Shown in pieces: positions 1 to 64,000 of a stretch of DNA of 64,000 nt. A model generated the notes under the pieces. That model did not search any database, was not told the origin of the DNA, and worked only from the letters and a program-made list of their open reading frames with translations. The DNA comes from Alicyclobacillus fastidiosus. Lineage in GTDB: Bacteria > Bacillota > Bacilli > Alicyclobacillales > Alicyclobacillaceae. The stretch lies in the NCBI RefSeq assembly GCF_026651875.1, contig NZ_CP104067.1, positions 2,790,001 through 2,854,000 of the forward strand. The letters run 5' to 3'. Made by a program: the position numbers and the translations under genes. The first letter of the stretch is position 1. Each line of letters opens with the position of its first letter.

Positions 1-996
1 CGGTTGCTGTTCGGCTTTGGAGAGGGTCCTCAAGGGTCCGTTACAACCAAAACCTTGGGCAGTTGGTTCCCACAAAGAGAACTTGGTTCAGCTATAGGCA
101 TTGCCAATGCATCGACAGCTTTAGGGGGCGCTATCGCAACACCTTTAGTTGTATGGTTAATGGTTATTTCACACGGTAACTGGCGAATTCCTTTTATAAT
201 ACTTGGGTTAATCGGTCTTCTGATTGCCATTGGTTGGTTTGTTGTTGTTAGGGATAAACCGGAACAACATCCTTGGATTACCGTAAAAGAATTGACGCAA
301 ATTCAGGCTGGCGAACTGGCAAGAAGTCCTGAGTACGCTGTAGATGGTTCGGTTCCAACTGTGCGACAGTATCTAAAAAGTCCGCTTGTTTGGACAGTTG
401 CAATAGCTTTTTTTGGATACTCATGGGTGCTCTTTACGTTTCTTAACTGGTTTCCTGATTATCTCGTTCAGGCTCGACACATAAATATTAAAAACTTGGC
501 TATAAGTGGCGGTATTCCTTGGGTAGCTGGAGCTATAGGAATCATCATAGGCGGTTTATTAACGGATTGGTTGGGACGGAAAACAGGCAAAACGACTGTG
601 GTTCGTAAATGGGTAGTAGTGATTAGCCTACTTGGTGCTGGTGCCGCCTTTGTTCCGAGTGCATTGGCCTCCTCTTTGATCAGTGCTGTTACTCTTATGG
701 CAGTGTCTGTATTTTTACTTTATTTAACGGGAGCTCAATATTTTGCAATTATTGCCGAAGTTGTGCCATCTTCAAGGGTTGGAGGAGTTATGGGATTTGT
801 TCACTTTATTGCAAATCTGGCAGGAATTTTAGCTCCATCGATTACAGGTGCCTTGGTGGGTATGACTCATACATGGAGCATCGGGTTTGCTATTGGTGCA
901 GTCATGGCTGGAATTGGTGCATTGGGTTTAGCAGTCTTCGGAAAGGTTAAGACGAAGCAGACACATACAAATGCAAGTAGTGCTATAAGTCAGTAA
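1..996 (+). CDS. MFS sugar-acid transporter, 5'-truncated by window edge
   Basis: This is the C-terminal part of a major facilitator superfamily transporter. The reading frame is open from base 1 and ends at TAA 994-996, so the start lies outside the window. The early RxLxGxGEGP-like motif (LFGFGEGPQG), several hydrophobic segments and the GRKTGK-type loop resemble the anion:cation symporter family, which includes D-galactonate and hexuronate transporters. It would import a sugar acid across the cytoplasmic membrane by cation symport. Its position directly ahead of a sugar-acid dehydratase supports a role in the same catabolic island. The exact substrate cannot be told from sequence. Confidence 0.85.
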   Translation, partial: RLLFGFGEGPQGSVTTKTLGSWFPQRELGSAIGIANASTALGGAIATPLVVWLMVISHGNWRIPFIILGLIGLLIAIGWFVVVRDKPEQHPWITVKELTQIQAGELARSPEYAVDGSVPTVRQYLKSPLVWTVAIAFFGYSWVLFTFLNWFPDYLVQARHINIKNLAISGGIPWVAGAIGIIIGGLLTDWLGRKTGKTTVVRKWVVVISLLGAGAAFVPSALASSLISAVTLMAVSVFLLYLTGAQYFAIIAEVVPSSRVGGVMGFVHFIANLAGILAPSITGALVGMTHTWSIGFAIGAVMAGIGALGLAVFGKVKTKQTHTNASSAISQ

Positions 997-1162
997 TGAC
1001 CTTTTAACTACAGATTTCTGTACAACTAGGAGAGATTTTACTGAAAATAAAATTAACTTTAAAATTCAGAAATTAATAACATGAGAGCGTGAAAACAGTG
1101 TCCATTCTTTGGAAACATTCGATAAGCATGGATTGTTCTGATTTCAGGAAAAGGGGATTGCG

Positions 1163-2272
1163 ATGAAAATTACAGATGTGAAAGTGATGGTTTCCAACCA
1201 GCAAGTGGTTCAGGAAACTGCTGATGATGAAAGAGGTAAGGGCCAGCGTTGGGATATTGTTTCGGTGCGCATTGTAACCGACGAGGGAATCGAGGGCGTA
1301 TCCTTCGCCTGGGGGGCTCGGAGTGGAAGAGTGACCGCAAATATCATCTATGACATTTTAAGACCTGCACTAATTGGTGAAGATCCTTTAAGTATAGAAG
1401 AAATTTGGCACAAATTAAGAACCGTCGACCGCTGGCACGCTCTTCTTCCGACATATGCAATCGGACCCATCGATATTGCGCTGTGGGATATATTGGCGAA
1501 GAAAGCTGGAATGCCGATGTATCAAGTGCTAGGGGCATATCGCAATAAGGTGAAGGCGTATGCTAGTTCGTTGGTTTTGCCATCGCCTGAGGCTTATGTG
1601 AACGAGGCGCTGTATTCGAAAGCTAGAGGCTATCACGCTTATAAAATTCATCCAATTGGAGATCCGAATCTGGACATTCGCACCTGCGAAATGGTCCGCA
1701 AAGCGGTCGGCGACAACTTCGATCTAATGCTGGATCCTGCAGCGGCTTATAACTATGAGCAGGCTTTAAAAGTGGGGCGAGCGATTGAAGAGATGAATTT
1801 TATCTGGTATGAGGAACCGATGCCGGATGAGCAGTTTGAAAATTACGTAAGGTTATCCGATAAGCTTGACATCCCTGTGGCGGCCTGTGAATTTATTTCT
1901 GGAAGCCTGTTTACCACATCAGAATACATCGCCAGAAGGGCCGTCGATATCATCCGAAGCGATGTATCCTGGAAAGGCGGCGTTACTGCTCTCAGAAAAA
2001 CAGCCGCCTTATGTGAGGCATTTGGAATCAATTGCGAGATTCACACCACTTGCTATGCACTGCTTGATGCGGCGAACCTTCATGTCAATTGTTCGATTAA
2101 AAACTGCACCTACCATGAAGTACTGCTACCTGAAAAACAATTTACGTTCGGGGTGAAAGCTCCCATCGTTATCGATCAGGACGGCTATGTCAATCCTCCG
2201 TCTGTTCCTGGGCTTGGCGTTGAAGTTGATTGGGAGCTCCTGGGGAGAAGTAAAGTGTATGTACCGGAATAA
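1163..2272 (+). CDS. Enolase-superfamily (mandelate racemase/muconate lactonizing type) sugar-acid dehydratase
   Basis: The 369-residue protein has the two-domain enolase-superfamily layout and the usual length. Metal ligands are D191, E217 (WYEEP) and E243 (ACEF); the D267/H294 dyad of the mandelate racemase subgroup is also present. Where most members carry a K-x-K motif this protein has K161-I-H163, a variation that narrows the possible chemistry. The likely reaction is dehydration of an aldonate such as rhamnonate or fuconate to a 2-keto-3-deoxy acid. The ATG start has an AAGGGG ribosome binding site about 8 bases upstream. It follows the transporter by 166 bases and is convergent with the IclR gene. 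The substrate is inferred from context only. Confidence 0.88.
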   Translation: MKITDVKVMVSNQQVVQETADDERGKGQRWDIVSVRIVTDEGIEGVSFAWGARSGRVTANIIYDILRPALIGEDPLSIEEIWHKLRTVDRWHALLPTYAIGPIDIALWDILAKKAGMPMYQVLGAYRNKVKAYASSLVLPSPEAYVNEALYSKARGYHAYKIHPIGDPNLDIRTCEMVRKAVGDNFDLMLDPAAAYNYEQALKVGRAIEEMNFIWYEEPMPDEQFENYVRLSDKLDIPVAACEFISGSLFTTSEYIARRAVDIIRSDVSWKGGVTALRKTAALCEAFGINCEIHTTCYALLDAANLHVNCSIKNCTYHEVLLPEKQFTFGVKAPIVIDQDGYVNPPSVPGLGVEVDWELLGRSKVYVPE

Positions 2273-2317
2273 ATCTAAGGCGTTGGTCCAGTACATCCTA
2301 ATATTATGAGGTTTTGA

Positions 2318-2351
2318 GAATGCCGGTCGGACGTAAGGTCAGCCGGCATTC
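2318..2351. terminator. Hairpin between convergent genes
   Basis: GAATGCCGG (2318-2326) is perfectly complementary to CCGGCATTC (2343-2351), giving a 9-bp stem between two convergent genes. There is no strong T-tract on either side, so it is a weak or bidirectional terminator candidate. Confidence 0.5.
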
Positions 2352-2368
2352 ATTATGCGTAGCCCTCG

Positions 2369-3136
2369 TTAAACATTTTCTTTCAGCAGTAAGCTAATCC
2401 GATTGGCTGCTTCTTTGACGGTTAAAATCAATTCTGGTTCTCTTTGAGCGTCCTCATCTGTAAAAAAGGGAATGCTGATGCTCACACTGGCGATCATTTT
2501 GTCATATCGATCGTAAATAGGTGCGGCAAAGCACTTGCAGCCCTTGTAGGACTCAGCGTCGTCAATACTGTAACCACGTTGACGGATCTGATTTAATTCT
2601 TTCACCAATTTGTTAACACTATCAATGGTGGTAGGAGTTAATTTTTCAAAGACATAATTTTGGTACAGCTTTTTAATTTGGTCATCAGAAAATGAGGAAA
2701 GAAGCATCTTTCCCAGCCCGGTCACATGGGCGCTTTGCACCTTTCCGACTTCCATGTGATAGCGAATTGGTTGATTCGATTCCTCATAGGCAATGTATAC
2801 CACATCTAACCCGTCCAATACGGCAAGGTGAACATTCTGATTAAACCGCTGTTTTATTTCCTTCATGACGGGTTTGGAAAATTTCAACAGAGGATCTGCG
2901 GATACAATGTTGGAGAACTCATAAACTTTTGATCCAAGCCAGATTCTCCGGTTGCCATCCATTTTTAAAAATCTGCGCTGCAACATCGTATGGACGAGAG
3001 CATGGATGCTACTGTCTGCAATATTCAACTGCTTACCCAGTTCACGGATATGAATACCGTTTTTCTGCTGAGCCAATAGCTCCAATATATCAAAAACGCG
3101 ATCTGCAGATTTCACTGGCATGAAATTTTTCTTCAT
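2369..3136 (-). CDS. IclR-family transcriptional regulator
   Basis: The 255-residue protein has an N-terminal winged helix (about residues 10-75, with the IHIRELGKQLNIADSSIHALVHT region) followed by the IclR effector-binding domain with the typical VTGLGKMLLSS segment. IclR proteins bind DNA as dimers or tetramers and sense small acids or sugar-acid metabolites. The gene is divergent from the short-chain dehydrogenase at 3486 and convergent with the dehydratase at 1163, a normal place for a local regulator of sugar-acid genes. The effector is unknown. Confidence 0.9.
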   Translation of the reverse strand: MKKNFMPVKSADRVFDILELLAQQKNGIHIRELGKQLNIADSSIHALVHTMLQRRFLKMDGNRRIWLGSKVYEFSNIVSADPLLKFSKPVMKEIKQRFNQNVHLAVLDGLDVVYIAYEESNQPIRYHMEVGKVQSAHVTGLGKMLLSSFSDDQIKKLYQNYVFEKLTPTTIDSVNKLVKELNQIRQRGYSIDDAESYKGCKCFAAPIYDRYDKMIASVSISIPFFTDEDAQREPELILTVKEAANRISLLLKENV

Positions 3137-3252
3137 TTAATGCTCCTACCTTCATGAAAATTAGGTGAATTGCGGGATTATCACTTAATCTTCGCATCTT
3201 GGAACCCACCCTACCCAGCCTCGTAAATCTTTTGATAGGCATGAGATAATAA

Positions 3253-3265
3253 ACCATTATTTGGT
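3253..3265. promoter_or_regulatory. Candidate IclR autoregulatory palindrome
   Basis: ACCATTATTTGGT is an ACCA-N5-TGGT inverted repeat in the 349-base divergent intergenic region, upstream of the IclR gene. It is distinct from the GGT-N3-ACC operator next to the dehydrogenase. Assignment to IclR is inference from position only. Confidence 0.3.
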
Positions 3266-3378
3266 AAATGTAATGATCTGTTCTCGTGTCTATCGTAACA
3301 AACTACCTGGTGTCTGAACACAGCAAAATCCAAAAGTGGACTGCAGTCTTCGGACCCGATTCTTTCACAAACTTTTCA

Positions 3379-3407
3379 TGGACTAAATTTTACATATTAA
3401 TTACAAT
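3379..3407 (+). promoter_or_regulatory. Sigma-A-type promoter
   Basis: TGGACT (3379-3384) and TACAAT (3402-3407) are separated by 17 bases, close to the TTGACA/TATAAT consensus. Transcription would start near 3414, immediately at the 5' edge of the large palindrome at 3415-3443, and read into the dehydrogenase gene at 3486. Confidence 0.6.
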
Positions 3408-3414
3408 ATTCTTA

Positions 3415-3443
3415 ATTGTACTGCGGTGATACCGCAGTACAAT
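3415..3443. promoter_or_regulatory. Perfect palindromic operator, GGT-GAT-ACC core
   Basis: The arms ATTGTACTGCGGT (3415-3427) and ACCGCAGTACAAT (3431-3443) are perfectly complementary around a 3-base centre GAT. The GGT-N3-ACC core matches what is known for FadR-subfamily GntR regulators such as PdhR and LldR. It lies at the predicted transcription start, which suggests repression by the GntR regulator encoded at 20727-21461. A related site occurs at 7165-7177. Confidence 0.7.
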
Positions 3444-3485
3444 ACTTCCTCTTGTTTTACAAGCATCATACTCGGAGGCATAGAA

Positions 3486-4286
3486 ATGGGTAAATTGCTG
3501 AATCAGGTAGCAGTGATTACAGGTGGTGGCAGTGGGATTGGAGAGGCAACTGCGAAGTTGTTTGCAGCGGAGGAGGCTTCTGTGGTTGTCGCAGACGTGA
3601 TGCAAGATGCGGCAGAGAAGATTGCGTTGGAGATTTCAAACAACGGGGGGAACGCAATCCCCATACAAGTGGATGTATCAAGAAAAGACAGTGTATTGAA
3701 AATGGTGGATGCTGTCCTCAGTCAATATGGCAGAATGGATGTCTTATTTAATAATGCTGGTATCATCATGCCTAATTTTATTGAAGACATCGATGAGGCA
3801 GATTGGCATCGGGTTGTAAGCGTGAATCTTACTGGTGTGTTTTTGTGTATTAAGTATAGCCTGCCAGAATTAAGGAAAGTACGTGGGAAAATTATTAATA
3901 TGGGCTCGATGAACGGGCTTGTTGGTCAAACTAAGAATCCCGCATACAGTGCAACAAAAGGTGGAGTAATTGCGATGACTCGTTCACTAGCTATCGATTT
4001 AGCGCCGTCAGGCGTTCGTGTAAATGCAATTTGTCCCGCAGGTGTTGTTACTCCACTTCTAGAGAAATGGTTTAGCCTCCAACCATATCCAGAAGAAATG
4101 CGGCGAAATAGCGATTTGTCTCACATGGTGGGCAGAACAGCAACTGCAGATGAAATTGCTAAAGTTGCATTATTTTTAGCGAATGACGATTCGTCCTTTA
4201 TCACTGGGCAAGCAATTCAAGTTGAAGGTGGCGCGACCTTAGGTTATGGTAGCGGGCCAAAACCGGAATGGAATAACTTCATGTGA
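3486..4286 (+). CDS. Short-chain dehydrogenase/reductase
   Basis: This is a classical NAD(P)-dependent short-chain dehydrogenase of 266 residues. It shows the cofactor motif TGGGSGIGE near residues 12-20, NNAG at about 89-92, S141, and the catalytic pair Y154 and K158 (YSATK). The ATG at 3486 is chosen because GGAGG lies 7 bases upstream; the frame is open further 5' but has no better start. In this context it could oxidise the free sugar to its lactone or oxidise the 2-keto-3-deoxy acid. The gene sits directly behind the strong palindromic operator and ahead of the decayed UxaA-like genes. Which of the two oxidation steps it performs is not decided by sequence. Confidence 0.88.
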   Translation: MGKLLNQVAVITGGGSGIGEATAKLFAAEEASVVVADVMQDAAEKIALEISNNGGNAIPIQVDVSRKDSVLKMVDAVLSQYGRMDVLFNNAGIIMPNFIEDIDEADWHRVVSVNLTGVFLCIKYSLPELRKVRGKIINMGSMNGLVGQTKNPAYSATKGGVIAMTRSLAIDLAPSGVRVNAICPAGVVTPLLEKWFSLQPYPEEMRRNSDLSHMVGRTATADEIAKVALFLANDDSSFITGQAIQVEGGATLGYGSGPKPEWNNFM

Positions 4287-4298
4287 GGAGACGATCCG

Positions 4299-4613
4299 GT
4301 GGCTATAGACGACCATAGCTCGAAGCTAGAGTTACTCGTCATGAACTTGCGTGATAATATTGCAACCGCTTTACGAGACTTGGCAGAGGGAGGAACAGCA
4401 CGATTTATTGTGGAGGGCCATAAAATTGTTAGACAAGATTCCTTTCGGGCATAAAGGGGCAATTGTTACCGTAAACCAAGGCGAACAAGTTTTAAAGTAT
4501 GGTGAAGTGATTGGTCGATCACCTGTTTAATAAAGGCGGGCCAAGACGTACATGTACACAACGTTGAAGGAATTCGTGGCCGAGGGGACTTGCATTCCGG
4601 AGAGGAGTGTGTA
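4299..4613 (+). pseudogene. Altronate dehydratase-like SAF-domain fragment, frameshifted
   Basis: A GTG start at 4299 with GAGGAG 8 bases upstream opens a frame containing NIATALRDLAEGG, which stops at 4454. A second frame supplies the typical UxaA N-terminal motif IPFGHKGAIVTVNQGEQV and KYGEVIGRS before another stop. A third supplies DVHVHNVEGIRGRGDL. Together these form the SAF domain (about 100 residues) that precedes or accompanies altronate/galactarate dehydratase-type enzymes. At least two frameshifts are needed to join them, so the gene is dead unless the sequence has errors. Confidence 0.75.
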
Positions 4614-4614
4614 A

Positions 4615-5189
4615 ATGCAAGAACTTCAACCAATTAGAGGGTATGCTTGCGAGAACGCTCGGTCTGGGTCGAGAAATCGCTTACTTGTTCTTCCGAGTTT
4701 CATTTGCTCGTCGGTAGTGTTTGAACGTATTGCTGAAGAGAAAGATGATGCTGTTGCGCTGCCTCATGCGCACGGTTGCAGCCAAGTTGGAAAAGATTCA
4801 GAACGCACGTTCCGAATTCTTAAAGGATTTGCCGAAGACTCCAATGTTGGAGCCGTGATGGTCGTCAGCCATGGGTGTGAAGTAGTTGATGCTGAACAAC
4901 TTCAGGACATATTGAGAAATTCGGAGAGCCAGTGGAACATGTCAGTATTCAATCGGTCGGGGGTTCTATTCACGCACTTGAAATTGGAACAACGATTGCT
5001 CAGAAACTTTGTACTAAACTTGAAGAGTTTAAACGAAGTGAAAGTGGCGTAAGCAATGTCTGTGTTGCCTTGAAATGGGGTGAGGGGTCTAGTGGGTATT
5101 CTGGTGATTCACACTATTTTGAGCATGTTGTGGACCATATCCTCTCAGCTGGTGGAACAGTGATATTGGGAGAAACCGAAAAGTTCTGA
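4615..5189 (+). pseudogene. Altronate dehydratase-like (UxaA C-terminal domain) relic
   Basis: The 4615-5052 frame carries the conserved UxaA C-terminal motifs LLVLPSFICSSVV, ALPHAHGCSQVGKD and NVGAVMVVSHGCE. It then drifts out of frame near 4930. The frame running to 5189 continues the same protein with IQSVGGSIHALEIGTTIAQ, YSGDSHYFEHVVDHILSAGG and TVILGETEKF. Roughly the last third of a normal UxaA-like protein is missing, because the next gene starts 13 bases later. Family members dehydrate altronate or galactarate, or act on related sugar acids. The island probably once used this enzyme and now relies on the enolase-superfamily dehydratases. Confidence 0.78.
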
Positions 5190-5201
5190 AAGGAGAATTT
5201 T

Positions 5202-6092
5202 ATGAAAATTTTAACTTTTTATTTAAATGAGCAAGAGAAGATTGGAATTAAATTGGAGAATAACACTATCATAGATTTTACACAATTGGATAAAGTGTCC
5301 GACTCAACGAAACTTTCTTCGGTCACTGTGGATGACCTCATTCGTGATCCGGAACTCATAAGTCATGTAAACGAATTAATTGAAAAATACGCCTCTGAAC
5401 TTGGAGAATACGCAATACCCGAAGAAGATATCACATTTGGTCCGTGCGTACCAAGACCCGGAAAAATCATCTGTATCGGTTTGAATTATAGACGGCATGC
5501 TATAGAAACGAATGCGCCGATTCCAACAATCCCTATTGTTTTCAGCAAATTCTCAGATACGGTGGCTTCTCACCTTGAAGAAATTCCATTGCCTAAAAAG
5601 TCGAATGAGGTCGACTACGAAGCTGAACTGGGAGTTGTAATCGGGCGGCGGTCGGTTGACGTACCCAGGGATTACGCACTTGATTATGTTTTCGGATACT
5701 GTAATGTGAACGATTTGTCTGCACGTGATCTACAAATGTGCACGCATCAATGGCTGTTAGGGAAGACCTGTGAGAAGTTTGCACCGATTGGCCCATACTT
5801 GGTCACTGCGGATGAAGTTGGGGATCCGAACAAGCTGGGAATTCGAGCTTTCGTTAATGGGGAAAAGCGTCAGGATTCAAATACATCAGACATGATTTTC
5901 CATGTAGACGAAATTATTGAGTATCTATCGCAGTACATGGTCCTTGAACCTGGAGATATTATTTTGACTGGTACTCCTGAAGGTGTCATTTTGGGCTTTC
6001 CTGAAGAACAACGAAATTGGTTAAAGGCTGGTGATTCCGTAACTATTGAAATTGAAAAGCTTGGTGCCCTAACGAACACATTTCGTGACTAA
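5202..6092 (+). CDS. Fumarylacetoacetate hydrolase-fold enzyme, probable 2,4-diketo-3-deoxy-aldonate hydrolase
   Basis: The 296-residue protein has the FAH-superfamily signature set: ICIGLNYRRHA, FSKFSDTV, the metal-binding DYEAELGVVIG segment, the GYCNVNDLSARDLQ stretch, GKTCEKFAPIGP, and GDIILTGTPEGV near the C terminus. The N-terminal about 95 residues form the usual variable domain. Members hydrolyse C-C bonds of acylpyruvates. In bacterial L-rhamnose and L-fucose degradation a homologue splits 2,4-diketo-3-deoxy acids to pyruvate and a C3 acid, which fits this neighbourhood. An AAGGAG site lies about 8 bases before the ATG. It is followed 27 bases later by a second dehydrogenase, so the two are probably co-transcribed. 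Confidence 0.9.
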   Translation: MKILTFYLNEQEKIGIKLENNTIIDFTQLDKVSDSTKLSSVTVDDLIRDPELISHVNELIEKYASELGEYAIPEEDITFGPCVPRPGKIICIGLNYRRHAIETNAPIPTIPIVFSKFSDTVASHLEEIPLPKKSNEVDYEAELGVVIGRRSVDVPRDYALDYVFGYCNVNDLSARDLQMCTHQWLLGKTCEKFAPIGPYLVTADEVGDPNKLGIRAFVNGEKRQDSNTSDMIFHVDEIIEYLSQYMVLEPGDIILTGTPEGVILGFPEEQRNWLKAGDSVTIEIEKLGALTNTFRD

Positions 6093-6119
6093 ATTAGTTA
6101 AAAGAGAGGATGCGGAAAT

Positions 6120-6893
6120 ATGAGACTCCAAAATAAGGTTTGTCTAATTACAGGAGCTGGTAAAGGAATTGGTGCAGCAACAGCGAGGGCATTTGCACGC
6201 GAGGGAGCTATTGTCGAAATCGCAGATGTGGATATGCCATCAACAATCTCAGCGGTAGAGGAAATGACTTCAGGAGGAGCAACGGCATTTGCCACTGCCG
6301 TCGATGTAACCAACAGTACCTCTGTTGGAGCTTGGATACAAGAGGTCATGGAGCGTCACCAACGAATCGACGTTCTGTTTAACAACGCTGGTGTGAGTGC
6401 CGTAGGAGAACTTCACGAGGTTTCTCAGGCGCTGTGGGATAAAGTTGTTGCAGTGAACTTAACTGGTGTCTACTTGGTTTCTAAAGAAGTTTTGCCAATA
6501 ATGATAGAGCAAAATAGAGGCGTCATCATCAACATGTCATCGTGTATTGCTGAAATAGGATTGGCGAGACGGGCAGCTTATGCCGCGACTAAGGGAGCCA
6601 TCTTGTCGATGACAAAATCAATGCAAGTCGATTATGCCCCATATCATATTCGTGTAAATGCGCTGTTGCCAGGAACTATATTTACGCCATTCGTAGAAGA
6701 CTACCTGAAACGTTCTTACGATGATCCCACTGCGGCAATTGAGTCACTGAAACAGCGTCAGCTCGGGAGAGAACTCGGGCGACCTGAAGATGTTGCGGAT
6801 GCGGCAGTATACTTAGCATCTAATGAATCCAGTTATGTTATGGGGGCTGGTTTAGCAGTAGATGGTGGTGTCACTGCGGGAAAACAATTTTGA
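6120..6893 (+). CDS. Short-chain dehydrogenase/reductase
   Basis: This second classical short-chain dehydrogenase of the island has 257 residues. Visible motifs are TGAGKGIGAA near residues 11-20, NNAG at about 88-91, S140/S141, and the catalytic Y154 and K158 (YAATK), plus a C-terminal GAGLAVDGG segment. Placed immediately after the FAH-fold hydrolase, it is a good candidate for the enzyme that makes the 2,4-diketo substrate from the 2-keto-3-deoxy acid, but sugar 1-dehydrogenase activity is equally possible. A GAGAGGA ribosome binding site precedes the ATG. Confidence 0.88.
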   Translation: MRLQNKVCLITGAGKGIGAATARAFAREGAIVEIADVDMPSTISAVEEMTSGGATAFATAVDVTNSTSVGAWIQEVMERHQRIDVLFNNAGVSAVGELHEVSQALWDKVVAVNLTGVYLVSKEVLPIMIEQNRGVIINMSSCIAEIGLARRAAYAATKGAILSMTKSMQVDYAPYHIRVNALLPGTIFTPFVEDYLKRSYDDPTAAIESLKQRQLGRELGRPEDVADAAVYLASNESSYVMGAGLAVDGGVTAGKQF

Positions 6894-6930
6894 TTTGTCT
6901 CGGTGTTCTAAATTGTTATTAGATGAAATG

Positions 6931-6971
6931 CTCACGCCGTAGAGAAACCGCATGGTTTAATGCGGCGTGAG
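6931..6971 (+). terminator. Nested hairpin after the dehydrogenase gene
   Basis: CTCACGCCG (6931-6939) pairs with CGGCGTGAG (6963-6971), and an inner stem pairs AAACC (6945-6949) with GGTTT (6954-6958). It lies 38 bases after the stop codon. No T-run follows, so factor-independent termination is doubtful; it may instead be a processing or stability structure. Confidence 0.45.
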
Positions 6972-7129
6972 GGTGGGGATTCAATCTTCATTGATTGCTA
7001 TAGAATGGTATGTCGGCTTACGCGACTCGACTACGTGAGACTCTATTAGCTGATTACTTGATACGCGAAAATTATGATAAAAAAACTTGATATGACAAAA
7101 TTACAAATTATTTAGACTAGTCGTAATTA

Positions 7130-7158
7130 TTGACTCAAATCATATAATTTTGTATATT
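7130..7158 (+). promoter_or_regulatory. Strong sigma-A promoter for the ABC importer operon
   Basis: TTGACT (7130-7135) and TATATT (7153-7158) are separated by exactly 17 bases in an AT-rich tract. The start point would fall about 7165, on top of the operator palindrome. The promoter reads into the sugar ABC transporter genes from 7201. Confidence 0.75.
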
Positions 7159-7164
7159 AAAAAC

Positions 7165-7177
7165 GTGGTATCACCAC
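7165..7177. promoter_or_regulatory. GntR/FadR-type operator
   Basis: GTGGTATCACCAC is a perfect GTGGT-N3-ACCAC inverted repeat at the predicted start point of the transporter promoter. It shares the GGT-N3-ACC core and the flanking CAGTAC with the reverse complement of the operator at 3415-3443, indicating one regulator for both transcription units. Confidence 0.7.
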
Positions 7178-7200
7178 AGTACCGGTGAGGAGGGCTGATT

Positions 7201-8718
7201 GTGCAACCTTGCTTACAGTTAAACGGCGTAAGTAAGCGCTATCCTGGGACGCTTGCAGTCAGTGGAGTTGATTTTGATCTCTTTCCAGGCGAAGTACACG
7301 CATTATTGGGAGAGAATGGCGCGGGGAAATCCACTCTGATGAAAATGATCGCTGGTTCATTTCATGACTATACTGGGTCGATATTTGTAAATGGTGAGAA
7401 AGTAGATCTTCATTCCCCGGCACTTGCGAAGCAGCATGGAATACAAATGATTCATCAGGAGCTCAGTCTTGCTTTGCCGCTATCCGTTGCCGAAAATGTT
7501 CTCGTCGGACGGCTTCCTCGTAAAGGTATTTTCTTAGACAAGAGTGCATTGATTCGGAGCTGCAAGGAGGTTCTTGAGTTAGTCGGTTTAGGCGATTTGG
7601 ATCCAATGAGGCCGATGTACGAGCTTAGTCAAAGTGAAGCGCAACTTGTGGAAATTGCAAAGGCTCTCGGAAACAACCCCAAAATTCTGGTTATGGACGA
7701 ACCCACTTCCGCTTTATCACGAGAACAAGTAGAACAACTTTTCACTATCATCCATAGCTTGAAAGAACGTGGATTAGGAATTATATACATTTCACATCAT
7801 CTTCCTGAGGTGTTTGAGGTAGCGGACCGAATTACCGTCATGAGAGATGGGCGCAAAATTTCCTCTGTCAAATCAGAACGGGTTTCCCAGGAACAGTTAA
7901 TAGAGATGATGATTGGTAGACTTAATTACGAAGAATCATTGGAAAAGAAGATACGGGTAGAAAGCAAAGAAGGAACTGCCGCTTTACGGGTAGATAATTT
8001 AAGTAGATATGGCTTTTTTCACGATGTGAGTTTTGAGGCGCGCCCTGGTGAAATTTTGGGAATTGGTGGCTTAGCGGGGTCGGGGCGGACAGAGTTGGCT
8101 AGAGCGATTGTTGGGTTGGATCCGGTGGATGCTGGGACTGTATTTTTATCAGGTGAAGAGGTCCGCATTCGGAATATGAACCAGGCAATTCGTCTTGGTA
8201 TTGCCTACTTAACAGAAAACAGGAAGCATCAGGGGCTTGCTCTCCGGCTTTCGATTGAAGAAAACGTTTTCTCGTCCATTATATTTGACATGGGGAAAGG
8301 CTTGCTATACAGCTCCAGATCTAAACGCGGAATATTGACACAACTTATGGACGAATTAGATGTGAATCCTAGGAATCCTGAATTAGAAGTTGCCAACTTG
8401 TCGGGTGGAAATCAGCAAAAAGTGTTGCTGGCCAAGTGGCTAGCAATTCGACCTAAAATTTTAGTTTTGGATGAACCGACTCGAGGGGTTGACATTGGTT
8501 CCAAAACGATGATTCACAATGCCGTTCGTCGTCTTGCTAATCAAGGTTGTACAGTTATTGTGATATCCTCCGATCTCCCTGAATTAGTCAGTCTGTCTGA
8601 ACGCGTGTTGGTCATGCGACGGGGTCATATCGTTGGTGAGATACCTGGAAATGAATGTACGGAAGAACAAGTTCTACTAGCTGCTAACGGTGGGGGGCGA
8701 TTCGTTCATGTCAGTTGA
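7201..8718 (+). CDS. Sugar ABC importer, double ATPase subunit (RbsA/MglA/XylG type)
   Basis: The 505-residue protein has two nucleotide-binding domains, the normal architecture and length of the ribose/galactose-type importer ATPase. The first domain has Walker A GENGAGKST (37-45), Walker B LVMDEPTS and a diverged signature LSQSEAQ. The second has the degenerate P-loop GLAGSGRTEL, the signature LSGGNQQK and LVLDEPTRGVD. It would energise uptake through the two permeases encoded downstream. The start is GTG, with GAGGAGG 8 bases upstream. Its 3' end overlaps the first permease gene by 11 bases, which suggests translational coupling. Confidence 0.93.
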   Translation: MQPCLQLNGVSKRYPGTLAVSGVDFDLFPGEVHALLGENGAGKSTLMKMIAGSFHDYTGSIFVNGEKVDLHSPALAKQHGIQMIHQELSLALPLSVAENVLVGRLPRKGIFLDKSALIRSCKEVLELVGLGDLDPMRPMYELSQSEAQLVEIAKALGNNPKILVMDEPTSALSREQVEQLFTIIHSLKERGLGIIYISHHLPEVFEVADRITVMRDGRKISSVKSERVSQEQLIEMMIGRLNYEESLEKKIRVESKEGTAALRVDNLSRYGFFHDVSFEARPGEILGIGGLAGSGRTELARAIVGLDPVDAGTVFLSGEEVRIRNMNQAIRLGIAYLTENRKHQGLALRLSIEENVFSSIIFDMGKGLLYSSRSKRGILTQLMDELDVNPRNPELEVANLSGGNQQKVLLAKWLAIRPKILVLDEPTRGVDIGSKTMIHNAVRRLANQGCTVIVISSDLPELVSLSERVLVMRRGHIVGEIPGNECTEEQVLLAANGGGRFVHVS

Positions 8719-9715
8719 AGGAAAAATTGTAGAGAGGGGACCCTCATTTCGGATCGCCATTGAAAAGTGGATTGGGCAATATGGCATATACATTCCTGTT
8801 GTCATTCTGCTAATTGTAGGACCAGTAGTCTCTGGGAATTTTTATACCCTAACCAATTTGGTGAGTATTATTGATTCGATATCTCTGCTTGGAATCGTAG
8901 CACTTGGTGTAGCGTTCGTTACTTATAGTGGTAACTACGCAGACATGTCTATCCCAAGTATTATGGCGTTTTCTGGGATTGTATCCATATCAACTCTTAG
9001 ATTTGGAATAGTCGTAAGTCTGGTTTTAGGAATTCTGGCAGGTCTCGTAATTGGTGCAATTAATGGCTTGGTTGTGGGGAAAATAAAAGCAAACCCAATT
9101 ATTTGGACGTTAGCTGTTGAGTACGTTCTCCTAGGTGTCATGCAGTGGGCATGGGGAGGAAAGCAGGTCTTTGTTAGTTCAACTACTCCTGCCATAAATG
9201 ACTTTTTTCAGTTGTCACGGGCGAATTTATGGGGAAGGATCCCCTTGGTGTTTGTTATTTGGTTGGTGTTTGGAGTTGTTACTTACATTTTGATGACTCA
9301 CTCAAAGTTTGGCAGGCGTTTAAAGTTGGTGGGTTCGTCACGTGATGTTGCCAGCACAACAGGGATTAACGTTACATCGACGATTTTTTTGGCCTTCTTG
9401 TTGTCTGCGCTCGGTGCTGCTATCGGAGGAATACTTCTCACTTCGTTGGTTAAATTGGGCGTCTATTACAACGGAACTGGATATGACTTTAATTCGGTCA
9501 CTGCCGTTGTTATCGGGGGTATCACTCTAGCAGGCGGACGTGGAAATATCATTGGCGTGTTTGGTGGGGTATTGGTGATTGGTTTGCTTGCCAATGTTCT
9601 CACTTTGCTAGGCATGTCAGAGTTCATGGAAACAATCGTCCAGGGAATCATTTTTATCCTCGTGGTATTTGTTAATGCTTATTCACTACGGAGGTCAGGA
9701 CGCGATGATTCGTAA
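8708..9715 (+). CDS. Sugar ABC importer permease (RbsC type), first subunit
   Basis: This is a polytopic membrane protein of about 335 residues with eight or more hydrophobic segments. It carries the family-typical AVVIGGITLAGGRGNIIGVFGG loop near the C terminus (only parts quoted here are diagnostic), which contacts the ATPase. The ATG at 8708 is preferred over the upstream in-frame codons because of the GGGG tract 11 bases upstream and the MSVEGKIVERG N terminus. It overlaps the ATPase gene at its start and the second permease gene at its end. Paired different permeases are common in this importer family and probably form a heterodimeric channel. Confidence 0.9.
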   Translation: MSVEGKIVERGPSFRIAIEKWIGQYGIYIPVVILLIVGPVVSGNFYTLTNLVSIIDSISLLGIVALGVAFVTYSGNYADMSIPSIMAFSGIVSISTLRFGIVVSLVLGILAGLVIGAINGLVVGKIKANPIIWTLAVEYVLLGVMQWAWGGKQVFVSSTTPAINDFFQLSRANLWGRIPLVFVIWLVFGVVTYILMTHSKFGRRLKLVGSSRDVASTTGINVTSTIFLAFLLSALGAAIGGILLTSLVKLGVYYNGTGYDFNSVTAVVIGGITLAGGRGNIIGVFGGVLVIGLLANVLTLLGMSEFMETIVQGIIFILVVFVNAYSLRRSGRDDS

Positions 9716-10727
9716 TCAAAACCAAGCTAGTAAGTGGCCAAGAAGGTTAAACGAAAACAGGATATATGTGATTTTTGTACTGGTATTTGCAGTGATGGCC
9801 ATCTTTGCTCCGAGGTTTCTGACTCCATATAACATGGGTACTTTACTTCAAGGGATGACTCTGGACAGTATTTGTGCCGTGGGCTTTACCATAGTGCTGA
9901 TTATGGGACAACTAGATCTCTCTATAGGTTCAAATATCACGATGGGAGCAATGTTTGTCATTGGGTTCCAACCAAGTTTGGGATGGACCTTAAGTTTAAT
10001 TATCGCTCTACTCGCAGGCTCGCTGGTGGGTCTGATAAACGGACTGCTTGTGGCCAAAGCAAAAATACACTCCTTCATAGTAACGTTGGGAACAATGACA
10101 ATTGTTCAGGGGGTTGTGTATCTTTACGCTAATGGGTCCGACGTAAATACAAATGCGTTTGGGTTTGGAAACTGGCTAACCCAGTCCATACCGATAATTT
10201 CTCCTTATGTTCTTATTGGTCTCGTTTTGGTAGTGATATTTGAGGTTGTTATGCGTAAGACACTTTTCGGACGTGGCCTTTATATGATCGGCGGAAATCG
10301 AGAGACCGCGTGGTTGTCCGGGCAACATGTGAATAAGTCCTTGATACTTGGGTTTGTGATTTCAGGTTTTACCTCAGCTCTTGCGGGGGCCCTGTTTGCG
10401 ATAAGTCTAGGTTCGGCAACTCCTACCTTAGGGACTGGGTCGGAGATGGAGGTAATTGCCGCGACTATCATTGGTGGTACTTCAATGGCTGGCGGTGAAG
10501 GTAGTGTCTTGAAAAGTGTGATAGCAGTCCTTGCCCTCACAGTCCTCTTTAATGGCCTGTCGCTGTTCTATGCTCCAAATTCAGTTCAACAAATGTGCAG
10601 TGGCTTAGTTTTGGCGATAGTTGTATTACAAGAGTCTTATTCGCTTTACCGACGTGAAAGAGTCAACGGGATTCGACCTCATTTACTGCAAGAGCTGAGC
10701 AAGTCAGTTTTATTTAATAATAAATAG
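9705..10727 (+). CDS. Sugar ABC importer permease (RbsC type), second subunit
   Basis: This 340-residue polytopic membrane protein is homologous to the upstream permease. The AATIIGGTSMAGGEGS segment is the family hallmark, and GLINGLLVAKAKIHSFIVTL matches the conserved core of RbsC-type permeases. The ATG at 9705 has GGAGG 10 bases upstream and overlaps the previous stop by 11 bases, so translation is likely coupled. It acts in the cytoplasmic membrane with the ATPase (7201) and the lipoprotein receptor (10828). Confidence 0.92.
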   Translation: MIRNQNQASKWPRRLNENRIYVIFVLVFAVMAIFAPRFLTPYNMGTLLQGMTLDSICAVGFTIVLIMGQLDLSIGSNITMGAMFVIGFQPSLGWTLSLIIALLAGSLVGLINGLLVAKAKIHSFIVTLGTMTIVQGVVYLYANGSDVNTNAFGFGNWLTQSIPIISPYVLIGLVLVVIFEVVMRKTLFGRGLYMIGGNRETAWLSGQHVNKSLILGFVISGFTSALAGALFAISLGSATPTLGTGSEMEVIAATIIGGTSMAGGEGSVLKSVIAVLALTVLFNGLSLFYAPNSVQQMCSGLVLAIVVLQESYSLYRRERVNGIRPHLLQELSKSVLFNNK

Positions 10728-10827
10728 GCTGACATAGTTTAGATAGGAAATGAGGTGATGCAAGGTAGGTTAAAAATGTTAAAGGGTGCTTTTATAAAGA
10801 TTTTGAACATTTTTTGGGGGGACATTT

Positions 10828-12039
10828 ATGAAGCGAAAAGTATCTTATCTTTCGACGACCGTCGTTGTGCCATTAGGTTTAGCTCTCTTGCTTGCGGGTT
10901 GTGGAACCCAAGCTTCCGGTAGTTCTTCTGCCGGCTCGAGCAGTGGATCTTCAAATTCAAATCTTGCTAAATCATTAGCCGTAAATGTGTCTAATTTAAA
11001 GTCTACAGATGGGCAACCGCTTATTCAGCCAGCACCTCAGATTAAGATTCCTCCACGCCCGGCCAATCCCGACGCATTACCAGAAACCAACATACTTCAC
11101 TGGTGGGATATGGAATATGCAGGATGGGACGTAACAAAAGTAAATCAGCCCAAATCACCAGATAATGGTGCTATCGGGAAAACTATTGATATTCTTGAAC
11201 CAGGTCCACATCCGTACTTTACGGCATATACCAAAGGTGCAAAAGAGATAGCTAACGCTTACCAAATGCACTTGAATATCATGGTAGGAGATTGGACCGT
11301 AAATACTCAGGAGCAACAAGTGCAAGAAGCTATCAATCAACATCCGGACATGATTATCATTGCTCCAGTAGATGCGGATACCGCTGTGAATGAACTGCGT
11401 CAAATCAATCAAGCAGGTATTCCGGCAATTGTGAGTAACTTGTTGCCAACCAATCAGGCAATGCAGTATGCGCTTATGTGGACTGGTCCAGACGATTGGG
11501 CGAATATGCAGTTGCTTGCGGATGAATTCGCTAAAGATATGAACTACCAAGGTGATTATGTGATCATCAGACATAATCCGGGTTCATCTCCATATTATTC
11601 AAGAACGTATGCATTCATGGATGAATTGCTTAAGGTAGCACCGAAAATGCATGTGCTGGCTATGCAAACCGGGCAATTAAACGCTACCGTCTCTCAGCAA
11701 TTAACGTCGAATTGGATCACGCGTTTCGGTTCACAACTGAAGGGTATTATGAGTGCTGATGACTCTAATTCACAAATTGGAATTAACCAAGCAGTACAAA
11801 ATGCTCACCGGGAAGATATTGTTCGTGTTGCCGCCGGCAACAGCAAAATTGGAATGCAGGCATTACAAAGTGGTCAAGTAGTAGCCATAAGCTATCAATC
11901 TGCACAGGGTGATGGTGCGCTTCCGGTCTATGAAGCGGCGCAGTGGTTTGATGGGAAAACGTTACCTCCAGTGCGTTACCTACCGATGGGGATTATTACG
12001 AAAAGTAATGTCAGTAAGTACCTGCCTGCACAGTGGTGA
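10828..12039 (+). CDS. Sugar-binding lipoprotein of the ABC importer
   Basis: The 403-residue precursor starts with a lipoprotein signal peptide (MKRK, a hydrophobic stretch and the lipobox LLAGC with the modified cysteine at position 25). A Ser/Gly-rich linker of about 20 residues follows. The mature part is a periplasmic-binding-protein family 4 (ribose-binding type) domain, with motifs such as NQHPDMIIIAPVDADTAV and IKGIMSADDSN-like segments. Anchored outside the membrane, it delivers the sugar to the permease pair. It is 100 bases downstream of the permeases and ends at a strong terminator, closing the importer operon. Confidence 0.92.
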   Translation: MKRKVSYLSTTVVVPLGLALLLAGCGTQASGSSSAGSSSGSSNSNLAKSLAVNVSNLKSTDGQPLIQPAPQIKIPPRPANPDALPETNILHWWDMEYAGWDVTKVNQPKSPDNGAIGKTIDILEPGPHPYFTAYTKGAKEIANAYQMHLNIMVGDWTVNTQEQQVQEAINQHPDMIIIAPVDADTAVNELRQINQAGIPAIVSNLLPTNQAMQYALMWTGPDDWANMQLLADEFAKDMNYQGDYVIIRHNPGSSPYYSRTYAFMDELLKVAPKMHVLAMQTGQLNATVSQQLTSNWITRFGSQLKGIMSADDSNSQIGINQAVQNAHREDIVRVAAGNSKIGMQALQSGQVVAISYQSAQGDGALPVYEAAQWFDGKTLPPVRYLPMGIITKSNVSKYLPAQW

Positions 12040-12050
12040 TTGGACTTCAG

Positions 12051-12080
12051 AACAGGGGTCTGCTTGCAGATCCCTGTTTT
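12051..12080 (+). terminator. Rho-independent terminator of the importer operon
   Basis: A 12-bp stem pairs ACAGGGGTCTGC with GCAGATCCCTGT (one G-U pair) around a TT loop. It runs straight into TTTTG. It begins 12 bases after the binding-protein stop codon. Confidence 0.85.
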
Positions 12081-12166
12081 GAACGCTACCAGCATAGGTA
12101 TTTCAGGGAGCGTAAGTAATTACATTATCTATATACCTCACGCAATACTTTTGGGGGGAAATTGTT

Positions 12167-13738
12167 TTGTACGCATGGGGGAATGAGATAGAAAGAGATA
12201 TTATCACTGAGACGGTGAATGGACTTTCAATCCCAACCTATGAAAGCCGCCCGGTGAATCTACCTAATACATTGCAAACTAGTGCTTTGCTACATCCTGA
12301 GAGGGTAGCTCTTGTATGTGGAGATACCCGTATAACATATGAAGATTTCTATCGTCGTGTATTAACGATTGCAACCTACCTTCATGACGAGTGTAACTTT
12401 CAGCGCGGGGAAAGAATAGCAATTATACTAAAGAATACCGCAGAATTTTGTATTATGACTTATGCAGCTCTTTTTGCTGGACTCATTGTAGTACCGATAA
12501 GCACCAAGCTAAGACCGAATGAAATGGCGGTTCTCTTAAATGACGCAAAAGTGAATGGGATCGTCATAGATTCCGACGAGCAGGCCCAAGCGCTGAGCGC
12601 GTTATTGATTATCAAAGCACGATTCTTCTACCAATCTAGCGTGATGAGTAACTTCGGTGTTGAATATCAGGATTTTAGTCCATTACCACAACTCTCAACA
12701 CATGATCCTGCGTTTATTATGTACACTTCTGGGACGACGGGTAATCCCAAAGGTGTTGTACTGTCCCATTTTAACGCGATTCATGGTGCGATCAATTATG
12801 AAAGATGTTATGGATTAACATCTGCTGATAAGACAATAATTGCTGTACCGATTTTCCACGGTACAGGATTAATGGCGCAATTAGTCACGTTTGTTTACCT
12901 TGGAGGAACTATTGTTCTTCTTGAGACGTTTAATGCTCACCAAATGCTTGAGCTAAGCGAGAAAGAGCAAATTACACATACAATTTGTGTTCCCACCATT
13001 TACAATTTGTTAATGCAGGTACCAAATTACAGCAACTATAATTTAACCTATAGAGTCCTAGGAACTGGGGGGGCACCTATATCCCAAAAGTTATTTCAGA
13101 ACATCAAAAATTGGCTACCCAATGCTGAGCTACTAAACACTTATGGACTGACAGAGGCTACATCTCCTGCTTTGATGACGCCCAAAGAGATGGCGAGGCA
13201 TAAGATTGGATCCATTGGAATTGCCAGCCCTGTCATCGAATGTAGGATTATAGACATAGATGAAGGGGGACCGGTCAAAACAGGACAGCCAGGCGAAATT
13301 CTATTAAAGGGGGCATTGATAACCAGTGGATATTGGAATAATGAAACGGCGACACGAGAGACGATTGTAGATGGCTGGTTGCATACTGGAGACGTTGGTT
13401 GGATGGATGACGATGGTTTCGTCTATTTGTGTGACCGTATTAAAAATATGATTAATCGGGGTGGGGAAAAAATCTACAGTATTGAAGTTGAAGATGTAAT
13501 TTCCAGTCATCCTGAGGTACTTGAAGTTGCTGCTGTTGGCGTAGCTGACGAATTATACGGAGAAGTTGTAAAGGCTGTTGTGATCCCAGTGCACGGGAAT
13601 ACTTTAAAAGCTGAAGACATCATCTCGTGGGCTTCCGAACGGCTCGCTAAGTTTAAGGTACCGCGTTTTGTAGAATTCCGAGACAGTCTTCCACGTAACG
13701 CCGCAGGAAAAGTTGTAAAGAGTTCATTGAGAGAATGA
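12167..13738 (+). CDS. AMP-forming acyl-CoA synthetase
   Basis: The 523-residue protein is an ANL-superfamily ligase. Visible motifs are the P-loop YTSGTTGNPKGV (about residues 187-198), NTYGLTEATSP, the TGD hinge region (WLHTGDVGWMDDDG), RIKNMINRGGEKI, and the C-terminal catalytic lysine in PRNAAGKVVKSSL. It would activate a carboxylic acid to its CoA thioester via an acyl-adenylate. The start is TTG at 12167 with GGGGGG 7 bases upstream. Its place between the sugar importer and a dehydratase, with CoA transferase and MaoC genes following, suggests that an acid intermediate of this pathway is handled as a CoA ester. The substrate is unknown. Confidence 0.9.
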   Translation: MYAWGNEIERDIITETVNGLSIPTYESRPVNLPNTLQTSALLHPERVALVCGDTRITYEDFYRRVLTIATYLHDECNFQRGERIAIILKNTAEFCIMTYAALFAGLIVVPISTKLRPNEMAVLLNDAKVNGIVIDSDEQAQALSALLIIKARFFYQSSVMSNFGVEYQDFSPLPQLSTHDPAFIMYTSGTTGNPKGVVLSHFNAIHGAINYERCYGLTSADKTIIAVPIFHGTGLMAQLVTFVYLGGTIVLLETFNAHQMLELSEKEQITHTICVPTIYNLLMQVPNYSNYNLTYRVLGTGGAPISQKLFQNIKNWLPNAELLNTYGLTEATSPALMTPKEMARHKIGSIGIASPVIECRIIDIDEGGPVKTGQPGEILLKGALITSGYWNNETATRETIVDGWLHTGDVGWMDDDGFVYLCDRIKNMINRGGEKIYSIEVEDVISSHPEVLEVAAVGVADELYGEVVKAVVIPVHGNTLKAEDIISWASERLAKFKVPRFVEFRDSLPRNAAGKVVKSSLRE

Positions 13739-13840
13739 AAATAAATTAAGCAAGTTTGAACATGGATAGTTATTTTGATTAGTTGTCTAACAACACTTGG
13801 TTAGTCATGGTTTGTGAATATTTATACACTTAATAATCAG

Positions 13841-13851
13841 TGGTAGTACTG
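13841..13851. promoter_or_regulatory. Candidate third GntR-type operator half-site
   Basis: TGGTAGTACTG follows the TGGT-N3-AC pattern of the operators at 3415 and 7165, but its right half is imperfect. It lies about 60-70 bases upstream of the second dehydratase gene. This is a weaker match than the other two. Confidence 0.4.
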
Positions 13852-13910
13852 TAATACTGTATTTGTGGGTGCAAATTCCGAAGAAAACTACTGAAAGAGG
13901 GGCTTTACAA

Positions 13911-15008
13911 ATGAAAATTACAAGGGTTGAAACTTTTGTTCTTCATGTGCCAATTAATCCTCCAATTGAAGATTCGATCAATCACGCAGCTCATTGGGGG
14001 ATAGCAGGAGTAAACATTTATACTGACGATGGCTTGTTTGGAACCGGTTACACAGGAACTACCGCATTTGGCGATGAAATGATTGTCCAAACCATAGAAC
14101 GATACTACACTCCTCTTCTACTTGGGAAAGACCCCTTTAATGTTAAGAAAATATGGGATGAACTAAGATTTGGGGAAATGCATTGGATTGGTCGGGCGGG
14201 TATTACCCATATGGCATTGGCCGCAGTCGATATTGCCTTATGGGATCTAATGGCCAAAGCTGCGGGGAAGCCCCTTTGGCAATTGCTCGGTGGTCATAAA
14301 CCGGATCGGATTAAGGCCTACAATACGAACGGTGGTTGGCTCAATTGGAGTGTGGATCGTCTAATTAAAGACTGTGTAAGTTTTGTGGAGCAGGGCTTTA
14401 CAGGCGTGAAAATGAAAGTGGGAAAACCTGATCCTCGGGAAGACTACGAGCGAGTGATGGCTCTACGCAAAGCCATTGGCGATGATATCACTTTGATGGT
14501 TGACGTTAACCAGATGTGGAACATTACCACGGCTATGACTTGGGGAAAAAGATTAGAGGATTTCAACATATATTGGCTCGAGGAACCCCTAAATCCCGAT
14601 GATATTAGCGGGCATGCGAAATTAGCAAATGAGCTGAATACACCGATTGCGTTAGGAGAACATGTATATCATAAATTTGCTTTCCGTGATTACATCGCAC
14701 AAGGGGCAGTAGAGTTTGTTCAGGTAGACGTAACTCGTGTGGGGGGCGTTACGGAATGGTTACAAGTAGCTAATCTGGCTGCTTGTTATGATTTGCGTGT
14801 TTGTCCTCATGTTGGAGACATGGGACAGATCCACCAACATTTAGTTGCTGCTACTCAGAATGCATATATGTTGGAATATATTCCATGGATCCGTCACATT
14901 TTTGTTGAACCCGTAACGGTAGAGAATGGATATTATAAAATTCCCGAACGACCTGGCGCTTCTACTGAAATATTACTAAGTGCATTTGAAACCTATAGAG
15001 TTCTTTAA
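13911..15008 (+). CDS. Enolase-superfamily (mandelate racemase type) sugar-acid dehydratase
   Basis: The 366-residue protein has the complete mandelate racemase subgroup active site: K167-M-K169, metal ligands D198 (MVDVN), E224 (WLEEP) and E250 (LGEH), and the D273/H300 dyad (QVDVTR and CPHVG). It differs from the dehydratase at 1163 in keeping the normal K-x-K motif, so the two probably act on different stereoisomers or intermediates. The ATG at 13911 is chosen over an upstream in-frame ATG at 13863 because an AGAGGGG site precedes it and family members begin MKIT. It leads a dense run of same-strand genes to 20531. Confidence 0.9.
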
Positions 15009-15046
15009 AAATCAAGAAGAATATCTTGCTTTTGGAGGTCGATGAC

Positions 15047-15490
15047 ATGGAAAAATCTGTGTTTTATGAAGATTATGATGTTGGTTCTGTTCGTGAAACT
15101 ATGGGACGCACAATTACGGAAACGGATATTGTCCTACATGCTGGTCAAACAGGGGATTTTTACCCCCACCACATGGATGCTGAGTGGTGTAAAGGTCAGG
15201 AGTTTGGCCAAAGAATTGCGCACGGAACATTGATTTTTAGCGTAGGAATTGGGATGGCAGCCGGGGAGATTAACCCTGAGGCTTTTTCCTATGGCTATGA
15301 TCGATTGAGATTCATTAATCCCGTTTACATTGGCGATACAATCTACAACAAGGTCACGATTAAGGAGAAAAGAGATTATCCCAAGAGACCTGATTATGGA
15401 ATTGTTGTAGAACTCTGCGAGATCCAAAACCAGCGGGGAGAATTAGTCATCGCTTGTGAGCATCTCCTATTGGCAAAGAAACGGAAATAG
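15047..15490 (+). CDS. MaoC-like hot-dog dehydratase
   Basis: This 147-residue single hot-dog-fold protein carries the R-specific hydratase motif as [12 protein letters not shown] and [10 protein letters not shown] (catalytic Asp and His). Such enzymes hydrate or dehydrate 2-enoyl-CoA thioesters. The ATG at 15047 is selected because GGAGGTC ends 6 bases upstream. A related, longer paralogue lies at 17990; both share the [20 protein letters not shown] C-terminal half. The presence of two MaoC proteins with a CoA transferase and CoA ligase suggests CoA-ester chemistry; the substrate is unknown. Confidence 0.85.
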
Positions 15491-15631
15491 GCGTCTTTGT
15501 GTCTTATGCACGAGATTCCTTTGGAATCTGTTTGAAATGATGAACTTAATAGCAAGGGCCATGATATGAGTAGTTGATTGCTCATCGAGGTCTAGTGAGA
15601 ATCTTAAAACCGAGTCGTAGAGGTGATAACT

Positions 15632-16789
15632 ATGTCCGTAAAACTAAACGGTATCACGTGGAATCATAGTCGTGGCTATGCATCGGTAGTGGCTGCAGCA
15701 CAAAGATTTTCCGAAATAAACCCTGATATTGAAATAATGTGGGAAAAGAGATCGCTACAAGAATTTGCTGACTACCCAATAGATCAGTTGATAGACAAGT
15801 ATGATTTACTTGTCATTGATCATCCTTGGGCTGGATTTGCATACGCCAACAGTGCTCTTCTTCCGTTGGAAAAATACCTATCAAAGGAATATCTCGATGA
15901 CCAGAAAGAAGGATCCGTTGGTAAGTCGTTTGAAAGCTACAACTTTAATGGAAGTCAATTTGCACTAGCCATTGACGCGGCTACACCGGTTGCCGCCTAT
16001 AGGGAAGATTTGTTGAAACTACAGGGAACTCAGCCGCCCCAGACTTGGGCTGATGTGCTCAAATTAGCGCGACTGAAGAAAGTCATTTTCCCCGCGATCC
16101 CAATCGATACGCTGATGAACTTTTACATGCTCTGTGTAACCATGAATGGGGAATTGTTCACTGATGAGGGAACAGTTGTTGATGAGTACATCGGAACTCA
16201 AGCTTTGGAACAATTAAAAGAGTTGGCATCTCTCTGTCCGAATGACATTTTCAATTGGAACCCAATTCAAATATACGAAATGTTAACGAGGAACGACGAC
16301 TTTGTTTATTGCCCCTTTGCGTATGGATACTCCAATTATTCCCGCCAAGGGTATAGCCGACATAACCTGGTGTTTGATGATCTCGTATCTCTAAATGAGT
16401 ATGGTCGCCTTGTGAGTACACTCGGTGGCACTGGAATTGCCATATCCGCTAGTTGCCAAAACATTAACGAGGCCGTTCTATTTGCAGAATATGTTGCCAG
16501 TCCGAACTGTCAGAAATCAATTTATTTTACAAGCGGTGGTCAACCTGGACATCGATCAGCGTGGCTTGATGAAGAGGTGAATAGTCTCAGTAACCAGTTT
16601 TTCAAAAACACTTTACCTACACTCGATAGGGCATATGTGCGTCCCCGCTATTGTGGTTACCTGTATTTTCAAGATCATGCTGGTGTTATCGTCCAAGAAT
16701 ATCTTCGCGGAAATACTAGTTCGAAGGCTGTCCTCGATAAATTAAAAAATCTATATCATCAGTCCACAAAGGAGGGAGTTTCGTCATGA
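15632..16789 (+). CDS. Solute-binding-protein-like protein without signal peptide
   Basis: The 385-residue protein resembles family 1 extracellular solute-binding proteins: an N-terminal alpha/beta lobe with VVAAAQRFSEINPDIEI, then LLVIDHPWAGFAYAN, and a two-lobe length. It starts directly with folded-domain sequence (MSVKLNGITWNHSRGY). There is no hydrophobic signal or lipobox, so export by Sec is not predicted. The ATG at 15632 follows GAGGTG by 6 bases; a GTG at 15623 would add only three residues. It overlaps the CoA transferase start by 4 bases (ATGA). It may be a cytoplasmic binding or sensor protein, or be exported by an unseen partner. Confidence 0.7.
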   Translation: MSVKLNGITWNHSRGYASVVAAAQRFSEINPDIEIMWEKRSLQEFADYPIDQLIDKYDLLVIDHPWAGFAYANSALLPLEKYLSKEYLDDQKEGSVGKSFESYNFNGSQFALAIDAATPVAAYREDLLKLQGTQPPQTWADVLKLARLKKVIFPAIPIDTLMNFYMLCVTMNGELFTDEGTVVDEYIGTQALEQLKELASLCPNDIFNWNPIQIYEMLTRNDDFVYCPFAYGYSNYSRQGYSRHNLVFDDLVSLNEYGRLVSTLGGTGIAISASCQNINEAVLFAEYVASPNCQKSIYFTSGGQPGHRSAWLDEEVNSLSNQFFKNTLPTLDRAYVRPRYCGYLYFQDHAGVIVQEYLRGNTSSKAVLDKLKNLYHQSTKEGVSS

Positions 16790-17922
16790 AACCGCTTGAA
16801 GGGCTACTCGTGTTAGATTTTAGTCAGTTTCTATCTGGACCTTCTGCGGCACTTAGATTGGCGGATATGGGCGCTCGTGTAATCAAGGTGGAACGTCCAG
16901 GAATTGGAGATGGCTGCCGAGCGCTGTCCTTAGGGGTTGACTTGGACGGGGATAGCTTATTATTTCACACCATTAATCGAAACAAGGAAAGCTATACGGC
17001 AGACTTGAAAGAAAAATCAGATTTACAAAACATTATGAAGTTGGTTGGAAGTGCAGATGTCCTCATTGAAAACTTTCGCCCAGGTGTCATGGAGAAGCTG
17101 GGACTCGGATATGAATCGGTTTGTGAGATAAACCCGAAATTGGTATATGGGAGAATTACTGGGTATGGTGTCAGTGGCCCATGGAAGGAGAAGCCAGGCC
17201 AAGACTTATTAGTTCAAGCGATTTCGGGTTTAACATGGCTAAATGGTGATGCAGCACAACCACCAATGCCTTTTGGATTGGCTGTTGCGGATATGTTGAC
17301 TGGTGCGTATCTGACACAAGGAATTTTGGCATGTTTGGTTCGCCGAAGTGTAAAGGGCATAGGTGGTTTGGTAGAAGTTAGTCTGTTGGAGTCCATCATG
17401 GATTTCCAATTTGAAGTTTTCACTACTTACTTAAACGGAGGCCCGGCGCCACGAAGAAGTGAGATAAATAGTGCGCACGCCTATTTGGGTGCACCGTATG
17501 GAATTTATGAAACTAAGGATGGTTATCTGGCGCTAGCTATGGGCTCAGTTCCAAGGCTGGGGGAACTACTCGGATGCAGTGCGTTAAACGAATATCAAGA
17601 CAAACATACATGGATAACCAAACGGGATGAAATTAAAAGTATTCTTGTCTCTCACTTAAAGACCCGGACGACTCAGGAGTGGTTGTCAATTTTAGAGCCT
17701 GCCGACTACTGGTGTTCAGATGTATATACTTGGCAGCAACTTCTAAACCATGATGGATTCAAAGCCCTCAACCTAGTCCAAGACTTAGAGTTGCCAAATG
17801 GCGAATTGTTGAAAACTACCCGGTGCCCTGTCCGCGTAGATGGAGAAATCTTAACATCGACAAAATGTGCTCCTGCACTTGGGGTGCATACAGAATTGAT
17901 TAATTCACAATTTAATATTTAA
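16786..17922 (+). CDS. CaiB/BaiF family CoA transferase (class III)
   Basis: The 378-residue protein has the class III CoA-transferase features: an N-terminal LDFSQFLSGPSAALRLADMG region, IKVERPGIGD, and IENFRPGVMEKLGLG. The probable catalytic aspartate is in LAVADMLTGAY. It would move CoA between carboxylic acids without ATP. The start codon overlaps the stop of the preceding gene (ATGA), so the two proteins are translationally coupled. With MaoC proteins on both sides, the arrangement resembles mesaconyl-CoA-type modules in which a CaiB transferase and MaoC hydratases act in succession; that comparison is inference. Confidence 0.9.
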   Translation: MKPLEGLLVLDFSQFLSGPSAALRLADMGARVIKVERPGIGDGCRALSLGVDLDGDSLLFHTINRNKESYTADLKEKSDLQNIMKLVGSADVLIENFRPGVMEKLGLGYESVCEINPKLVYGRITGYGVSGPWKEKPGQDLLVQAISGLTWLNGDAAQPPMPFGLAVADMLTGAYLTQGILACLVRRSVKGIGGLVEVSLLESIMDFQFEVFTTYLNGGPAPRRSEINSAHAYLGAPYGIYETKDGYLALAMGSVPRLGELLGCSALNEYQDKHTWITKRDEIKSILVSHLKTRTTQEWLSILEPADYWCSDVYTWQQLLNHDGFKALNLVQDLELPNGELLKTTRCPVRVDGEILTSTKCAPALGVHTELINSQFNI

Positions 17923-17989
17923 TAAATATGAAAGTTCTATGATGTTTCCCGTACCCATGATGGACCTATGAAAAAGGAGAGACAGTATA

Positions 17990-18523
17990 ATGACTACCAA
18001 GGTTGAAATGTTGTCAATTCCGAAAGAGCATCAAGATTTACCGGTCTTTAATACAGAAAATTGGATGTATGAAGAGTTTGAGGTAGGGCGATCGATTCGA
18101 TCGATTCGACGAACAATCTCCGAAGGAGAAAGCATGCAATTCAACGCACTTGTTATGGATCTTCATCCGTATGTCGCGGACGAAATTTTTGCAACCGAAG
18201 AAGGGGTGTTTAAAAGACGTCTCGTTGCAGGAGCAATGGTATTTAGTGTGGGTCTAGGGCTGATGGCTCATAACAATATTCACACATTTAGTTATGGGTA
18301 TGACAAGTTGCGTTTTATCAAACCGGTATTCATTGGTGACACAATTTATACCGTTCGTACAAATCTGGAAAAAAGACCGAAGTATGCAGAAATGGGCCTT
18401 GTAAAGGTCAGTTATCAGGTGTTTAAAAATGAAGGAGAACTTGTTTTATACTGTGAACATTTGCAAACCGTCCGTTACCGAGATCCGTCACAGTGGCAAC
18501 ATTTAGTGGAGAAAAAGGGATAA
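17990..18523 (+). CDS. MaoC-like hot-dog dehydratase, longer paralogue
   Basis: This 177-residue hot-dog-fold protein is related to the one at 15047. It shares [11 protein letters not shown] and [15 protein letters not shown] segments but has a longer N terminus and a degraded catalytic motif: the usual Asp/His-rich GD-P-H-D pattern reads [11 protein letters not shown] here. It could be a non-catalytic partner of the shorter protein, as in two-component MaoC hydratases, or a hydratase with different specificity. An AAGGAGA site precedes the ATG. Confidence 0.78.
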
Positions 18524-18558
18524 GGGTACATCTACTCTGAAAAAGGGAGGGGTTTCAT

Positions 18559-19395
18559 ATGAAGGTAGACGCTCATCAACATTTTTGGAATTTAGATAAA
18601 GTTGAATATCCATGGTTAGGTCCTTCTTACGGTCCCATCTATCGTACATTTGAGGCGCCTGAACTTGAGGATCAGGTCAAAGCTGCAGGAATAGACAAGA
18701 CTGTAGTTGTGCAAGCAATGGACTCATATGAGGACACACACTATATGCTTGACACTGCGTCCCGGTTTGAGTGGATTGGAGGAATTGTAGGCTGGGTTCC
18801 GCTGAATAATCCCGATGAGGCGGGGAGGAAATTAGAAGAGTTTACGAAAAACCCGCTTTTCAAGGGCATACGGCATCTCATTCACGAAGAGCAAGATCCA
18901 GATTGGGTTATTCGGGAGGAAGTTATTGAGGGTCTGAAAATACTTGCGTCCTTCGGTATTCCATTCGATGTAGTCGCAGTATTCCCGAACCACTTAAAGC
19001 ACGTTCCAACGTTAGCAGAAAAGGTACCGGGCCTGAAAATGGTAATTGATCATTTAGCAAAACCACCAATTAAAGATAAGTCCATGGAACCGTGGGCAAG
19101 TCAGTTAGCTCGTGCCGCGGAGTATCCTCAGGTATACGCAAAAGTTTCTGGCCTAAACACTGCTGCTGATTGGGAAACTTGGTCAGCGAACGACTTGAAA
19201 CCGTACATTGAGTTTGCAGTCGAAAAATTTGGGGCTAATCGCTTAATGTTCGGTAGTGATTGGCCCGTTGCAACACTAGCGGGGGACTATAACAAAGTGT
19301 GGTTGGAAACGAACAAGGCTCTTGAAGGTTTATCACGATTAGAAATCGACGCAATCTTAGGCAAAACGGCAGTGGAGTTTTATCGTATTCTTTGA
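18559..19395 (+). CDS. Amidohydrolase-family aldonolactonase (L-fuconolactonase-like)
   Basis: The 278-residue TIM-barrel metal hydrolase of the amidohydrolase 2 family opens with the metal-binding VDAHQHFWN and YPWL motif typical of L-fuconolactonase and L-rhamnono-lactonase. Other conserved pieces are GIRHLIHEEQDPDW, MVIDHLAKPPI, KVSGL and MFGSDWPV (the late metal-binding Asp). It would open the sugar lactone made by a short-chain dehydrogenase to the aldonate used by the dehydratases. GGGAGGGG precedes the ATG. It nearly overlaps the next frame, but the likely start of that gene is 38 bases downstream. Confidence 0.9.
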   Translation: MKVDAHQHFWNLDKVEYPWLGPSYGPIYRTFEAPELEDQVKAAGIDKTVVVQAMDSYEDTHYMLDTASRFEWIGGIVGWVPLNNPDEAGRKLEEFTKNPLFKGIRHLIHEEQDPDWVIREEVIEGLKILASFGIPFDVVAVFPNHLKHVPTLAEKVPGLKMVIDHLAKPPIKDKSMEPWASQLARAAEYPQVYAKVSGLNTAADWETWSANDLKPYIEFAVEKFGANRLMFGSDWPVATLAGDYNKVWLETNKALEGLSRLEIDAILGKTAVEFYRIL

Positions 19396-19433
19396 AAATC
19401 CGTATACAACATTTAGAAAGGTGGAACAGCACA

Positions 19434-20531
19434 ATGGATCTTGAACAGACGAGTTGGCTTGACCTAGACTACCAGCCAAAGCTACCTGTGAATAAATCAA
19501 TGGGTATAGGAATCGTGGGAGCTGGTGATATCGTCCAGGCATGCCATCTCCCAGCCTACGAAATGGCGGGTTTTAAAGTTGTTGGAATCTTTGATGTGGA
19601 CACAGTCAAGGCGAGGCAAGTCGCAGAAAAGTTCAAAGTTAAAAATGTTTTTCATTCTTTGGATGAATTACTAGCTCACCCAGAGGTCGAAATTGTAGAC
19701 GTTGCTGTTCCCGCGAAAAACCAATTGGCTGTTGTGGAAAAAGTCGTAGCTAAAGGAAAGCATGTTTTGTGCCAAAAACCACTTTCCGAAAATCTCACGA
19801 ATGCTAGACGCCTTGTTGAACTCTGTGCTGAAGCGAACGTAAAGGCAGCAGTCAATCAACAGATGCGTTGGGCTCCTGGTATTCGATCGAGCCATACAAT
19901 CATCCAACGTGGATGGTTGGGGACGCTCACTCAGGCGTCTATACAAGTGAATGTGTTGACTCCATGGGAGACATGGCCATGGATGATGTCTATTCAAGGC
20001 ATGGAATTCATGTATCATAGTATTCACTATATGGATTCCATCCGTTTTCTCTTTGGAACTCCAGAGTATATTTATGCCGATGGGGCTAGATTTCCTGGTC
20101 AGCCATGGAGTGCAGAAACCCGTACCATGATTCACTTGAAGTTTCCCGGTGAAGCGCGCGGATTGATTCACGATAACCACAATAATTTTGCTTCGGAAGA
20201 TGATTGGTACGCAACTTTTCGTTTTGAAGGAACAAAGGGAACTATAAAAGGAACCAATGGTGCTTTGTACAATTATCCAATCGGCAAAGAAGATAGTATT
20301 AGTTTTTTTTCTAAAGAAATTAAGAACGATTGTTGGATTTCACCCAAACTTGAGGGGCGATGGTTTCCACATGCGTTTATGGGAACTATGGGAGAGTTAA
20401 TGAGAGCAATTGAAGAACGGCGGGAACCTGAAAACAGCGTTGCCGATAATCTGAAAACACTCGAAATGGTGTTTGCTGCCTCCCGTTCTATGCAACAAAA
20501 CCGCCCGGTTTGGCTGGAGGAAATAGACTGA
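19434..20531 (+). CDS. Gfo/Idh/MocA family oxidoreductase
   Basis: The 365-residue protein starts with a Rossmann domain (GIGIVGAGDIVQACHLPAY) and contains the family's substrate-binding motif as CQKPLSENL, in which the usual EKP reads QKP but the lysine is kept. The C-terminal domain has the mixed beta-sheet sequence typical of the family. These enzymes oxidise or epimerise sugars and inositols with NAD(P). The ATG at 19434 with AGGTGG upstream is preferred to an earlier in-frame start that would overlap the lactonase gene. It could be the sugar 1-dehydrogenase of the island or a side-pathway enzyme. Confidence 0.87.
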   Translation: MDLEQTSWLDLDYQPKLPVNKSMGIGIVGAGDIVQACHLPAYEMAGFKVVGIFDVDTVKARQVAEKFKVKNVFHSLDELLAHPEVEIVDVAVPAKNQLAVVEKVVAKGKHVLCQKPLSENLTNARRLVELCAEANVKAAVNQQMRWAPGIRSSHTIIQRGWLGTLTQASIQVNVLTPWETWPWMMSIQGMEFMYHSIHYMDSIRFLFGTPEYIYADGARFPGQPWSAETRTMIHLKFPGEARGLIHDNHNNFASEDDWYATFRFEGTKGTIKGTNGALYNYPIGKEDSISFFSKEIKNDCWISPKLEGRWFPHAFMGTMGELMRAIEERREPENSVADNLKTLEMVFAASRSMQQNRPVWLEEID

Positions 20532-20550
20532 ATAAATAATAGCCGGAGGG

Positions 20551-20648
20551 GATTGGACCTGAAGTGGGAAGAGCTTCGGAGGAGCCAGCCGTTCATTGGA
20601 ACTGAGAAATTGTGGTGAAACTCCTCCGGATTTGTCCGAAGTCCAATC
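20551..20648. repeat. Long imperfect inverted repeat before the GntR gene
   Basis: GATTGGAC (20551-20558) pairs with GTCCAATC (20641-20648), and TTCGGAGGAG (20575-20584) pairs with CTCCTCCGGA (20621-20630) with one mismatch. The whole could fold into a hairpin of about 98 nucleotides between the oxidoreductase stop and the regulator gene. It lacks a T-tract. It could end transcription, protect the mRNA or act as an RNA regulator. Confidence 0.5.
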
Positions 20649-20726
20649 ATGCCACAGGGAATGTATTGTGGGAATTTGCGGTGTCCTCAGTTGCAATCAC
20701 TTTATCGGAACAAAATTGATGTTTTT

Positions 20727-21461
20727 ATGGGAGATGTAAGTGTGAACGTTAAACCATTAAATCGTGCAACCGTGACGGATCAAGTATTGGAGCAACTGGG
20801 AACCCTAATTCGAACCGGTGAGTTACAACCTGGGCAGAAACTGCCGAATGAACGAGATTTGGCGGAAATGTTTGGTACAACAAGAGCTCGTATCCGAGAG
20901 GCTCTAAGGGCCTTGGCTCTCATTGGTCTTATTGAAACTCGACCCGGCGATGGGAGTTATGTAACCGAAAATCACGATATTCCAAACGAAGCGATCAAGC
21001 TTATGTTTTACAAGGAAAGCAGAATGTTCGACGAGTTATATGCGGTCCGTAGATTAATTGAACCACCAATTTTCTACTTGGCCTTGGAACATATTGAGAA
21101 CGTCCACATTGAGAAACTAGAGCATATTCTTAGTCGGTGTAAAGAAGTCATAGAAACGGCCGGCGACTCCAAGGAATTCCACACATTAATTAATCAATAT
21201 GATGAAGTTATTGTGGGCGCCGTAAACAACTCTGTTCTGACAAAATTAATTTCGGTTTTTCTGAACATTAAGGATAGGGCGAATCTCACCCTGTATCAGG
21301 TTCCCAACGCAATGGAAAACAGTTTTCATCATCGTTTGAAAATTGTCCAAGCACTTAAGAAACGCGACATGGAAGAATTGCGAATCGCGGTTGAGGAGCA
21401 TTTTGACTCCGCTGTGTTGTATTACAGTGACTTGGTAGACGACGAATTCATGGACGATTAG
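20727..21461 (+). CDS. GntR-family regulator, FadR subfamily
   Basis: The protein of about 245 residues has an N-terminal winged helix (TDQVLEQLGTLIRTGELQPG, then LPNERDLAEMFGTTRARIREAL) and an all-helical FadR C-terminal ligand-binding domain (FCD). FadR-type proteins typically bind TGGT-N3-ACCA palindromes, which matches the operators at 3415 and 7165, so this is the best candidate regulator of the island. The ATG at 20727 has a poor ribosome binding site; the GTG at 20742, preceded by GGGAGA, is an equally likely start. The effector is probably a sugar acid. Confidence 0.88.
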   Translation: MGDVSVNVKPLNRATVTDQVLEQLGTLIRTGELQPGQKLPNERDLAEMFGTTRARIREALRALALIGLIETRPGDGSYVTENHDIPNEAIKLMFYKESRMFDELYAVRRLIEPPIFYLALEHIENVHIEKLEHILSRCKEVIETAGDSKEFHTLINQYDEVIVGAVNNSVLTKLISVFLNIKDRANLTLYQVPNAMENSFHHRLKIVQALKKRDMEELRIAVEEHFDSAVLYYSDLVDDEFMDD

Positions 21462-21606
21462 AAGGGGGACCTTCCATGGTGATAGTTTTCAGGGATCAAC
21501 AGTATATGTGATGTATGAGCGTTGTGCACCTGAGAAAAACCTTGTGCATTTACTGCTGTATACGACCACAATGTTAAACAATGATTGATAAGAAAGGGCG
21601 AGTAGC

Positions 21607-21930
21607 ATGCATCGATACGGGAGCGTAATAAGAGTAAAACCCGAAAAATTAGAAGAGTACAAACGACTTCATGCGGATGTGTGGCCTGACGTAAAAAAGA
21701 TGATTACAGAATGTAACATACAAAATTATTCTATATATCATAAAGAAGGATTCTTATTTAGCTACTTCGAATACGTTGGTGACGATTATGACCGAGATAT
21801 GGCCAAGATGGCGGAGGACGATATGACACAAAAGTGGTGGAATGTTTGTATGCCTTGCCAAGAACCACTGGAGACCAGAAGCCAAGGAGAATGGTGGGCG
21901 AACATGGAGGAAGTATTCCATCAGGATTAG
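21607..21930 (+). CDS. rhaM: L-rhamnose mutarotase
   Basis: This 107-residue protein has the length and sequence of the RhaM/YiiL family. It shows the N-terminal RYGSVIRVKPEKLEEY segment, the catalytic histidine in RLHADVWP (residue 22), NYSIY, and the C-terminal MPCQEPL and WWANMEEVFH stretch. It interconverts alpha and beta anomers of L-rhamnose or a related 6-deoxy sugar before oxidation. It is preceded by AAGGGCG and closes the catabolic island. Its presence is the strongest hint that the substrate is a 6-deoxy-aldose such as L-rhamnose. Confidence 0.9.
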   Translation: MHRYGSVIRVKPEKLEEYKRLHADVWPDVKKMITECNIQNYSIYHKEGFLFSYFEYVGDDYDRDMAKMAEDDMTQKWWNVCMPCQEPLETRSQGEWWANMEEVFHQD

Positions 21931-22186
21931 GAACGAGTCCATAGTAAAAGCCTAGACAAAATCACTAGTTGCATAACCGTAATGAATGGAAGTCCATATA
22001 GGCATTAATTCATTTTATCTCCGCTGCCCCCGAGAGTCGTTTGCCTATCTAGCGCGAGTCGCCGTCCACATTGTAAGTTTGCCTGTTGCAGAACGGCGGA
22101 ACCTGTTTAGCTACCATGTGAAGGTTCGAGCAGTCTTGGATCAACTATCCGACAGGTCAAAGTTTCAGAGTCGACATGTCTAGCTG

Positions 22187-22576
22187 CACCTTTTTTACCC
22201 GGATTATTACGAACGCATCGCGAGCAGCGGTCAGAAGGAAGTAGTTGTAGAGACATTCTCGACTTTGTTAGGGCCCGGTGCAACAGATCCCACATTGATG
22301 ACGGAAGCCATGGAGCAAGTAGACGGCGAGGCCATCACGGTTCTGAGGGACTCGTACCGCTCACGTGTTTCTCTTGTGGAATTCGTCAACGCCGTGTTTC
22401 TCCCCGTTTTCGAGGCGACTGGGCTGGAGCGGGGTCAAGTAGAGCTTAAGCCCATTCGGAAGGATAAGGAAGGTCAGGCTTGTTCCCTCGAAGTTTGGCT
22501 TTATCCGGATTCCAACAAGCGGGCGCCGGATCCAGATGCACTTGCTTTAGGCATTGAAGGCTTTCTCGCCTTGTAG
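22187..22576 (+). pseudogene. Uncharacterised protein remnant
   Basis: An open frame of about 127 codons ending at 22576 begins after an in-frame stop near 22183, without a convincing start codon. It contains FYPDYYERIASSGQKEVV and a C-terminal half rich in acidic residues (LEVWLYPDSNKRAPDPDA). I do not recognise the family. It lies between the mutarotase and the helicase relic, in a region full of gene debris, so it is probably the tail of a degraded gene. Bases 21931-22186 hold nothing recognisable. Confidence 0.4.
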
Positions 22577-22634
22577 AGGACAAGGTAAGTAGAAAACTGC
22601 GGCCTATCCGTCCTTCAGATATCGCCATCCTATG
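22574..22634 (+). pseudogene. UvrD/AddA-type helicase relic, left part
   Basis: The frame reading RKLRPIRPSDIAILC matches the (R)P-x-DIA-(I/V)LC motif of UvrD/AddA-family helicases. It is cut by the IS21 element at 22635, and reading continues on the other side at 25179. Only this short piece is left on this side. Confidence 0.5.
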
Positions 22635-22774
22635 TGTGTTTTGTCAAGAAGATTTCCCTGGTTTTATCATCACTTTTTCCTTGGTGTAATCATCGATTTT
22701 TCCCTGGTGTGATCAACTAAAATCCCCTGGTATTATCACGAGAATTCCCTGGTGTATTTCCAGTTCTGTTTGGG

Positions 22775-23515
22775 TCATTTTTGCCGCATCAATGCGTGTT
22801 TTAGTCGGTAGCTTTCTCCCTCAAACACAACAAGTTGTCCATGGTGCGCCAGACGGTCAATCATTGCAGCAGCCATCTGGTCATCCGTGAAAATACCGCC
22901 CCATTTGGAGAACTCCAGATTCGTGGTGATCACCAAACTTCGTCTCTCGTAACTAGCTGCAACCACTTGAAATAATAGCTGCGCCTCTTCACGGTCCATC
23001 GGAAGGTAACCCCACTCATCAATGACCACAAGCTGAGCCTTTTCTAGTTCCTTCATTATGCGTTCTAAAGATCCAGCGCGTTTGCTCTCGCTCAGTCGTG
23101 TCACCAGGGATGCTGCGGTGAAAAACCTCGTAACAATTCCCATCTCACACGCTTTCGTTCCTAAGGCAATGGCAAGGTGTGTCTTACCAGTGCCGACAGG
23201 ACCATACAGAACGAGGTTCTTTTTCTCCTGGACAAACTGACACGAAGTCAGTTCATCCAGGGACAAGGTAGAGGGCAGGCGAAGTGAACTGAATTCGTAC
23301 CCCTCCAGCGTTTTTCGTACAGGGAACGCAGCTCGTTGAAATAAACGAATTCTCCGCTGACGCTCGCGGTGCTCCAATTCCTCCCGGAACACCTTATGTA
23401 GAAACTCCTCCTGTCTTGGCGTAGCTTCTAAATCGCATAACCGTACCGCATTCTGACTCAGGATTAATTGTCGGCAGTATTGTGAGATTTCTAGTCGTAT
23501 CTCACTGCGGTCCAT
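22775..23515 (-). CDS. istB: IS21 helper ATPase IstB
   Basis: This DnaA/DnaC-like AAA+ ATPase has about 246 residues. Walker A is seen as YGPVGTGKTHLA, Walker B as LVVIDEWGYLPMD, with a following VITTNLEFSKWG sensor region. It assembles on DNA and directs the IstA transposase to the target. The start at 23515 is chosen because GGAGGTGAAGTGC immediately precedes the ATG; it overlaps the istA 3' end by 14 bases, the usual arrangement. No disruption is seen. Confidence 0.92.
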   Translation of the reverse strand: MDRSEIRLEISQYCRQLILSQNAVRLCDLEATPRQEEFLHKVFREELEHRERQRRIRLFQRAAFPVRKTLEGYEFSSLRLPSTLSLDELTSCQFVQEKKNLVLYGPVGTGKTHLAIALGTKACEMGIVTRFFTAASLVTRLSESKRAGSLERIMKELEKAQLVVIDEWGYLPMDREEAQLLFQVVAASYERRSLVITTNLEFSKWGGIFTDDQMAAAMIDRLAHHGQLVVFEGESYRLKHALMRQK

Positions 23516-24992
23516 GCACTTCACCTCCGAATGCGGGTAGTAAAACATCATACTGGCTCATGTCGGGTCCAGGCTCCCCTGGCGTATCCAGACCGTAGTG
23601 AGCAATCCGAGCCGCAACAACTGCTGCATTGACCTCAATGCCTTGTGTGCGTTTGCGAACAATTGCTTCCTGTATCGAAGTCACCGCAACGTCCAAGCCA
23701 TATTGGTTAGACAAATCCTTCATGAGGCGTAACGCTTGCCGTAACCCACTCTTGTCCTGCTCATCCATGTAATCACGAACCTCGTAGGACATTTGGCTAC
23801 GCATCAGGCTGTTTCGCCATGCTCCTGGTTTTACAATCAATTGATCTAGCATCGTTAACCAGTCGACTGTGTCTGTCCGCTCTGTACCGAACTCCCTTTC
23901 GTGGCGAGAGATAACGTCACCCGCTTCATCAAGTGGTTCAATGAAATGTGCGCCGATCCGGACAATAATCTCCCGGTCTGCATACAGCGGCGAGGAAGAA
24001 TAAGTGTGCTTGCCATCAAGTATGAACTTGCCATAGCCGTTGGTCTTTACATGCCCATATCGGCAAGATTCAAACGGCGCGTTTGGGAGTGCTCGCATGG
24101 CTTCCTTGTCCTTCTCAAACAACTCGCAGATAGGTACTCCTTTCTTGTAGTGCTCGCGGCTATTATCCAAATCGCATAGTTCGAATAATTCAGTGTTCCA
24201 CTCATGCAATGACACTTTGGATGGTAGGGGAACCATGTAATTTCTCCGAGCGTAACCAACCTTGTTCTCCACATTTCCTTTTTCATGACCGCTATTCGGA
24301 TTGCAGAATGTAATCTCAAATCCGAAATGGGCTTGGAATCGCTTAAACAACTGTGTAAGGCGAACTAGCTCTCCAATTCGCCTGCCGGCTGCTGTGGCAT
24401 TGTCAATCACAAGTCGTGACGGAACACCCTCAATATGATAAAAGACGTCCATTAATCCTTGGCATAAGCATTCAGCAGTTTCACCGAGAAAGCACTGAAC
24501 AAATCCTGCATTGCTATGCGGGAAAGATACCACCAGATACTTCGTAACGCGTCGCACGCCGTTTACAATCACATCACATTCACCAAAATCAGCCTGAGCC
24601 TCTCCAGGATGCCACTGAAGTTCAAGATAGCCCTTCTTACTAAGGTGCTGGCGTTGACGAAATGCGGTCACGTATCGGTTCACGGTCGGGTACGAACAGT
24701 TGAACTCCGGAAACTTTTTCACGAGTCGGTCATATACTCGCTTCCCCGTATGACGTTGCTTGTACCGATTTTTAGCATCTTGAAGAAGCCATGCATCAAT
24801 GGTTGGTTTGTAGGGATCCAACTTGGATGGCTTAGACACTGGCACAGGCAGCCTTGGGGAGAAGTCCTCCTGCTTCATGTATTTCCGAACGGTCTTGGGA
24901 TCTAGCCCCAATTCCTTTGCAATCTGATACGCTCCTTTCTCTTGGAGTTGCAGTTCCTTGATCCGGTGAATCTGCTCCATACTCATCGTCAT
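23502..24992 (-). CDS. istA: IS21 transposase IstA
   Basis: This DDE transposase of about 496 residues starts with helix-turn-helix segments (KGAYQIAKELGLDPKTVRKYM). It contains the retroviral-integrase-like catalytic core with GEAQADFGECDVI (first Asp), VIDNATAA (second Asp) and GHEKGNVENKVGYARR (Glu). The start at 24992 is supported by AGGAGGAGAAAGG directly upstream. It is transcribed with istB. The protein appears complete, so the element may still be mobile. Confidence 0.92.
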   Translation of the reverse strand: MTMSMEQIHRIKELQLQEKGAYQIAKELGLDPKTVRKYMKQEDFSPRLPVPVSKPSKLDPYKPTIDAWLLQDAKNRYKQRHTGKRVYDRLVKKFPEFNCSYPTVNRYVTAFRQRQHLSKKGYLELQWHPGEAQADFGECDVIVNGVRRVTKYLVVSFPHSNAGFVQCFLGETAECLCQGLMDVFYHIEGVPSRLVIDNATAAGRRIGELVRLTQLFKRFQAHFGFEITFCNPNSGHEKGNVENKVGYARRNYMVPLPSKVSLHEWNTELFELCDLDNSREHYKKGVPICELFEKDKEAMRALPNAPFESCRYGHVKTNGYGKFILDGKHTYSSSPLYADREIIVRIGAHFIEPLDEAGDVISRHEREFGTERTDTVDWLTMLDQLIVKPGAWRNSLMRSQMSYEVRDYMDEQDKSGLRQALRLMKDLSNQYGLDVAVTSIQEAIVRKRTQGIEVNAAVVAARIAHYGLDTPGEPGPDMSQYDVLLPAFGGEVHGPQ

Positions 24993-25178
24993 CCTTTCTC
25001 CTCCTCGCATTTCTACAAAGAGGATTGTAAGAAGCAAATGACACAATTAGGAGAGATACACCAGGGAAATTTCCAGATCAGATCAGGGATTTCCTGATGA
25101 CATCAGCAAGGATTTCTTAATGATTAGATCAGGGAATTTCTGATGATCGAAACCTCCATTTTTATTTGACCATACACA

Positions 25179-25371
25179 ATCCTATGTCGACTTAATGATG
25201 AATGCTAGAGCATCGCAGACGCGTTGGCTCGGCGCGGCCTGCGCGCAACGGTTGGGGAAGGCGACCTGTTGTCAACGCCCGAAGCGGTGCTGGCCGTGGC
25301 GTGGTTCCGTTACCTAGTGGATGCACGGGACACTTTGGCTCTGGCTGAAATCCTGCATTTCTCATCAGATG
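25179..25371 (+). pseudogene. UvrD/AddA-type helicase relic, right part
   Basis: The sequence continues the relic at 22574 after the target duplication. It reads VDLMMNARA, then, after a frameshift, RGLRATVGEGDLLSTPEAVL and VDARDTLALAEILHFS, which match the segment of UvrD/AddA-like helicase-nucleases between motifs IV and V. It is cut short at about 25371, where reverse-transcriptase sequence begins. The host gene was therefore already degraded or was broken at both ends. Confidence 0.55.
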
Positions 25372-25372
25372 A

Positions 25373-25920
25373 ATGGTGTACCTTCACTACGTGCTTGACC
25401 TCTGGTTTGAGAAGGCTATAAAGCCTCGACTCAGAGGAGAGGCACACCTCATCCGCTACATAGATGATTTCATCGTGTGCTTCCAGTATCGAAGTGATGC
25501 GATACGGTTCCAAGAGGTGCTCCGGAAACGGCTGAACAAGTTCAAGCTAGAGCTAGAGCCAAATAAGACTAGACTGATTGAATTATGGGCGGTTCGCGAG
25601 TGACCACGCAAAAGCCAGGGGTAGAAAGAAACCGGAAACACTATACTTTCTCGGTTTCACACACTACTGTACTCGAAACCGCAAGGGGAACTTCATGGTT
25701 GGGCGGAAAACGGAGAAGCAATGACTCAAGCGCAGTATAGGTAAAGTGCAGGAAACGATGCGGAAAATCCGACACCGGTCAATTGAAGAACAAGTCGTCA
25801 AATCAACCAGATGCTTCAAGGGCACTATGCCTATTACGGCATGGCTGGAAACATGAGGTGCCTCATCAAGGTGTATCACGGCAAATGTGCAAGAAGCCCT
25901 TTATAGAAAAACGGTTTAAA
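25373..25920 (+). pseudogene. Group II intron reverse transcriptase/maturase fragment
   Basis: The open part (25373-25603) contains VYLHYVLDLWFEKAIKP and the reverse transcriptase active-site motif YIDDF, followed by FQEVLRKRLNKFKLELEPNK. Past its end, other frames supply FGRFASDHAKARGRKKP, TLYFLGFTHYCTRNRKG and QGHYAYYGMAGNMRCL, the RT-end and maturase X region of LtrA-type proteins. The first part of the RT domain is missing and at least two frameshifts are present, so it is inactive. No intact intron RNA domains V/VI were recognised. Confidence 0.8.
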
Positions 25921-26256
25921 CAATCGATATGCTGAATTTTAATACACACTACAGGCAAAGCCTTGAATTTCCCACCAAAAAATCCGAAGACCACAAATAA
26001 TTTAAAGCCGAGTGTCTTCGATACCCGACCCGTTTGCAAGTTCATACGCCGATTGCGTGGCGATGCCGCTCTAATCTTCCACGAACGCCTGCGCAGAACG
26101 GCGAAACAAGCGCCCGGGACGACACCCCACCCATCCTGTGCAATTTCGAATCGCGAAGACACCCGACCACACCCACATTTTTACTGACAAATACGAAACG
26201 AGTTGTCCCAAACTGTATATAATAAATATTGAATAGCTCTGTAAGGAGAATGTCTC
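25921..26256. other. Intergenic region without recognised gene
   Basis: These 336 bases between the intron relic and the nuclease gene contain no reading frame with recognisable protein features on either strand. An AT-rich stretch at about 26213-26230 just before the nuclease start may hold its promoter, but no well-spaced -35/-10 pair is evident. Confidence 0.5.
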
Positions 26257-26421
26257 TTGAAACTTTCTGAGTTAGTAAAAGATTGGGGCGGGTTTGAACG
26301 TCTCGTTGCTGATCTGCATAACACAGGTGACGTGAAGGTGGAACACAACGTTGTATTAAAAGGACGATCTGGTGCTCCACGCCAAATTGACGTCCTCATT
26401 ACGCATACACATGGTCTGTAC
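26257..26421 (+). pseudogene. PD-(D/E)XK restriction-endonuclease-like gene, N-terminal part
   Basis: A TTG start at 26257, with AAGGAG about 8 bases upstream, opens a frame reading MKLSELVKDWGGFERLVA and ending ...RQIDVLITHTHGLY at the IS insertion point. The aspartate in RQIDVLI is the expected first catalytic residue of Mrr/restriction-endonuclease-like folds. The 9-bp target duplication GGTCTGTAC encodes Gly-Leu-Tyr in the same frame on both sides, so the original gene can be restored exactly by removing the element: 55 codons here joined to 28003-28827. Confidence 0.75.
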
Positions 26422-27993
26422 CACTAACGTTGCATAAAACTTCTCTGAGCCTGTCAAGAGAGGGTGAATTGCCGTTCAAAGTTACGGACTGAATACTCGG
26501 ATTTTTTGTTTCCGTGGCTTATGGTCTAAAAGGTCAATACCCCTATGTCAGGTAGTCCGAATATCCATAATCAGGAATGTTAGATTAGGTCGTAGATAAC
26601 GGTCTCAAGATGCTCCGTTTCACGCTCTATGTACTGCTGCACCGTTTGCTCAAAGATGTCTTCCACCTTGCATCGTCGTCGTCCCTTGGATGTTCGACCT
26701 GGTTTCTTGTACAACGCCTTCACAAACTCAGAAAAGGCTCGGTCCCAATAGAGACGTAGACATTTGTAAACCTCAAGTAGCTTGCCGCTGTGGGACACCT
26801 TCGCTTGCAAGAGAATCAACAGGCAGTACGTAATCAGTGCAATGAGCAGTTGGTTATACACGCCATTTTCACTATGACCGTATAGGCGCTTGAGTACCAG
26901 GTGCTGCTTGACCCATTTAAAGAACAACTCTATTTGCCAACGCTTTCGGTACACGTCACAGATTTGCTCTGCATCCATCGTCATGTCATTCGTCAGTATC
27001 ACGACGCGCTTGCCTTCATTGTCCGTGGTTTCAAGCAACCGCAGGGTGTGCTCCATCACGTAATTTGGATAACTCCCCAAGCGTACCAATGCTTCTCTCG
27101 TAACCGGTGAATCGGACGGTACCTGTCGCTCTTCAATGACTTCGTGAATGACCGCATTATCTTTGAGCCGAGTGACAAACTTCGTTCCGTTTGCACAGTA
27201 CGTATCGAACTTACGGTAATCCACATAGCCACGGTCAAAGACGTTCAACGCATTCGGTTCTACGACCACTAACGCATCCATCTGTGTCTTGTCCGCAGGT
27301 TTGGCGGGCGTGAGGATCGCCTTATCTGGCGCAACTTGATCGTCTAGAAATACCAGACGCAGGTGCAGTTTCACACCAGCTTTAGTACTGCGAAACTCTG
27401 CCCAAGGATACTGTGAAACACACATTGAAATGGTCGATGAGTCCACCAGATTAATCCGTCGCATTTTCTCGTTCGCTCGTTTTGCACCGACCTGGCGAGT
27501 GATTTGCTCGACACATTCACGGAACACGAAATCCAGAAAGTATGACGGCGTTTCTCGCAACTTCCTGGACAACTGGGAAGCACTAATAGAGTCTAGCGCC
27601 AGTTCTTTCTGGAGGGATTCATTGGCTTCCAACTCCAAACTGATGTCCTTCAGTGACGGGATTTGATTGACCTGGGCGAAGACGACGAGCCGGATGAATG
27701 AGATGACACCGAGCTTCTTAACGTACCGCTCCATCTTGAGACGGTTTAATTCCTGCAATATGGTACTGACATTCAGCGGGGTAACATACTCCCGGAACGC
27801 CGATTTCGTGGTATCCTTGTCCATGGTGGGTCTCCTTAGAGAGAGTTGGACAGGACTACCTGTACTTCTCATTCTAAGGAGATTTTTTCATGTTGGTGTT
27901 GTCTAAATCATGAAACTTCCAAACATTTCATCTATACATTCTGACAACTCGAAGCACTTGACAAACCATAAATTCCTTTATGCAACGCTAGTG
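26422..27993 (-). mobile_element. IS4-type insertion sequence, 1572 bp
   Basis: Terminal inverted repeats are CACTAACGTTGCATAAA at the left end and, reverse-complemented from the right end, CACTAGCGTTGCATAAA, with one mismatch. The target duplication GGTCTGTAC is at 26413-26421 and 27994-28002. One transposase gene is present. The element splits a nuclease gene. Confidence 0.92.
26580..27824 (-). CDS. IS4-family DDE transposase
   Basis: The 414-residue transposase contains the DDE blocks of the IS4 family: INLVDSSTISM (first Asp), NVFDRGYVDY (second Asp) and the Y-x2-R-x3-E-x6-K signature as YRKRWQIELFFKWVK. Start 27824 is chosen because AAGGAGACCCACC lies just before the ATG; an earlier in-frame start would add 16 residues. 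The gene is intact. Confidence 0.92.
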   Translation of the reverse strand: MDKDTTKSAFREYVTPLNVSTILQELNRLKMERYVKKLGVISFIRLVVFAQVNQIPSLKDISLELEANESLQKELALDSISASQLSRKLRETPSYFLDFVFRECVEQITRQVGAKRANEKMRRINLVDSSTISMCVSQYPWAEFRSTKAGVKLHLRLVFLDDQVAPDKAILTPAKPADKTQMDALVVVEPNALNVFDRGYVDYRKFDTYCANGTKFVTRLKDNAVIHEVIEERQVPSDSPVTREALVRLGSYPNYVMEHTLRLLETTDNEGKRVVILTNDMTMDAEQICDVYRKRWQIELFFKWVKQHLVLKRLYGHSENGVYNQLLIALITYCLLILLQAKVSHSGKLLEVYKCLRLYWDRAFSEFVKALYKKPGRTSKGRRRCKVEDIFEQTVQQYIERETEHLETVIYDLI

Positions 27994-28002
27994 GGTCTGT
28001 AC

Positions 28003-28827
28003 ACAGAAAAAATTCTCGTGGAATGCAAATTTTGGAACACTAAAATCAAACGAGCAAATATAGATGCCATGGTAGCTCAAATGCAGGATTTAAATGCATC
28101 CAAAGCCGTCTTCTTTACCGTTAAGGGCTGCCAATCTGGTGCTCAAACAATGGCTAGACATGCCGGTATCGAGGTGTTTCTCGTAAGAGAACCAAAGGAT
28201 GAAGAATGGGGTGGGCCTGGTCCTGTTGTGGATTTTTATTTGCAGGTCATCTCGCGAAGTTTCAAAGAAATACAGTTCCCTGGAATAAGCGCTTTTACCA
28301 CCGAACAAAACGGAACACCTCAAGGATTAAATCTAAATCTTCTAATGGGAAGCAAAACAAGCGGACGAACTTCGACCCCGACCGTTAAACCTGATGGACC
28401 TGGAAAAACGTTCGAAGAAATGCTTGATGAAGGCACATTAAATGCAGTCAAGGAGTTTTTCTCCAACAACAGCTTTACGATTAATCAGGGAGAAGAATGC
28501 ACCAGATATATCCACATCCCAACTACTTTAAACTTTTCGCCACCAGTCCACATTACGTTGGGTCCATCTCATATAATTGTCCCGGCCGCTCAAGTTTCTT
28601 TAGGCGTTCGAATTGATCAATCTCGAATTGTAGTTGACCGCAGAAAAAACTTTCTCTACGCGCTGGTTGTTGAAGATGTTGTTCGAAAGGGAAAGTTTTA
28701 TGCTTCACGACGTAACGATGCTTCTAATTCATTGATTTCACAAGCTACGGAGCAAACTCCTGAACCTAACGAACCAGAACTCCAAAAATGGCTCAATTCT
28801 ACACGTCTATACGGACATATGGTTTGA
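28003..28827 (+). pseudogene. PD-(D/E)XK restriction-endonuclease-like gene, C-terminal part
   Basis: The frame continues from 26421 as TEKILVECKFWNTKI, where E-x-K (ECK) is the second half of the nuclease active site, followed by AMVAQMQDLNASKAVFFT and GAQTMARHAGIEVFLV, typical of the restriction-endonuclease-like core. The rest (about 200 residues) is an unfamiliar C-terminal domain. The restored protein would be 329 residues. It may be a type IV/Mrr-like or solitary nuclease. A downstream start could still give a truncated protein, but it would lack the first catalytic residue. Confidence 0.72.
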
Positions 28828-28884
28828 CCCAAGTGAGTTTGATGGATTGAACCCTATAGAATTCAAGCAAAACACTTCAACTTA

Positions 28885-28915
28885 AGAGGCGCCTCACTTG
28901 GGCGCCTCTTCTCGC
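28885..28915 (+). terminator. Rho-independent terminator after the nuclease gene
   Basis: AGAGGCGCC (28885-28893) pairs with GGCGCCTCT (28901-28909) around a 7-base loop and is followed by a T-rich CTCGCTT. It lies about 58 bases after the stop codon. Confidence 0.8.
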
Positions 28916-29150
28916 TTATATCTGAGCCATGCGCGACTCACGAGCCGCATCGCCATCTTTTCGTCAGTGTGGAATGACTAAGGATTTTTAATGGACCCTC
29001 GTCTGCAGACCCACTTTCGCCTACAGCAATGACGACCACTCATGCCGCCCTCCTGTGTGTAAATGTATCCCTGGTTTCTAGAAACAATATTGAATATCTA
29101 ATCAACCATGTTTAAAATTATGGAAATTATAGCAAGGTGGTGAATTCAAA

Positions 29151-29906
29151 TTGCCGACAGAAGCTGAATTAACGCATCAAATGAAGTTAATGTTCTTTCA
29201 TATTATGCAGAAGTTTGTACACGAGGATTTCCTTAACGCGTTTTTGACTGACAAGGGTAGTAAAGATGGTTCGAGTATTTTTAAATCCATACCCATTCGA
29301 AAATTATTGGGTTGTGGAGTCTTACTTGTCATATTTGGTCTATTTGTACCGGTTACCCAAAGCTCCGGAAACCGTATTGATTCCTCAATTTGGGTTGGTA
29401 CATTAACGTTCGAAGGTGCGTATGCGGTGGGGTCAATGGCCTTAGCAGACTGGTTCGCTAAATCAATTTTTTTAATGTTTGGTGGCCTTTTGTCTGAGGC
29501 TATAGATATGGGGATTTTTAAATGGAACGTGGAATACGGAGATTTTAAAGAAGCTTTTGAGAAGGAGTTGCAAAAAGATAAAGGGGTTAGCCGTGCTCGC
29601 ATTGCATCTAAACTGGTATTCAGCGGAGCATTCATTATATTAGCGATAGTTGTTATTATGCCACTCGCGATTTGGTTACCTGCAAAATGGGAATCAGGTA
29701 TTCTTGTGGCGTCTGTTATTTGGACTGTAGGGTCAATCTCTAACCTAGGGTTGCTTGGCATCTTCACTATTCTCCGGCCTCTATTTGAAGCATATCTGGA
29801 AGTAAGTAAATACCATAACAGCCGGATAACCGAATGCCCTATATGCATTAAACGAGGGGTTATTTCGACTGAGTCATATGGTCCTTACTTACCATTTAAC
29901 GAGTAA
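29151..29906 (+). CDS. Uncharacterised membrane protein
   Basis: The 251-residue protein has an amphipathic N terminus and about four hydrophobic segments: LLGCGVLLVIFGLFVPV, the alanine-rich SMALADWF region, LVFSGAFIILAIVVIMPLAI, and VASVIWTVGSISNLGLLGIF. It ends with a hydrophilic tail that contains a CPIC pair. The start is TTG with AAGGTGGTGA 8 bases upstream. It is followed 13 bases later by another unknown gene and is probably co-transcribed with it. I do not recognise the family. Confidence 0.65.
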   Translation: MPTEAELTHQMKLMFFHIMQKFVHEDFLNAFLTDKGSKDGSSIFKSIPIRKLLGCGVLLVIFGLFVPVTQSSGNRIDSSIWVGTLTFEGAYAVGSMALADWFAKSIFLMFGGLLSEAIDMGIFKWNVEYGDFKEAFEKELQKDKGVSRARIASKLVFSGAFIILAIVVIMPLAIWLPAKWESGILVASVIWTVGSISNLGLLGIFTILRPLFEAYLEVSKYHNSRITECPICIKRGVISTESYGPYLPFNE

Positions 29907-29919
29907 AAGGAAGGTTAAG

Positions 29920-30528
29920 ATGAAAAAAGGTGAAGGCAATAAAAATATCATTATAACTCCAGACGCCGGTGTTTCTAATGCATTTTTTGGAGGAAATCTG
30001 CATTACGAATCATTTGTTATGGCAGATGGGTACGGAACTGCAGCGATACACCTTGCAAGCAATGCGTATAAGGAGAATGAACGAGATACTTGGCTATACC
30101 CAACGCTATATCTCTTTCGACATTACGTTGAACTGACGTGGAAGGACATATACATCAAGTGGAAGGCTTTAATTGATGAAGAAGTCACCCCGGAAGAACT
30201 CCAGGGACACAAACTGAGTAACAAATCATTTGATGGTTTATGGACTTGGCTCTTAAGCAATTGGCCCAAAGAGGATCGTGCCAAACCAAACAGAGTTAAG
30301 AGAATTATTGTTGACTTACACAAGCTTGATAAGACAGGGCAAGCATTCCGTTACAATCAAGATGTAAATGGTCGGGTGTTTCGAGGTGCGGAAACTCAAT
30401 TGATTGGATATAACGAGTTGGTTCAAAAAATGGAAGATGTAAAGTGTTTCTTTGATGGGCTGCAAGGGTGGATTGGCCATATGCTGGACATTAAGGCTGA
30501 AATGGGGTCTGAAGGATATAATGAATGA
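29920..30528 (+). CDS. Uncharacterised cytoplasmic protein
   Basis: This soluble 202-residue protein contains LYPTLYLFRHYVELTWKDIY followed by a helical stretch with HKLSNKSFDGLWTWL. This pattern is seen in uncharacterised phage- and island-borne proteins; it is reminiscent of helical HEPN-like folds, but the R-x4-6-H nuclease motif is not evident. The ATG at 29920 is chosen because AAGGAAGG lies upstream and an earlier start would overlap the membrane protein gene. It sits 13 bases after that gene, ending at a shared terminator. Confidence 0.6.
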   Translation: MKKGEGNKNIIITPDAGVSNAFFGGNLHYESFVMADGYGTAAIHLASNAYKENERDTWLYPTLYLFRHYVELTWKDIYIKWKALIDEEVTPEELQGHKLSNKSFDGLWTWLLSNWPKEDRAKPNRVKRIIVDLHKLDKTGQAFRYNQDVNGRVFRGAETQLIGYNELVQKMEDVKCFFDGLQGWIGHMLDIKAEMGSEGYNE

Positions 30529-30538
30529 ATACGTTTCT

Positions 30539-30561
30539 GAGGGTGCTTGCCAGGCACCCTC
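30539..30561. terminator. Bidirectional terminator
   Basis: GAGGGTGC (30539-30546) pairs with GCACCCTC (30554-30561), followed by TTGTC. It lies between two convergent genes and could serve both. Confidence 0.7.
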
Positions 30562-30569
30562 TTGTCGCA

Positions 30570-30860
30570 TTAAATCACGCGGAGTGAATCAATAACGTTA
30601 AACAGTTTTTGTCCATCGCCGTCTGCCGGGACTTCAAAAACGAAAGCTTCTGGCTGTGAAAGAGCATCTATGATGACTGTCGTTATCGGTTGAATTTCGT
30701 TTAAAGATACGAAACCGGCGTCAGACTTGCCTCTTACCACTTCGATTTCTGTAAAGGACAAACTTCCTTCGGAACCACGGTATTCGATAAAGAGTGTTGG
30801 TAAACCAATTTCATCTTCACCTGTGGTGAGCACTGTGTATGAATCGCGATAAATCTCCAT
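30570..30860 (-). CDS. Small uncharacterised protein
   Basis: The 96-residue acidic protein (MEIYRDSYTVL..., ending VIDSLRVI) has a GGGGGG-type ribosome binding site a few bases before the ATG and ends at the shared terminator. There is no signal peptide or membrane segment. Alternating hydrophobic/polar stretches suggest a small beta-rich domain. The family is not recognised. Confidence 0.6.
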   Translation of the reverse strand: MEIYRDSYTVLTTGEDEIGLPTLFIEYRGSEGSLSFTEIEVVRGKSDAGFVSLNEIQPITTVIIDALSQPEAFVFEVPADGDGQKLFNVIDSLRVI

Positions 30861-31019
30861 AACATCCCCCCTTCCTGATAGTATTTGTCTTACATACGCG
30901 AATTATACGTGGGGAAATAAAGAAATTGTATAGCGTTGGTAGTTTCTTCACCTTATCTTGAAAAAAGCGAATTTTGAGAGCCCTTAAAAAGGCAACCTGT
31001 TATTATTTTGGGTAATCGG

Positions 31020-31109
31020 ATTTTGTGGTGGAATAAGTCGGTTGAAACCCTTTTAATATTGTATCAATATACAATTTTGCGTCGACACTGTTCTGTCGCA
31101 TATGGGCAG
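31020..31109 (+). repeat. 90-bp structured intergenic repeat, copy a
   Basis: The copy contains the hairpin ATTGTAT-CAAT-ATACAAT (31058-31075) and ends TGTCGCATATGGGCAG. The core begins 50 bases before the end of GGGCAG, the same spacing as in the other copies. The 5' end is diverged. It lies 61 bases before an acetyltransferase gene. Confidence 0.65.
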
Positions 31110-31170
31110 TTTAATTCAATTCGTAAAGATTATTTGAAAACACACTCGGATGATGGATTGGAAGTGACTT

Positions 31171-31689
31171 ATGAACATTCGTCTGTTGGACGACTTTGAC
31201 GCCCAAGAGTATAAGGAAGTTAGGTTGCGTGCATTGAAAAATGATCCCGATTCATTTGGATCAAAGTATGAGCAAGAAGCAACTAGACCTTTGGGGAATT
31301 TTATAGAGAGGATACAGCATACAAAAGATCAATTTACGTTGGGATGTTTTGACGACAGCGACACATTAGTTGGCATTGTCAATTTTGCACGTGAGAACAG
31401 ACTTAAGACGACACATAAAGGAAATATCTACGGTATGTACATAGAGCCTCAATTTCGAGGACGGGGGTTAGGTAAAGCCCTATTGTTAGCTCTCATTGAA
31501 AGGGCAACAAAAGAATGCGAAGGGTTGGAACAGATTCATTTAACGGTTGTGTCTAATAACGAATCAGCAAAACGGCTATATACCTCGCTGGGGTTTGAAG
31601 TTTACGGTGTAGAACCACATGCCTTGAAGTTTGATGGACATTATTTCGATGAGGACTTAATGGTTTTAAGATTAGCGATCTTGAACTAG
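31171..31689 (+). CDS. GNAT-family N-acetyltransferase
   Basis: The 172-residue protein has a GNAT fold: MNIRLLDDFDAQEYKEVRLRALK start, the acetyl-CoA-binding motif A as IEPQFRGRGLGKALL, and the C-terminal NESAKRLYTSLGFEVYG segment. It transfers an acetyl group to an unknown amine, possibly a drug or metabolite. It is a single gene framed by a 90-bp repeat upstream and an IS1111 remnant that begins right after its stop codon. Confidence 0.88.
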   Translation: MNIRLLDDFDAQEYKEVRLRALKNDPDSFGSKYEQEATRPLGNFIERIQHTKDQFTLGCFDDSDTLVGIVNFARENRLKTTHKGNIYGMYIEPQFRGRGLGKALLLALIERATKECEGLEQIHLTVVSNNESAKRLYTSLGFEVYGVEPHALKFDGHYFDEDLMVLRLAILN

Positions 31690-31795
31690 TCATAATGAAC
31701 GACACCGGCCCCATTTCGTAGGTCTTGGATTACACTGAATCTTGAGAGACCAGTGCAGAGCCACATACGAAAGAGCAGCGGTACGATGTCAAGAC
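31690..31795 (+). mobile_element. Left-end remnant of an IS1111-type element
   Basis: This stretch matches the left end of the IS1111-type element at 58008 (TCATAATGAACGACACCGG..., GAGACCAGTGCAGAGCCACATACGAA) but stops where the transposase gene should begin. It is attached directly to the stop codon of the acetyltransferase gene. It is a truncated relic. Confidence 0.75.
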
Positions 31796-31816
31796 CCTAA
31801 GGCAACATAATATTTT

Positions 31817-31883
31817 TTGAATCGCTGCTTTTGTGGAGGTGGGGCCAAATTTGGCAATACTCAACTAAGCCCACCCTACCTAG
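31817..31883 (+). pseudogene. Uncharacterised 92-residue gene, 5' part (split by IS)
   Basis: A frame beginning TTG at 31817 (LNRCFCGGG..., SPPYL) reaches the IS target site CTAG and rejoins in the same frame with 33509-33720 when the element is removed. The start codon is tentative and no good ribosome binding site is seen. The two cysteines at the start could bind metal. Confidence 0.4.
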
Positions 31884-33504
31884 GAGCGTGTCCGAGTAAT
31901 CCCTGAAGTATTTTGTAAAAGGAAATTTCCGGATCAATAACGAAGTCCCCTGTATTGGTATTCACAGTGGAGGCTTCGAATCTTGGGAAAAAAGTTTCGT
32001 GACTACGACCCGAACCAACTCATTCTACTACCACCGGGGTTAAATGAATGGCTACCTGACGGCCACCTGGCGAACTTTGTCAGTGATGTGGTCGATCATA
32101 TCGATATCTCCATCATTACAAAACAGTACGAACAAGAACTGCGAGGTTTTCCCCCGTACCACCCGGCAATGTTATTGAAGATTCTGGTTTACGCATATTG
32201 CACAGGCATGTACTCTTCCAGAAAGATCGCAAAGGCCTGTCAGGATGTAGTGGCGTTCCGAGTCCTGTCCGCAAATCAGTTCCCGGATTTCCGGACAATC
32301 AGTGATTTTCGGAAACGCCATTTGGTCACCTTCAAAGAACTTTTCTTGGAAGTCTTGAAGATTGCCCAACATGCAGGGATGGTTAAGCTCGGGCATGTAT
32401 CGCTGGATGGCAGCAAGATTCGGGCAAACGCATCCAAACATAAAGCGATGAGTTACGAGCGGATGAAGCAGCAAGAGCAACGACTCCGCCAAGAAATCGC
32501 CGAGCTTACGCAGCAGGCTGAACGCACCGACCATAGTGAAGATAAAAAGTACGGTAACACCATGGGCGATGAACTCCCTGAAGAGTTAGCCCGTAGAGAG
32601 ACCCGGTTGGCAAAAATTCAGGAAGCAATGTCCTCTCTGGAGAAAGAGGCCAAGGAAAGAGTGGAACAACAGCAACAGAAAGACGAACAACAAGACAAGA
32701 AGGACGATGACAACGGCCCCACCAACCAGACAGGCGCCAGGAAACGCGGTCGTCCACGTAAGGAGAGTCATCTCGCAGGTGTTCCGGAGGACAAGGCTCA
32801 ACGCAACTTCACGGATCCGGAATCTCGCATTATGAAATCGAAAGACGGCTTTATCCAAGCATACAATGTGCAGGCTGTCGTCGATGAAGAGTACCAAATC
32901 ATTGTTGCAACAGATGTTATAGACCACACAAATGACCACGGTGTCCTGCGTACAATGGTCGAAATGACGGCGGAGAATACGAAAGCGACGATGCACAAAA
33001 TCTCATGTGATGCTGGCTACTTTGCCGAAGACGACGTGACATGGCTTCAAGAGAAAGAAATTGACCCATACATCGCAACAGGTCGTCAAAAGCACAATGA
33101 AGTGCCTGAGTCACCGAGAGGACGAATACCGAAACACTACACCATTAAGCAACGTATGACTCGGAAACTAAAAACAAAGAAGGGCCGTGCCGTCTACGCG
33201 AGACGCAAGGCTATCGTAGAGCCTGTGTACGGTCAAATTAAGGGTTGTCGACGATTCGACCAATTCTCACTTCGAAGCCTTGAGAAGGTCAGAGGAGAAT
33301 GGTCGTTAGTTACCATGTGCCATAATCTGCTTAAGATATTCAAATACGGTCATATAAACTGGGCAACGTGCTAAAGATGGTGCTTAACCGACCAGTCCCC
33401 GTCTAATGAAGTAAGTGCCCATGGGGAAAGTCACCCATAGTCGAATAAAATATGGAACTGAACTCAAATGCAGAAAGTCTAAGCCGCAATACTCGGACAC
33501 GCTC
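31884..33504 (+). mobile_element. IS1182-type insertion sequence, 1621 bp, copy 1
   Basis: The inverted ends are GAGCGTGTCCGAGTA (left) and its reverse complement (right). The target tetranucleotide CTAG is duplicated at 31880-31883 and 33505-33508. A second copy of the same length lies at 46158-47778 and differs at only two positions that I found, both silent in the transposase gene. Confidence 0.92.
31983..33374 (+). CDS. IS1182-type DDE transposase
   Basis: The 463-residue transposase has an N-terminal DUF772-like domain (YDPNQLILLPPGLNEWLPDG, then PYHPAMLLKILVYAYC), a charged Glu/Gln-rich coiled stretch (about 165-235), and a C-terminal DDE domain with ATDVIDHTNDHG, SCDAGYFAEDDV and VEPVYGQIKGCR. 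It is identical in protein sequence to the one at 46257. The start codon is TTG, preceded by GGAGG. Confidence 0.92.
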   Translation: MGKKFRDYDPNQLILLPPGLNEWLPDGHLANFVSDVVDHIDISIITKQYEQELRGFPPYHPAMLLKILVYAYCTGMYSSRKIAKACQDVVAFRVLSANQFPDFRTISDFRKRHLVTFKELFLEVLKIAQHAGMVKLGHVSLDGSKIRANASKHKAMSYERMKQQEQRLRQEIAELTQQAERTDHSEDKKYGNTMGDELPEELARRETRLAKIQEAMSSLEKEAKERVEQQQQKDEQQDKKDDDNGPTNQTGARKRGRPRKESHLAGVPEDKAQRNFTDPESRIMKSKDGFIQAYNVQAVVDEEYQIIVATDVIDHTNDHGVLRTMVEMTAENTKATMHKISCDAGYFAEDDVTWLQEKEIDPYIATGRQKHNEVPESPRGRIPKHYTIKQRMTRKLKTKKGRAVYARRKAIVEPVYGQIKGCRRFDQFSLRSLEKVRGEWSLVTMCHNLLKIFKYGHINWATC

Positions 33505-33508
33505 CTAG

Positions 33509-33720
33509 GAACATGGGATGTACTGCAAGGAACCAATGAAAATCTAAAGGAACTTGGCATTTCCCAATCTGTAATTGATTTTGCGAACTTAACCAGAGAC
33601 GAAGTGGTCGCGGGAATTCCAGGGCCGCGCCCTATGCCCGAAGATTGGAGTCCCAAACAGCATCCGCAATATCATCCGTTCGCACAACTTCTCGAGGAAG
33701 CCAAACGTCGGTTCGAATGA
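33509..33720 (+). pseudogene. Uncharacterised 92-residue gene, 3' part
   Basis: The frame following the duplicated CTAG reads GTWDVLQGTNENLKELGI, VIDFANLTRDEVV, GIPGPRPMPEDWSPKQHP and ends YHPFAQLLEEAKRRFE. It is the C-terminal part of the gene begun at 31817. It does not belong to a family I recognise. A separate ATG inside the IS end could drive a chimeric protein. Confidence 0.5.
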
Positions 33721-33837
33721 TCTATATGCGACATAAGCTACGGGGGTGCTCTGGACGGTGAATTTGACACGTCCTTGAAGAACCTCCTACTCGCTCGGTG
33801 GTTGGTTGATGGTGTTACTCGGCTGTAGTCTGTCGGT

Positions 33838-33927
33838 AGTGCAATTTAAGAATTGAGGAATCCGGGCCGCACATAGATGTATGAATATACCTATCTTCGC
33901 CGAGTCCCTTACGGCGCTCTCGGGCAG
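33838..33927 (+). repeat. 90-bp structured intergenic repeat, copy b
   Basis: The core TGTATGAATATAC starts at 33878, flanked by the short stem ATAG (33873-33876)/CTAT (33891-33894). The copy ends GGCGCTCTCGGGCAG at 33927, exactly 50 bases from the core start. It is followed 34 bases later by a histidine phosphatase gene. Confidence 0.75.
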
Positions 33928-33961
33928 GTTTGCGACACCTTGAAAATCAAGGAGGATTGGC

Positions 33962-34584
33962 ATGGGGCGAGTTGTTTTGGTTCAACATTGCCAGTCAGAG
34001 CATCACATAAACGACATGTCAGGTGGATGGACAGATACGCCACTGACGGAGTTGGGGCGTAAACAAGCTCAGCTTATTGCACAGAAGCTAATCCATAGTA
34101 TGAACGGTGATGAATATGTCCTCTATTCTTCCGACTTATTGAGAGCTTCGCAAACCGCCGAAATTCTTGGGAAGAATCTTGGTTTGGAATCCAAAACGGT
34201 GGGCTTAGGGAAATCAACACTGGTGTGGCGACTGGGAAAACGAAAGATTGGGCGAGGGCAAATAGAAATCCCAGAACAGACAATGGCTTTGATTTAGACT
34301 ATCAAGAATTCGAGCAAGGTGAAACCTGGAGACAATTTTACAGACGAGTTTGTGACTGCATGGAGTCAATACACAGGTCGGAAAACACGAAAAACTTGTT
34401 AGTTGTAACCCACGGTGGAACTTTGGCTTACATAACTGCCTGGTGGCTACGATTTTCCGAACAGATGCTGACTACCGCTTATTTCTCGGCATCGCCAGCG
34501 AGTATCTCCATCCTGGCAAAAAACAGGTTTAATCAGAATGTCTTGGAGGTTTTTAACGACACTTCTCATTTGTCGCTATTGTAG
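33962..34584 (+). pseudogene. Histidine phosphatase (phosphoglycerate mutase-like), one frameshift
   Basis: The first frame (33962-34297) starts MGRVVLVQHCQSEHHIN and GGWTDTPLTELGRKQAQ, the histidine-phosphatase N terminus with QHC in place of the usual RHG. After one extra base near 34210 the second frame continues with VATGKTKDWARANRN and the second catalytic histidine in VVTHGGTLAYI, ending at 34584. Without the shift it would be a complete 200-residue enzyme. GGAGG lies 8 bases before the ATG. It lies between repeats b and c as a single cassette-like gene. Confidence 0.75.
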
Positions 34585-34585
34585 T

Positions 34586-34671
34586 AACGGGTGCACCTGT
34601 CCCAGAAGGTTTGGCTTCTGAATAGAAAATTACGGTATCCAAGTTGTTCGCTTTATGGGGCAATCGGGCAG
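34586..34671 (+). repeat. Structured intergenic repeat, copy c (86 bp)
   Basis: The copy begins AACGGGTGCACC directly after the phosphatase gene. It contains a hairpin AGAAG-GTTTGG-CTTCT and the core-like TGAATAGAAAATTACGG at 34619, and ends TGGGGCAATCGGGCAG at 34671. It is the most diverged in the middle but keeps both end motifs. Confidence 0.7.
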
Positions 34672-34713
34672 GTTTGAGACAGAAGACGCTTGGTTGCAAA
34701 AGGGGTGACGCTA

Positions 34714-35142
34714 GTGACGCTGGTTAAGTACGGGAGTCGTTCCATACCCACCGAACGGGTAAAACAGTTGTTGTCATATGCGGTCGGTTCAGCAACGGAT
34801 GAAAAGCTCAGGAATATTTTGGAGCAAGTCTACTTGCAAGGTGATTTCAAACTATATGTTTACATCGATAGCGATGACTCGGCGTTAGGCATCATTGGAT
34901 TCGAGGGAGAAGGAGTCTCTGCTGAAATCCTTCACATCGCCGTCGATGAACACAAGCGAAACTGTGGCATCGGTCGAAGAATGATTGATGAACTTCTTAT
35001 GTTGGAGAATCTCTTCGAATTAACTGCCGAGACGGACCGTGATGCGGTTGGATTCTATAGTAAATATGGATTCGAAATACAGTCTCTTGGTGAGAAATAT
35101 CCTGGTGTTGAGCGGTTTCATTGTCGACTTTTGTTCAGGTAA
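34714..35142 (+). CDS. GNAT-family N-acetyltransferase
   Basis: The protein of about 142 residues has acetyl-CoA-binding motif A in LHIAVDEHKRNCGIGRRMIDE and the terminal AVGFYSKYGFEIQSLG segment of GNAT enzymes. GTG at 34714 is chosen because AAAAGGGGTG lies 6-7 bases upstream; a TTG at 34690 is an alternative. It follows repeat c and is not followed by a clear repeat; the next gene starts only 28 bases later, so they may share one unit. Confidence 0.8.
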   Translation: MTLVKYGSRSIPTERVKQLLSYAVGSATDEKLRNILEQVYLQGDFKLYVYIDSDDSALGIIGFEGEGVSAEILHIAVDEHKRNCGIGRRMIDELLMLENLFELTAETDRDAVGFYSKYGFEIQSLGEKYPGVERFHCRLLFR

Positions 35143-35170
35143 AGTTAAATTCAAGAGTTGGGGGTGTAAC

Positions 35171-35965
35171 TTGCAACACGTAAACCTTAAATGTTCTTTG
35201 TCACAACTGCAAATCGAAGACCGTTTGAAGTATAGCCCTAACATTGTGGAGCTTCAGCTATTCGAGAATGACATCTCTTCACCGAATTCCATTGTTGAGG
35301 CAATCCAACAGCTCAAAGAGAATAGCGTCAAGGTTTTCCTTCATCACCCCATGAAAGTAAATGGGAAGTTCTTAGATGTCTTGAGTAAAGACCCTGAAGT
35401 CTACGAGTTTTATCGTCTGTCCTGTTCAGTATTGAATGAAATATGCAACTCAGAAGATGTATTTTGTGTTGTGCATCCTCATTACGAGAAATGTGAAAGT
35501 GGAATGGTAGATATTTCTGACGCAGTGAAGATTATTGAATGCTCGAACGCCTTAAAGGAAGCTATTCAGGATGTTCGCACATCTACCTATGACCGTTTTT
35601 TGTGGGAAAACGCACCGAGAGGGATTTTTTCAAGTGCAAATCGCAATTGGCTAACACATGTTGTTGAACCTATACAGCTACCTATTTGTTACGATATAAG
35701 CCACTCGTTTATGTCATTTCGTGGTAACAATTTAGACTTGGAACGAGACCTTAGAAATGCGTTCCCCTTTACTCGCCATTACCATGTTGTAGACAGTGCA
35801 GGAACAGAGGTTCATGATGCAATGTCTTTGGGGCTTGGAGGAATCAATTGGTCAAGATTGAAGCCGTACATTTTGCAAAGGGATTTCATATTTGAGATTG
35901 ATTTACCTAACTATAACGACTGCACCCCTATGATTCAGAGTGCTGTTTATTTTGATTCCATATAA
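35171..35965 (+). CDS. Xylose isomerase-like TIM-barrel protein
   Basis: The 264-residue protein resembles the AP endonuclease 2/sugar phosphate isomerase family. It shows PNIVELQLFENDI, CVVHPHYEK, LWENAPRG, ICYDISHSFM, HVVDSAGTEVHDAMSLG and a terminal FEIDLPNYND segment, with His, Glu and Asp residues at typical metal-binding places. The TTG start with GGGGGTG 5 bases upstream is preferred, since the longer frame would overlap the acetyltransferase. The reaction is unknown. Fifteen bases after its stop an insertion sequence begins. Confidence 0.75.
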   Translation: MQHVNLKCSLSQLQIEDRLKYSPNIVELQLFENDISSPNSIVEAIQQLKENSVKVFLHHPMKVNGKFLDVLSKDPEVYEFYRLSCSVLNEICNSEDVFCVVHPHYEKCESGMVDISDAVKIIECSNALKEAIQDVRTSTYDRFLWENAPRGIFSSANRNWLTHVVEPIQLPICYDISHSFMSFRGNNLDLERDLRNAFPFTRHYHVVDSAGTEVHDAMSLGLGGINWSRLKPYILQRDFIFEIDLPNYNDCTPMIQSAVYFDSI

Positions 35966-35979
35966 TCATGCCTTCTTGA

Positions 35980-37876
35980 AATAGCCTCTCGGCATTGGAA
36001 AGCAGAAAAGCAAGAGAAAGCGGAATATCTTCCAAGAATCCACTGGAAAATTTGCGAGTAACGGTTGAAGCGGCGGTGTTCCTTGAAAAAAGGTATAGCA
36101 AACAGAGCGATGACGGTCCGATTTTCAAAAAGTCATCGCTGGAGATGGTATGATTGGGGTATTCTTAGGCTGACAAGAGTAGCGAACTCAGGTCGAGCGT
36201 ACTTTCTTGGAACCAAGCGTCCATGTGTTGGCACATGGCAATGCCATAGATGCGGACGGTCCACATCATGGTACTGCGATGCTTGGCAGCTTCGAGGAGA
36301 AAATCCTCTTTCGCTCGCTTGTTGCTACGCTCGCAGGTGGTTCTGCGTTTGTAGACATCGTTCCACTCGTTGCTGTTGCGGGCAACGGGTGGAAACAAGC
36401 GAGGATTGTGTTTGGTATATGTGTGTACGCATCTTCCGTAAGGCGAATCGGAACAGGGCGTATCACAAGTTACCACGCCTTTGACAACGAGCGGACAATA
36501 GTATTTTCGGCGACCGCGCGTGTAGTCGTAGCCACGATCTTTCATCTCCAGCCCCTTTTTACAAAACGGAACCCCAGTAGGGGAAAATGTGATGTCATCC
36601 TTGCGAACCCCCTTGCTCCCCGTGCTGCGCAGGTTTAAATCAATGAACGGCTTTACTTTCCGTGACAGCAGGTACTCGTAGATTGGCAGTGCGTCGTGCG
36701 CGGCATCTAAAATGGCTTTGTCCCAGGTGTATTCACGAAAGCGTTCGACGAACTCACGAGCACTGACCACCCAAGAGGTCGCATCATGGCGCGAGGCTCG
36801 TTGAAGTCTGGGGTAAAGTGGCAGGTCGTAAGGACTATCCGCAGCAACAAACGTGTAAAGGTGATAACCGAAGAAGTACCTGTTTCGATAACTGTCCCAG
36901 CCCATGTCACAGTCGGGTTGAGAATAGATACGATAGCATCTGCATGGCACGATACCGAGTTCACGACAGTTACAAAGTCGCTTGTTACGAACTTGGGTAG
37001 CTGTTTGAAGCGGCATTCCGTCACCTGCGATTGACAGTGCGTTCGTGTCGCCCAGTAAGCCTAGAGTGGCAGATACGGTAAGGAACTGCTGTTGAAAGAG
37101 CCCAAGCAATCTGTCAAATGGCTGTGGCTTGGTGGCTGAGCGCTTTTGTAGCTGAGCCATGAGGTTTGCGATTTTGCTATACGCTTTGGTTGGTGCCTTT
37201 ACTCCCTTCTTGCCATCTTTGACTTTCTTTCGATTGAGTCTGAGTTTGGGTGAAAGATTCGCGGAGGTATGAGACCACAGCCGCTTAAAGAAATGGTAGA
37301 AGGTACCGACACCAGGCGTTTTCCCGTACTCAAAGCCACTCAGAATGGCATACAACGGGCAACGATGCAATTGATTGACCCACTCTGTAATCGATGGTTC
37401 TCCGACCTGCAGCATGAGTAGATAGGAACGAAGTAAGTCGGCAGGGTCAATGGACCTTGGACCACGACACGAAAAAGCTCCTTCGAGTAAGCGAAACGTG
37501 TCAGAGAGGTCGGTAATCCAGAACTTCTTAACAAGCGACCAGTCCTTTGCGACAAAGAGGAGCGTGCCATTGCCGTAGTGAATACGAAGTTGTTGCTCAA
37601 CGAACGACTGATACTGCTGATGAGACCGCACCAAGGGTAACATAACGCAACCCCCATTTCGATGAGATAGAGCTGTTAAGCCCTTCTCGGCGATTGTTGG
37701 GGTGATTCTAAAAAGTCAAGTATTATTTGGCGCACAGCGGATTTTCTTTTCATGGTGGTGTTGAATTTCCAATTTTGAATTGTCAAGTGGGGCTGACGAA
37801 CATGGGGGCAAACGAAGAACCCTTCAACAACAGAACCGTTGATGGTTCAGCGAAAATCCAATGCCGAGAGGCTATT
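35980..37876 (-). mobile_element. DDE insertion sequence with AATAGCC ends, copy 1 (intact)
   Basis: The ends are perfect 20-bp inverted repeats: AATAGCCTCTCGGCATTGGA at the left and its reverse complement at 37857-37876. The element carries one complete transposase gene. Two related but diverged copies lie at 49697-51532 and 56125-58007. No clear target duplication was found. Right of it begins repeat d. Confidence 0.88.
36165..37643 (-). CDS. DDE transposase of the AATAGCC-ended element
   Basis: The 492-residue transposase starts MLPLVRSHQQYQSFVEQQL and contains an N-terminal PADLLRSYLLMLQVGEPSI domain, a basic linker, and a catalytic core with SIAGDGMPLQT, AILDAAHDALPIYEYL and RRTTCERSNKRAKED. 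Cysteine pairs around YYCPL and CDTPCSDSPYGRC suggest a zinc site within the core. The superfamily is DDE (IS4/IS5/IS1182-like), but I cannot name the IS family with certainty. This is the only intact copy in the window. Confidence 0.85.
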   Translation of the reverse strand: MLPLVRSHQQYQSFVEQQLRIHYGNGTLLFVAKDWSLVKKFWITDLSDTFRLLEGAFSCRGPRSIDPADLLRSYLLMLQVGEPSITEWVNQLHRCPLYAILSGFEYGKTPGVGTFYHFFKRLWSHTSANLSPKLRLNRKKVKDGKKGVKAPTKAYSKIANLMAQLQKRSATKPQPFDRLLGLFQQQFLTVSATLGLLGDTNALSIAGDGMPLQTATQVRNKRLCNCRELGIVPCRCYRIYSQPDCDMGWDSYRNRYFFGYHLYTFVAADSPYDLPLYPRLQRASRHDATSWVVSAREFVERFREYTWDKAILDAAHDALPIYEYLLSRKVKPFIDLNLRSTGSKGVRKDDITFSPTGVPFCKKGLEMKDRGYDYTRGRRKYYCPLVVKGVVTCDTPCSDSPYGRCVHTYTKHNPRLFPPVARNSNEWNDVYKRRTTCERSNKRAKEDFLLEAAKHRSTMMWTVRIYGIAMCQHMDAWFQESTLDLSSLLLSA

Positions 37877-37881
37877 AAACT

Positions 37882-37971
37882 ATAGGGGGCATAAATCCCA
37901 CAACGGCTTTGTGAAAGCTCTCCATATACATGCAAAGAGTCGGTTCTCAGGTTTGTTGCGTTCTCGGGCAG
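37882..37971 (+). repeat. 90-bp structured intergenic repeat, copy d
   Basis: The copy begins AGGGGGCATAAATCCCA, shows the stem CTTTG (37907-37911)/CAAAG (37933-37937), and ends TTGCGTTCTCGGGCAG at 37971. Its first bases lie 6 bases after the end of the insertion sequence. The 5' block is nearly identical to copy g. Confidence 0.75.
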
Positions 37972-38031
37972 GTTAATTCAAGAAGAAACAGAATTTGTCA
38001 CCAATGATGTTTTGTGTTGGGAGAGTTGAAT

Positions 38032-38238
38032 ATGCCTAATTGCCCCAAATGTGATGGTGAAATGTTTGAAATGGAAAGTGTACCTGTTCAGAACGATCCG
38101 ACCGAACTCTTCGCTGTGAAGTGTTCGAATTGTAATACAGCTATTACGATGTTCCCCCCTTATTGGAATACAACAACAGGGACGACCGTTAGCCAATTAG
38201 ACTATCTGTCGGACTTGTTTCGAAGAAAAAAGAAATGA
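38032..38238 (+). CDS. Small zinc-ribbon protein
   Basis: The 68-residue protein has two CxxC knuckles (CPKC at the N terminus and CSNC about 25 residues later), the pattern of a zinc ribbon, and a basic C-terminal tail (RRKKK). The ATG at 38032 has GGGAGAG 8 bases upstream. It sits alone between repeats d and k. It may bind nucleic acid or protein; no function is evident. Confidence 0.75.
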   Translation: MPNCPKCDGEMFEMESVPVQNDPTELFAVKCSNCNTAITMFPPYWNTTTGTTVSQLDYLSDLFRRKKK

Positions 38239-38322
38239 CAATTAATTCAACTCATCCCCTTGCTGTTCAGGTGCATGGATATTCAGTGTGACGTTCCAGG
38301 ACTTTGTGTCGCTAAAGGGCAG
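38233..38322 (+). repeat. 90-bp structured intergenic repeat, copy k
   Basis: The core TGCATGGATATTCAG starts at 38272 and the copy ends TGTCGCTAAAGGGCAG at 38322, 51 bases apart as in the others. The 5' block is diverged and touches the stop of the zinc-ribbon gene. No clear same-strand gene follows; the next convincing genes are on the opposite strand. Confidence 0.65.
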
Positions 38323-38438
38323 ATTAGATCAATAGTGTGCCTAGCTAAGGGATATCCCGTCTGGGTATGGACAGAGAAGCCTGGCTTACGTCAAGGAAGA
38401 CATTTAAGACCAGGAACATTGGGAGTCCGTCTTAAATT

Positions 38439-38546
38439 TTAGATGCAGTGACAAGTAAGTGCACCAGCTCCGACTGAACAACCGACAGCAGTGCAAGCGT
38501 AAACCGAAGCTCTTGCTCCGACTACGGGGCGAGGGCATTTTTTCAT
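38439..38546 (-). CDS. Possible 35-residue cysteine-rich peptide
   Basis: An ATG overlapping the stop of the lipoprotein gene (ATGA) opens a 35-codon frame, MKKCPRPVVGARASVYAC followed by a Gly/Ala/Val/Cys-rich tail ending LTCHCI. It has five cysteines. The overlap would allow translational coupling, but there is no separate ribosome binding site, so this could equally be the degraded C-terminal end of a longer lipoprotein. Confidence 0.3.
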   Translation of the reverse strand: MKKCPRPVVGARASVYACTAVGCSVGAGALTCHCI

Positions 38547-38698
38547 TGGGATACGTTTCTCGTCGCATTGCCTACAGTGTTTGCAGCACTACGCATTGTG
38601 TTCCCTGCGTTGTTTGTAGCGTTTTGCGCCCCTGGGACACACCCAGTTGCCAACAATAGCGTGATGCCCCCATAGATCACGAGCTTACGAACCTTCAT
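38543..38698 (-). CDS. Small lipoprotein
   Basis: The 51-residue precursor begins MKVRKLVIYGGITLLLATGC, a short lipoprotein signal ending in a lipobox with the cysteine at position 20. The remainder is Asn/Ala/Thr-rich (AGNTMRSAANTVGNATRN). AAAGGAGAC lies about 8 bases before the ATG. It is similar in style to small sporulation lipoproteins of the YhcN type, and its neighbours include a spore protein relic; the assignment is inference. Confidence 0.65.
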   Translation of the reverse strand: MKVRKLVIYGGITLLLATGCVPGAQNATNNAGNTMRSAANTVGNATRNVSQ

Positions 38699-38712
38699 TT
38701 TAGTTGTCTCCT

Positions 38713-38928
38713 TTACAGTAACCCACGAGAGTGACCGGACAAGCTTTGTTCTGCGAATGCAACCAGCCGTGGCGTCATTTCATCGCCGACAGCTCCATTC
38801 AGAGGAGATGATGTGTCTGCGCCGAGTTCCTGTGCTATTTCATACTTCATGCGCTCAATTGCGTTTGCTGATTGATGAACTTCACGACAGCAGGTAAGTT
38901 CTGTGACTCCACCTGTCCTTTTCGTAAC
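38713..38928 (-). pseudogene. Alpha/beta-type small acid-soluble spore protein relic
   Basis: The frame contains [38 protein letters not shown], which closely follows the alpha/beta SASP pattern (MKYEIA-ELG, NG-VGGE-TKRLV-AEQ). The normal N-terminal (L)LVPEA motif is replaced by LTCCREV, and no start codon is available before the internal methionine at 38850, so the gene is probably degraded. Such proteins coat spore DNA and mark the host as an endospore former. Confidence 0.65.
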
Positions 38929-39072
38929 TCAATTCGCTTGAGGGTGTAGGCGGGAGTACATGCACATAATGTTTGTCGGCAACCACTTTACGCTCCCTTC
39001 GAGTGTAATTTTCATTTGTTCGTCGATAATACCCATCGACACCGATCTTGTAGAGTGCAGGGGCTGATGGTT

Positions 39073-39792
39073 ATGATCCGATTACACCGGGATAGAGCGA
39101 TGAACATGGTGCATATTTTGTTAGCTTTCTTCCTTGATGAAGAGTACTTTATCGAGGATCAAGCACAGCAACAGAAAGGTGGTCATAATGACCGTATCCA
39201 CGGATTGATTTGGAAATCATGTGATGCATTGTTCCGTTTGGCGTTAGGAATCAAACCTCTACAACAGGGAAAGTCGGATCTGTTTTGCATTGCTAAGCAC
39301 CGATATCTCGGACGATCGTTGTCCGTTGACGGAATCCGTGTACGTAGGTTTGACCCCATCATCGAGATTCACATGAACAACAAAGTATTGAATCAAGCCA
39401 TACGTGAGCATGGCTCTGTGGTCAGCATGGCAGCCAGGCTAATAAAAGAAACCAAGCAGTCCTTGCCTGTGCTTGCTGATTGTGTTGCTTCCCACAAGTA
39501 TGAAAAAGCAAAAATCCTATATAGTACAACGTTTATCCATCGAGGTGTAGAACGCTTTGGATTTAGCACCTTTCCCATTCAGAGCCAGCCTGCTTACCGT
39601 TTTTTGGAATGGTATTTGCGGAACATTTTTCGTATGACAAACCCAAACGCAAGTTCATTATTTGAGGCTCGTCCAGACATTTTTATCCCCAAAATTGTGG
39701 CGATATCAAAGCATCGCCTCATCCGGGAATACGGAGGACTCCGGGATGGGGGATTCAATTCGCATTCAGCATCTGAAGTATCATCAAACTAA
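39073..39792 (+). CDS. YkoP-like protein
   Basis: The protein of about 239 residues has the block DRIHGLIWKSCDALFRLALG, GRSLSVDGIRVRRFDPIIEIHM and NNKVLNQAIREHGS, which I associate with the YkoP family found next to glycosyltransferase and deacetylase genes in Bacillus. The remainder is mixed alpha/beta without signal peptide. ATG 39073 follows AGGGG by 9 bases; ATG 39067 is also possible. It precedes a lipid and glycolipid gene group, as in Bacillus. The molecular role is unknown. Confidence 0.6.
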   Translation: MIRLHRDRAMNMVHILLAFFLDEEYFIEDQAQQQKGGHNDRIHGLIWKSCDALFRLALGIKPLQQGKSDLFCIAKHRYLGRSLSVDGIRVRRFDPIIEIHMNNKVLNQAIREHGSVVSMAARLIKETKQSLPVLADCVASHKYEKAKILYSTTFIHRGVERFGFSTFPIQSQPAYRFLEWYLRNIFRMTNPNASSLFEARPDIFIPKIVAISKHRLIREYGGLRDGGFNSHSASEVSSN

Positions 39793-39923
39793 CCAAATTT
39801 GTGCGGAAAATACTGATATTCATTCGTTCAATTTTCATATCTCGTTGCTGCTCAACTTATTGGAATAAATCAACAACAATCCGCATACAATATGTCGTTT
39901 TTTTGATGACAGGAGGAGGTAAC

Positions 39924-41009
39924 ATGGTCTACTGGGTATCAGGGCAAATCAACACTGACGTTCAGAGGTGGTTCATGGACGGAGTCCATCAAGTTCTTCA
40001 GAAAAAAGGATACCGCTTCGCTGATCCAGCGGAAAAGGATATTCGGCTCGTTTTCAATTTTGTCGAAGCCAGCTCCCCACGTCCTTTTCGTCGGAAAGCA
40101 CAGGCGACTTATGTTATTTCAGTTGTCGAAACAAACGAGCAGCCACAAGACGTCCTCCGTGCGGCCTACCCGACTTTGATTCGCGCGCTGTCAAACTTAT
40201 TAATTTATATCGTGAACACTGGCGACCACATGGATACATATTTCGTAACGCTTGAACAGGGCTATTATAAAGTGCCTTATGAGATGGGACAGGATGACAA
40301 GTACTTCGAATATATTTTCAAACGCATGGAACCATTGACTTCGTCGAATTTGATCATTAACAACGAATTTGAACCCGACCTACCGGAAGACCTTTGGGAA
40401 GGGGACGATATTACTGAAAAAGTTCGCCTTGCAGCAAAAAAAATCGACGAAATGGATTTGTTCCCCGCAGCATTTCCGATACAGGAAATTCTTCCACCAG
40501 AAGATTTTCGGCATGTCAAGCGACTTTACGGGATCGGTGGGCTGAGCTATGGCAATTTAAGCGCACGAAAAGACGATCGGCGCTTTTGGATGAGCGCGAG
40601 CGGAGTAAACAAAGGGAACTTGAGTCGTATTGGGGAAGACATGCTTCTTGTTAAGCATTTTCATGAAGAGCGCAAAACGATGCAGTTGAGTGTGCCTCCC
40701 AACGTTACACCTCGAAGGGTATCCGTTGACGCCATCGAACATTGGATGATCTATACAGAGCACCCCAAAGTGGGCGCCGTTATTCACATTCATGCGTGGA
40801 TGGATGGGGTTCCTTCGACCCAGATTAATTACCCGTGCGGTACCGTGGAACTCGCCCGCGCAGTAGCACAACTGGTTCGCGAGGAAGATAATCCTGACCG
40901 TGCGATCATTGGACTGAAAAACCACGGTTTAACTATTACAGGTCGAGACCTCGACGATATTTTTGAACGGATTGAAGGCCGAATTATTCCTCAGGTTCCG
41001 ATGTCGTAA
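39924..41009 (+). CDS. Class II aldolase/adducin-family protein with extra N-terminal domain
   Basis: The protein has 361 residues. The C-terminal part (about 185-361) is a class II aldolase/adducin domain with LYGIGGLSYGNLSAR, the metal-binding HPKVGAVIHIHAW and IGLKNHGLTI histidines. The first about 180 residues form an additional domain (RFADPAEKDIRLVFNFVEAS...) not usual for fuculose-phosphate aldolases. AGGAGGAGG stands 4 bases before the ATG, an excellent site. Substrate and role are unknown. It overlaps the convergent dehydrogenase gene by 26 bases at its end. Confidence 0.8.
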   Translation: MVYWVSGQINTDVQRWFMDGVHQVLQKKGYRFADPAEKDIRLVFNFVEASSPRPFRRKAQATYVISVVETNEQPQDVLRAAYPTLIRALSNLLIYIVNTGDHMDTYFVTLEQGYYKVPYEMGQDDKYFEYIFKRMEPLTSSNLIINNEFEPDLPEDLWEGDDITEKVRLAAKKIDEMDLFPAAFPIQEILPPEDFRHVKRLYGIGGLSYGNLSARKDDRRFWMSASGVNKGNLSRIGEDMLLVKHFHEERKTMQLSVPPNVTPRRVSVDAIEHWMIYTEHPKVGAVIHIHAWMDGVPSTQINYPCGTVELARAVAQLVREEDNPDRAIIGLKNHGLTITGRDLDDIFERIEGRIIPQVPMS

Positions 41010-41889
41010 CCGTGGAATTGCTTTGAACGAATGTTGGATGCGGCTCCAAGGTGCGATGTTTGCGATGTTTATGTTTTTCAATCTGGGTTTGAATCGACTG
41101 GCTCCAATCAGGGACAGATAAACGATAATATGATTCAACCAAAGAGGGGAACGCGTAGGCAAGGCGGGCCGCCCAACCCATTCGTTTTGGAACCACTACG
41201 TCTTGTTTACGCTGAATCACCGCCTTATAGATTTGCTTGGCTGTTATTCTCGGTTGTAACACCGGGATTCCAGGCGGTAAGCGATACATTCCGCGGTGAA
41301 GGTAATTCTCGATTAACGGCGTATCGACAGGACCTGGCGTTATCATTTGCACACGTATTCCTTCAGGTTTCAGTTCTTGCCGCAAAGATAAAGCAAGCCC
41401 GCGGAGAGCGTGTTTGGTTGCAGCGTATGCTGCAAAGAAAGGTGGTGTACACGGAACGGACAACGATGAAATGAAGACAATGGTTTTTCGTTCACCATTT
41501 CTGATTAACGGCAAAAATGACTTCGTCACGTTCACGGCACCCCAATAATTCACTTCCATTGCATGCTTGGCGAGGCCACAATCCATCATCTCCACCGGTG
41601 ATAGGTAGAATTCAGCCGCACCGTATATGAGTACATCCACGCGTCCAAATTGGCTTCGAATCTGATTCGCAAGTTGTATTACTTCATCCGGGGATGTAAT
41701 GTCTGCGGGAAATTCTTGAGCCTTTCCTCCGTTCGCACGGATCTCATCGACGGATTCTCGTAAGCGTTCCCTCCCTCTAGCAATCAACAGCGTTTGTGTT
41801 CCTTGTGTAGCAAACAGCAGTGCACTCTCCCTGCCAATACCACTTGAACCCCCAACAATCGCCACCACTTGATTCGCTAATCCGCTCAC
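40984..41889 (-). CDS. Short-chain dehydrogenase/reductase
   Basis: The 301-residue classical-type dehydrogenase carries VGGSSGIGRES (cofactor), DVLIYGAAE in place of NNAG, VFISSLS (catalytic Ser) and YAATK (Tyr and Lys). The GTG at 41889 with AAGGTGG about 8 bases upstream is chosen; the longer open frame upstream lacks domain similarity. Extended C-terminal tails with PGPVDTPL and a basic stretch occur in lipid-acting members. It is close to acyltransferase and glycolipid genes, so a lipid substrate is plausible. Confidence 0.85.
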   Translation of the reverse strand: MSGLANQVVAIVGGSSGIGRESALLFATQGTQTLLIARGRERLRESVDEIRANGGKAQEFPADITSPDEVIQLANQIRSQFGRVDVLIYGAAEFYLSPVEMMDCGLAKHAMEVNYWGAVNVTKSFLPLIRNGERKTIVFISSLSVPCTPPFFAAYAATKHALRGLALSLRQELKPEGIRVQMITPGPVDTPLIENYLHRGMYRLPPGIPVLQPRITAKQIYKAVIQRKQDVVVPKRMGWAARLAYAFPSLVESYYRLSVPDWSQSIQTQIEKHKHRKHRTLEPHPTFVQSNSTVTTSEPEE

Positions 41890-42100
41890 ATGAATTCGCC
41901 ACCTTACTACAAACCATCTATGTTTCAATATACCCAAATTGTGCATTGCACAATCAAATTTACGTTGCGAATCTCGCCTAGCGTGCCGAATCGAATGAGT
42001 CACGCTGTATATGAACATTGGATGACGATGGACGGTATTGGACAGGATATTTGCGGATAAGATCCTCGTTCGATTTCATTCTAAAGGAGCACCATTTTAT

Positions 42101-42718
42101 ATGGTAAACACACGTTTGTTTTTAAAATGCATCATTCAAATGTACTACAAGGCTTCTCACCGAGTCACCGTTAACGGGCTTGAGAAACTACCTGTTAGTG
42201 GTCCCTATATTATCGCCTCGAATCACATTTCCAATCACGACCCGATACTGCTTGGTGTATTCCTGAACCCAACGATTAAATTTATGGCGAAGGACGAGCT
42301 ATTTCGGATTCCTGTACTACGTTCGATTGTAAAAAAACTTAACGCGTTTCCTGTGAAACGTACTGGGATAGGGATTGGTGCAATTCGTTACGCCATTTTG
42401 CTTCTGAAGATGGGCGAGGTTGTCGGAATCTTCCCTGAGGGAACGAGAAATCACAATGGACGTCAGCTTCCTTGGAAACCGGGAGTTGGGTTTATTGCAA
42501 CAAAAGCTAAATTTGTACCAATCGTTCCGATCGCTATTTGTGCTCAACGAGCGAAATTATTCAGACGATTTCAAATCATTGTAGGAGATCCTATCATACC
42601 ATTTCATTCAGATTATCGATTGCTGGCTCAAGATGTGATGCAAATGATCCAAAATTTAAAGAGTTCCGTAGAGCTCAGTTCAACAAGTTGTATCGTGGGT
42701 CAAGAAAGCATACAGTGA
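42101..42718 (+). CDS. 1-acyl-sn-glycerol-3-phosphate acyltransferase (PlsC type)
   Basis: The 205-residue protein has the acyltransferase motifs NHISNHDP (H-x4-D), the substrate-binding FPEGTRN, and a hydrophobic VPIVPIAI strand. It transfers an acyl group to lysophosphatidic acid, or a related acceptor, at the membrane. The ATG at 42101, with AAAGGAGC upstream, is preferred over an earlier in-frame ATG at 42038. It is part of a group with diacylglycerol kinase and glycolipid glycosyltransferases. Confidence 0.88.
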   Translation: MVNTRLFLKCIIQMYYKASHRVTVNGLEKLPVSGPYIIASNHISNHDPILLGVFLNPTIKFMAKDELFRIPVLRSIVKKLNAFPVKRTGIGIGAIRYAILLLKMGEVVGIFPEGTRNHNGRQLPWKPGVGFIATKAKFVPIVPIAICAQRAKLFRRFQIIVGDPIIPFHSDYRLLAQDVMQMIQNLKSSVELSSTSCIVGQESIQ

Positions 42719-42805
42719 GTTTGCGAGCAGCCCGCACAGGCATAGGCTCGATAACCCCTGCTATAGGTTTTCCTTTAGTCGGTGAGAAAACGAATTCGCT
42801 TTTCA

Positions 42806-43660
42806 CTAATACTGATTCTGAAGGGAAGAGGAGGCAATGAGTTCACCATCGGCATGAGCAATCATGTAATCGGGGCAAGTAATCTCGATGCGCTTTCCTT
42901 GCTGCATTGTAATAAAAGTCTCCTTCTCAACGTGCCTTCCCGTATAGACGGAAGGAAGAAGTTTTAAGAAATTCATTTTCCCCAAGTTAGACACGATACA
43001 CACGTCAAGCAAATCGTCGTCGTACTTGGCAGACGGGCAGATTTTCATACCACCTCCATAAAAGGAGCCATTCCCGATGGCGATCATCCACACGTGTGAT
43101 AGAATTACACAATTTCCGTCAATGTTGAGCATCACTTCAGATGGAGTGAATGATTTTAACACAGTAATGGCGCTTAAGGAATATCCAAGTGCCCCGAGGC
43201 TTTTGATGAACATATGCCGATTTATATGATTCGCAACTATTCCGTCAAATCCGATGCCTGCTGCGTTAATAAAGTGCCGTCCGTTAATTTTCGCCACATT
43301 TAAAGACGCTTCCTTAGGGTAACACAGCGTATGCAGTAGGTCTTTGTCGGATTTATTAGCTTCTATCGACCGTGCCAAGTCATTACCTGTACCAAACGGA
43401 AGTATCCCAATCATCACATCTCTGCCAAGCACCCCGTTGACAATTTCATTAACGGTCCCATCTCCACCAACGGCGATCACTCGTTCAAAGTGCGAGCGGG
43501 TTGCCTGCAAAGATACAGTTTCTGCTTCCCCTGAACGGGTCGTAAAGTGTACTTTATAAGGGAAAGTTGTATATTTCTTTAGTTGCCGTTCGAAAGCATC
43601 CCATCGTGATTTGGTTGTTCCTCTTCCGGCTGTGGGATTGACGATAAATAAGGTTTCCAT
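42806..43660 (-). CDS. Diacylglycerol/lipid kinase family protein (DagK/YegS type)
   Basis: The 284-residue protein has the catalytic-domain motifs FIVNPTAGRG at the N terminus, GGDGTVNEIVNG (nucleotide binding) and GILPFGTGNDLAR, followed by a beta-sandwich C-terminal domain. It phosphorylates diacylglycerol or a related lipid, recycling diacylglycerol released by glycolipid or teichoic acid synthesis. The ATG at 43660 with GAAGGGGGCG upstream is selected. It lies 29 bases after the glycosyltransferase gene and is probably co-transcribed. Confidence 0.9.
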   Translation of the reverse strand: METLFIVNPTAGRGTTKSRWDAFERQLKKYTTFPYKVHFTTRSGEAETVSLQATRSHFERVIAVGGDGTVNEIVNGVLGRDVMIGILPFGTGNDLARSIEANKSDKDLLHTLCYPKEASLNVAKINGRHFINAAGIGFDGIVANHINRHMFIKSLGALGYSLSAITVLKSFTPSEVMLNIDGNCVILSHVWMIAIGNGSFYGGGMKICPSAKYDDDLLDVCIVSNLGKMNFLKLLPSVYTGRHVEKETFITMQQGKRIEITCPDYMIAHADGELIASSSLQNQY

Positions 43661-43689
43661 AAGGAACGCCCCCTTCAACATGGATGCGG

Positions 43690-44850
43690 TTAAGAAGTCG
43701 AATCTTGAATGGGTTTGGGTTGATTTGCAGCTCGCGTGACAAGTAAGCGTTGATAATGGCTGAGAAGTTGTTCAGTTGGTTTGCTCCAGTCCAGGGTAAA
43801 CACAATGTCTTTTGCCAATGCTTGGACTCTTTTGCGTTGTTTTTCGTCATACATCAATCCATTTAGCGCTTCCAACATGGAATCGAAATCTTCTGGGTCG
43901 AATATAAATCCAATTCTTCCGTGTTCCAATACCTCTTGTGTGGCGGGACTATTCGCGGCCATCACTGGCAGACCACTGGCCATCGCTTCATATAATACAA
44001 GCCCAAGGGTTTCAGTGGTTGATGTAAAGACAAAGCCGTCTGCAGAAGCGTACGCCTGTGCTAATTCCTCGCCGAACAAGTACCCAGTGAATATTGTATT
44101 GGTACCTGAAAAAATGGACTCTAGGGTTGAGCGGTACGGACCATCTCCTACAATGGCTAGATGTATATCAGGCATTCGGTCAAGGCATGGACGCAGATTC
44201 TCAATTTCCTTTTCTTTGGCAAGGCGCCCCACGTACAATAATAACTTTTGGTGATCATCCTTGTGGCAGTTTAACAGACGTGTGCGCATTTGCTCTGAAC
44301 GCTTTGCAGGCGAAAACATTTGCAAATCTACGCCGCGTTCCCACAAAGCGAGGTCACGAAATCCTCGGGACTCTAGCTCTACTATTGTTGCACTGGACGT
44401 ACATAGGTTGACTTCAGCTCGATTGTGTATCGTGCGAAAACACCACCACAAAAATGGTTCCAACCAAGGGAGCCGGTAATAACGTGCATACGTCGGTATG
44501 TGTGTGTGATAGGACGCAATAAGCGGTACACGATACCTTCGCGCGTAGTAAATGGCGGCGAAGCCAAGAAAGCCCGGATTTACGGCGTGTACAAGATCAG
44601 GCTGAAATTCTTTTAGAACTTTTCCGACCCTTGGAAAGGGCAACGCAAATTTCTTTTCAGGATAAAGAAAAAAACGAAAGGAAGGGATTCCGATAATCGT
44701 GGCAAAGGCGTACGTTGGCGGGGCTCCATGAGGCGCAAATGATAGTACATCATGACCTGATTCAGATAGGTGCTTTAATGTACCACACAAACGTGTGACA
44801 ACACCATCCGTTCCAGGGAGAAATGTCTCAGAGAATATGGCGATTCGCAT
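43690..44850 (-). CDS. GT4-family glycosyltransferase, probable diacylglycerol glycosyltransferase
   Basis: The 386-residue GT-B-fold enzyme opens with RIAIFSETFLPGTDGVVTRL, typical of GT4 mannosyl/glucosyltransferases that act on lipids. It contains SYHTHIPTYARYY, LLYVGRLAKEKEIE, and the donor-binding E-x7-E region SSTTETLGLVLYEAMASGLP. In Firmicutes such enzymes make glycosyl-diacylglycerols that serve as membrane lipids or lipoteichoic acid anchors. ATG 44850 is preferred, with a GTG three codons earlier as an alternative. Upstream is a 500-base gene-free region. Confidence 0.88.
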   Translation of the reverse strand: MRIAIFSETFLPGTDGVVTRLCGTLKHLSESGHDVLSFAPHGAPPTYAFATIIGIPSFRFFLYPEKKFALPFPRVGKVLKEFQPDLVHAVNPGFLGFAAIYYARRYRVPLIASYHTHIPTYARYYRLPWLEPFLWWCFRTIHNRAEVNLCTSSATIVELESRGFRDLALWERGVDLQMFSPAKRSEQMRTRLLNCHKDDHQKLLLYVGRLAKEKEIENLRPCLDRMPDIHLAIVGDGPYRSTLESIFSGTNTIFTGYLFGEELAQAYASADGFVFTSTTETLGLVLYEAMASGLPVMAANSPATQEVLEHGRIGFIFDPEDFDSMLEALNGLMYDEKQRKRVQALAKDIVFTLDWSKPTEQLLSHYQRLLVTRAANQPKPIQDSTS

Positions 44851-45359
44851 CCCGTTCACCGACCTTCGTATGCAGATATAACACAGACTTTTGTTTATTT
44901 GAGGGTTTTGCAGAATTCGTTTTTCATGACCAAAATGAACATATATAGCGTATAAAAAGGAATTAAGACACTATATATGGCGTATGAAGTGTCGATAGAA
45001 TGCATTCTGCAAAAGGCTCATTTAACTTGCTGAACGTCAGCAGCTCTTACACACAGACGGAATTGCCGGAATATGTGTTGGAAAGTTTGAACGTGTTTAA
45101 TTTTTCCTTGTCCGTGCATCGACATACATGGCAGATGCGCATTCATTGTGTTACGGAATTAATCTCCCTGTGGGCGTTTTGGAAGACTCCACAGATAGAG
45201 AGATGAGTGGGGAAGGAACAGCTATTAAGTGCACTTAGCAGAGTCGGCTTAGCCGTCAAGATTCGTGAACAGTCAAAAGCCTTTGGCCGGATGACTTTAG
45301 ACATCGGAGGTCCATGATTACGGTAATCTTCAAAATCATGACGTTGTCTCTGATGTGTT
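44851..45359. other. Intergenic region with an imperfect tandem motif
   Basis: No gene is recognised on either strand. TATATAGCGTAT (about 44942-44953) and TATATGGCGTAT (about 44974-44985) form an imperfect direct repeat spaced by 32 bases, about three helical turns, upstream of the glycosyltransferase. These may be regulator binding sites; no consensus is known to me. Confidence 0.4.
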
Positions 45360-46157
45360 TTAACGTATCTTCAATCGTTGCAAGGCATGTTCCACAATTC
45401 GTTTTGCCGCATCAGGACGTGCTACGGTCGCACAAGCAAAGGCCATTTCTGTACGTTGACTCGAAGATTTCATTCTTTCGAGGATGGTATAGAATTCTTC
45501 GGAATTTCGTGCAATGTCGGCCGCCCCTATGCGTTTCATAAAGGCTGCGTTATTTGCTTCTTGCCCCTGCTGTGGATGATACATGACCATCGGGTAATGA
45601 CTGGCTAGGCATTCACTCACTGTTACTCCTCCCGGTTTTATGACTGCAAACGACGCCCCTCGTAACCAAGAGGATACATTATTCACAAATGGCAAGCCAT
45701 GAATGCCCGGGTCGTTTACAGCAAATCCCTTCACTTGGTGAAGCATAACTTCATTACGACCACACATTACATACACAGCATGATTAGGAAACACTCGACG
45801 AGCAATTAAGATTGCACGTCGCAAGTGTGGAAATACGCCGCGTCCACCTGTAGCAAACAGAATATAAGGGCGATTCTTTGACAGGTTTTGTGGTGAATCC
45901 TGTATATGAAATTGGGGTCTAATGGGAATTCCTGATATCACTACTTCCGCTTGTGCTGACACGAATGGCCGTGCGATTTCACTGATCTCCTCATGTGCGA
46001 AAAAATAAGTGTCAACATTATCATGAAACCAATTCCCGTGGATGCTGTAGTCGGTTAAGACAACTCCAATATAAGGTCTGTTCCATTGCCTGATAAGTCT
46101 TGCCAATGAATGGTCTGGGAACAATTGCAACACAATGTCTGGATGATATTGCTCTAG
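45360..46157 (-). pseudogene. MGDG-synthase/GT28-type glycosyltransferase, C-terminal part
   Basis: The frame carries LEQYHPDIVLQLFPDHS, VVLTDYSIHGNWFHDNVD, ILFATGGRGVFPHLRRA, and the donor-binding IKPGGVTVSECLASHYPMV of GT28-type C-terminal domains. The IS1182-type element at 46158 cuts off its N terminus, which lies at 47779-48070. Removing the element and one CTAG restores a continuous 361-residue protein (PAVIRA-LEQYHPD). The intact enzyme would glycosylate diacylglycerol, next to the GT4 enzyme and diacylglycerol kinase. Confidence 0.85.
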
Positions 46158-47778
46158 GAGCGTGTCCGAGTAATCCCTGAAGTATTTTGTAAAAGGAAAT
46201 TTCCGGATCAATAACGAAGTCCCCTGTATTGGTATTCACAGTGGAGGCTTCGAATCTTGGGAAAAAAGTTTCGTGACTACGACCCGAACCAACTCATTCT
46301 ACTACCACCGGGGTTAAATGAATGGCTACCTGACGGCCACCTGGCGAACTTTGTCAGTGATGTGGTCGATCATATCGATATCTCCATCATTACAAAACAG
46401 TACGAACAAGAACTGCGAGGTTTTCCCCCGTACCACCCGGCAATGTTATTGAAGATTCTGGTTTACGCATATTGCACAGGCATGTACTCTTCCAGAAAGA
46501 TCGCAAAGGCCTGTCAGGATGTAGTGGCGTTCCGAGTCCTGTCCGCAAATCAGTTCCCGGATTTCCGGACAATCAGTGATTTTCGGAAACGCCATTTGGT
46601 CACCTTCAAAGAACTTTTCTTGGAAGTCTTGAAGATTGCCCAACATGCAGGGATGGTTAAGCTCGGGCATGTATCGCTGGATGGCAGCAAGATTCGGGCA
46701 AACGCATCCAAACATAAAGCGATGAGTTACGAGCGGATGAAGCAGCAAGAGCAACGACTCCGCCAAGAAATCGCCGAGCTTACGCAGCAGGCTGAACGCA
46801 CCGACCATAGTGAAGATAAAAAGTACGGTAACACCATGGGCGATGAACTCCCTGAAGAGTTAGCCCGTAGAGAGACCCGGTTGGCAAAAATTCAGGAAGC
46901 AATGTCCTCTCTGGAGAAAGAGGCCAAGGAAAGAGTGGAACAACAGCAACAGAAAGACGAACAACAAGACAAGAAGGACGATGACAACGGCCCCACCAAC
47001 CAGACAGGCGCCAGGAAACGCGGTCGTCCACGCAAGGAGAGTCATCTCGCAGGTGTTCCGGAGGACAAGGCTCAACGCAACTTCACGGATCCGGAATCTC
47101 GCATTATGAAATCGAAAGACGGTTTTATCCAAGCATACAATGTGCAGGCTGTCGTCGATGAAGAGTACCAAATCATTGTTGCAACAGATGTTATAGACCA
47201 CACAAATGACCACGGTGTCCTGCGTACAATGGTCGAAATGACGGCGGAGAATACGAAAGCGACGATGCACAAAATCTCATGTGATGCTGGCTACTTTGCC
47301 GAAGACGACGTGACATGGCTTCAAGAGAAAGAAATTGACCCATACATCGCAACAGGTCGTCAAAAGCACAATGAAGTGCCTGAGTCACCGAGAGGACGAA
47401 TACCGAAACACTACACCATTAAGCAACGTATGACTCGGAAACTAAAAACAAAGAAGGGCCGTGCCGTCTACGCGAGACGCAAGGCTATCGTAGAGCCTGT
47501 GTACGGTCAAATTAAGGGTTGTCGACGATTCGACCAATTCTCACTTCGAAGCCTTGAGAAGGTCAGAGGAGAATGGTCGTTAGTTACCATGTGCCATAAT
47601 CTGCTTAAGATATTCAAATACGGTCATATAAACTGGGCAACGTGCTAAAGATGGTGCTTAACCGACCAGTCCCCGTCTAATGAAGTAAGTGCCCATGGGG
47701 AAAGTCACCCATAGTCGAATAAAATATGGAACTGAACTCAAATGCAGAAAGTCTAAGCCGCAATACTCGGACACGCTC
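46158..47778 (+). mobile_element. IS1182-type insertion sequence, 1621 bp, copy 2
   Basis: It is the same length as copy 1 at 31884 with the same ends and is flanked by CTAG at 46154-46157 and 47779-47782. It is inserted in the opposite orientation to the glycosyltransferase gene it breaks. The only differences from copy 1 that I found are C for T in a CGY codon near 47033 and T for C in a GGY codon near 47122, both silent. Confidence 0.92.
46257..47648 (+). CDS. IS1182-type DDE transposase
   Basis: The protein is identical to that of copy 1 (31983-33374): DUF772-like N terminus, a Glu/Gln-rich coiled-coil middle and a DDE core ending VEPVYGQIKGCRRF. It has a TTG start preceded by GGAGG. The intact gene and near-identity to copy 1 indicate recent transposition. 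Confidence 0.92.
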   Translation: MGKKFRDYDPNQLILLPPGLNEWLPDGHLANFVSDVVDHIDISIITKQYEQELRGFPPYHPAMLLKILVYAYCTGMYSSRKIAKACQDVVAFRVLSANQFPDFRTISDFRKRHLVTFKELFLEVLKIAQHAGMVKLGHVSLDGSKIRANASKHKAMSYERMKQQEQRLRQEIAELTQQAERTDHSEDKKYGNTMGDELPEELARRETRLAKIQEAMSSLEKEAKERVEQQQQKDEQQDKKDDDNGPTNQTGARKRGRPRKESHLAGVPEDKAQRNFTDPESRIMKSKDGFIQAYNVQAVVDEEYQIIVATDVIDHTNDHGVLRTMVEMTAENTKATMHKISCDAGYFAEDDVTWLQEKEIDPYIATGRQKHNEVPESPRGRIPKHYTIKQRMTRKLKTKKGRAVYARRKAIVEPVYGQIKGCRRFDQFSLRSLEKVRGEWSLVTMCHNLLKIFKYGHINWATC

Positions 47779-48070
47779 CTAGCGCACGAATTACTGCCGG
47801 CTTGAAAAACAAGGACGTGGCCTTCCAAAGTCTACTATGTGGACCTAGATTCGAGGTCATTCTGTACAACATGCCATATATTGGTGGAGTGTAACGGGTC
47901 ATCCACTCGTACGAATATTCGAGACACCTAGCCATACGAAAGTTTGTTGAACGAAAGCAGTCAACCTCTATAACTTCCACACCATGCTCAATAAAGACGT
48001 TTCGTAATGCCGAAGCCACCTGCTTATGTCCGTCTCCTAATGAGGCTGGCAACAATAAAGCCTTAGCCAT
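47779..48070 (-). pseudogene. MGDG-synthase/GT28-type glycosyltransferase, N-terminal part
   Basis: This is the start of the gene split by the IS at 46158-47778. It reads MAKALLLPASLGDGHKQVAS, with the GDGH motif typical of the MGDG-synthase N-terminal domain, and then VIEVDCFRSTN and YGMLYRMTSNLGPHSRLW. The frame joins exactly with the C-terminal part through the target site CTAG. Confidence 0.85.
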
Positions 48071-48186
48071 CTAATTTCCTCCAATCAAAAGCGCGATTGC
48101 GCATGGCGAGCGCCGAATTCCGGCGATAGCAATCCATTCGATGTTGCTTCGACTCCCAAGGGCAGAAATTCTCGTCATCTCTTCTT

Positions 48187-48519
48187 TTAGTGGGCCCATC
48201 GTTTTAACCGTTGAACGTGACTGTTGAACAGATATCCTAAGGTCCACACGAACAGAAGTACAATTCCACCGCTAACAAGCAAAATGAGGTATTTCCGCGA
48301 TGCTCCGACAAATAAGAGAGCAGCCGCGACATAGTATGGAATACCCCCCACTGCCGACGTATAGTCCATGGTTTTACCGATCGCGAAACCCCTGCTGTGT
48401 AGTTGACCACGATAAATGATAATTAATGATCCGGGCCAACAGTAATCCGATAACTCCAAGCCGTCATACAAAACGCCCCTGCATGCGAGCGCATACAGGG
48501 ACGCGAGTCCCACATTCAC
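48187..48519 (-). CDS. Small uncharacterised membrane protein or membrane-protein fragment
   Basis: The 110-residue frame has hydrophobic segments around YYVAAALLFVGA and LILLVSGGIVLLFVWTLGYLF and the phrase RGFAIGKTMDYTSAVGGIP. It begins with GTG without a good ribosome binding site. A degraded MFS transporter lies about 630 bases away on the same strand, so this may be another transporter scrap rather than an intact gene. Confidence 0.4.
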   Translation of the reverse strand: MNVGLASLYALACRGVLYDGLELSDYCWPGSLIIIYRGQLHSRGFAIGKTMDYTSAVGGIPYYVAAALLFVGASRKYLILLVSGGIVLLFVWTLGYLFNSHVQRLKRWAH

Positions 48520-48539
48520 AATTTCGCTGAGGAACCTGG

Positions 48540-49091
48540 TTAGTGGACCCCTGCCATTTGGGGAACGGGATCGTACGTTTGATTGAGGGCTTTAAGATAC
48601 GTGCCCGTCGCTTGTTCTCCAGGATAATAGCCGTTCTTGCTCATCCAGCCTGCAACTTCAAAGGCGTGATGGGAACACATTGTAAATGCATCCTCAAGGA
48701 ACTGGCGCAACTGTGGTTCGTCTGCCTCAAACGCAGCCGAAGCATAGCTCTTTCCGTTGGCCTTAAGACTGACCAAATAGGCTGTTCCAATACCCCTGTC
48801 GTCGAACGCCGCAGCGTTTGGATTTGGCGTTACAGCTTGTGGTGGTTTTTGTGTGCCTGCCGATTTTGCCGGCATCGGCGGGACATTCAGCTTTTCATTG
48901 CATGATCCCGATCTCGCCCACTCTACCTTCATGTTATAGTCCTGAATGTGCGCGTCCTGGTGCTTCTGAAGAATGCCCTTTAATTCCGGGTCTTTCGCTT
49001 GGTTGATGAAAATTCCCATGCTGTTAATCGTATTCACGCAGCCATACAACAACTCATTCAGCTCAAACGCTTCATGTCCACGAAGTGGCAT
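48540..49091 (-). CDS. CotF-family spore coat protein
   Basis: The 183-residue protein has two helical halves of the coat F pattern: HEAFELNELLYGCVNTINSM with KDPELKGILQKHQDAHIQ, then FEADEPQLRQFLEDAFTMC with AFEVAGWMSKNGYYPG. A Pro/Ala-rich linker joins them. Coat F proteins are part of the inner spore coat. GGGGAGGGCG precedes the ATG. This is the clearest single indication that the host makes endospores. Confidence 0.85.
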   Translation of the reverse strand: MPLRGHEAFELNELLYGCVNTINSMGIFINQAKDPELKGILQKHQDAHIQDYNMKVEWARSGSCNEKLNVPPMPAKSAGTQKPPQAVTPNPNAAAFDDRGIGTAYLVSLKANGKSYASAAFEADEPQLRQFLEDAFTMCSHHAFEVAGWMSKNGYYPGEQATGTYLKALNQTYDPVPQMAGVH

Positions 49092-49148
49092 TTCATCGCC
49101 CTCCCCAGTGTACTTGGAATGTTACTAATTTGGCCCACGCGTTTCTCT

Positions 49149-49560
49149 TTATGCACGTCTGGACGTACCAAAATCTATGCACTGAGCGCGTCTCTTGCTG
49201 ACATTTACTTTGCCTCGACAAGCAAATTTTATCAGCCGTTCGATCATAGGTGTAGCAAGGAACGAAAAACCCACAGCGACGAGGAACAAAACCGCACCGC
49301 TGCTGGCATGGAGGATGACGCCGCCAAGCCAAGGCCCGACAAAGAAACTGAGGCCACCAATAGAACTGACACCCAAAGTAGGTACCGCACAACTGTTCAT
49401 CTGCCAGGAGCGAGGTGTATTCCCCCATCACCGGGAGTTGATGATTTCCCCTAATGTGAGCACAAACATGGCAACCAGGTACTGCCACAAGACGTGCGGC
49501 AAAGAGATTCCGGCTGGTGCAAAAATATTTGAATACACCATATGTAGTGTGGATTCAGTT
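49149..49560 (-). pseudogene. MFS transporter fragment
   Basis: Pieces of a major facilitator transporter appear in two frames on this strand: FAPAGISLPHVLWQYLVAMF and LTLGEIINSR in one, then YTSLLADEQLCGTYFG and SSIGGLSFFVGPWLGGVILH, FLVAVGFSFLATPMIERLI in another. These match the C-terminal half of a 12-helix transporter. The N-terminal half is missing on the side of the insertion sequence at 49697. It is inactive. Confidence 0.65.
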
Positions 49561-49696
49561 ACGATACACCACTGTATATTGTGGTTTCGTGAATTTTTGC
49601 ACCAGAACCTGTCACTTGAATCTGAGCAGCTAATCCAGCTAATAGGAGTTATGAATCTATGTAGCCTCGTTGAATATTTAGTAGCATATTTATTGC

Positions 49697-51532
49697 AATA
49701 GCCTCTCAGCATTGGAGTCTTGAAAAGTGAGATAAAACAGGTGGAATTTCAGAAATGCGCTGGAAAATCGACGGTTTCATGGTTGGTGGGACGATGTTCT
49801 ATGACGATTCGATTTTCAAAAAGTCATCGCTGGAGATGGTATGATTGGGGTATTCTCAGGCTGACAAGAGCATCGATCTCAGGTCTAGATTGCTCTCTTG
49901 TACCAAGCGTCCATGTGTTGACACATGGCGATGCCGTAGATGCGGACTGTCCACATCATGGTACTGCGATGCTTGGCAGCTTCGAGACGGTAATCCTCTT
50001 TTACTCGCTTGTTGCTACGCTCGCAGGTGGTTCTGCGTTTGTAGACATTGACCCACTCGTTGCTGTTGCGGGCAACGGGTAGGAACAAGCGAGGATTGTG
50101 TTTGGTGTATGTGTGAACGCATCTTCCGTAAGGTGAATCGGAACAAGGCGTATCACAAGTCACCACGCCTTTTACGACGAGCGGACAATAGTATTTGCGT
50201 CGACCCCGTGTACTGTCATATCCACGGTCTTTCATCTCCAATCCCTTCTTGCAGAAGGGGATCCCAGTCGGGGAAAATGTGATGTCACCCTTCTGAACTC
50301 CTTTACTTCCTGTACTGCGCAAGTTCAAATCAATGAACGGCTTAATACTTGCGAATGAAGGTACTCGTAAATTGGCAGCGCGTCGTGTGCAGCGTCTAAA
50401 ATTGCCTTGTCCCAGGTGTAATCACGAAAGCGTTCAACAAACTCGCGGGCACTAACCACCCACGATGTCGCATCATGGCGGGAAGCTCGCTGCAACCTGG
50501 GATAGAGCGGTAGGTCATAGGGGCTATCGGCAGCAACAAATGTATAGAGGTGATAACCGAAGAAGTATTTGTTTCGATAACTGTCCCAACCCATGTCACA
50601 GTCGGGTTGGGAGTAGATACGATAGCACCTGCATGGTACAACGCCGAGTTCGCGACAGTTGCAAAGTCGCCGACTGCGAACTTGGGTAGCTGTCTGAAGT
50701 GGCATTCCATCGCTAGCAATAGAAAGGGCGCAGGTATTACCTAATAAGCTGGATTTCGCAGAGACGGCAAGAAATTGACGTTGAAAATAATCTAAGTAGA
50801 ACGTCGAAAGGTTGGACTTTGTTGCTGGAACGCTTCTGTAGTTGAGTCATTAGTTTTGCGATTTTGCTGTACGCTTTGGTGGGTACCTTTTCACCCACTT
50901 TTCCACCTTTGATTTTCTTACGGTTGAGTCTGTGTTTGGGTGAAAGATTTGCAGAATCACAAGACCACAACCGTCGGAAGAAGCCGTAGAACGTACCAAC
51001 GCCTGGCGTTTGCCCGTACTCAAAGCCGCTAAGGATAGCATACAATGGGCAGCGCCGTAATTGATTGACCCACTCTGTGACAGACGGTTCTCCGACCTGA
51101 AGCATGAGCAGATACGAACGCAGTAAGTCGGCAGGGTCAATGGACTTTGGACCACGACACGAGAAATTTTCTTGGAGTAAGTTAAACGTGCCAGAGAGGT
51201 CGGTGATCCAGAACTTCTTAACAAGTGACCAGTCTTTGGAAACAGAAGCGACCCATTTGCATAGTGAATATGCAGTTGTTGCTGAACGAACGATTGGTAC
51301 TGCTCATGAGACCTGACCACTGGTAACATTAACGTAACCCCAATTCAGATGAGATAGAGCGGTTAGCCCTTCTCGGGGATTGTTGGGGTCATTCTGAAAA
51401 GTCAAGTAAAATTTGGTGTAAATACCATAGTTTACTCTCCTGGCGGCGATGAATTTCCAATTTTGAATTGTCAAGTGGGGTAAATGAACATGGGGGCAAA
51501 CGAAGATTCCCTCAAGGACAGAACCCCTAGGG
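49697..51532 (-). mobile_element. DDE insertion sequence with AATAGCC ends, copy 2 (right end lost)
   Basis: The left end is AATAGCCTCTCAGCATTGG. The sequence follows copy 3 (56125-58007) up to CCCCTAGGG at 51532 but lacks the last about 35 bases including the right inverted repeat. A 5'-truncated acetyltransferase frame starts at once after the break, so one deletion removed both the IS end and the gene start. Copies 2 and 3 are more like each other than like copy 1. Confidence 0.85.
49885..51329 (-). pseudogene. Frameshifted DDE transposase (copy 2)
   Basis: The frames ending at 49885, 50325, 50737 and 50850 carry consecutive parts of the transposase seen intact at 36165-37643, from MLPVVRSHEQYQSFVQQQL to the CERSNKRVKEDY and MCQHMDAW segments. 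At least three frameshifts or small deletions separate them, so no active protein is made. Confidence 0.85.
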
Positions 51533-51929
51533 TATCGTACGTCTGTCTGAACTTTGGTCCTCCGAGAACATTACCTACGGTCTGGCACCCAACGCAATCA
51601 GCGACCTATTACCGAAGCTCGACGGTTATTTTTTCGTCGCCGATAAAGACGGTCAAATCGTCGGATACATATTCGCAACAACGCATGTAAGTGAAGGAAC
51701 AGCAGTACCACAAGGCAAAAAGTTTCTGGAGATCGATGAAGTCTACGTTCACCCAGATTATCGTACCGATGGTATCGGCCATAAGCTTGTCGATCACTTA
51801 TTGGCCGAGGCAAGATCCCATGGTATTACACGTTCCGTAGTTTATTCAGCGAGTAAGCAATGGGATAAAATCGTTGGATTCTACGAGAAACATGGATTCA
51901 AGATGTGGTTTGTCCAGATGTATAAATGA
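51533..51929 (+). pseudogene. GNAT acetyltransferase lacking its start
   Basis: Directly after the broken IS end an open frame reads IVRLSELWSSENITYGLAP and continues with the acetyl-CoA-binding region FLEIDEVYVHPDYRTDGIGH and VGFYEKHGFKMWF, ending at TGA 51927-51929. The GNAT domain is almost complete, but the start codon and first residues are missing because of the IS-associated deletion. Confidence 0.75.
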
Positions 51930-51990
51930 AAATTTTCGTTATGTGTAGCTGCTGATCCAGACATTTTTGAAGCTGCATGGAGGTTGCTAT

Positions 51991-52432
51991 ATGAATTTCA
52001 CTGTACAACCAATGGATAGAGACGGGGCATTAGAAATATCCCGTTGGACATACGACACACCGTATGACCTTTATAACATGGATAACAGTAATGAAGGGAT
52101 TAGTGAGTTGCTTAATGGAACCTATTTTAAGATTCTCGATGAACGCGATCTCATTGGATATTGCTGTTTCGGAGATTCTGCCAAAGTTCCGATTGGTACA
52201 CAGTATGGTGCCTACCCAGAAAACGGGACGATTGATTTTGGGTTGGGAATGAGACCAGACTTAACTGGACACGGAAGAGGTCGCACTTTTGTAAATACAA
52301 TTTTGGAGTTTGCTCAATCTGAATTTCAAGCTAAGTTATTCCGATTAACTGTTGCGGAATTCAATGATCGGGTGATTACAGTGTATTAAGAAGCTTGGAT
52401 TCGAACCTGTTATGGTTTTTCCAAGGGGGTGA
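51991..52432 (+). pseudogene. GNAT acetyltransferase with a 3' frameshift
   Basis: The ATG at 51991 with GGAGG about 8 bases upstream opens MNFTVQPMDRDGALEISRW and continues through FGLGMRPDLTGHGRGRTFVN, the acetyl-CoA-binding motif, to FNDRVITVY. One extra T at about 52385 then brings a premature stop. In the next frame the expected end, KKLGFEPVMVFPRG, is found up to 52432. The shortened protein may or may not be stable. Confidence 0.75.
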
Positions 52433-52507
52433 TATTGTGGTGCTAGGTTGTAATAGTGGACACAACGAATCGGGAATGTAAGAATAAGGCGATTCGAGGT
52501 GAGCCAC

Positions 52508-52801
52508 ATGACACAGAAGTACGACAAGGAATTCAAACTTCATGCAGTGCAATTGGCTTTGGAGAGTGGGAAAACGACGAGCCAAGTAGCTCGGGAGCTA
52601 GGCGTATCACAAAAGACGTTGTATGGCTGGATGTCGAAATATAAGGAGGATCCGTCCGCCCCGTTTGTTGGGAGTGGGAACCTCAGGTCAGAAGCTCAGA
52701 CAATTCGTGACTTAGAGCGAGAGCTACGTGATCTTCGAGAGGAGAATGCAATCCTAAAAAAGCTATGTGCATCTTCACCAACGACCGGAAGTAAGGTATA
52801 A
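52508..52801 (+). CDS. IS3-family transposase OrfA
   Basis: The protein of about 97 residues has a helix-turn-helix domain (FKLHAVQLALESGKTTSQVA, LGVSQKTLYGWMSKY) and a leucine zipper (RDLERELRDLREENAILKK). After the A6 run at 52756-52761 the frame ends ASSPTTGSKV, whereas homologues usually read on as KAMxIFxxDR, which occurs here in another frame. One A may have been lost from the run, or ribosomal slippage is needed. Confidence 0.85.
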   Translation: MTQKYDKEFKLHAVQLALESGKTTSQVARELGVSQKTLYGWMSKYKEDPSAPFVGSGNLRSEAQTIRDLERELRDLREENAILKKLCASSPTTGSKV

Positions 52802-53672
52802 ATTCATCCACAGACACCGCTCCAAATTTTCGGTTGAGAAGATGTGCAAAGTGTTGGGTGTATCTCGGAGCGGGTATTATGCCTGGCGTGAACGACCTGA
52901 GAGTAAGCGAGCCAAACGTCGGAAGCGAATAACGAAGCGGATTCATCAGATATTCGTGAAATCCCGTCGTCTTTATGGCAGTCCTAAAATCACGCAGATC
53001 CTGCGCCAGGAAGGCGAGCGTGTGGCGCAGAAGACCGTGGCCAAAATCATGCGAGAGAATCAACTGAGGAGCCGTACCGTTCGCAAGTACAAGGCGACCA
53101 CGTATTCGAACCACGATTATCCGGTACAGGAGAATGTACTGAATCAAACGTTTGTAGCAGAGCGACCCAACCAGGTGTACATGGCAGACATCACCTACAT
53201 CCCAACGGACGAAGGATGGGTCTACCTGGCTAGCCTAATGGACCTTTATAGCCGTAAGATTGTGGGCTGGCGTGCGGGAGCACGGATGACGAAAGAGCTG
53301 TGCATCAGGGCACTGGAGCAGGCATACGAACGCCAAGACCCAACAGAAACCGTGCTGCATCATTCGGATCGTGGGAGCCAATATGCCTCTCATGACTATC
53401 AGGACAAGCTGCGAGAATACAAGATGGTCGGTAGCATGAGTCGCAAAGGTAACTGTTTTGATAATGCGTGCATCGAGTCGTTTCACAGCATTATCAAGCG
53501 AGAGCTCGTATATCTGGAAAAGTTCAAAACGAGGGAACAGGCAATCCGGCGGATCTTCGAATACATCGAGGTCTGGTATAACCGGGAACGAGTTCACTCA
53601 TCAATCGGTTTTCTAACACCGGTTGAAATCGAAAGAAGATATTTCCACGCTATAAGAGCTGCAGCAAGCTGA
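52767..53672 (+). CDS. IS3-family transposase OrfB
   Basis: This integrase-core protein of about 301 residues starts with GTG or as a frameshift fusion with OrfA. Motifs are FSVEKMCKVLGVSRSGYYAW, the catalytic VYMADITYIPT (first Asp), LHHSDRGSQYAS (second Asp) and CFDNACIESFHSIIKRE (Glu). It is complete and ends in a region shared with IS150-like elements. Confidence 0.9.
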   Translation: MHLHQRPEVRYKFIHRHRSKFSVEKMCKVLGVSRSGYYAWRERPESKRAKRRKRITKRIHQIFVKSRRLYGSPKITQILRQEGERVAQKTVAKIMRENQLRSRTVRKYKATTYSNHDYPVQENVLNQTFVAERPNQVYMADITYIPTDEGWVYLASLMDLYSRKIVGWRAGARMTKELCIRALEQAYERQDPTETVLHHSDRGSQYASHDYQDKLREYKMVGSMSRKGNCFDNACIESFHSIIKRELVYLEKFKTREQAIRRIFEYIEVWYNRERVHSSIGFLTPVEIERRYFHAIRAAAS

Positions 53673-53804
53673 ACGATAACAGGCATCATATCAGAATATT
53701 AAAACTTATAATTTCTCTGTTTTGGGGTGTCCATTCTATTGACTTAATACCAATTGAATTTTTAACGATGGAGATGAGAACTACTTAACAGCTCATCTGT
53801 CGGT

Positions 53805-53895
53805 AACGGAGGGCTTTTATCGAAGATGCGCGCTGACGATCCTCTGTATGAAAATACAGCGGTTCTAGGGAACCCTTTATGGCGTTCTCGGGCAG
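53805..53895 (+). repeat. 91-bp structured intergenic repeat, copy f
   Basis: The copy begins AACGGAGGGC. The stem CGCTG (53831-53835)/CAGCG (53857-53861) encloses the perfect hairpin TGTAT-GAAA-ATACA at 53845-53858, partly overlapping it. The copy ends GGCGTTCTCGGGCAG at 53895, 51 bases after the core start. It precedes a deaminase-like gene. Confidence 0.75.
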
Positions 53896-54020
53896 CTATG
53901 TGCAAAAAGAAACTAGCTATCTATTTGCATATAAATATGTAATTTATTCTATATCTGTTTAAATTTATTGCATATACAACAAGAGATTGTAGGCAATTAG
54001 ATTCCGAGAGAGGGGGCCCC

Positions 54021-54460
54021 ATGTGGGAATTATTGTCCCAAGCATGGAAGGTCTGTTTTGAGGAAGCATGGGAATCTTTTCGTAATGGTCAATTCCGACT
54101 GGAGCTGTACTTGTTAATGAGAATAAAGCAATCGTTTATCGCGGAAGAAATCGGGTTAATGAGATCTATGCACCTGAGTATCAAACCTGTTCCAATCGTC
54201 TGGCACATGCTGAAATTAATGTGCTGTTGCAGGTAAGGCAAACTGACTCGGATACAGTTTCAAGTCATGTGCTACACACGACGACTGAACCCTGTGTTCT
54301 ATGTTTTGGAGCTATCGTAATGTCAGGTGTCCGTAGCATTCGTTACGCGGCAAGCGATCCGGTCGCAGGGGGAACGGGCCTTAGCAAATCAACCAATACT
54401 TTTATATTGAATAGAAATATTAATATACAACAAGCACCGAAAATCTTAAGCAAGGTATAA
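54021..54460 (+). pseudogene. Cytidine/adenosine deaminase-like gene with one frameshift
   Basis: The first frame reads MWELLSQAWKVCFEEAWESF, then shifts near 54085. The second frame continues IPTGAVLVNENKAIVYRG, with the zinc-binding HAEINVLLQ and TTEPCVLCFGAIVMSGV, and ends at 54460. H-A-E and PCxxC are the catalytic motifs of the zinc-dependent nucleoside/tRNA deaminase family. With the shift repaired it would be about 145 residues. It follows repeat f as a single gene. Confidence 0.75.
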
Positions 54461-54662
54461 CGGATACTTAGGACAGTTTATGTTGTGCAGAGACGTCGAA
54501 AACAGCGGGCATATATTCCGTTTAATGGTAGCCACTCACAATTCAAAGTGTTAATGGGCCGGCGTTTTGATACGGTAAAGTCAATTTTTACATAAGCGCA
54601 CTTAAGAAAGGGCATGATTTGCAGAGAATGTCGATTTATTAACTTTTAGTCGAGGCTTGCTT

Positions 54663-55316
54663 ATGAGGTACTCACGAAACGGTCGCTGGAGAAGGTATAA
54701 ACAATCGCGTAAGCTCCTGAGGCTTGGATTATATTCTGGATTGTTGGCTACACCTTTGCTCGTTGGGGTGGTTCCGGTAACATGGGCTCACGATCAACAC
54801 ACATTAACCATTATGAGCACGGTGCTCGAAGGCGCTATTCATGGACGCTTTAATGGTTCCTACCAAGGTCATCCGAATCAGGCAGTGTTCGATGATCTCG
54901 TTCCAGGTGACATCATCTTTTGTCACGATGCGGGAGGTGGGTACGGGTATTACACCCACTGCGCACTGTACGTAGGAAATGGGAAAGTTGTAGAATCTGC
55001 CAACTTTCGAGAAGGCACCCAGGTGATTCCGGTTGAATCCTTTCATGGGTACGATGAGGTACGTGTCAAACGAGTGCTGTGCTCATATCCGCTTCGGTTA
55101 CGTGCAGCCCATTATGCTCTTGCCCAAGTTGACCGTGGTTACAGCATTTTTGGTGGGCTCCACGACCACAATAGTATGTATTGTAGTAAATTGGTCTGGT
55201 CTGCCTTTGATGCGCAAGGAGTGCAACTATGCGCGCAGAGTCGATGGATTATTCCGGACGATCTCTCCGTCAGTCCTAAGCTACAAGAGGTCAAAACATC
55301 ATCACTTGGCAAGTGA
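54663..55316 (+). CDS. Exported permuted NlpC/P60-like (YiiX-type) cysteine hydrolase
   Basis: The protein of about 217 residues has a basic N terminus and a hydrophobic segment (LYSGLLATPLLVGVVPVTWA), consistent with a signal peptide cleaved near residue 42. The following domain has LVPGDIIFCHDAGG, the histidine motif YTHCALYVGNGKVVES, and the cysteine motif MYCSKLVWSAFD, the circularly permuted arrangement of the YiiX/YebB papain-like family. It may cleave cell-wall peptides or lipid amides outside the cell. A small membrane protein gene follows 55 bases later. Confidence 0.8.
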   Translation: MRYSRNGRWRRYKQSRKLLRLGLYSGLLATPLLVGVVPVTWAHDQHTLTIMSTVLEGAIHGRFNGSYQGHPNQAVFDDLVPGDIIFCHDAGGGYGYYTHCALYVGNGKVVESANFREGTQVIPVESFHGYDEVRVKRVLCSYPLRLRAAHYALAQVDRGYSIFGGLHDHNSMYCSKLVWSAFDAQGVQLCAQSRWIIPDDLSVSPKLQEVKTSSLGK

Positions 55317-55371
55317 GTTTTAAGTCGCTTTAAGTAAGGCATGCGTAACAGGTATCCACGGGAGGGGCGAT

Positions 55372-55881
55372 ATGCGATTAGTTTTTATTGATTTCTATTT
55401 TTTTACAATACTGACGGTATCTCTGTGTACTGGGATGACATTGCTGCAACGTGTAGTTTCATCATTCTGGATTATTACGTTCGTGCTTTGGTCAACGAAT
55501 GAATTGAGGAAGGATCTCTCAATCGGAACGCTTGTCCGGAAATCTTTCTATGGCCAGTTCCCGGCCATTGTACTTGTCTTTACCGCGCCAATTACTCATC
55601 ACTTACACATTGATGGTTGGACAGATGGAATTCTAGCCCTATGGGAAACGCCATTTGAGCCACTATTCGAACTTCTTCCTCCATTTCATATGGGTAATTT
55701 TTCAGGCATGTACCTTGAAGATTGTACCTCGCCTTTTCTCCTTCCTGCGCTCATCATGCTTCTGGGATTTATAGTTCGGATGTGGCAAAACCTAGGGCGC
55801 AATCATAAATCCATTGGAGGATTGTCCTTATACGAAGTTAGAGTCTCAGGTATTGGTGTAAATTCAAAGGCTGGATCTTGA
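55372..55881 (+). CDS. Uncharacterised membrane protein
   Basis: The 169-residue protein has four likely membrane helices (FYFFTILTVSLCTGMTLL, FWIITFVLW, the GQFPAIVLVFTAP region, LLPALIMLLGFIV) and a periplasmic loop rich in aromatic and acidic residues. GGGAGGGG precedes the ATG by 5 bases. It probably forms a unit with the exported hydrolase before it. No family was recognised. Confidence 0.65.
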   Translation: MRLVFIDFYFFTILTVSLCTGMTLLQRVVSSFWIITFVLWSTNELRKDLSIGTLVRKSFYGQFPAIVLVFTAPITHHLHIDGWTDGILALWETPFEPLFELLPPFHMGNFSGMYLEDCTSPFLLPALIMLLGFIVRMWQNLGRNHKSIGGLSLYEVRVSGIGVNSKAGS

Positions 55882-55949
55882 CGAAAGAACCATTGAGTGC
55901 AATCTACTAAAAGTGACGACCAAATCACACTAGTAGAGGAGGTACTACA

Positions 55950-56021
55950 GTGGTTTCTACAGACAAGATCGCACTTTTGGAACTTATTCGTCAGAGTGGG
56001 CACTTCACAGCCCATAAGTGA
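55950..56021 (+). CDS. Possible 23-residue peptide or truncated gene start
   Basis: A GTG with AGAGGAGGT 7 bases upstream opens MVSTDKIALLELIRQSGHFT and stops after 23 codons. The ribosome binding site is as good as any in the window, so translation is likely. It may be the beginning of a gene cut off by rearrangement near the insertion sequence at 56125. Confidence 0.3.
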   Translation: MVSTDKIALLELIRQSGHFTAHK

Positions 56022-56124
56022 TTACATAGGTGATGTCATTGTTTATTTAACCGAATGAACGACGAAAAATGTTATGAGCTTAACGGGAGCCTATGCGACA
56101 GATGATATTGGGCTTTCTTATTGC

Positions 56125-58007
56125 AATAGCCTCTCAGCATTGGGGTCTTGAAAAGTGAGATAAAACAGGTGGAATTCCAGAAATGCGCTGGAAATCGACG
56201 GTTTCATGGTTGTTGGGACGATGTTCCATGAAAAAGGGTATAGCAAACAGAGCGATGACGATTCGATTTTCAAAAAGTCATCGCTGGAGATGGTATGATT
56301 GGGGTATTCTCAGGCTGACAAGAGCATCGATCTCAGGTCTAGATTGCTCTCTTGGTACCAAGCGTCCATGTGTTGACACATGGCGATACCGTAGATGCGG
56401 ACTGTCCACATCATGGTACTGCGATGCTTGGCAGCTTCGAGGTGGTAATCCCCTTTTACTCGCTTGTTGCTACGCTCGCAGGTGGTTCTGCGTTTGTAGA
56501 CATTGACCCACTCGTTGCTGTTGCGGGCAACGGGTGGGAACAAGCGAGGATTGTGTTTGGTGTATGTGTGAACGCATCTTCCGTAAGGTGAATCGGAACA
56601 AGGCGTATCACAAGTCACCACGCCTTTTACGACGAGCGGACAATAGTATTTGCGTCGACCCCGTGTACTGTCATATCCACGGTCTTTCATCTCCAATCCC
56701 TTCTTGCAGAAGGGGATCCCATTGGGGGAAAATGTGATGTCATCCTTCTGAACTCCTTTACTTCCTGTACTGCGCAAGTTTAAATCAATGAACGGCTTAA
56801 TACTTCGCGAATGAAGGTACTCGTAAATTGGCAGCGCGTCGTGTGCAGCGTCTAAAATTGCCTTGTCCCAGGTGTAATCACGAAAGCGTTCAACAAACTC
56901 GCGGGCACTAACCACCCACGATGTCGCATCATGGCGGGAAGCTCGCTGCAACCTGGGATAGAGCGGTAGGTCGTAGGGGCTATCGGCAGCAACAAATGTA
57001 TAAAGGTGATAACCGAAGAAGTATTTGTTTCGATAACTGTCCCACCCCATGTCACAGTCGGGTTGGGAGTAGATACGATAGCACCTGCATGGTACAACGC
57101 CGAGTTCGCGACAGTTGCAAAGTCGCCGACTGCGAACTTGGGTAGCTGTCTGAAGTGGCATTCCATCGCTAGCAATAGAAATTACCTAATAAGCTGGATT
57201 TCGCAGAGACGGCAAGAAATTGACGTTGAAATAATCTAAGTAGAACGTCGAAAGGTTGGACCTTGTTGCTGGAACGCTTCTGTAGTTGAGTTATTAGTTT
57301 TGCGATCTTGCTGTACGCTTTGGTGGGTGCCTTTTCACCCTTTTTGCCACCTTTGATTTTCTTACGGTTGAGTCTGTGTTTGGGTGAAAGATTTGCAGAA
57401 TTACAAGACCACAACCGTCGGAAGAAGCCGTAGAACGTACCAACGCCTGGCGTTTGCCCGTACTGAAAGCCGCTAAGGATAGCATACAATGGGCAGCGCC
57501 GTAATTGATTGACCCACTCTGTGACAGATGGTTCTCCAACCTGAAGCATGAGCAGATACGAACGCAGTAAGTCGGCAGGGTCAATGGACTTTGGACCACG
57601 ACACGAGAAATTTTCTTGGAGTAAGTTAAACGTGCTAGAGAGGTCGGTGATCCAGAACTTCTTAACAAGTGACCAGTCTTTGGAAACAGAAGCGACCCAT
57701 TTGCATAGTGAATATGCAGTTGTTGCTGAACGAACGATTGGTACTGCTCATGAGACCTGACCACTGGTAACATTAACGTAACCCCAATTCAGATGAGATA
57801 GAGCGGTTAGCCCTTCTCGGGGATTGTTGGGGTCATTCTGAAAAGTCAAGTAAAATTTGGTGTAAATACCACAGTTTCTTCTCCTGGCGGCGATGAATTT
57901 CCAATTTTGAATTGTCAAGTGGGGTAAATGAAGATGGGGGCAAACGAACATCCCCTCAAGGACAGAACCCCTAGGGAATCAGTCAAATCCAATGCCGAGA
58001 GGCTATT
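56125..58007 (-). mobile_element. DDE insertion sequence with AATAGCC ends, copy 3
   Basis: Both ends are present: AATAGCCTCTCAGCATTGG at the left and CCAATGCCGAGAGGCTATT at 57989-58007. An IS1111-type element begins at once on the right. The transposase gene is disrupted, so movement would need the copy 1 enzyme. Confidence 0.88.
56310..57773 (-). pseudogene. Frameshifted DDE transposase (copy 3)
   Basis: The last 283 residues are in one open frame (56310-57161) from MPLQTATQVRSRRLC to DLRSMLLSA, including the catalytic CERSNKRVKGDY region. The first 200 residues are spread over two further frames (57169-57549 and 57294-57773), so there are at least two disruptions relative to the intact copy at 36165. 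Confidence 0.85.
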
Positions 58008-58108
58008 GAATTAGTCATAATGAACGACACCGGCTCCGTTTCGCACATCGTGGTTTACACTGAAGTTAGGAGACCAGTGCAGAGCCACATACGAAGGGAG
58101 CCGATACT

Positions 58109-59236
58109 ATGAAGACTATCACAAAGTTTGTAGGTTTGGATGTGTCTAAGGAAGGCATCGCAGTTGCGGTAGCAGACGAGGGCCGTGGTGAACCGAGATA
58201 TATCGGAATGTTCCCTCATACGGTGGAAGCTGTAAGGAGCCTGGTACATAGATTGGCTTCAGATGGCGTCGAACTGGAGTTTTGTTACGAAGCAGGTCCG
58301 ACAGGCTATGGACTGTATCGACTACTGCGCGCAATGGACATGCCGTGTACCGTTGTCGCACCATCCCTCATTCCAGTTCGCCAAGGAGACCGAGTGAAGA
58401 CAGACAAGCGAGATGCGTTGAGATTGGCACAGTTGTTCCGTGCTGGTGAATTGGTTGCAGTCTTTGTCCCGAATGAGGAAAACGAGTCATTACGGGATTT
58501 AGTGCGGGCACGGGAAGATGCGGTGGAAGACCGTACACGGGCAAGGCATCGGCTATCCAAGTTCCTACTGAGACACAATCGGCGTCCTGAAACTAAACTT
58601 AGTGCTTGGGGAGCTATGCATCGTCGGTGGTTGGACGGTCTCAAATGGGCGGATCGCCGAGAACAAGTGGTGTACCAGGAGTATTTGCATCACTTAGACG
58701 AGATTGAGGGACGTCTCAAACGTCTTGAGGCAGCTATACACTTGGAGGCAACGGAAAGCGAGAGAGCTCCAGTGATTCAGGCTTTGCAAACACTGAAGGG
58801 TGTTGCAGAGGTCATCGCAACCTCTTTGGTCGCTGAGGTTGGGGAGTTTCGTCGTTTCCGGAATCCAAAGCAGTTAATGGCATATGCCGGACTGGTACCA
58901 TCCGAGTATTCGAGTGGTGTATCTCGAAAGCAAGGTAGAATCACGAAGTCTGGGAATGCACATCTCAGACGGGTTCTTGGTGAGGCTGCCTGGTGTTACC
59001 GATATAAACCCGCCATTAAAGGAAAGATTCGTAAGCGGCAAGAAGGTCAGAGTCCCAAGATCCAGGACATTGCTTGGCGAGCACAGGACAGGCTCCATCG
59101 AAAGTATATGAAGATGGTATCTAGAGGTAAGCATCACAATGTAGCCGTCACTTCAGTAGCAAGAGAATTGTTGGGATTTATATGGGCCATCGCATGTGAG
59201 GCAGAGCGACAGATGGAGACATCGACTGCAGTATAA
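58109..59236 (+). CDS. IS1111-type DEDD transposase
   Basis: The 375-residue recombinase has an N-terminal RuvC-like DEDD domain (FVGLDVSKEGIAVAVAD, FCYEAGPTGYGLYRLL, RVKTDKRDALRLAQLF) and a C-terminal Tnp20 domain with LKGVAEVIATSLVAEVG, the catalytic-serine segment YAGLVPSEYSSGVSRKQG and GNAHLRRVL. It is complete. AAGGGAG stands about 9 bases before the ATG. Enzymes of this type are guided by an RNA from their own element. Confidence 0.92.
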   Translation: MKTITKFVGLDVSKEGIAVAVADEGRGEPRYIGMFPHTVEAVRSLVHRLASDGVELEFCYEAGPTGYGLYRLLRAMDMPCTVVAPSLIPVRQGDRVKTDKRDALRLAQLFRAGELVAVFVPNEENESLRDLVRAREDAVEDRTRARHRLSKFLLRHNRRPETKLSAWGAMHRRWLDGLKWADRREQVVYQEYLHHLDEIEGRLKRLEAAIHLEATESERAPVIQALQTLKGVAEVIATSLVAEVGEFRRFRNPKQLMAYAGLVPSEYSSGVSRKQGRITKSGNAHLRRVLGEAAWCYRYKPAIKGKIRKRQEGQSPKIQDIAWRAQDRLHRKYMKMVSRGKHHNVAVTSVARELLGFIWAIACEAERQMETSTAV

Positions 59237-59493
59237 GTTTTGGAAAAGAACTGTAGTAAAGAATAATTGTAATTAGGGTTGAAGGTCGGGACTGAAGGCA
59301 CAGGAATCCGGTACGGGGAAACCTCGTCCCCCGATTGTGCAAGGTCCAGAACCTGACGCACGAAGCTAGTCCGAGGCAGCCCCATGACGGAGGTACGAAA
59401 TGTGGTAACCAACCCACGGATATCAGTGTGCCAACCGTCGACGAACCTTGCCTTCGGTCCGGGCTTTCAACCCCATCACGACACGGGGCTTGA
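59237..59493 (+). ncRNA. Candidate guide (seek/bridge) RNA region of the IS1111-type element
   Basis: The 257 non-coding bases between the transposase stop and the right subterminal repeat are the position where IS1111 elements are known to encode their target-choosing RNA. The region has hairpin potential, for example GGGGA-AACCTCG-TCCCC near 59318-59334. The boundaries of the RNA are not defined by sequence alone. Confidence 0.5.
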
Positions 59494-59509
59494 CGGTGTC
59501 GTTCATATC

Positions 59510-59599
59510 AACGGGGGCATAAATCCCATAAGCACTGTTGCTTCAAACCGCATGAACATACAGTGACTGAGGACCATGTGTTACTGCACTACTGGGCAG
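59510..59599 (+). repeat. 90-bp structured intergenic repeat, copy g
   Basis: The copy begins AACGGGGGCATAAATCCCA. The stem CACTGT (59533-59538)/ACAGTG (59560-59565) encloses the core CGCATGAACATAC, and the copy ends CTGCACTACTGGGCAG at 59599, 51 bases from the core start. The IS1111-type element ends exactly at its 5' edge. Confidence 0.75.
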
Positions 59600-59642
59600 T
59601 TTAGAGACAGAGTATCGATGAATGAAGAGGATGGAGATTGGC

Positions 59643-60446
59643 ATGGGGAATCTGCAAGCTGGATATGGTCTGGACAGTAATGGATTTATTGTAAGTGACG
59701 TTGGTTTAGACAAGATCGATAGTGTCTATTTGCCTTGCATACGAGAGTCTGTGGAGAATCTAATACGGTTGTTTTCAAATGAATTACACAGTGTCTATGT
59801 GTACGGCAGCGTAGCCCGAGGTGAAGCTATAGCTCTTAAGTCAGACTTGGACCTCCTCGCTTTGTTCAATGCTACGCTGAGTCCTGATGGGGCGGCTGAA
59901 TTAAAACATCTTGCTAAAGAATTGTCTCAAAAGTATGGCTCTCTGGTTCGTGATGTTGGCATAGCTGTTGCACATTACGACTATGCGGTTGATCCAGATA
60001 ATTACTACGAACAGGCTTTTCTTACGGAACTCTGCGTTTGTGTGCACGGAAAGAATCTTCGAGATCGATTCGGTCCGTACAAACTCACGTCGGAGATCGC
60101 CATAAGCTTTAATGGAGATATTTGTGAAGTTTTTACTCGGACAATAAGTCGGTTAGAAGTAGCTTCTAACGGGGAGTTTAAAATAATTTCTCAAGGCTTT
60201 GCTCGTAAACTCATTCGAACGTACTATGCAATGGTGATGGCACGATCTCAGGTTTGGTCCACACGACTTCATGAGCAGTCCGAAGTGTTTATCCATTACT
60301 TCCCCGATAAAGAACCAGCTGTTCGTACCCTGCAGAAGTGGGTCGAGGAGTCACCGTCAGACCGAGAACCCGTATTAGAGCTCTTTAGGAGGGAGGGTAA
60401 GTGGGCTTGTGAGAACTTTACACGTGAAGCCAGTATTCCTTCTTGA
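59643..60446 (+). CDS. Nucleotidyltransferase, aminoglycoside-adenylyltransferase-like
   Basis: The protein of about 267 residues has the MNT-type nucleotidyltransferase motif VYVYGSVARGEAIALKSDLD (GS-x-ARGE-x-SDLDLL) with the two metal-binding aspartates, followed by a helical C-terminal domain. Relatives adenylylate aminoglycosides, but the substrate here is not proven. ATG 59643 with GGAG 6 bases upstream is chosen; an earlier ATG at 59622 is in frame. It sits alone between repeats g and h. Confidence 0.8.
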   Translation: MGNLQAGYGLDSNGFIVSDVGLDKIDSVYLPCIRESVENLIRLFSNELHSVYVYGSVARGEAIALKSDLDLLALFNATLSPDGAAELKHLAKELSQKYGSLVRDVGIAVAHYDYAVDPDNYYEQAFLTELCVCVHGKNLRDRFGPYKLTSEIAISFNGDICEVFTRTISRLEVASNGEFKIISQGFARKLIRTYYAMVMARSQVWSTRLHEQSEVFIHYFPDKEPAVRTLQKWVEESPSDREPVLELFRREGKWACENFTREASIPS

Positions 60447-60449
60447 ACA

Positions 60450-60540
60450 AACGGGTGCATTAACTGAAGAAGCTCAATGCGGCAACAAATGCATGAATAT
60501 TCGGTTTCGCTTTTCATGATGTTGTGTCGCTATGGGGCAG
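60450..60540 (+). repeat. 91-bp structured intergenic repeat, copy h
   Basis: The copy begins AACGGGTGCATTAACTGAAG 3 bases after the nucleotidyltransferase stop. The core TGCATGAATATTCGG starts at 60490 and the copy ends TGTCGCTATGGGGCAG at 60540. The 5' block matches copy i almost exactly. The following gene (LysE type) is on the opposite strand. Confidence 0.8.
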
Positions 60541-60606
60541 GAATGTGCAAGAAGAAAAACGTAAAGGTGCGGCTAGGGAAGATGAATGTGACGAAGTTTT
60601 TGCCAT

Positions 60607-61212
60607 TTACATACTCACAAGTGAAAACACTCCCAGCCCCGCCATTAGCATACCTGCAATAATATTGACCCAACGTAAGCGACCGGTGTCAAACCAATGT
60701 TTGAATAAGCTGACTCCACCGCTTAACAAGAACCACCAGAAGGCTGAGCCAACAAACACACTGAGCACGAGCATAAAGGATGACCAGACGGAACTCGTTC
60801 CGCCTCCTACAAACCCCAGTCCTGCAAACATGCCAACAAAGGTGAGGATTGTCATTGGATTTGTAATCGTCAGGAACAAGGTCGACAGGTACATGGAAAA
60901 CAAGCCGTTTCCATTTAGTTGTGCGGCTTGATTCGATGGCGAAGCACGGAACGTTTTGATTCCGAGATAAAGGAGAAAAAATCCACCGACTAGGTGTAAC
61001 CATCGTTGCTCACGAATAAGCAACTGCGAAATTACGGTAAATCCAAATGCAGCAATACAACTGTACAGCGTATCGGCAGTAGCAGCACCAAGACCGGAGA
61101 GGAGACCAGCGAGCCTACCTTTATTCAGCGTTCGCTGTATACAGAGCAGCCCTATAGGACCAACTGGTGCGGCGACTGAAAAACCGAGAATGAGTCCTTT
61201 GATAAAAATCAT
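60607..61212 (-). CDS. LysE/RhtB-family exporter
   Basis: The 201-residue inner membrane protein with about six hydrophobic segments starts with the family motif GLILGFSVAAPVGPIGLLC, followed by GLLSGLGAATADTLYSCIA and FLTITNPMTILTFVGMFAG. Members export amino acids or other small molecules. AAAGGCGGG precedes the ATG. It is the only gene of the repeat-flanked set that runs in the opposite direction, lying between repeats h and i. Confidence 0.9.
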   Translation of the reverse strand: MIFIKGLILGFSVAAPVGPIGLLCIQRTLNKGRLAGLLSGLGAATADTLYSCIAAFGFTVISQLLIREQRWLHLVGGFFLLYLGIKTFRASPSNQAAQLNGNGLFSMYLSTLFLTITNPMTILTFVGMFAGLGFVGGGTSSVWSSFMLVLSVFVGSAFWWFLLSGGVSLFKHWFDTGRLRWVNIIAGMLMAGLGVFSLVSM

Positions 61213-61314
61213 GTTGTAGCCCGCCTTTTAGGAGTAGTACCGCTATTCTATTGAACAGTTGTACACCCATGCAATTGAAAGTCATCCCTAAGACCCACAG
61301 TTATTAAAAAAACA

Positions 61315-61326
61315 AACGGGTGCATT
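61315..61326 (+). repeat. Structured intergenic repeat, copy i, left piece (split by IS110)
   Basis: AACGGGTGCATT is the start of a repeat copy, broken by the IS110-type element. It continues at 62902 with ATTAACTGAAGAA, the exact continuation seen in the uninterrupted copy h. Confidence 0.75.
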
Positions 61327-61334
61327 CGTATTAT

Positions 61335-61571
61335 GAGGTCAGCCAGTCATCATTTCTGGTTGACCTCTCTTTGTGTAGAGGTTTTCATTGCGGTAGCCGG
61401 GTAGAACGTCCGGGGGCGTGGGTCGATGAACCCGTGAGCTAATCCGTTCACCCCCTACTTGTAGAAGCATGTTTGAGGCTGGTTGAGACATCGATCTCGT
61501 ATCACAAGCGAAGCTATGAACTGCAAGATGGATAGGGGTTACCGGTATTACACATCAAAGGAGATGTTCAC
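61335..61571 (+). ncRNA. Candidate bridge RNA region of the IS110-type element
   Basis: The non-coding left end starts with a strong 12-bp stem, GAGGTCAGCCAG (61335-61346)/CTGGTTGACCTC (61356-61367). The GC-rich sequence after it can form further hairpins. In IS110 elements the target- and donor-binding bridge RNA is transcribed from exactly this position and begins with a stem-loop. The RNA ends and loops need to be modelled. Confidence 0.55.
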
Positions 61572-62774
61572 TTGAATCCAGTCATTGGTCTGGATGTGGC
61601 TAAAGGAGAAAGCATCGCTCAAGCATTCTTAGATAAAGGGACGCCTCACGGTAAACAGTTCACTGTCGTTCACACTCATGACGGTCTTGAAGACTTCCAT
61701 CAGGTTTTACGGGAAGTCGAAGCAAAGTCAGGTCTGCAACCAACAATTATCCTTGAAGCGACTGGGCACTATCATGCACCGATCATTCGATTCCTAGATG
61801 ACCAGAATTATGTGTATATCATGGTAAATCCATTGATCGCGTACTCAGCCAAGAAATCCAGTCTGCGTAAGGTAAAGACCGACGCGGTAGACGCTTACAG
61901 CTTATGCGAGCTCTTCTACAAAGAGGATTTTGAGCCCTTCAAGAAGAGGGGATTGCAACTGTTAAACCTACGTAGCCTAACCCGGCAGCACGCTGCGATA
62001 ACCCGACTATCCGTTCAGACCAAACTACAATTCCAGGCTGTTTTAGACCAAGTGTTTCCCGAATACAAAGGAGTGTTTGGGGACTTATATTCCAAAGTCT
62101 CATTACGGACGTTACTGGAGTTCCCGACCGCTGACTCAGTGCTGAATGTAACGGAAGCAAAGCTGACCAAAAGAGTTTCAGAGTTATGTAAGAGTCGGTC
62201 GGAACGTTGGTCGAGAGAAAAGGCACGCGAAATCATTGCTGCCGCTACGCGTAACCCGTTCCGAAATGTTTTATTAGAGGGGTATCTGCTTAGTCTGAAG
62301 ATGTACATCCAAATGATTCTTCAGTACCAAGAGCATCTATCCCACCTTGAAAAAACGATAGATGCCCTTGCCGAAGAGATTGAAGAATATAAGATTATCC
62401 AATCTATCCCCGGAGTCGGTGAAAAAATCGCTGCCACGATTATTTCAGAAATCGGAGAGATAGACCGGTTTAATCACCCAAAGAAGCTCGTCGCTTTTGC
62501 AGGCATAGATCCAAGCGTACACTCGTCTGGTAAGTTCACTGCAACCATCAATCGTATTACAAAGCGAGGTTCAAGCCGGTTACGACACAGCTTGTATTGT
62601 GCAGTCGAATGCGGCTTACGGAAAACCCGCAATAAAAGGCTTAAAACGTTCTACGACAAGAAACGTGCAGAAGGTAAACCTTACAAGCAAGCCGTGATCG
62701 CCTGCGTCAACAAACTGATTCACTGGATCTATGTGTTGCTAAAACGCAAAGAGCTTTTTGTAGATCTGAATTAA
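61572..62774 (+). CDS. IS110-type DEDD transposase
   Basis: The 400-residue recombinase has the DEDD domain (PVIGLDVAKGESIAQAFLD, ILEATGHYHAPIIRFL, KVKTDAVDAYSLCELF) and the C-terminal Tnp20 domain (IIQSIPGVGEKIAATIISEI, AGIDPSVHSSGKFTATINRI, RGSSRLRHSLY). It is intact. The TTG start has AAGGAGATG about 6 bases upstream. It is not closely similar to the IS1111-type enzyme at 58109. Confidence 0.92.
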   Translation: MNPVIGLDVAKGESIAQAFLDKGTPHGKQFTVVHTHDGLEDFHQVLREVEAKSGLQPTIILEATGHYHAPIIRFLDDQNYVYIMVNPLIAYSAKKSSLRKVKTDAVDAYSLCELFYKEDFEPFKKRGLQLLNLRSLTRQHAAITRLSVQTKLQFQAVLDQVFPEYKGVFGDLYSKVSLRTLLEFPTADSVLNVTEAKLTKRVSELCKSRSERWSREKAREIIAAATRNPFRNVLLEGYLLSLKMYIQMILQYQEHLSHLEKTIDALAEEIEEYKIIQSIPGVGEKIAATIISEIGEIDRFNHPKKLVAFAGIDPSVHSSGKFTATINRITKRGSSRLRHSLYCAVECGLRKTRNKRLKTFYDKKRAEGKPYKQAVIACVNKLIHWIYVLLKRKELFVDLN

Positions 62775-62800
62775 CATCCAAATTAAAGATATTAAAGTAA

Positions 62801-62830
62801 AACCTTCCATCAAGATAAGGAAGGTTCTTT
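62801..62830 (+). terminator. Rho-independent terminator of the IS110 transposase gene
   Basis: AACCTTCC (62801-62808) pairs with GGAAGGTT (62819-62826) and is followed by CTTTG. It is 26 bases after the transposase stop codon. Confidence 0.7.
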
Positions 62831-62901
62831 GCCCTGCTCATTTTAATCTAACACATGTACACAAATTTTTTAATCGGTAATCTTGACAAGCTATTAGCTG
62901 G

Positions 62902-62981
62902 ATTAACTGAAGAACTACTCGACCGATGGATTGCATGACTATACGGTCCGAAGCAGCAACCCTTGTGTCGCTCTCGGGCAG
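62902..62981 (+). repeat. Structured intergenic repeat, copy i, right piece
   Basis: The piece contains ATTAACTGAAGAA, the stem GACCG (62921-62925)/CGGTC (62944-62948) around the core TGCATGACTATACGG, and the end TGTCGCTCTCGGGCAG at 62981. Joined to 61315-61326 it gives a full repeat of about 90 bases. It precedes a small membrane protein gene. Confidence 0.8.
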
Positions 62982-63034
62982 TAATGCGACAGAAATCCTT
63001 TTTACACCAAACACATACTGGGTGAGGTTGATGT

Positions 63035-63507
63035 ATGAAAAGACGACGATGGTTCATCTATATCGTGGTTGGAGTTCTATTTGGAGTCTTTGACTTTTAT
63101 TTACCGATTTTCATTCCACGTTGGTCTACTAACTCCATTTTATTGGATCAGTTAGCCGCAATCTCAACTTTTATTATTTGGCTTGTTCCGAGTGTACCGA
63201 TTATTCTTTACGAAGCCAGAGTCTCTCGGTCTAGGTTGTTACCGGCCGTAGCAAGTACCTAACGTGGTGTATCTCTGTCATTGTTTATTACCTAACCAAT
63301 ATCGTCCAATTGGCTATTGGGAGTTCAGCACAACCATATCTACGTATCTCCAATCATAAGGCTCCAGTCTTTTGGAGTAACTGGGGCAATCTATTAGTGA
63401 CTTACATATTATGGCATATACTTGAATGGTCTGTTGTTGCCGTGGTTGGTGGTTTTATCATCGGATTTTTGATTAGCTTTTTTTATTTTCTCTTCTCGCG
63501 AAATTAG
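63035..63507 (+). pseudogene. Small membrane protein with one frameshift
   Basis: The first frame (63035-63262) reads MKRRRWFIYIVVGVLFGVFD and continues to a stop after LLPAVAST. The next frame continues with CISVIVYYLTNIVQLAIG, LLVTYILWHILEWSVVAVVG and ends GFLISFFYFLFSRN at 63507. Joined they make a protein of about 155 residues with four or five membrane helices. GAGG lies before the ATG. It lies between repeats i and j. The family is not recognised. Confidence 0.65.
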
Positions 63508-63590
63508 GCAATCTTTCAGCAATGTCAGTGTATCCGCACTGCATGAAGATGTAACGGCACCTATCATGTGCTTACTGAATTTTGGGGCAG
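63501..63590 (+). repeat. 90-bp structured intergenic repeat, copy j
   Basis: The core TGCATGAAGATG starts at 63540, preceded by the hairpin CAGTG-TATCCG-CACTG. The copy ends CTGAATTTTGGGGCAG at 63590, 51 bases from the core start. The 5' block is diverged and overlaps the end of the membrane protein gene. Confidence 0.65.
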
Positions 63591-63631
63591 TTATGTGCAA
63601 TTTAGTAGTGAAAATCTCAGGGGGAAGATGA

Positions 63632-64000
63632 ATGAACTTGATTAGCCGAGTTCCCAAGCAATTGGGTGACTTAATTGATGGATATAGAGTACAGGAGAAC
63701 AGCATTGGTCATTCAAATTGTACGGTTTTTCACTTAACCAACCCTTCTAAACGGGGATTGTATTTGAAAGTACAGTCTATTAACCACGGCGACCTACTCC
63801 CTGAAAAGGAGCGGTTAGAATGGCTTCAGGGAAAGTTGCCTGTGCCAGTACTGATTTACTTTGATTCGGATAACGAGAACCAGTTTATGCTCATATCCGA
63901 GATTAGAGGTGTACCATCATTCGATTTATCCTTAAAGGCTGACATGTCTAATCTTATGAAACAACTGGCAACAGGATTGAAAGAAATTCATTCGTTACCC
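63632..64000 (+). CDS. Aminoglycoside phosphotransferase-like kinase, cut by window end
   Basis: The first 123 residues are present. They show the N-lobe of an APH(3')-like kinase: a glycine-poor loop VQENSIGHSNCTVFHL, the ATP-binding lysine in LYLKVQ, a glutamate-containing KERLEWLQGKLPVPVLIY, and the hinge MLISEIRGVPS, then a helix ending in the LATGLKEIHSLP segment that precedes the catalytic loop. The catalytic residues lie beyond the window. GGGGAAG precedes the ATG. It follows repeat j as another cassette-like single gene. Confidence 0.8.
   Translation, partial: MNLISRVPKQLGDLIDGYRVQENSIGHSNCTVFHLTNPSKRGLYLKVQSINHGDLLPEKERLEWLQGKLPVPVLIYFDSDNENQFMLISEIRGVPSFDLSLKADMSNLMKQLATGLKEIHSLP

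What the first reader, a model, noticed from the sequence alone, without database searches (positions are those of the whole stretch)
31020..63590. Undescribed ~90-bp structured repeat family separating unrelated single genes
Ten copies (31020, 33838, 34586, 37882, 38233, 53805, 59510, 60450, 61315+62902, 63501) share three blocks. A 5' start of the type AACGGGTGCATT is clear in six copies. A core TGYATGAnnATAC can form a small hairpin. The 3' end is of the type TGTCGCTCTCGGGCAG. The core start lies 50-51 bp from the end of GGGCAG in nine copies and 53 in copy c, and total length is 86-92 bp. I saw no copies in the catabolic island or in the lipid-gene region. The copies lie between small genes of unrelated function, like recombination sites in a gene-cassette array.
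Basis: partly seen in the sequence, partly recalled or inferred. Interest (0 to 1): 0.93.

Follow-up and report, generated by a model that had tools for sequence, protein, structure and literature searches.

The report
Second integron-like gene-cassette system, in Bacilli
These repeats, found in many Bacilli genomes and statistically linked to a recombinase family of their own, are likely paired recombination sites that would let the bacteria capture and shuffle genes as integrons do, but with unrelated parts.

Summary
The repeat is real and not local: ten copies in the window, 108 model matches in the genome (E<=0.01), and matches in 78 of 398 sampled Bacilli genomes. Each copy holds two inverted-repeat sites, a left one (spacer mostly GGGGGC or GGGTGC) and a right one (GGGCAG). 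Genes, often single, lie between copies (15 copies in 18 kb in one relative, all in one orientation). A Xer-like tyrosine recombinase of ~280 residues, not IntI, goes with the repeats: all 13 recombinase-bearing genomes among 41 have them, and 7 of 10 loci of its family against 0 of 74 other Xer-like loci. A lone right-type site, attI-like, lies beside it in 20 of 22 loci read. Near-identical cores occur between unrelated neighbours, with edges exactly at the two spacers; some gene modules recur, also across species, behind different cores. I read this as an integron-like capture system of alternating gene and core modules, near integrons and Acinetobacter dif modules but a member of neither. 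Recombination is inferred, not shown. Against it: most element-bearing genomes lack a close recombinase, folding is weak, and few gene modules could be followed exactly from site to site. Eight literature searches listed no description.

The parts
31003..31125 (+). Element 1: right site GGGCAG at 31104; no left site recovered
   Evidence: R1 32.4 bits; right site 31.2 bits with matrices trained without the window
31171..31689 (+). Gene module: GNAT acetyltransferase; the 586 nt from GGGCAG onward recur at 98% after a different core at L276:5216 in the same genome
   Evidence: Pfam
33832..33943 (+). Element 2 (right site 33922; no left site recovered)
33962..34584 (+). Gene module: histidine phosphatase match in frame 33962-34297; overlapping frame 34225-34584 not tested
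34574..34687 (+). Element 3 (left site 34589, right site 34666)
34690..35142 (+). Gene module: GNAT acetyltransferase, followed by 35039-35965, TIM-barrel-like below the Pfam cut-off
37870..37987 (+). Element 4 (left site 37885, right site 37966); an IS end likely abuts the left site
38225..38338 (+). Element 5, weak (right site 38317; no left site recovered)
53794..53911 (+). Element 6 (left site 53809, right site 53890); what follows its GGGCAG also follows the attI-like site of a broken recombinase copy elsewhere in the genome (95% in the 60 nt compared)
59498..59615 (+). Element 7 (left site 59513, right site 59594); an IS110 right end likely abuts the left site
59622..60446 (+). Gene module: nucleotidyltransferase-like protein
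60438..60556 (+). Element 8, best-scoring match in the genome (left 60453, right 60535)
   Evidence: R1 96.8 bits
61315..61326 (+). Element 9, 5' piece, cut after GGGTGCATT
   Evidence: sequence
61572..62774 (+). IS110-family transposase inserted in element 9
62881..62997 (+). Element 9, 3' piece as matched by the model (right site 62976); element letters resume at 62902
63491..63606 (+). Element 10, weak (right site 63585; no left site recovered)
58109..59236 (+). IS110-family transposase next to element 7

Best explanation
The repeats are likely paired recombination sites that bound gene cassettes of an integron-like system in Bacilli, in which a linked Xer-like tyrosine recombinase (not IntI) would insert, excise and shuffle genes at two 6-bp crossover points per repeat. 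Shown by sequence: each repeat reads A-GGGNGC-B ... D-GGGCAG-E, where A, B, D and E are ~13-bp arms of similar consensus; gene modules (from GGGCAG to the next GGGNGC) alternate with short core modules (GGGNGC to GGGCAG); near-identical cores occur between unrelated neighbours with edges at the spacers; a lone right-type site lies beside the recombinase gene in 20 of 22 loci read, in the place of attI. Inferred: the recombinase binds the arms; like spacers recombine (right with right or attI, left with left); right-site exchange would release or insert a circle of gene plus core, and left-site exchange would give a gene a new core. Exchange on duplex DNA is more likely than on a folded single strand, because each site alone is an inverted repeat and the whole-element hairpin is weak.
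For: Spread: 108 matches at E<=0.01 in this genome (150 of 1173 first-look candidates scored), 26 of 41 genomes, 61 of 398 Bacilli genomes with R1 and 38 of 398 with R2, 78 in all. Arrays: in G004, 47 matches in a 140-kb stretch, 41 on one strand; 15 in 18 kb in L073, all on one strand; 13 in 8 kb in L139, all on one strand, some weak. Of 70 modules, IS not removed, the longest ORF is on the same strand in 49, opposite in 20, absent in 1. Recombinase: found at E<=1e-40 in 13 of 41 genomes (some copies cut or broken), all 13 element-positive; in 398 Bacilli genomes 23 of 31 recombinase-positive genomes have elements against 55 of 367 others, odds ratio 16, p 6e-12; in 84 loci all 35 R2 matches at E<=0.01 fall in 7 of the 10 loci of this family, 0 in 74 other Xer-like loci, 14 of which are Bacilli by title. 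The family is one clade, support 100/96, among 68 recombinases. Lone right site 69-160 nt past the recombinase stop in 10 of 10 Alicyclobacillus-type loci read, and beside the gene in 10 of 12 Bacillaceae-type loci read by eye, degenerate sites counted. Breakpoints: with 25 IS- or intron-flanked sites of 181 dropped, 25 pairs share only the core, 13 only the following module, 4 only the preceding sequence, 1 preceding sequence plus core, 1 all. In the 14 core-only pairs with core identity >=0.88, identity falls from 1.00 at the last base of GGGCAG to 0.29 at the next (background 0.28) and rises from 0.21 to 0.93 at the first G of the left spacer (background 0.29 and 0.53). Module copies that run from right site to the next site: 99% over 889 nt (this genome and A. 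dauci), 91% over ~1003 nt (G004 and this genome), 98% over 586 nt within this genome.
Against: No recombination was observed. 55 of 78 element-positive Bacilli genomes lack a close recombinase, and A. dauci with 41 matches has only 33% relatives; 8 of 31 recombinase-positive genomes have no element match. 20 of 70 modules have their longest ORF on the opposite strand. Only 3 of 9 non-IS, non-intron module pairs end at a recognised site; one runs off the held DNA and five end elsewhere or unclearly. One member passes the NCBI cut-off of NF040815, an equivalog model titled 'site-specific tyrosine recombinase/integron integrase' (224.2 against 220; two others below). Most of the 74 control loci are from other phyla. 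Arms do not covary beyond consensus (a faint hint, 49 of 500 shuffles) and folding is little better than in flanks (mean z -0.76 against -0.31), so the DNA form is open. Pairs share sites and are not independent. Left-site exchange next to a gene rests on 4 pairs from 2 sequence families, and at one of these places (L272:4818) no ORF of 80 residues was read. Thresholds were mine; E-values of home-built models are rough.
Confidence: 0.72

Rival explanations
1. The cores are miniature, recombinase-less forms of a small tyrosine-recombinase element that inserts between genes; the genes are bystanders and are not moved.
For: In 9 of 12 Bacillaceae-type loci the recombinase gene ends at a left site and in 8 of these a right-type site lies upstream of its start, so it sits inside a core-like unit; core-only pairs are the commonest class, 25.
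Against: Three module copies run from a right site to the next site behind different cores, two of them between species; 13 pairs share only the following module; dense single-orientation arrays; in 9 Alicyclobacillus-type loci scanned no left site was found upstream of the recombinase within the ~1.5 kb held.
Confidence: 0.14
2. Host XerC/XerD moves these modules, as in Acinetobacter dif modules, and the recombinase family is incidental.
For: Sites have ~13-bp arms and a 6-bp spacer and two kinds of module alternate; 55 of 78 element-positive genomes lack the close recombinase.
Against: Loci of this family carry the repeats and lone sites next to the gene, other Xer-like loci do not (7 of 10 against 0 of 74); sites face one way and do not alternate in orientation.
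Confidence: 0.07
3. It is a true integron: diverged IntI with diverged attC sites folded as single strands.
For: Same layout of integrase, lone site and cassettes; IS110 elements lie in the sites as IS1111 types do in attC; one member passes the NF040815 cut-off, whose title names integron integrase.
Against: 91-111 bits against the 265-bit cut-off of the IntI model TIGR02249, and the IntI insertion is missing; sites lack attC boxes and fold weakly; preceding gene and core rarely stay together.
Confidence: 0.05
4. The repeats are transcribed regulatory elements (terminators or RNA switches) kept between genes.
For: Bacillaceae forms often hold a terminator-like hairpin followed by T runs.
Against: No covariation, no Rfam match in the window, base-sharp swapping, recombinase link.
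Confidence: 0.02

Closest known systems
Integrons (IntI, attI, attC cassettes)
   Same: Recombinase gene, lone adjacent site, long arrays of genes each followed by a site, on chromosomes and plasmids, IS110-type insertions in the sites
   Different: Recombinase far below the IntI model cut-off and without the IntI insertion; sites unrelated to attC, with two breakpoints; gene and core assort separately; weak hairpin; found in Bacilli, while the IntegronFinder 2.0 paper reports one complete integron in Firmicutes (passages read)
dif modules of Acinetobacter plasmids (pdif sites, XerC/XerD)
   Same: Two module types that must alternate, 6-bp spacers, exchange between sites of like spacer (passages of PMC13141974)
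   Different: A linked recombinase of another clade; all sites in one orientation, told apart by spacer (GGGNGC or GGGCAG); chromosomal arrays of tens of genes
Xer recombinases (XerC, XerD, archaeal XerA)
   Same: Predicted fold, length and invariant R, K, H, R, H, Y (assignment recalled); best solved matches XerD 1a0p by sequence and XerA 5hxy by fold
   Different: Separate clade; below the NCBI XerC and XerD cut-offs; one of three members passes the XerA-type model NF040815

Membership tests
Integron (IntI type) | Integrase of the IntI subfamily (TIGR02249, cut-off 265 bits) | tested here: not met
   91.0, 95.9 and 111.3 bits for three members
Integron (IntI type) | IntI-specific insertion in the catalytic domain (feature named in passages of PMC8138268) | tested here: not met
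   Match coordinates to TIGR02249, read across two members: residues 187 to 199 span profile 181 to 234; no extra helix there in the predicted model
Integron (IntI type) | NCBI model NF040815, titled site-specific tyrosine recombinase/integron integrase (XerA type), cut-off 220 | tested here: inconclusive
   180.6, 224.2 and 212.5 bits: one of three passes
Integron (IntI type) | attC boxes RYYYAAC and GTTRRRY (motif recalled) | tested here: not met
   Right-site consensus of 181 sites: TTaTggCgCTatcGGGCAGnatagtgcAAtAag
Integron (IntI type) | Lone attI-like site next to the integrase gene | tested here: met
   10 of 10 Alicyclobacillus-type loci read (9 of the 19 fetched, plus L326); 10 of 12 Bacillaceae-type loci by eye, degenerate sites and two reversed layouts counted
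Integron (IntI type) | Array of gene cassettes with same-oriented sites | tested here: met
Integron (IntI type) | Gene and its attC form one unit | tested here: not met
   1 pair sharing preceding sequence and core against 25 core-only and 4 preceding-only pairs
Integron (IntI type) | Recombination of a folded single-stranded site | tested here: inconclusive
   weak folding, no covariation; activity not testable here
Acinetobacter-type dif module | Distinct XerC and XerD arms | tested here: inconclusive
   In Bacillaceae-type sites the four arms look alike; in this genome the inner half of arm D differs from the other three
Acinetobacter-type dif module | Neighbouring sites in inverse orientation | tested here: not met
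   Both spacers are G-rich on the same strand
Acinetobacter-type dif module | Two alternating module kinds and a 6-bp spacer | tested here: met
Xer dimer-resolution recombinase | XerC or XerD equivalog cut-off | tested here: not met
   182-213 bits against 329.6 and 335.15

The most novel reading that the evidence does not exclude
A second, independently evolved integron: a gene-capture machine of Bacilli in which genes and their recombination cores are separate, freely re-pairing modules, so that left-site exchange fits new genes with a core and thereby makes new cassettes, the step that is unexplained for classical integrons (that gap is recalled, from no call).
Probability: 0.53. Interest if true: 0.95.

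Novelty: new variant of a known kind. Interest (0 to 1): 0.9.

Why it matters
Integrons are the textbook gene-capture platform, and the IntegronFinder 2.0 paper reports a single complete one in Firmicutes (passages). A parallel system with its own recombinase and sites, with matches in 38 of 145 sampled Bacilli genera by one model and on plasmids of Alicyclobacillus, Sporosarcina and Peribacillus, would add a large unread pool of mobile genes and a second case for asking how cassettes are made and moved. The two-spacer layout makes cassette birth testable with a four-substrate recombination assay.

Tried and rejected
Single-strand hairpin with covarying arms: an early idea from one copy; own-pair complementarity is no better than with shuffled partners, column shuffles show no covariation (faint hint only), RNAalifold predicts no pairs, so it was dropped as the main reading. 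In 13 Bacillaceae-type elements folding z runs from +0.7 to -7.6 on the top strand, the strongest folds being those of the single sites (simple shuffles). Pairing of the A arm with the E arm of the preceding site: not supported. The recombinase trio 18 kb past the window was left aside once one search pointed to another gene. Of 33 pairs that seemed to share only the following sequence, many were IS110 ends or group II introns; 25 of 181 sites were dropped and the counts redone (13 pairs). The apex helix in the structure given to R1 was one column off; the model was kept because it rests mainly on sequence. Plasmid comparisons for module gain or loss between close relatives found none close enough. 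Literature: ten searches, all used. Searches looked for a printed description in Bacilli and their listings showed none, but 61 listed 15 of 37 and 121 listed 12 of 33 papers; two searches served the comparisons. Only open-licence papers are held.
Full report
What was claimed. Ten ~90-bp repeats between unrelated small genes, read as possible recombination sites of a cassette array.

Check. A model built from 27 curated copies, five of them from the window (R1), matches all ten window copies, all on +, and matrices trained without window copies recover all ten right sites. The genome (6.04 Mb) has 134 matches at E<=1 and 108 at E<=0.01, in clusters on the chromosome. No Rfam family matches the window. 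The element is longer than described: both ends are halves of inverted repeats.

Anatomy. Each element is A-GGGNGC-B ... TGCATGAnnATACA ... D-GGGCAG-E. The right spacer is GGGCAG in 167 and GGGTAG in 14 of 181 sites, by construction since GGG[CT]AG was searched; the left spacer as placed is GGGGGC in 37 and GGGTGC in 21, the rest being variants or uncertain placement. In other Bacilli families the elements are shorter (80-100 nt as aligned) and each site alone can be a near-perfect inverted repeat, for example CTTATTGAACTAAC-GGGGCAG-GTTAGTTCAATAAG. Pairing within the two sites is 75% of cells in register against 28-49% when slid. Covariation beyond consensus is absent or faint. Folding of 117 elements as single DNA strands is only slightly better than that of neighbouring DNA (mean z -0.76 against -0.31). 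I favour duplex-site recombination, but a folded form is not excluded.

Arrays. In a relative (G004) a 140-kb stretch has 47 matches, 41 on one strand; L073 has 15 in 18 kb; L139, from another family of Bacilli, has 13 in 8 kb, some weak. Among 70 modules, IS not removed, the median length is 977 bp, the start codon lies a median 77 nt after GGGCAG and the stop a median 40 nt before the left spacer; the longest ORF is on the element's strand in 49, on the other in 20, absent in 1. Gene products include GNAT acetyltransferases, a histidine phosphatase, a short-chain dehydrogenase, DinB_2, glyoxalase and metallo-beta-lactamase-fold proteins and several families of unknown function; some have no Pfam match. 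A plasmid of Alicyclobacillus dauci (NZ_CP104065.1) carries such a region with SDR, MBL-fold and regulator genes.

Recombinase. Of 31 tyrosine-recombinase matches in the genome, one at C1:1168313-1169266 lies 4 kb from the nearest element match and 14 kb from an array; two broken copies elsewhere have element matches on both sides (E 1e-4 to 0.13). Its family (~280 residues; 540 proteins at E<=1e-30, 120 listed) is named in several Alicyclobacillus species, Sulfobacillus harzensis and a Paenibacillus. It occurs in 13 of 41 genomes, all 13 with elements; 13 further element-positive genomes lack it. In 398 Bacilli genomes 31 have it, 78 have elements, 23 both (Fisher p 6e-12). Across 84 loci around recombinases all 35 R2 matches at E<=0.01 fall in 7 of 10 loci of this family: Neobacillus novalis, Bacillus sp. 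ISL-55, Mesobacillus subterraneus, and plasmids of Sporosarcina psychrophila, a strain labelled Arthrobacter citreus, Peribacillus simplex and Cytobacillus solani. Of the other three, L186 has an R1 match. The 74 other Xer-like loci have none; 14 of them are Bacilli by title, the others mostly from other phyla, so host is partly confounded. The family is one clade (100/96) apart from 38 other recombinases, two Xer-like ones of this genome among them. IntI model scores are far below cut-off and the IntI insertion is missing; one of three members passes NF040815, whose title names integron integrase. The predicted fold is Xer-like (mean pLDDT 86, pTM 0.59; XerA first, IntI4 rank 8).

attI-like site. 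In 10 of 10 Alicyclobacillus-type loci read (9 of the 19 fetched, plus L326) a lone right-type site lies 69-160 nt past the recombinase stop; related loci have different sequences after it. In 12 Bacillaceae-type loci, read by eye, the gene mostly runs against the array: 9 have a left site just past its stop, 8 of these a right-type site (some degenerate, such as GGTCAG) upstream of its start; two have the reverse layout, one shows neither; L131 and L152 hold identical copies in one genome. There the recombinase gene sits inside a core-like unit, a fact that favours the first rival.

Breakpoints. For 181 sites of this genome and relatives I compared preceding sequence, core and following module in all pairs. 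Raw classes: 44 core only, 33 following only, 13 preceding only, 2 preceding plus core, 1 all, and 9 with intermediate cores. Many shared flanks were IS110 ends or group II introns; with 25 such sites dropped the classes are 25, 13, 4, 1 and 1, plus 8 with shared preceding sequence and intermediate core, 6 of them attI-type sites. In 14 core-only pairs identity stops at the base after GGGCAG (1.00 to 0.29) and starts at the first G of the left spacer (0.21 to 0.93). Of 21 pairs followed downstream, 9 are neither IS nor intron; three of these end at the next site: 99% over 889 nt (G000 and A. dauci), 91% over ~1003 nt (G004 and G000), 98% over 586 nt (the window's GNAT module, within G000; site seen on one side only). 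One runs off the held DNA and five end elsewhere or unclearly, among them a TPP-enzyme stretch, 99% over 2.2 kb, shared with the A. dauci plasmid (A. dauci identified as G001). One gene (186 residues) with an identical A arm occurs twice in G004 with different cores, and one of those cores is 94-96% identical to cores beside other sequence.

Mechanism. Shown: two alternating module types, base-sharp core edges at both spacers, linked recombinase, lone site. Inferred: which protein does it, on which DNA form, and that like spacers recombine with like. Right-site exchange would insert and excise cassettes; left-site exchange would re-pair genes with cores.

Known systems. It works like an integron and, in its alternating modules, like Acinetobacter dif modules (passages of PMC13141974), but tested defining features of both fail. 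By sequence signature 9 of 181 right sites are followed by IS110 ends and 12 left sites preceded by IS ends, as IS1111 types sit in attC (passages of PMC11187229). Five right sites are followed by group II intron starts, one with its reverse transcriptase confirmed (the parallel with attC introns is recalled). The IntegronFinder 2.0 paper names one complete integron in Firmicutes, in Limnochorda, and a few CALIN (passages). None of the eight description searches listed such a system, two of them with capped lists.

Verdict. A real, widespread, integron-like gene-cassette system of Bacilli; its activity is untested.

Noticed in passing
window 58109-59236 and 61572-62774: Two IS110-family elements sit at the repeats: one likely abuts a left site, the other splits an element inside its left site. 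The same IS ends occur at sites elsewhere in this genome and in relatives.
   Followed up: partly
L011:11887, L272:13528, L282:1381, L298:10134, L304:7668: Group II intron starts lie a few bases after GGGCAG in five right sites of three genomes; one has its reverse transcriptase confirmed by Pfam.
   Followed up: partly
window 36165-37643, end near 37882: An ORF of 492 residues on the - strand, seemingly a transposase; the adjoining end GAGAGGCTATT abuts the left site and recurs before left sites at L077:6667, L272:13528, L281:13161 and L282:10662.
   Followed up: partly
genome C1:2872357-2875938, 18 kb past the window: Three tyrosine recombinases in a row (about 382, 570 and 594 residues), resembling the trios of Tn554 or RIT elements (names recalled).
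   Followed up: no
window 33962-34584: Two overlapping frames, the first matching histidine phosphatase in part; possibly a frameshift.
   Followed up: no
L131, L133, L134 elements: Bacillaceae-type cores often hold a hairpin followed by a T run, like an intrinsic terminator between cassettes.
   Followed up: no
L103, L108, L090 just before the lone site: A TGTGGTAAAATA-like stretch (extended -10-like) lies upstream of the attI-like site and might be a cassette promoter.
   Followed up: no
P0080, P0081, P0089, P0092, P0111: A sub-clade of the recombinase (288-296 residues, with a longer loop); whether it has its own repeats was not examined.
   Followed up: no
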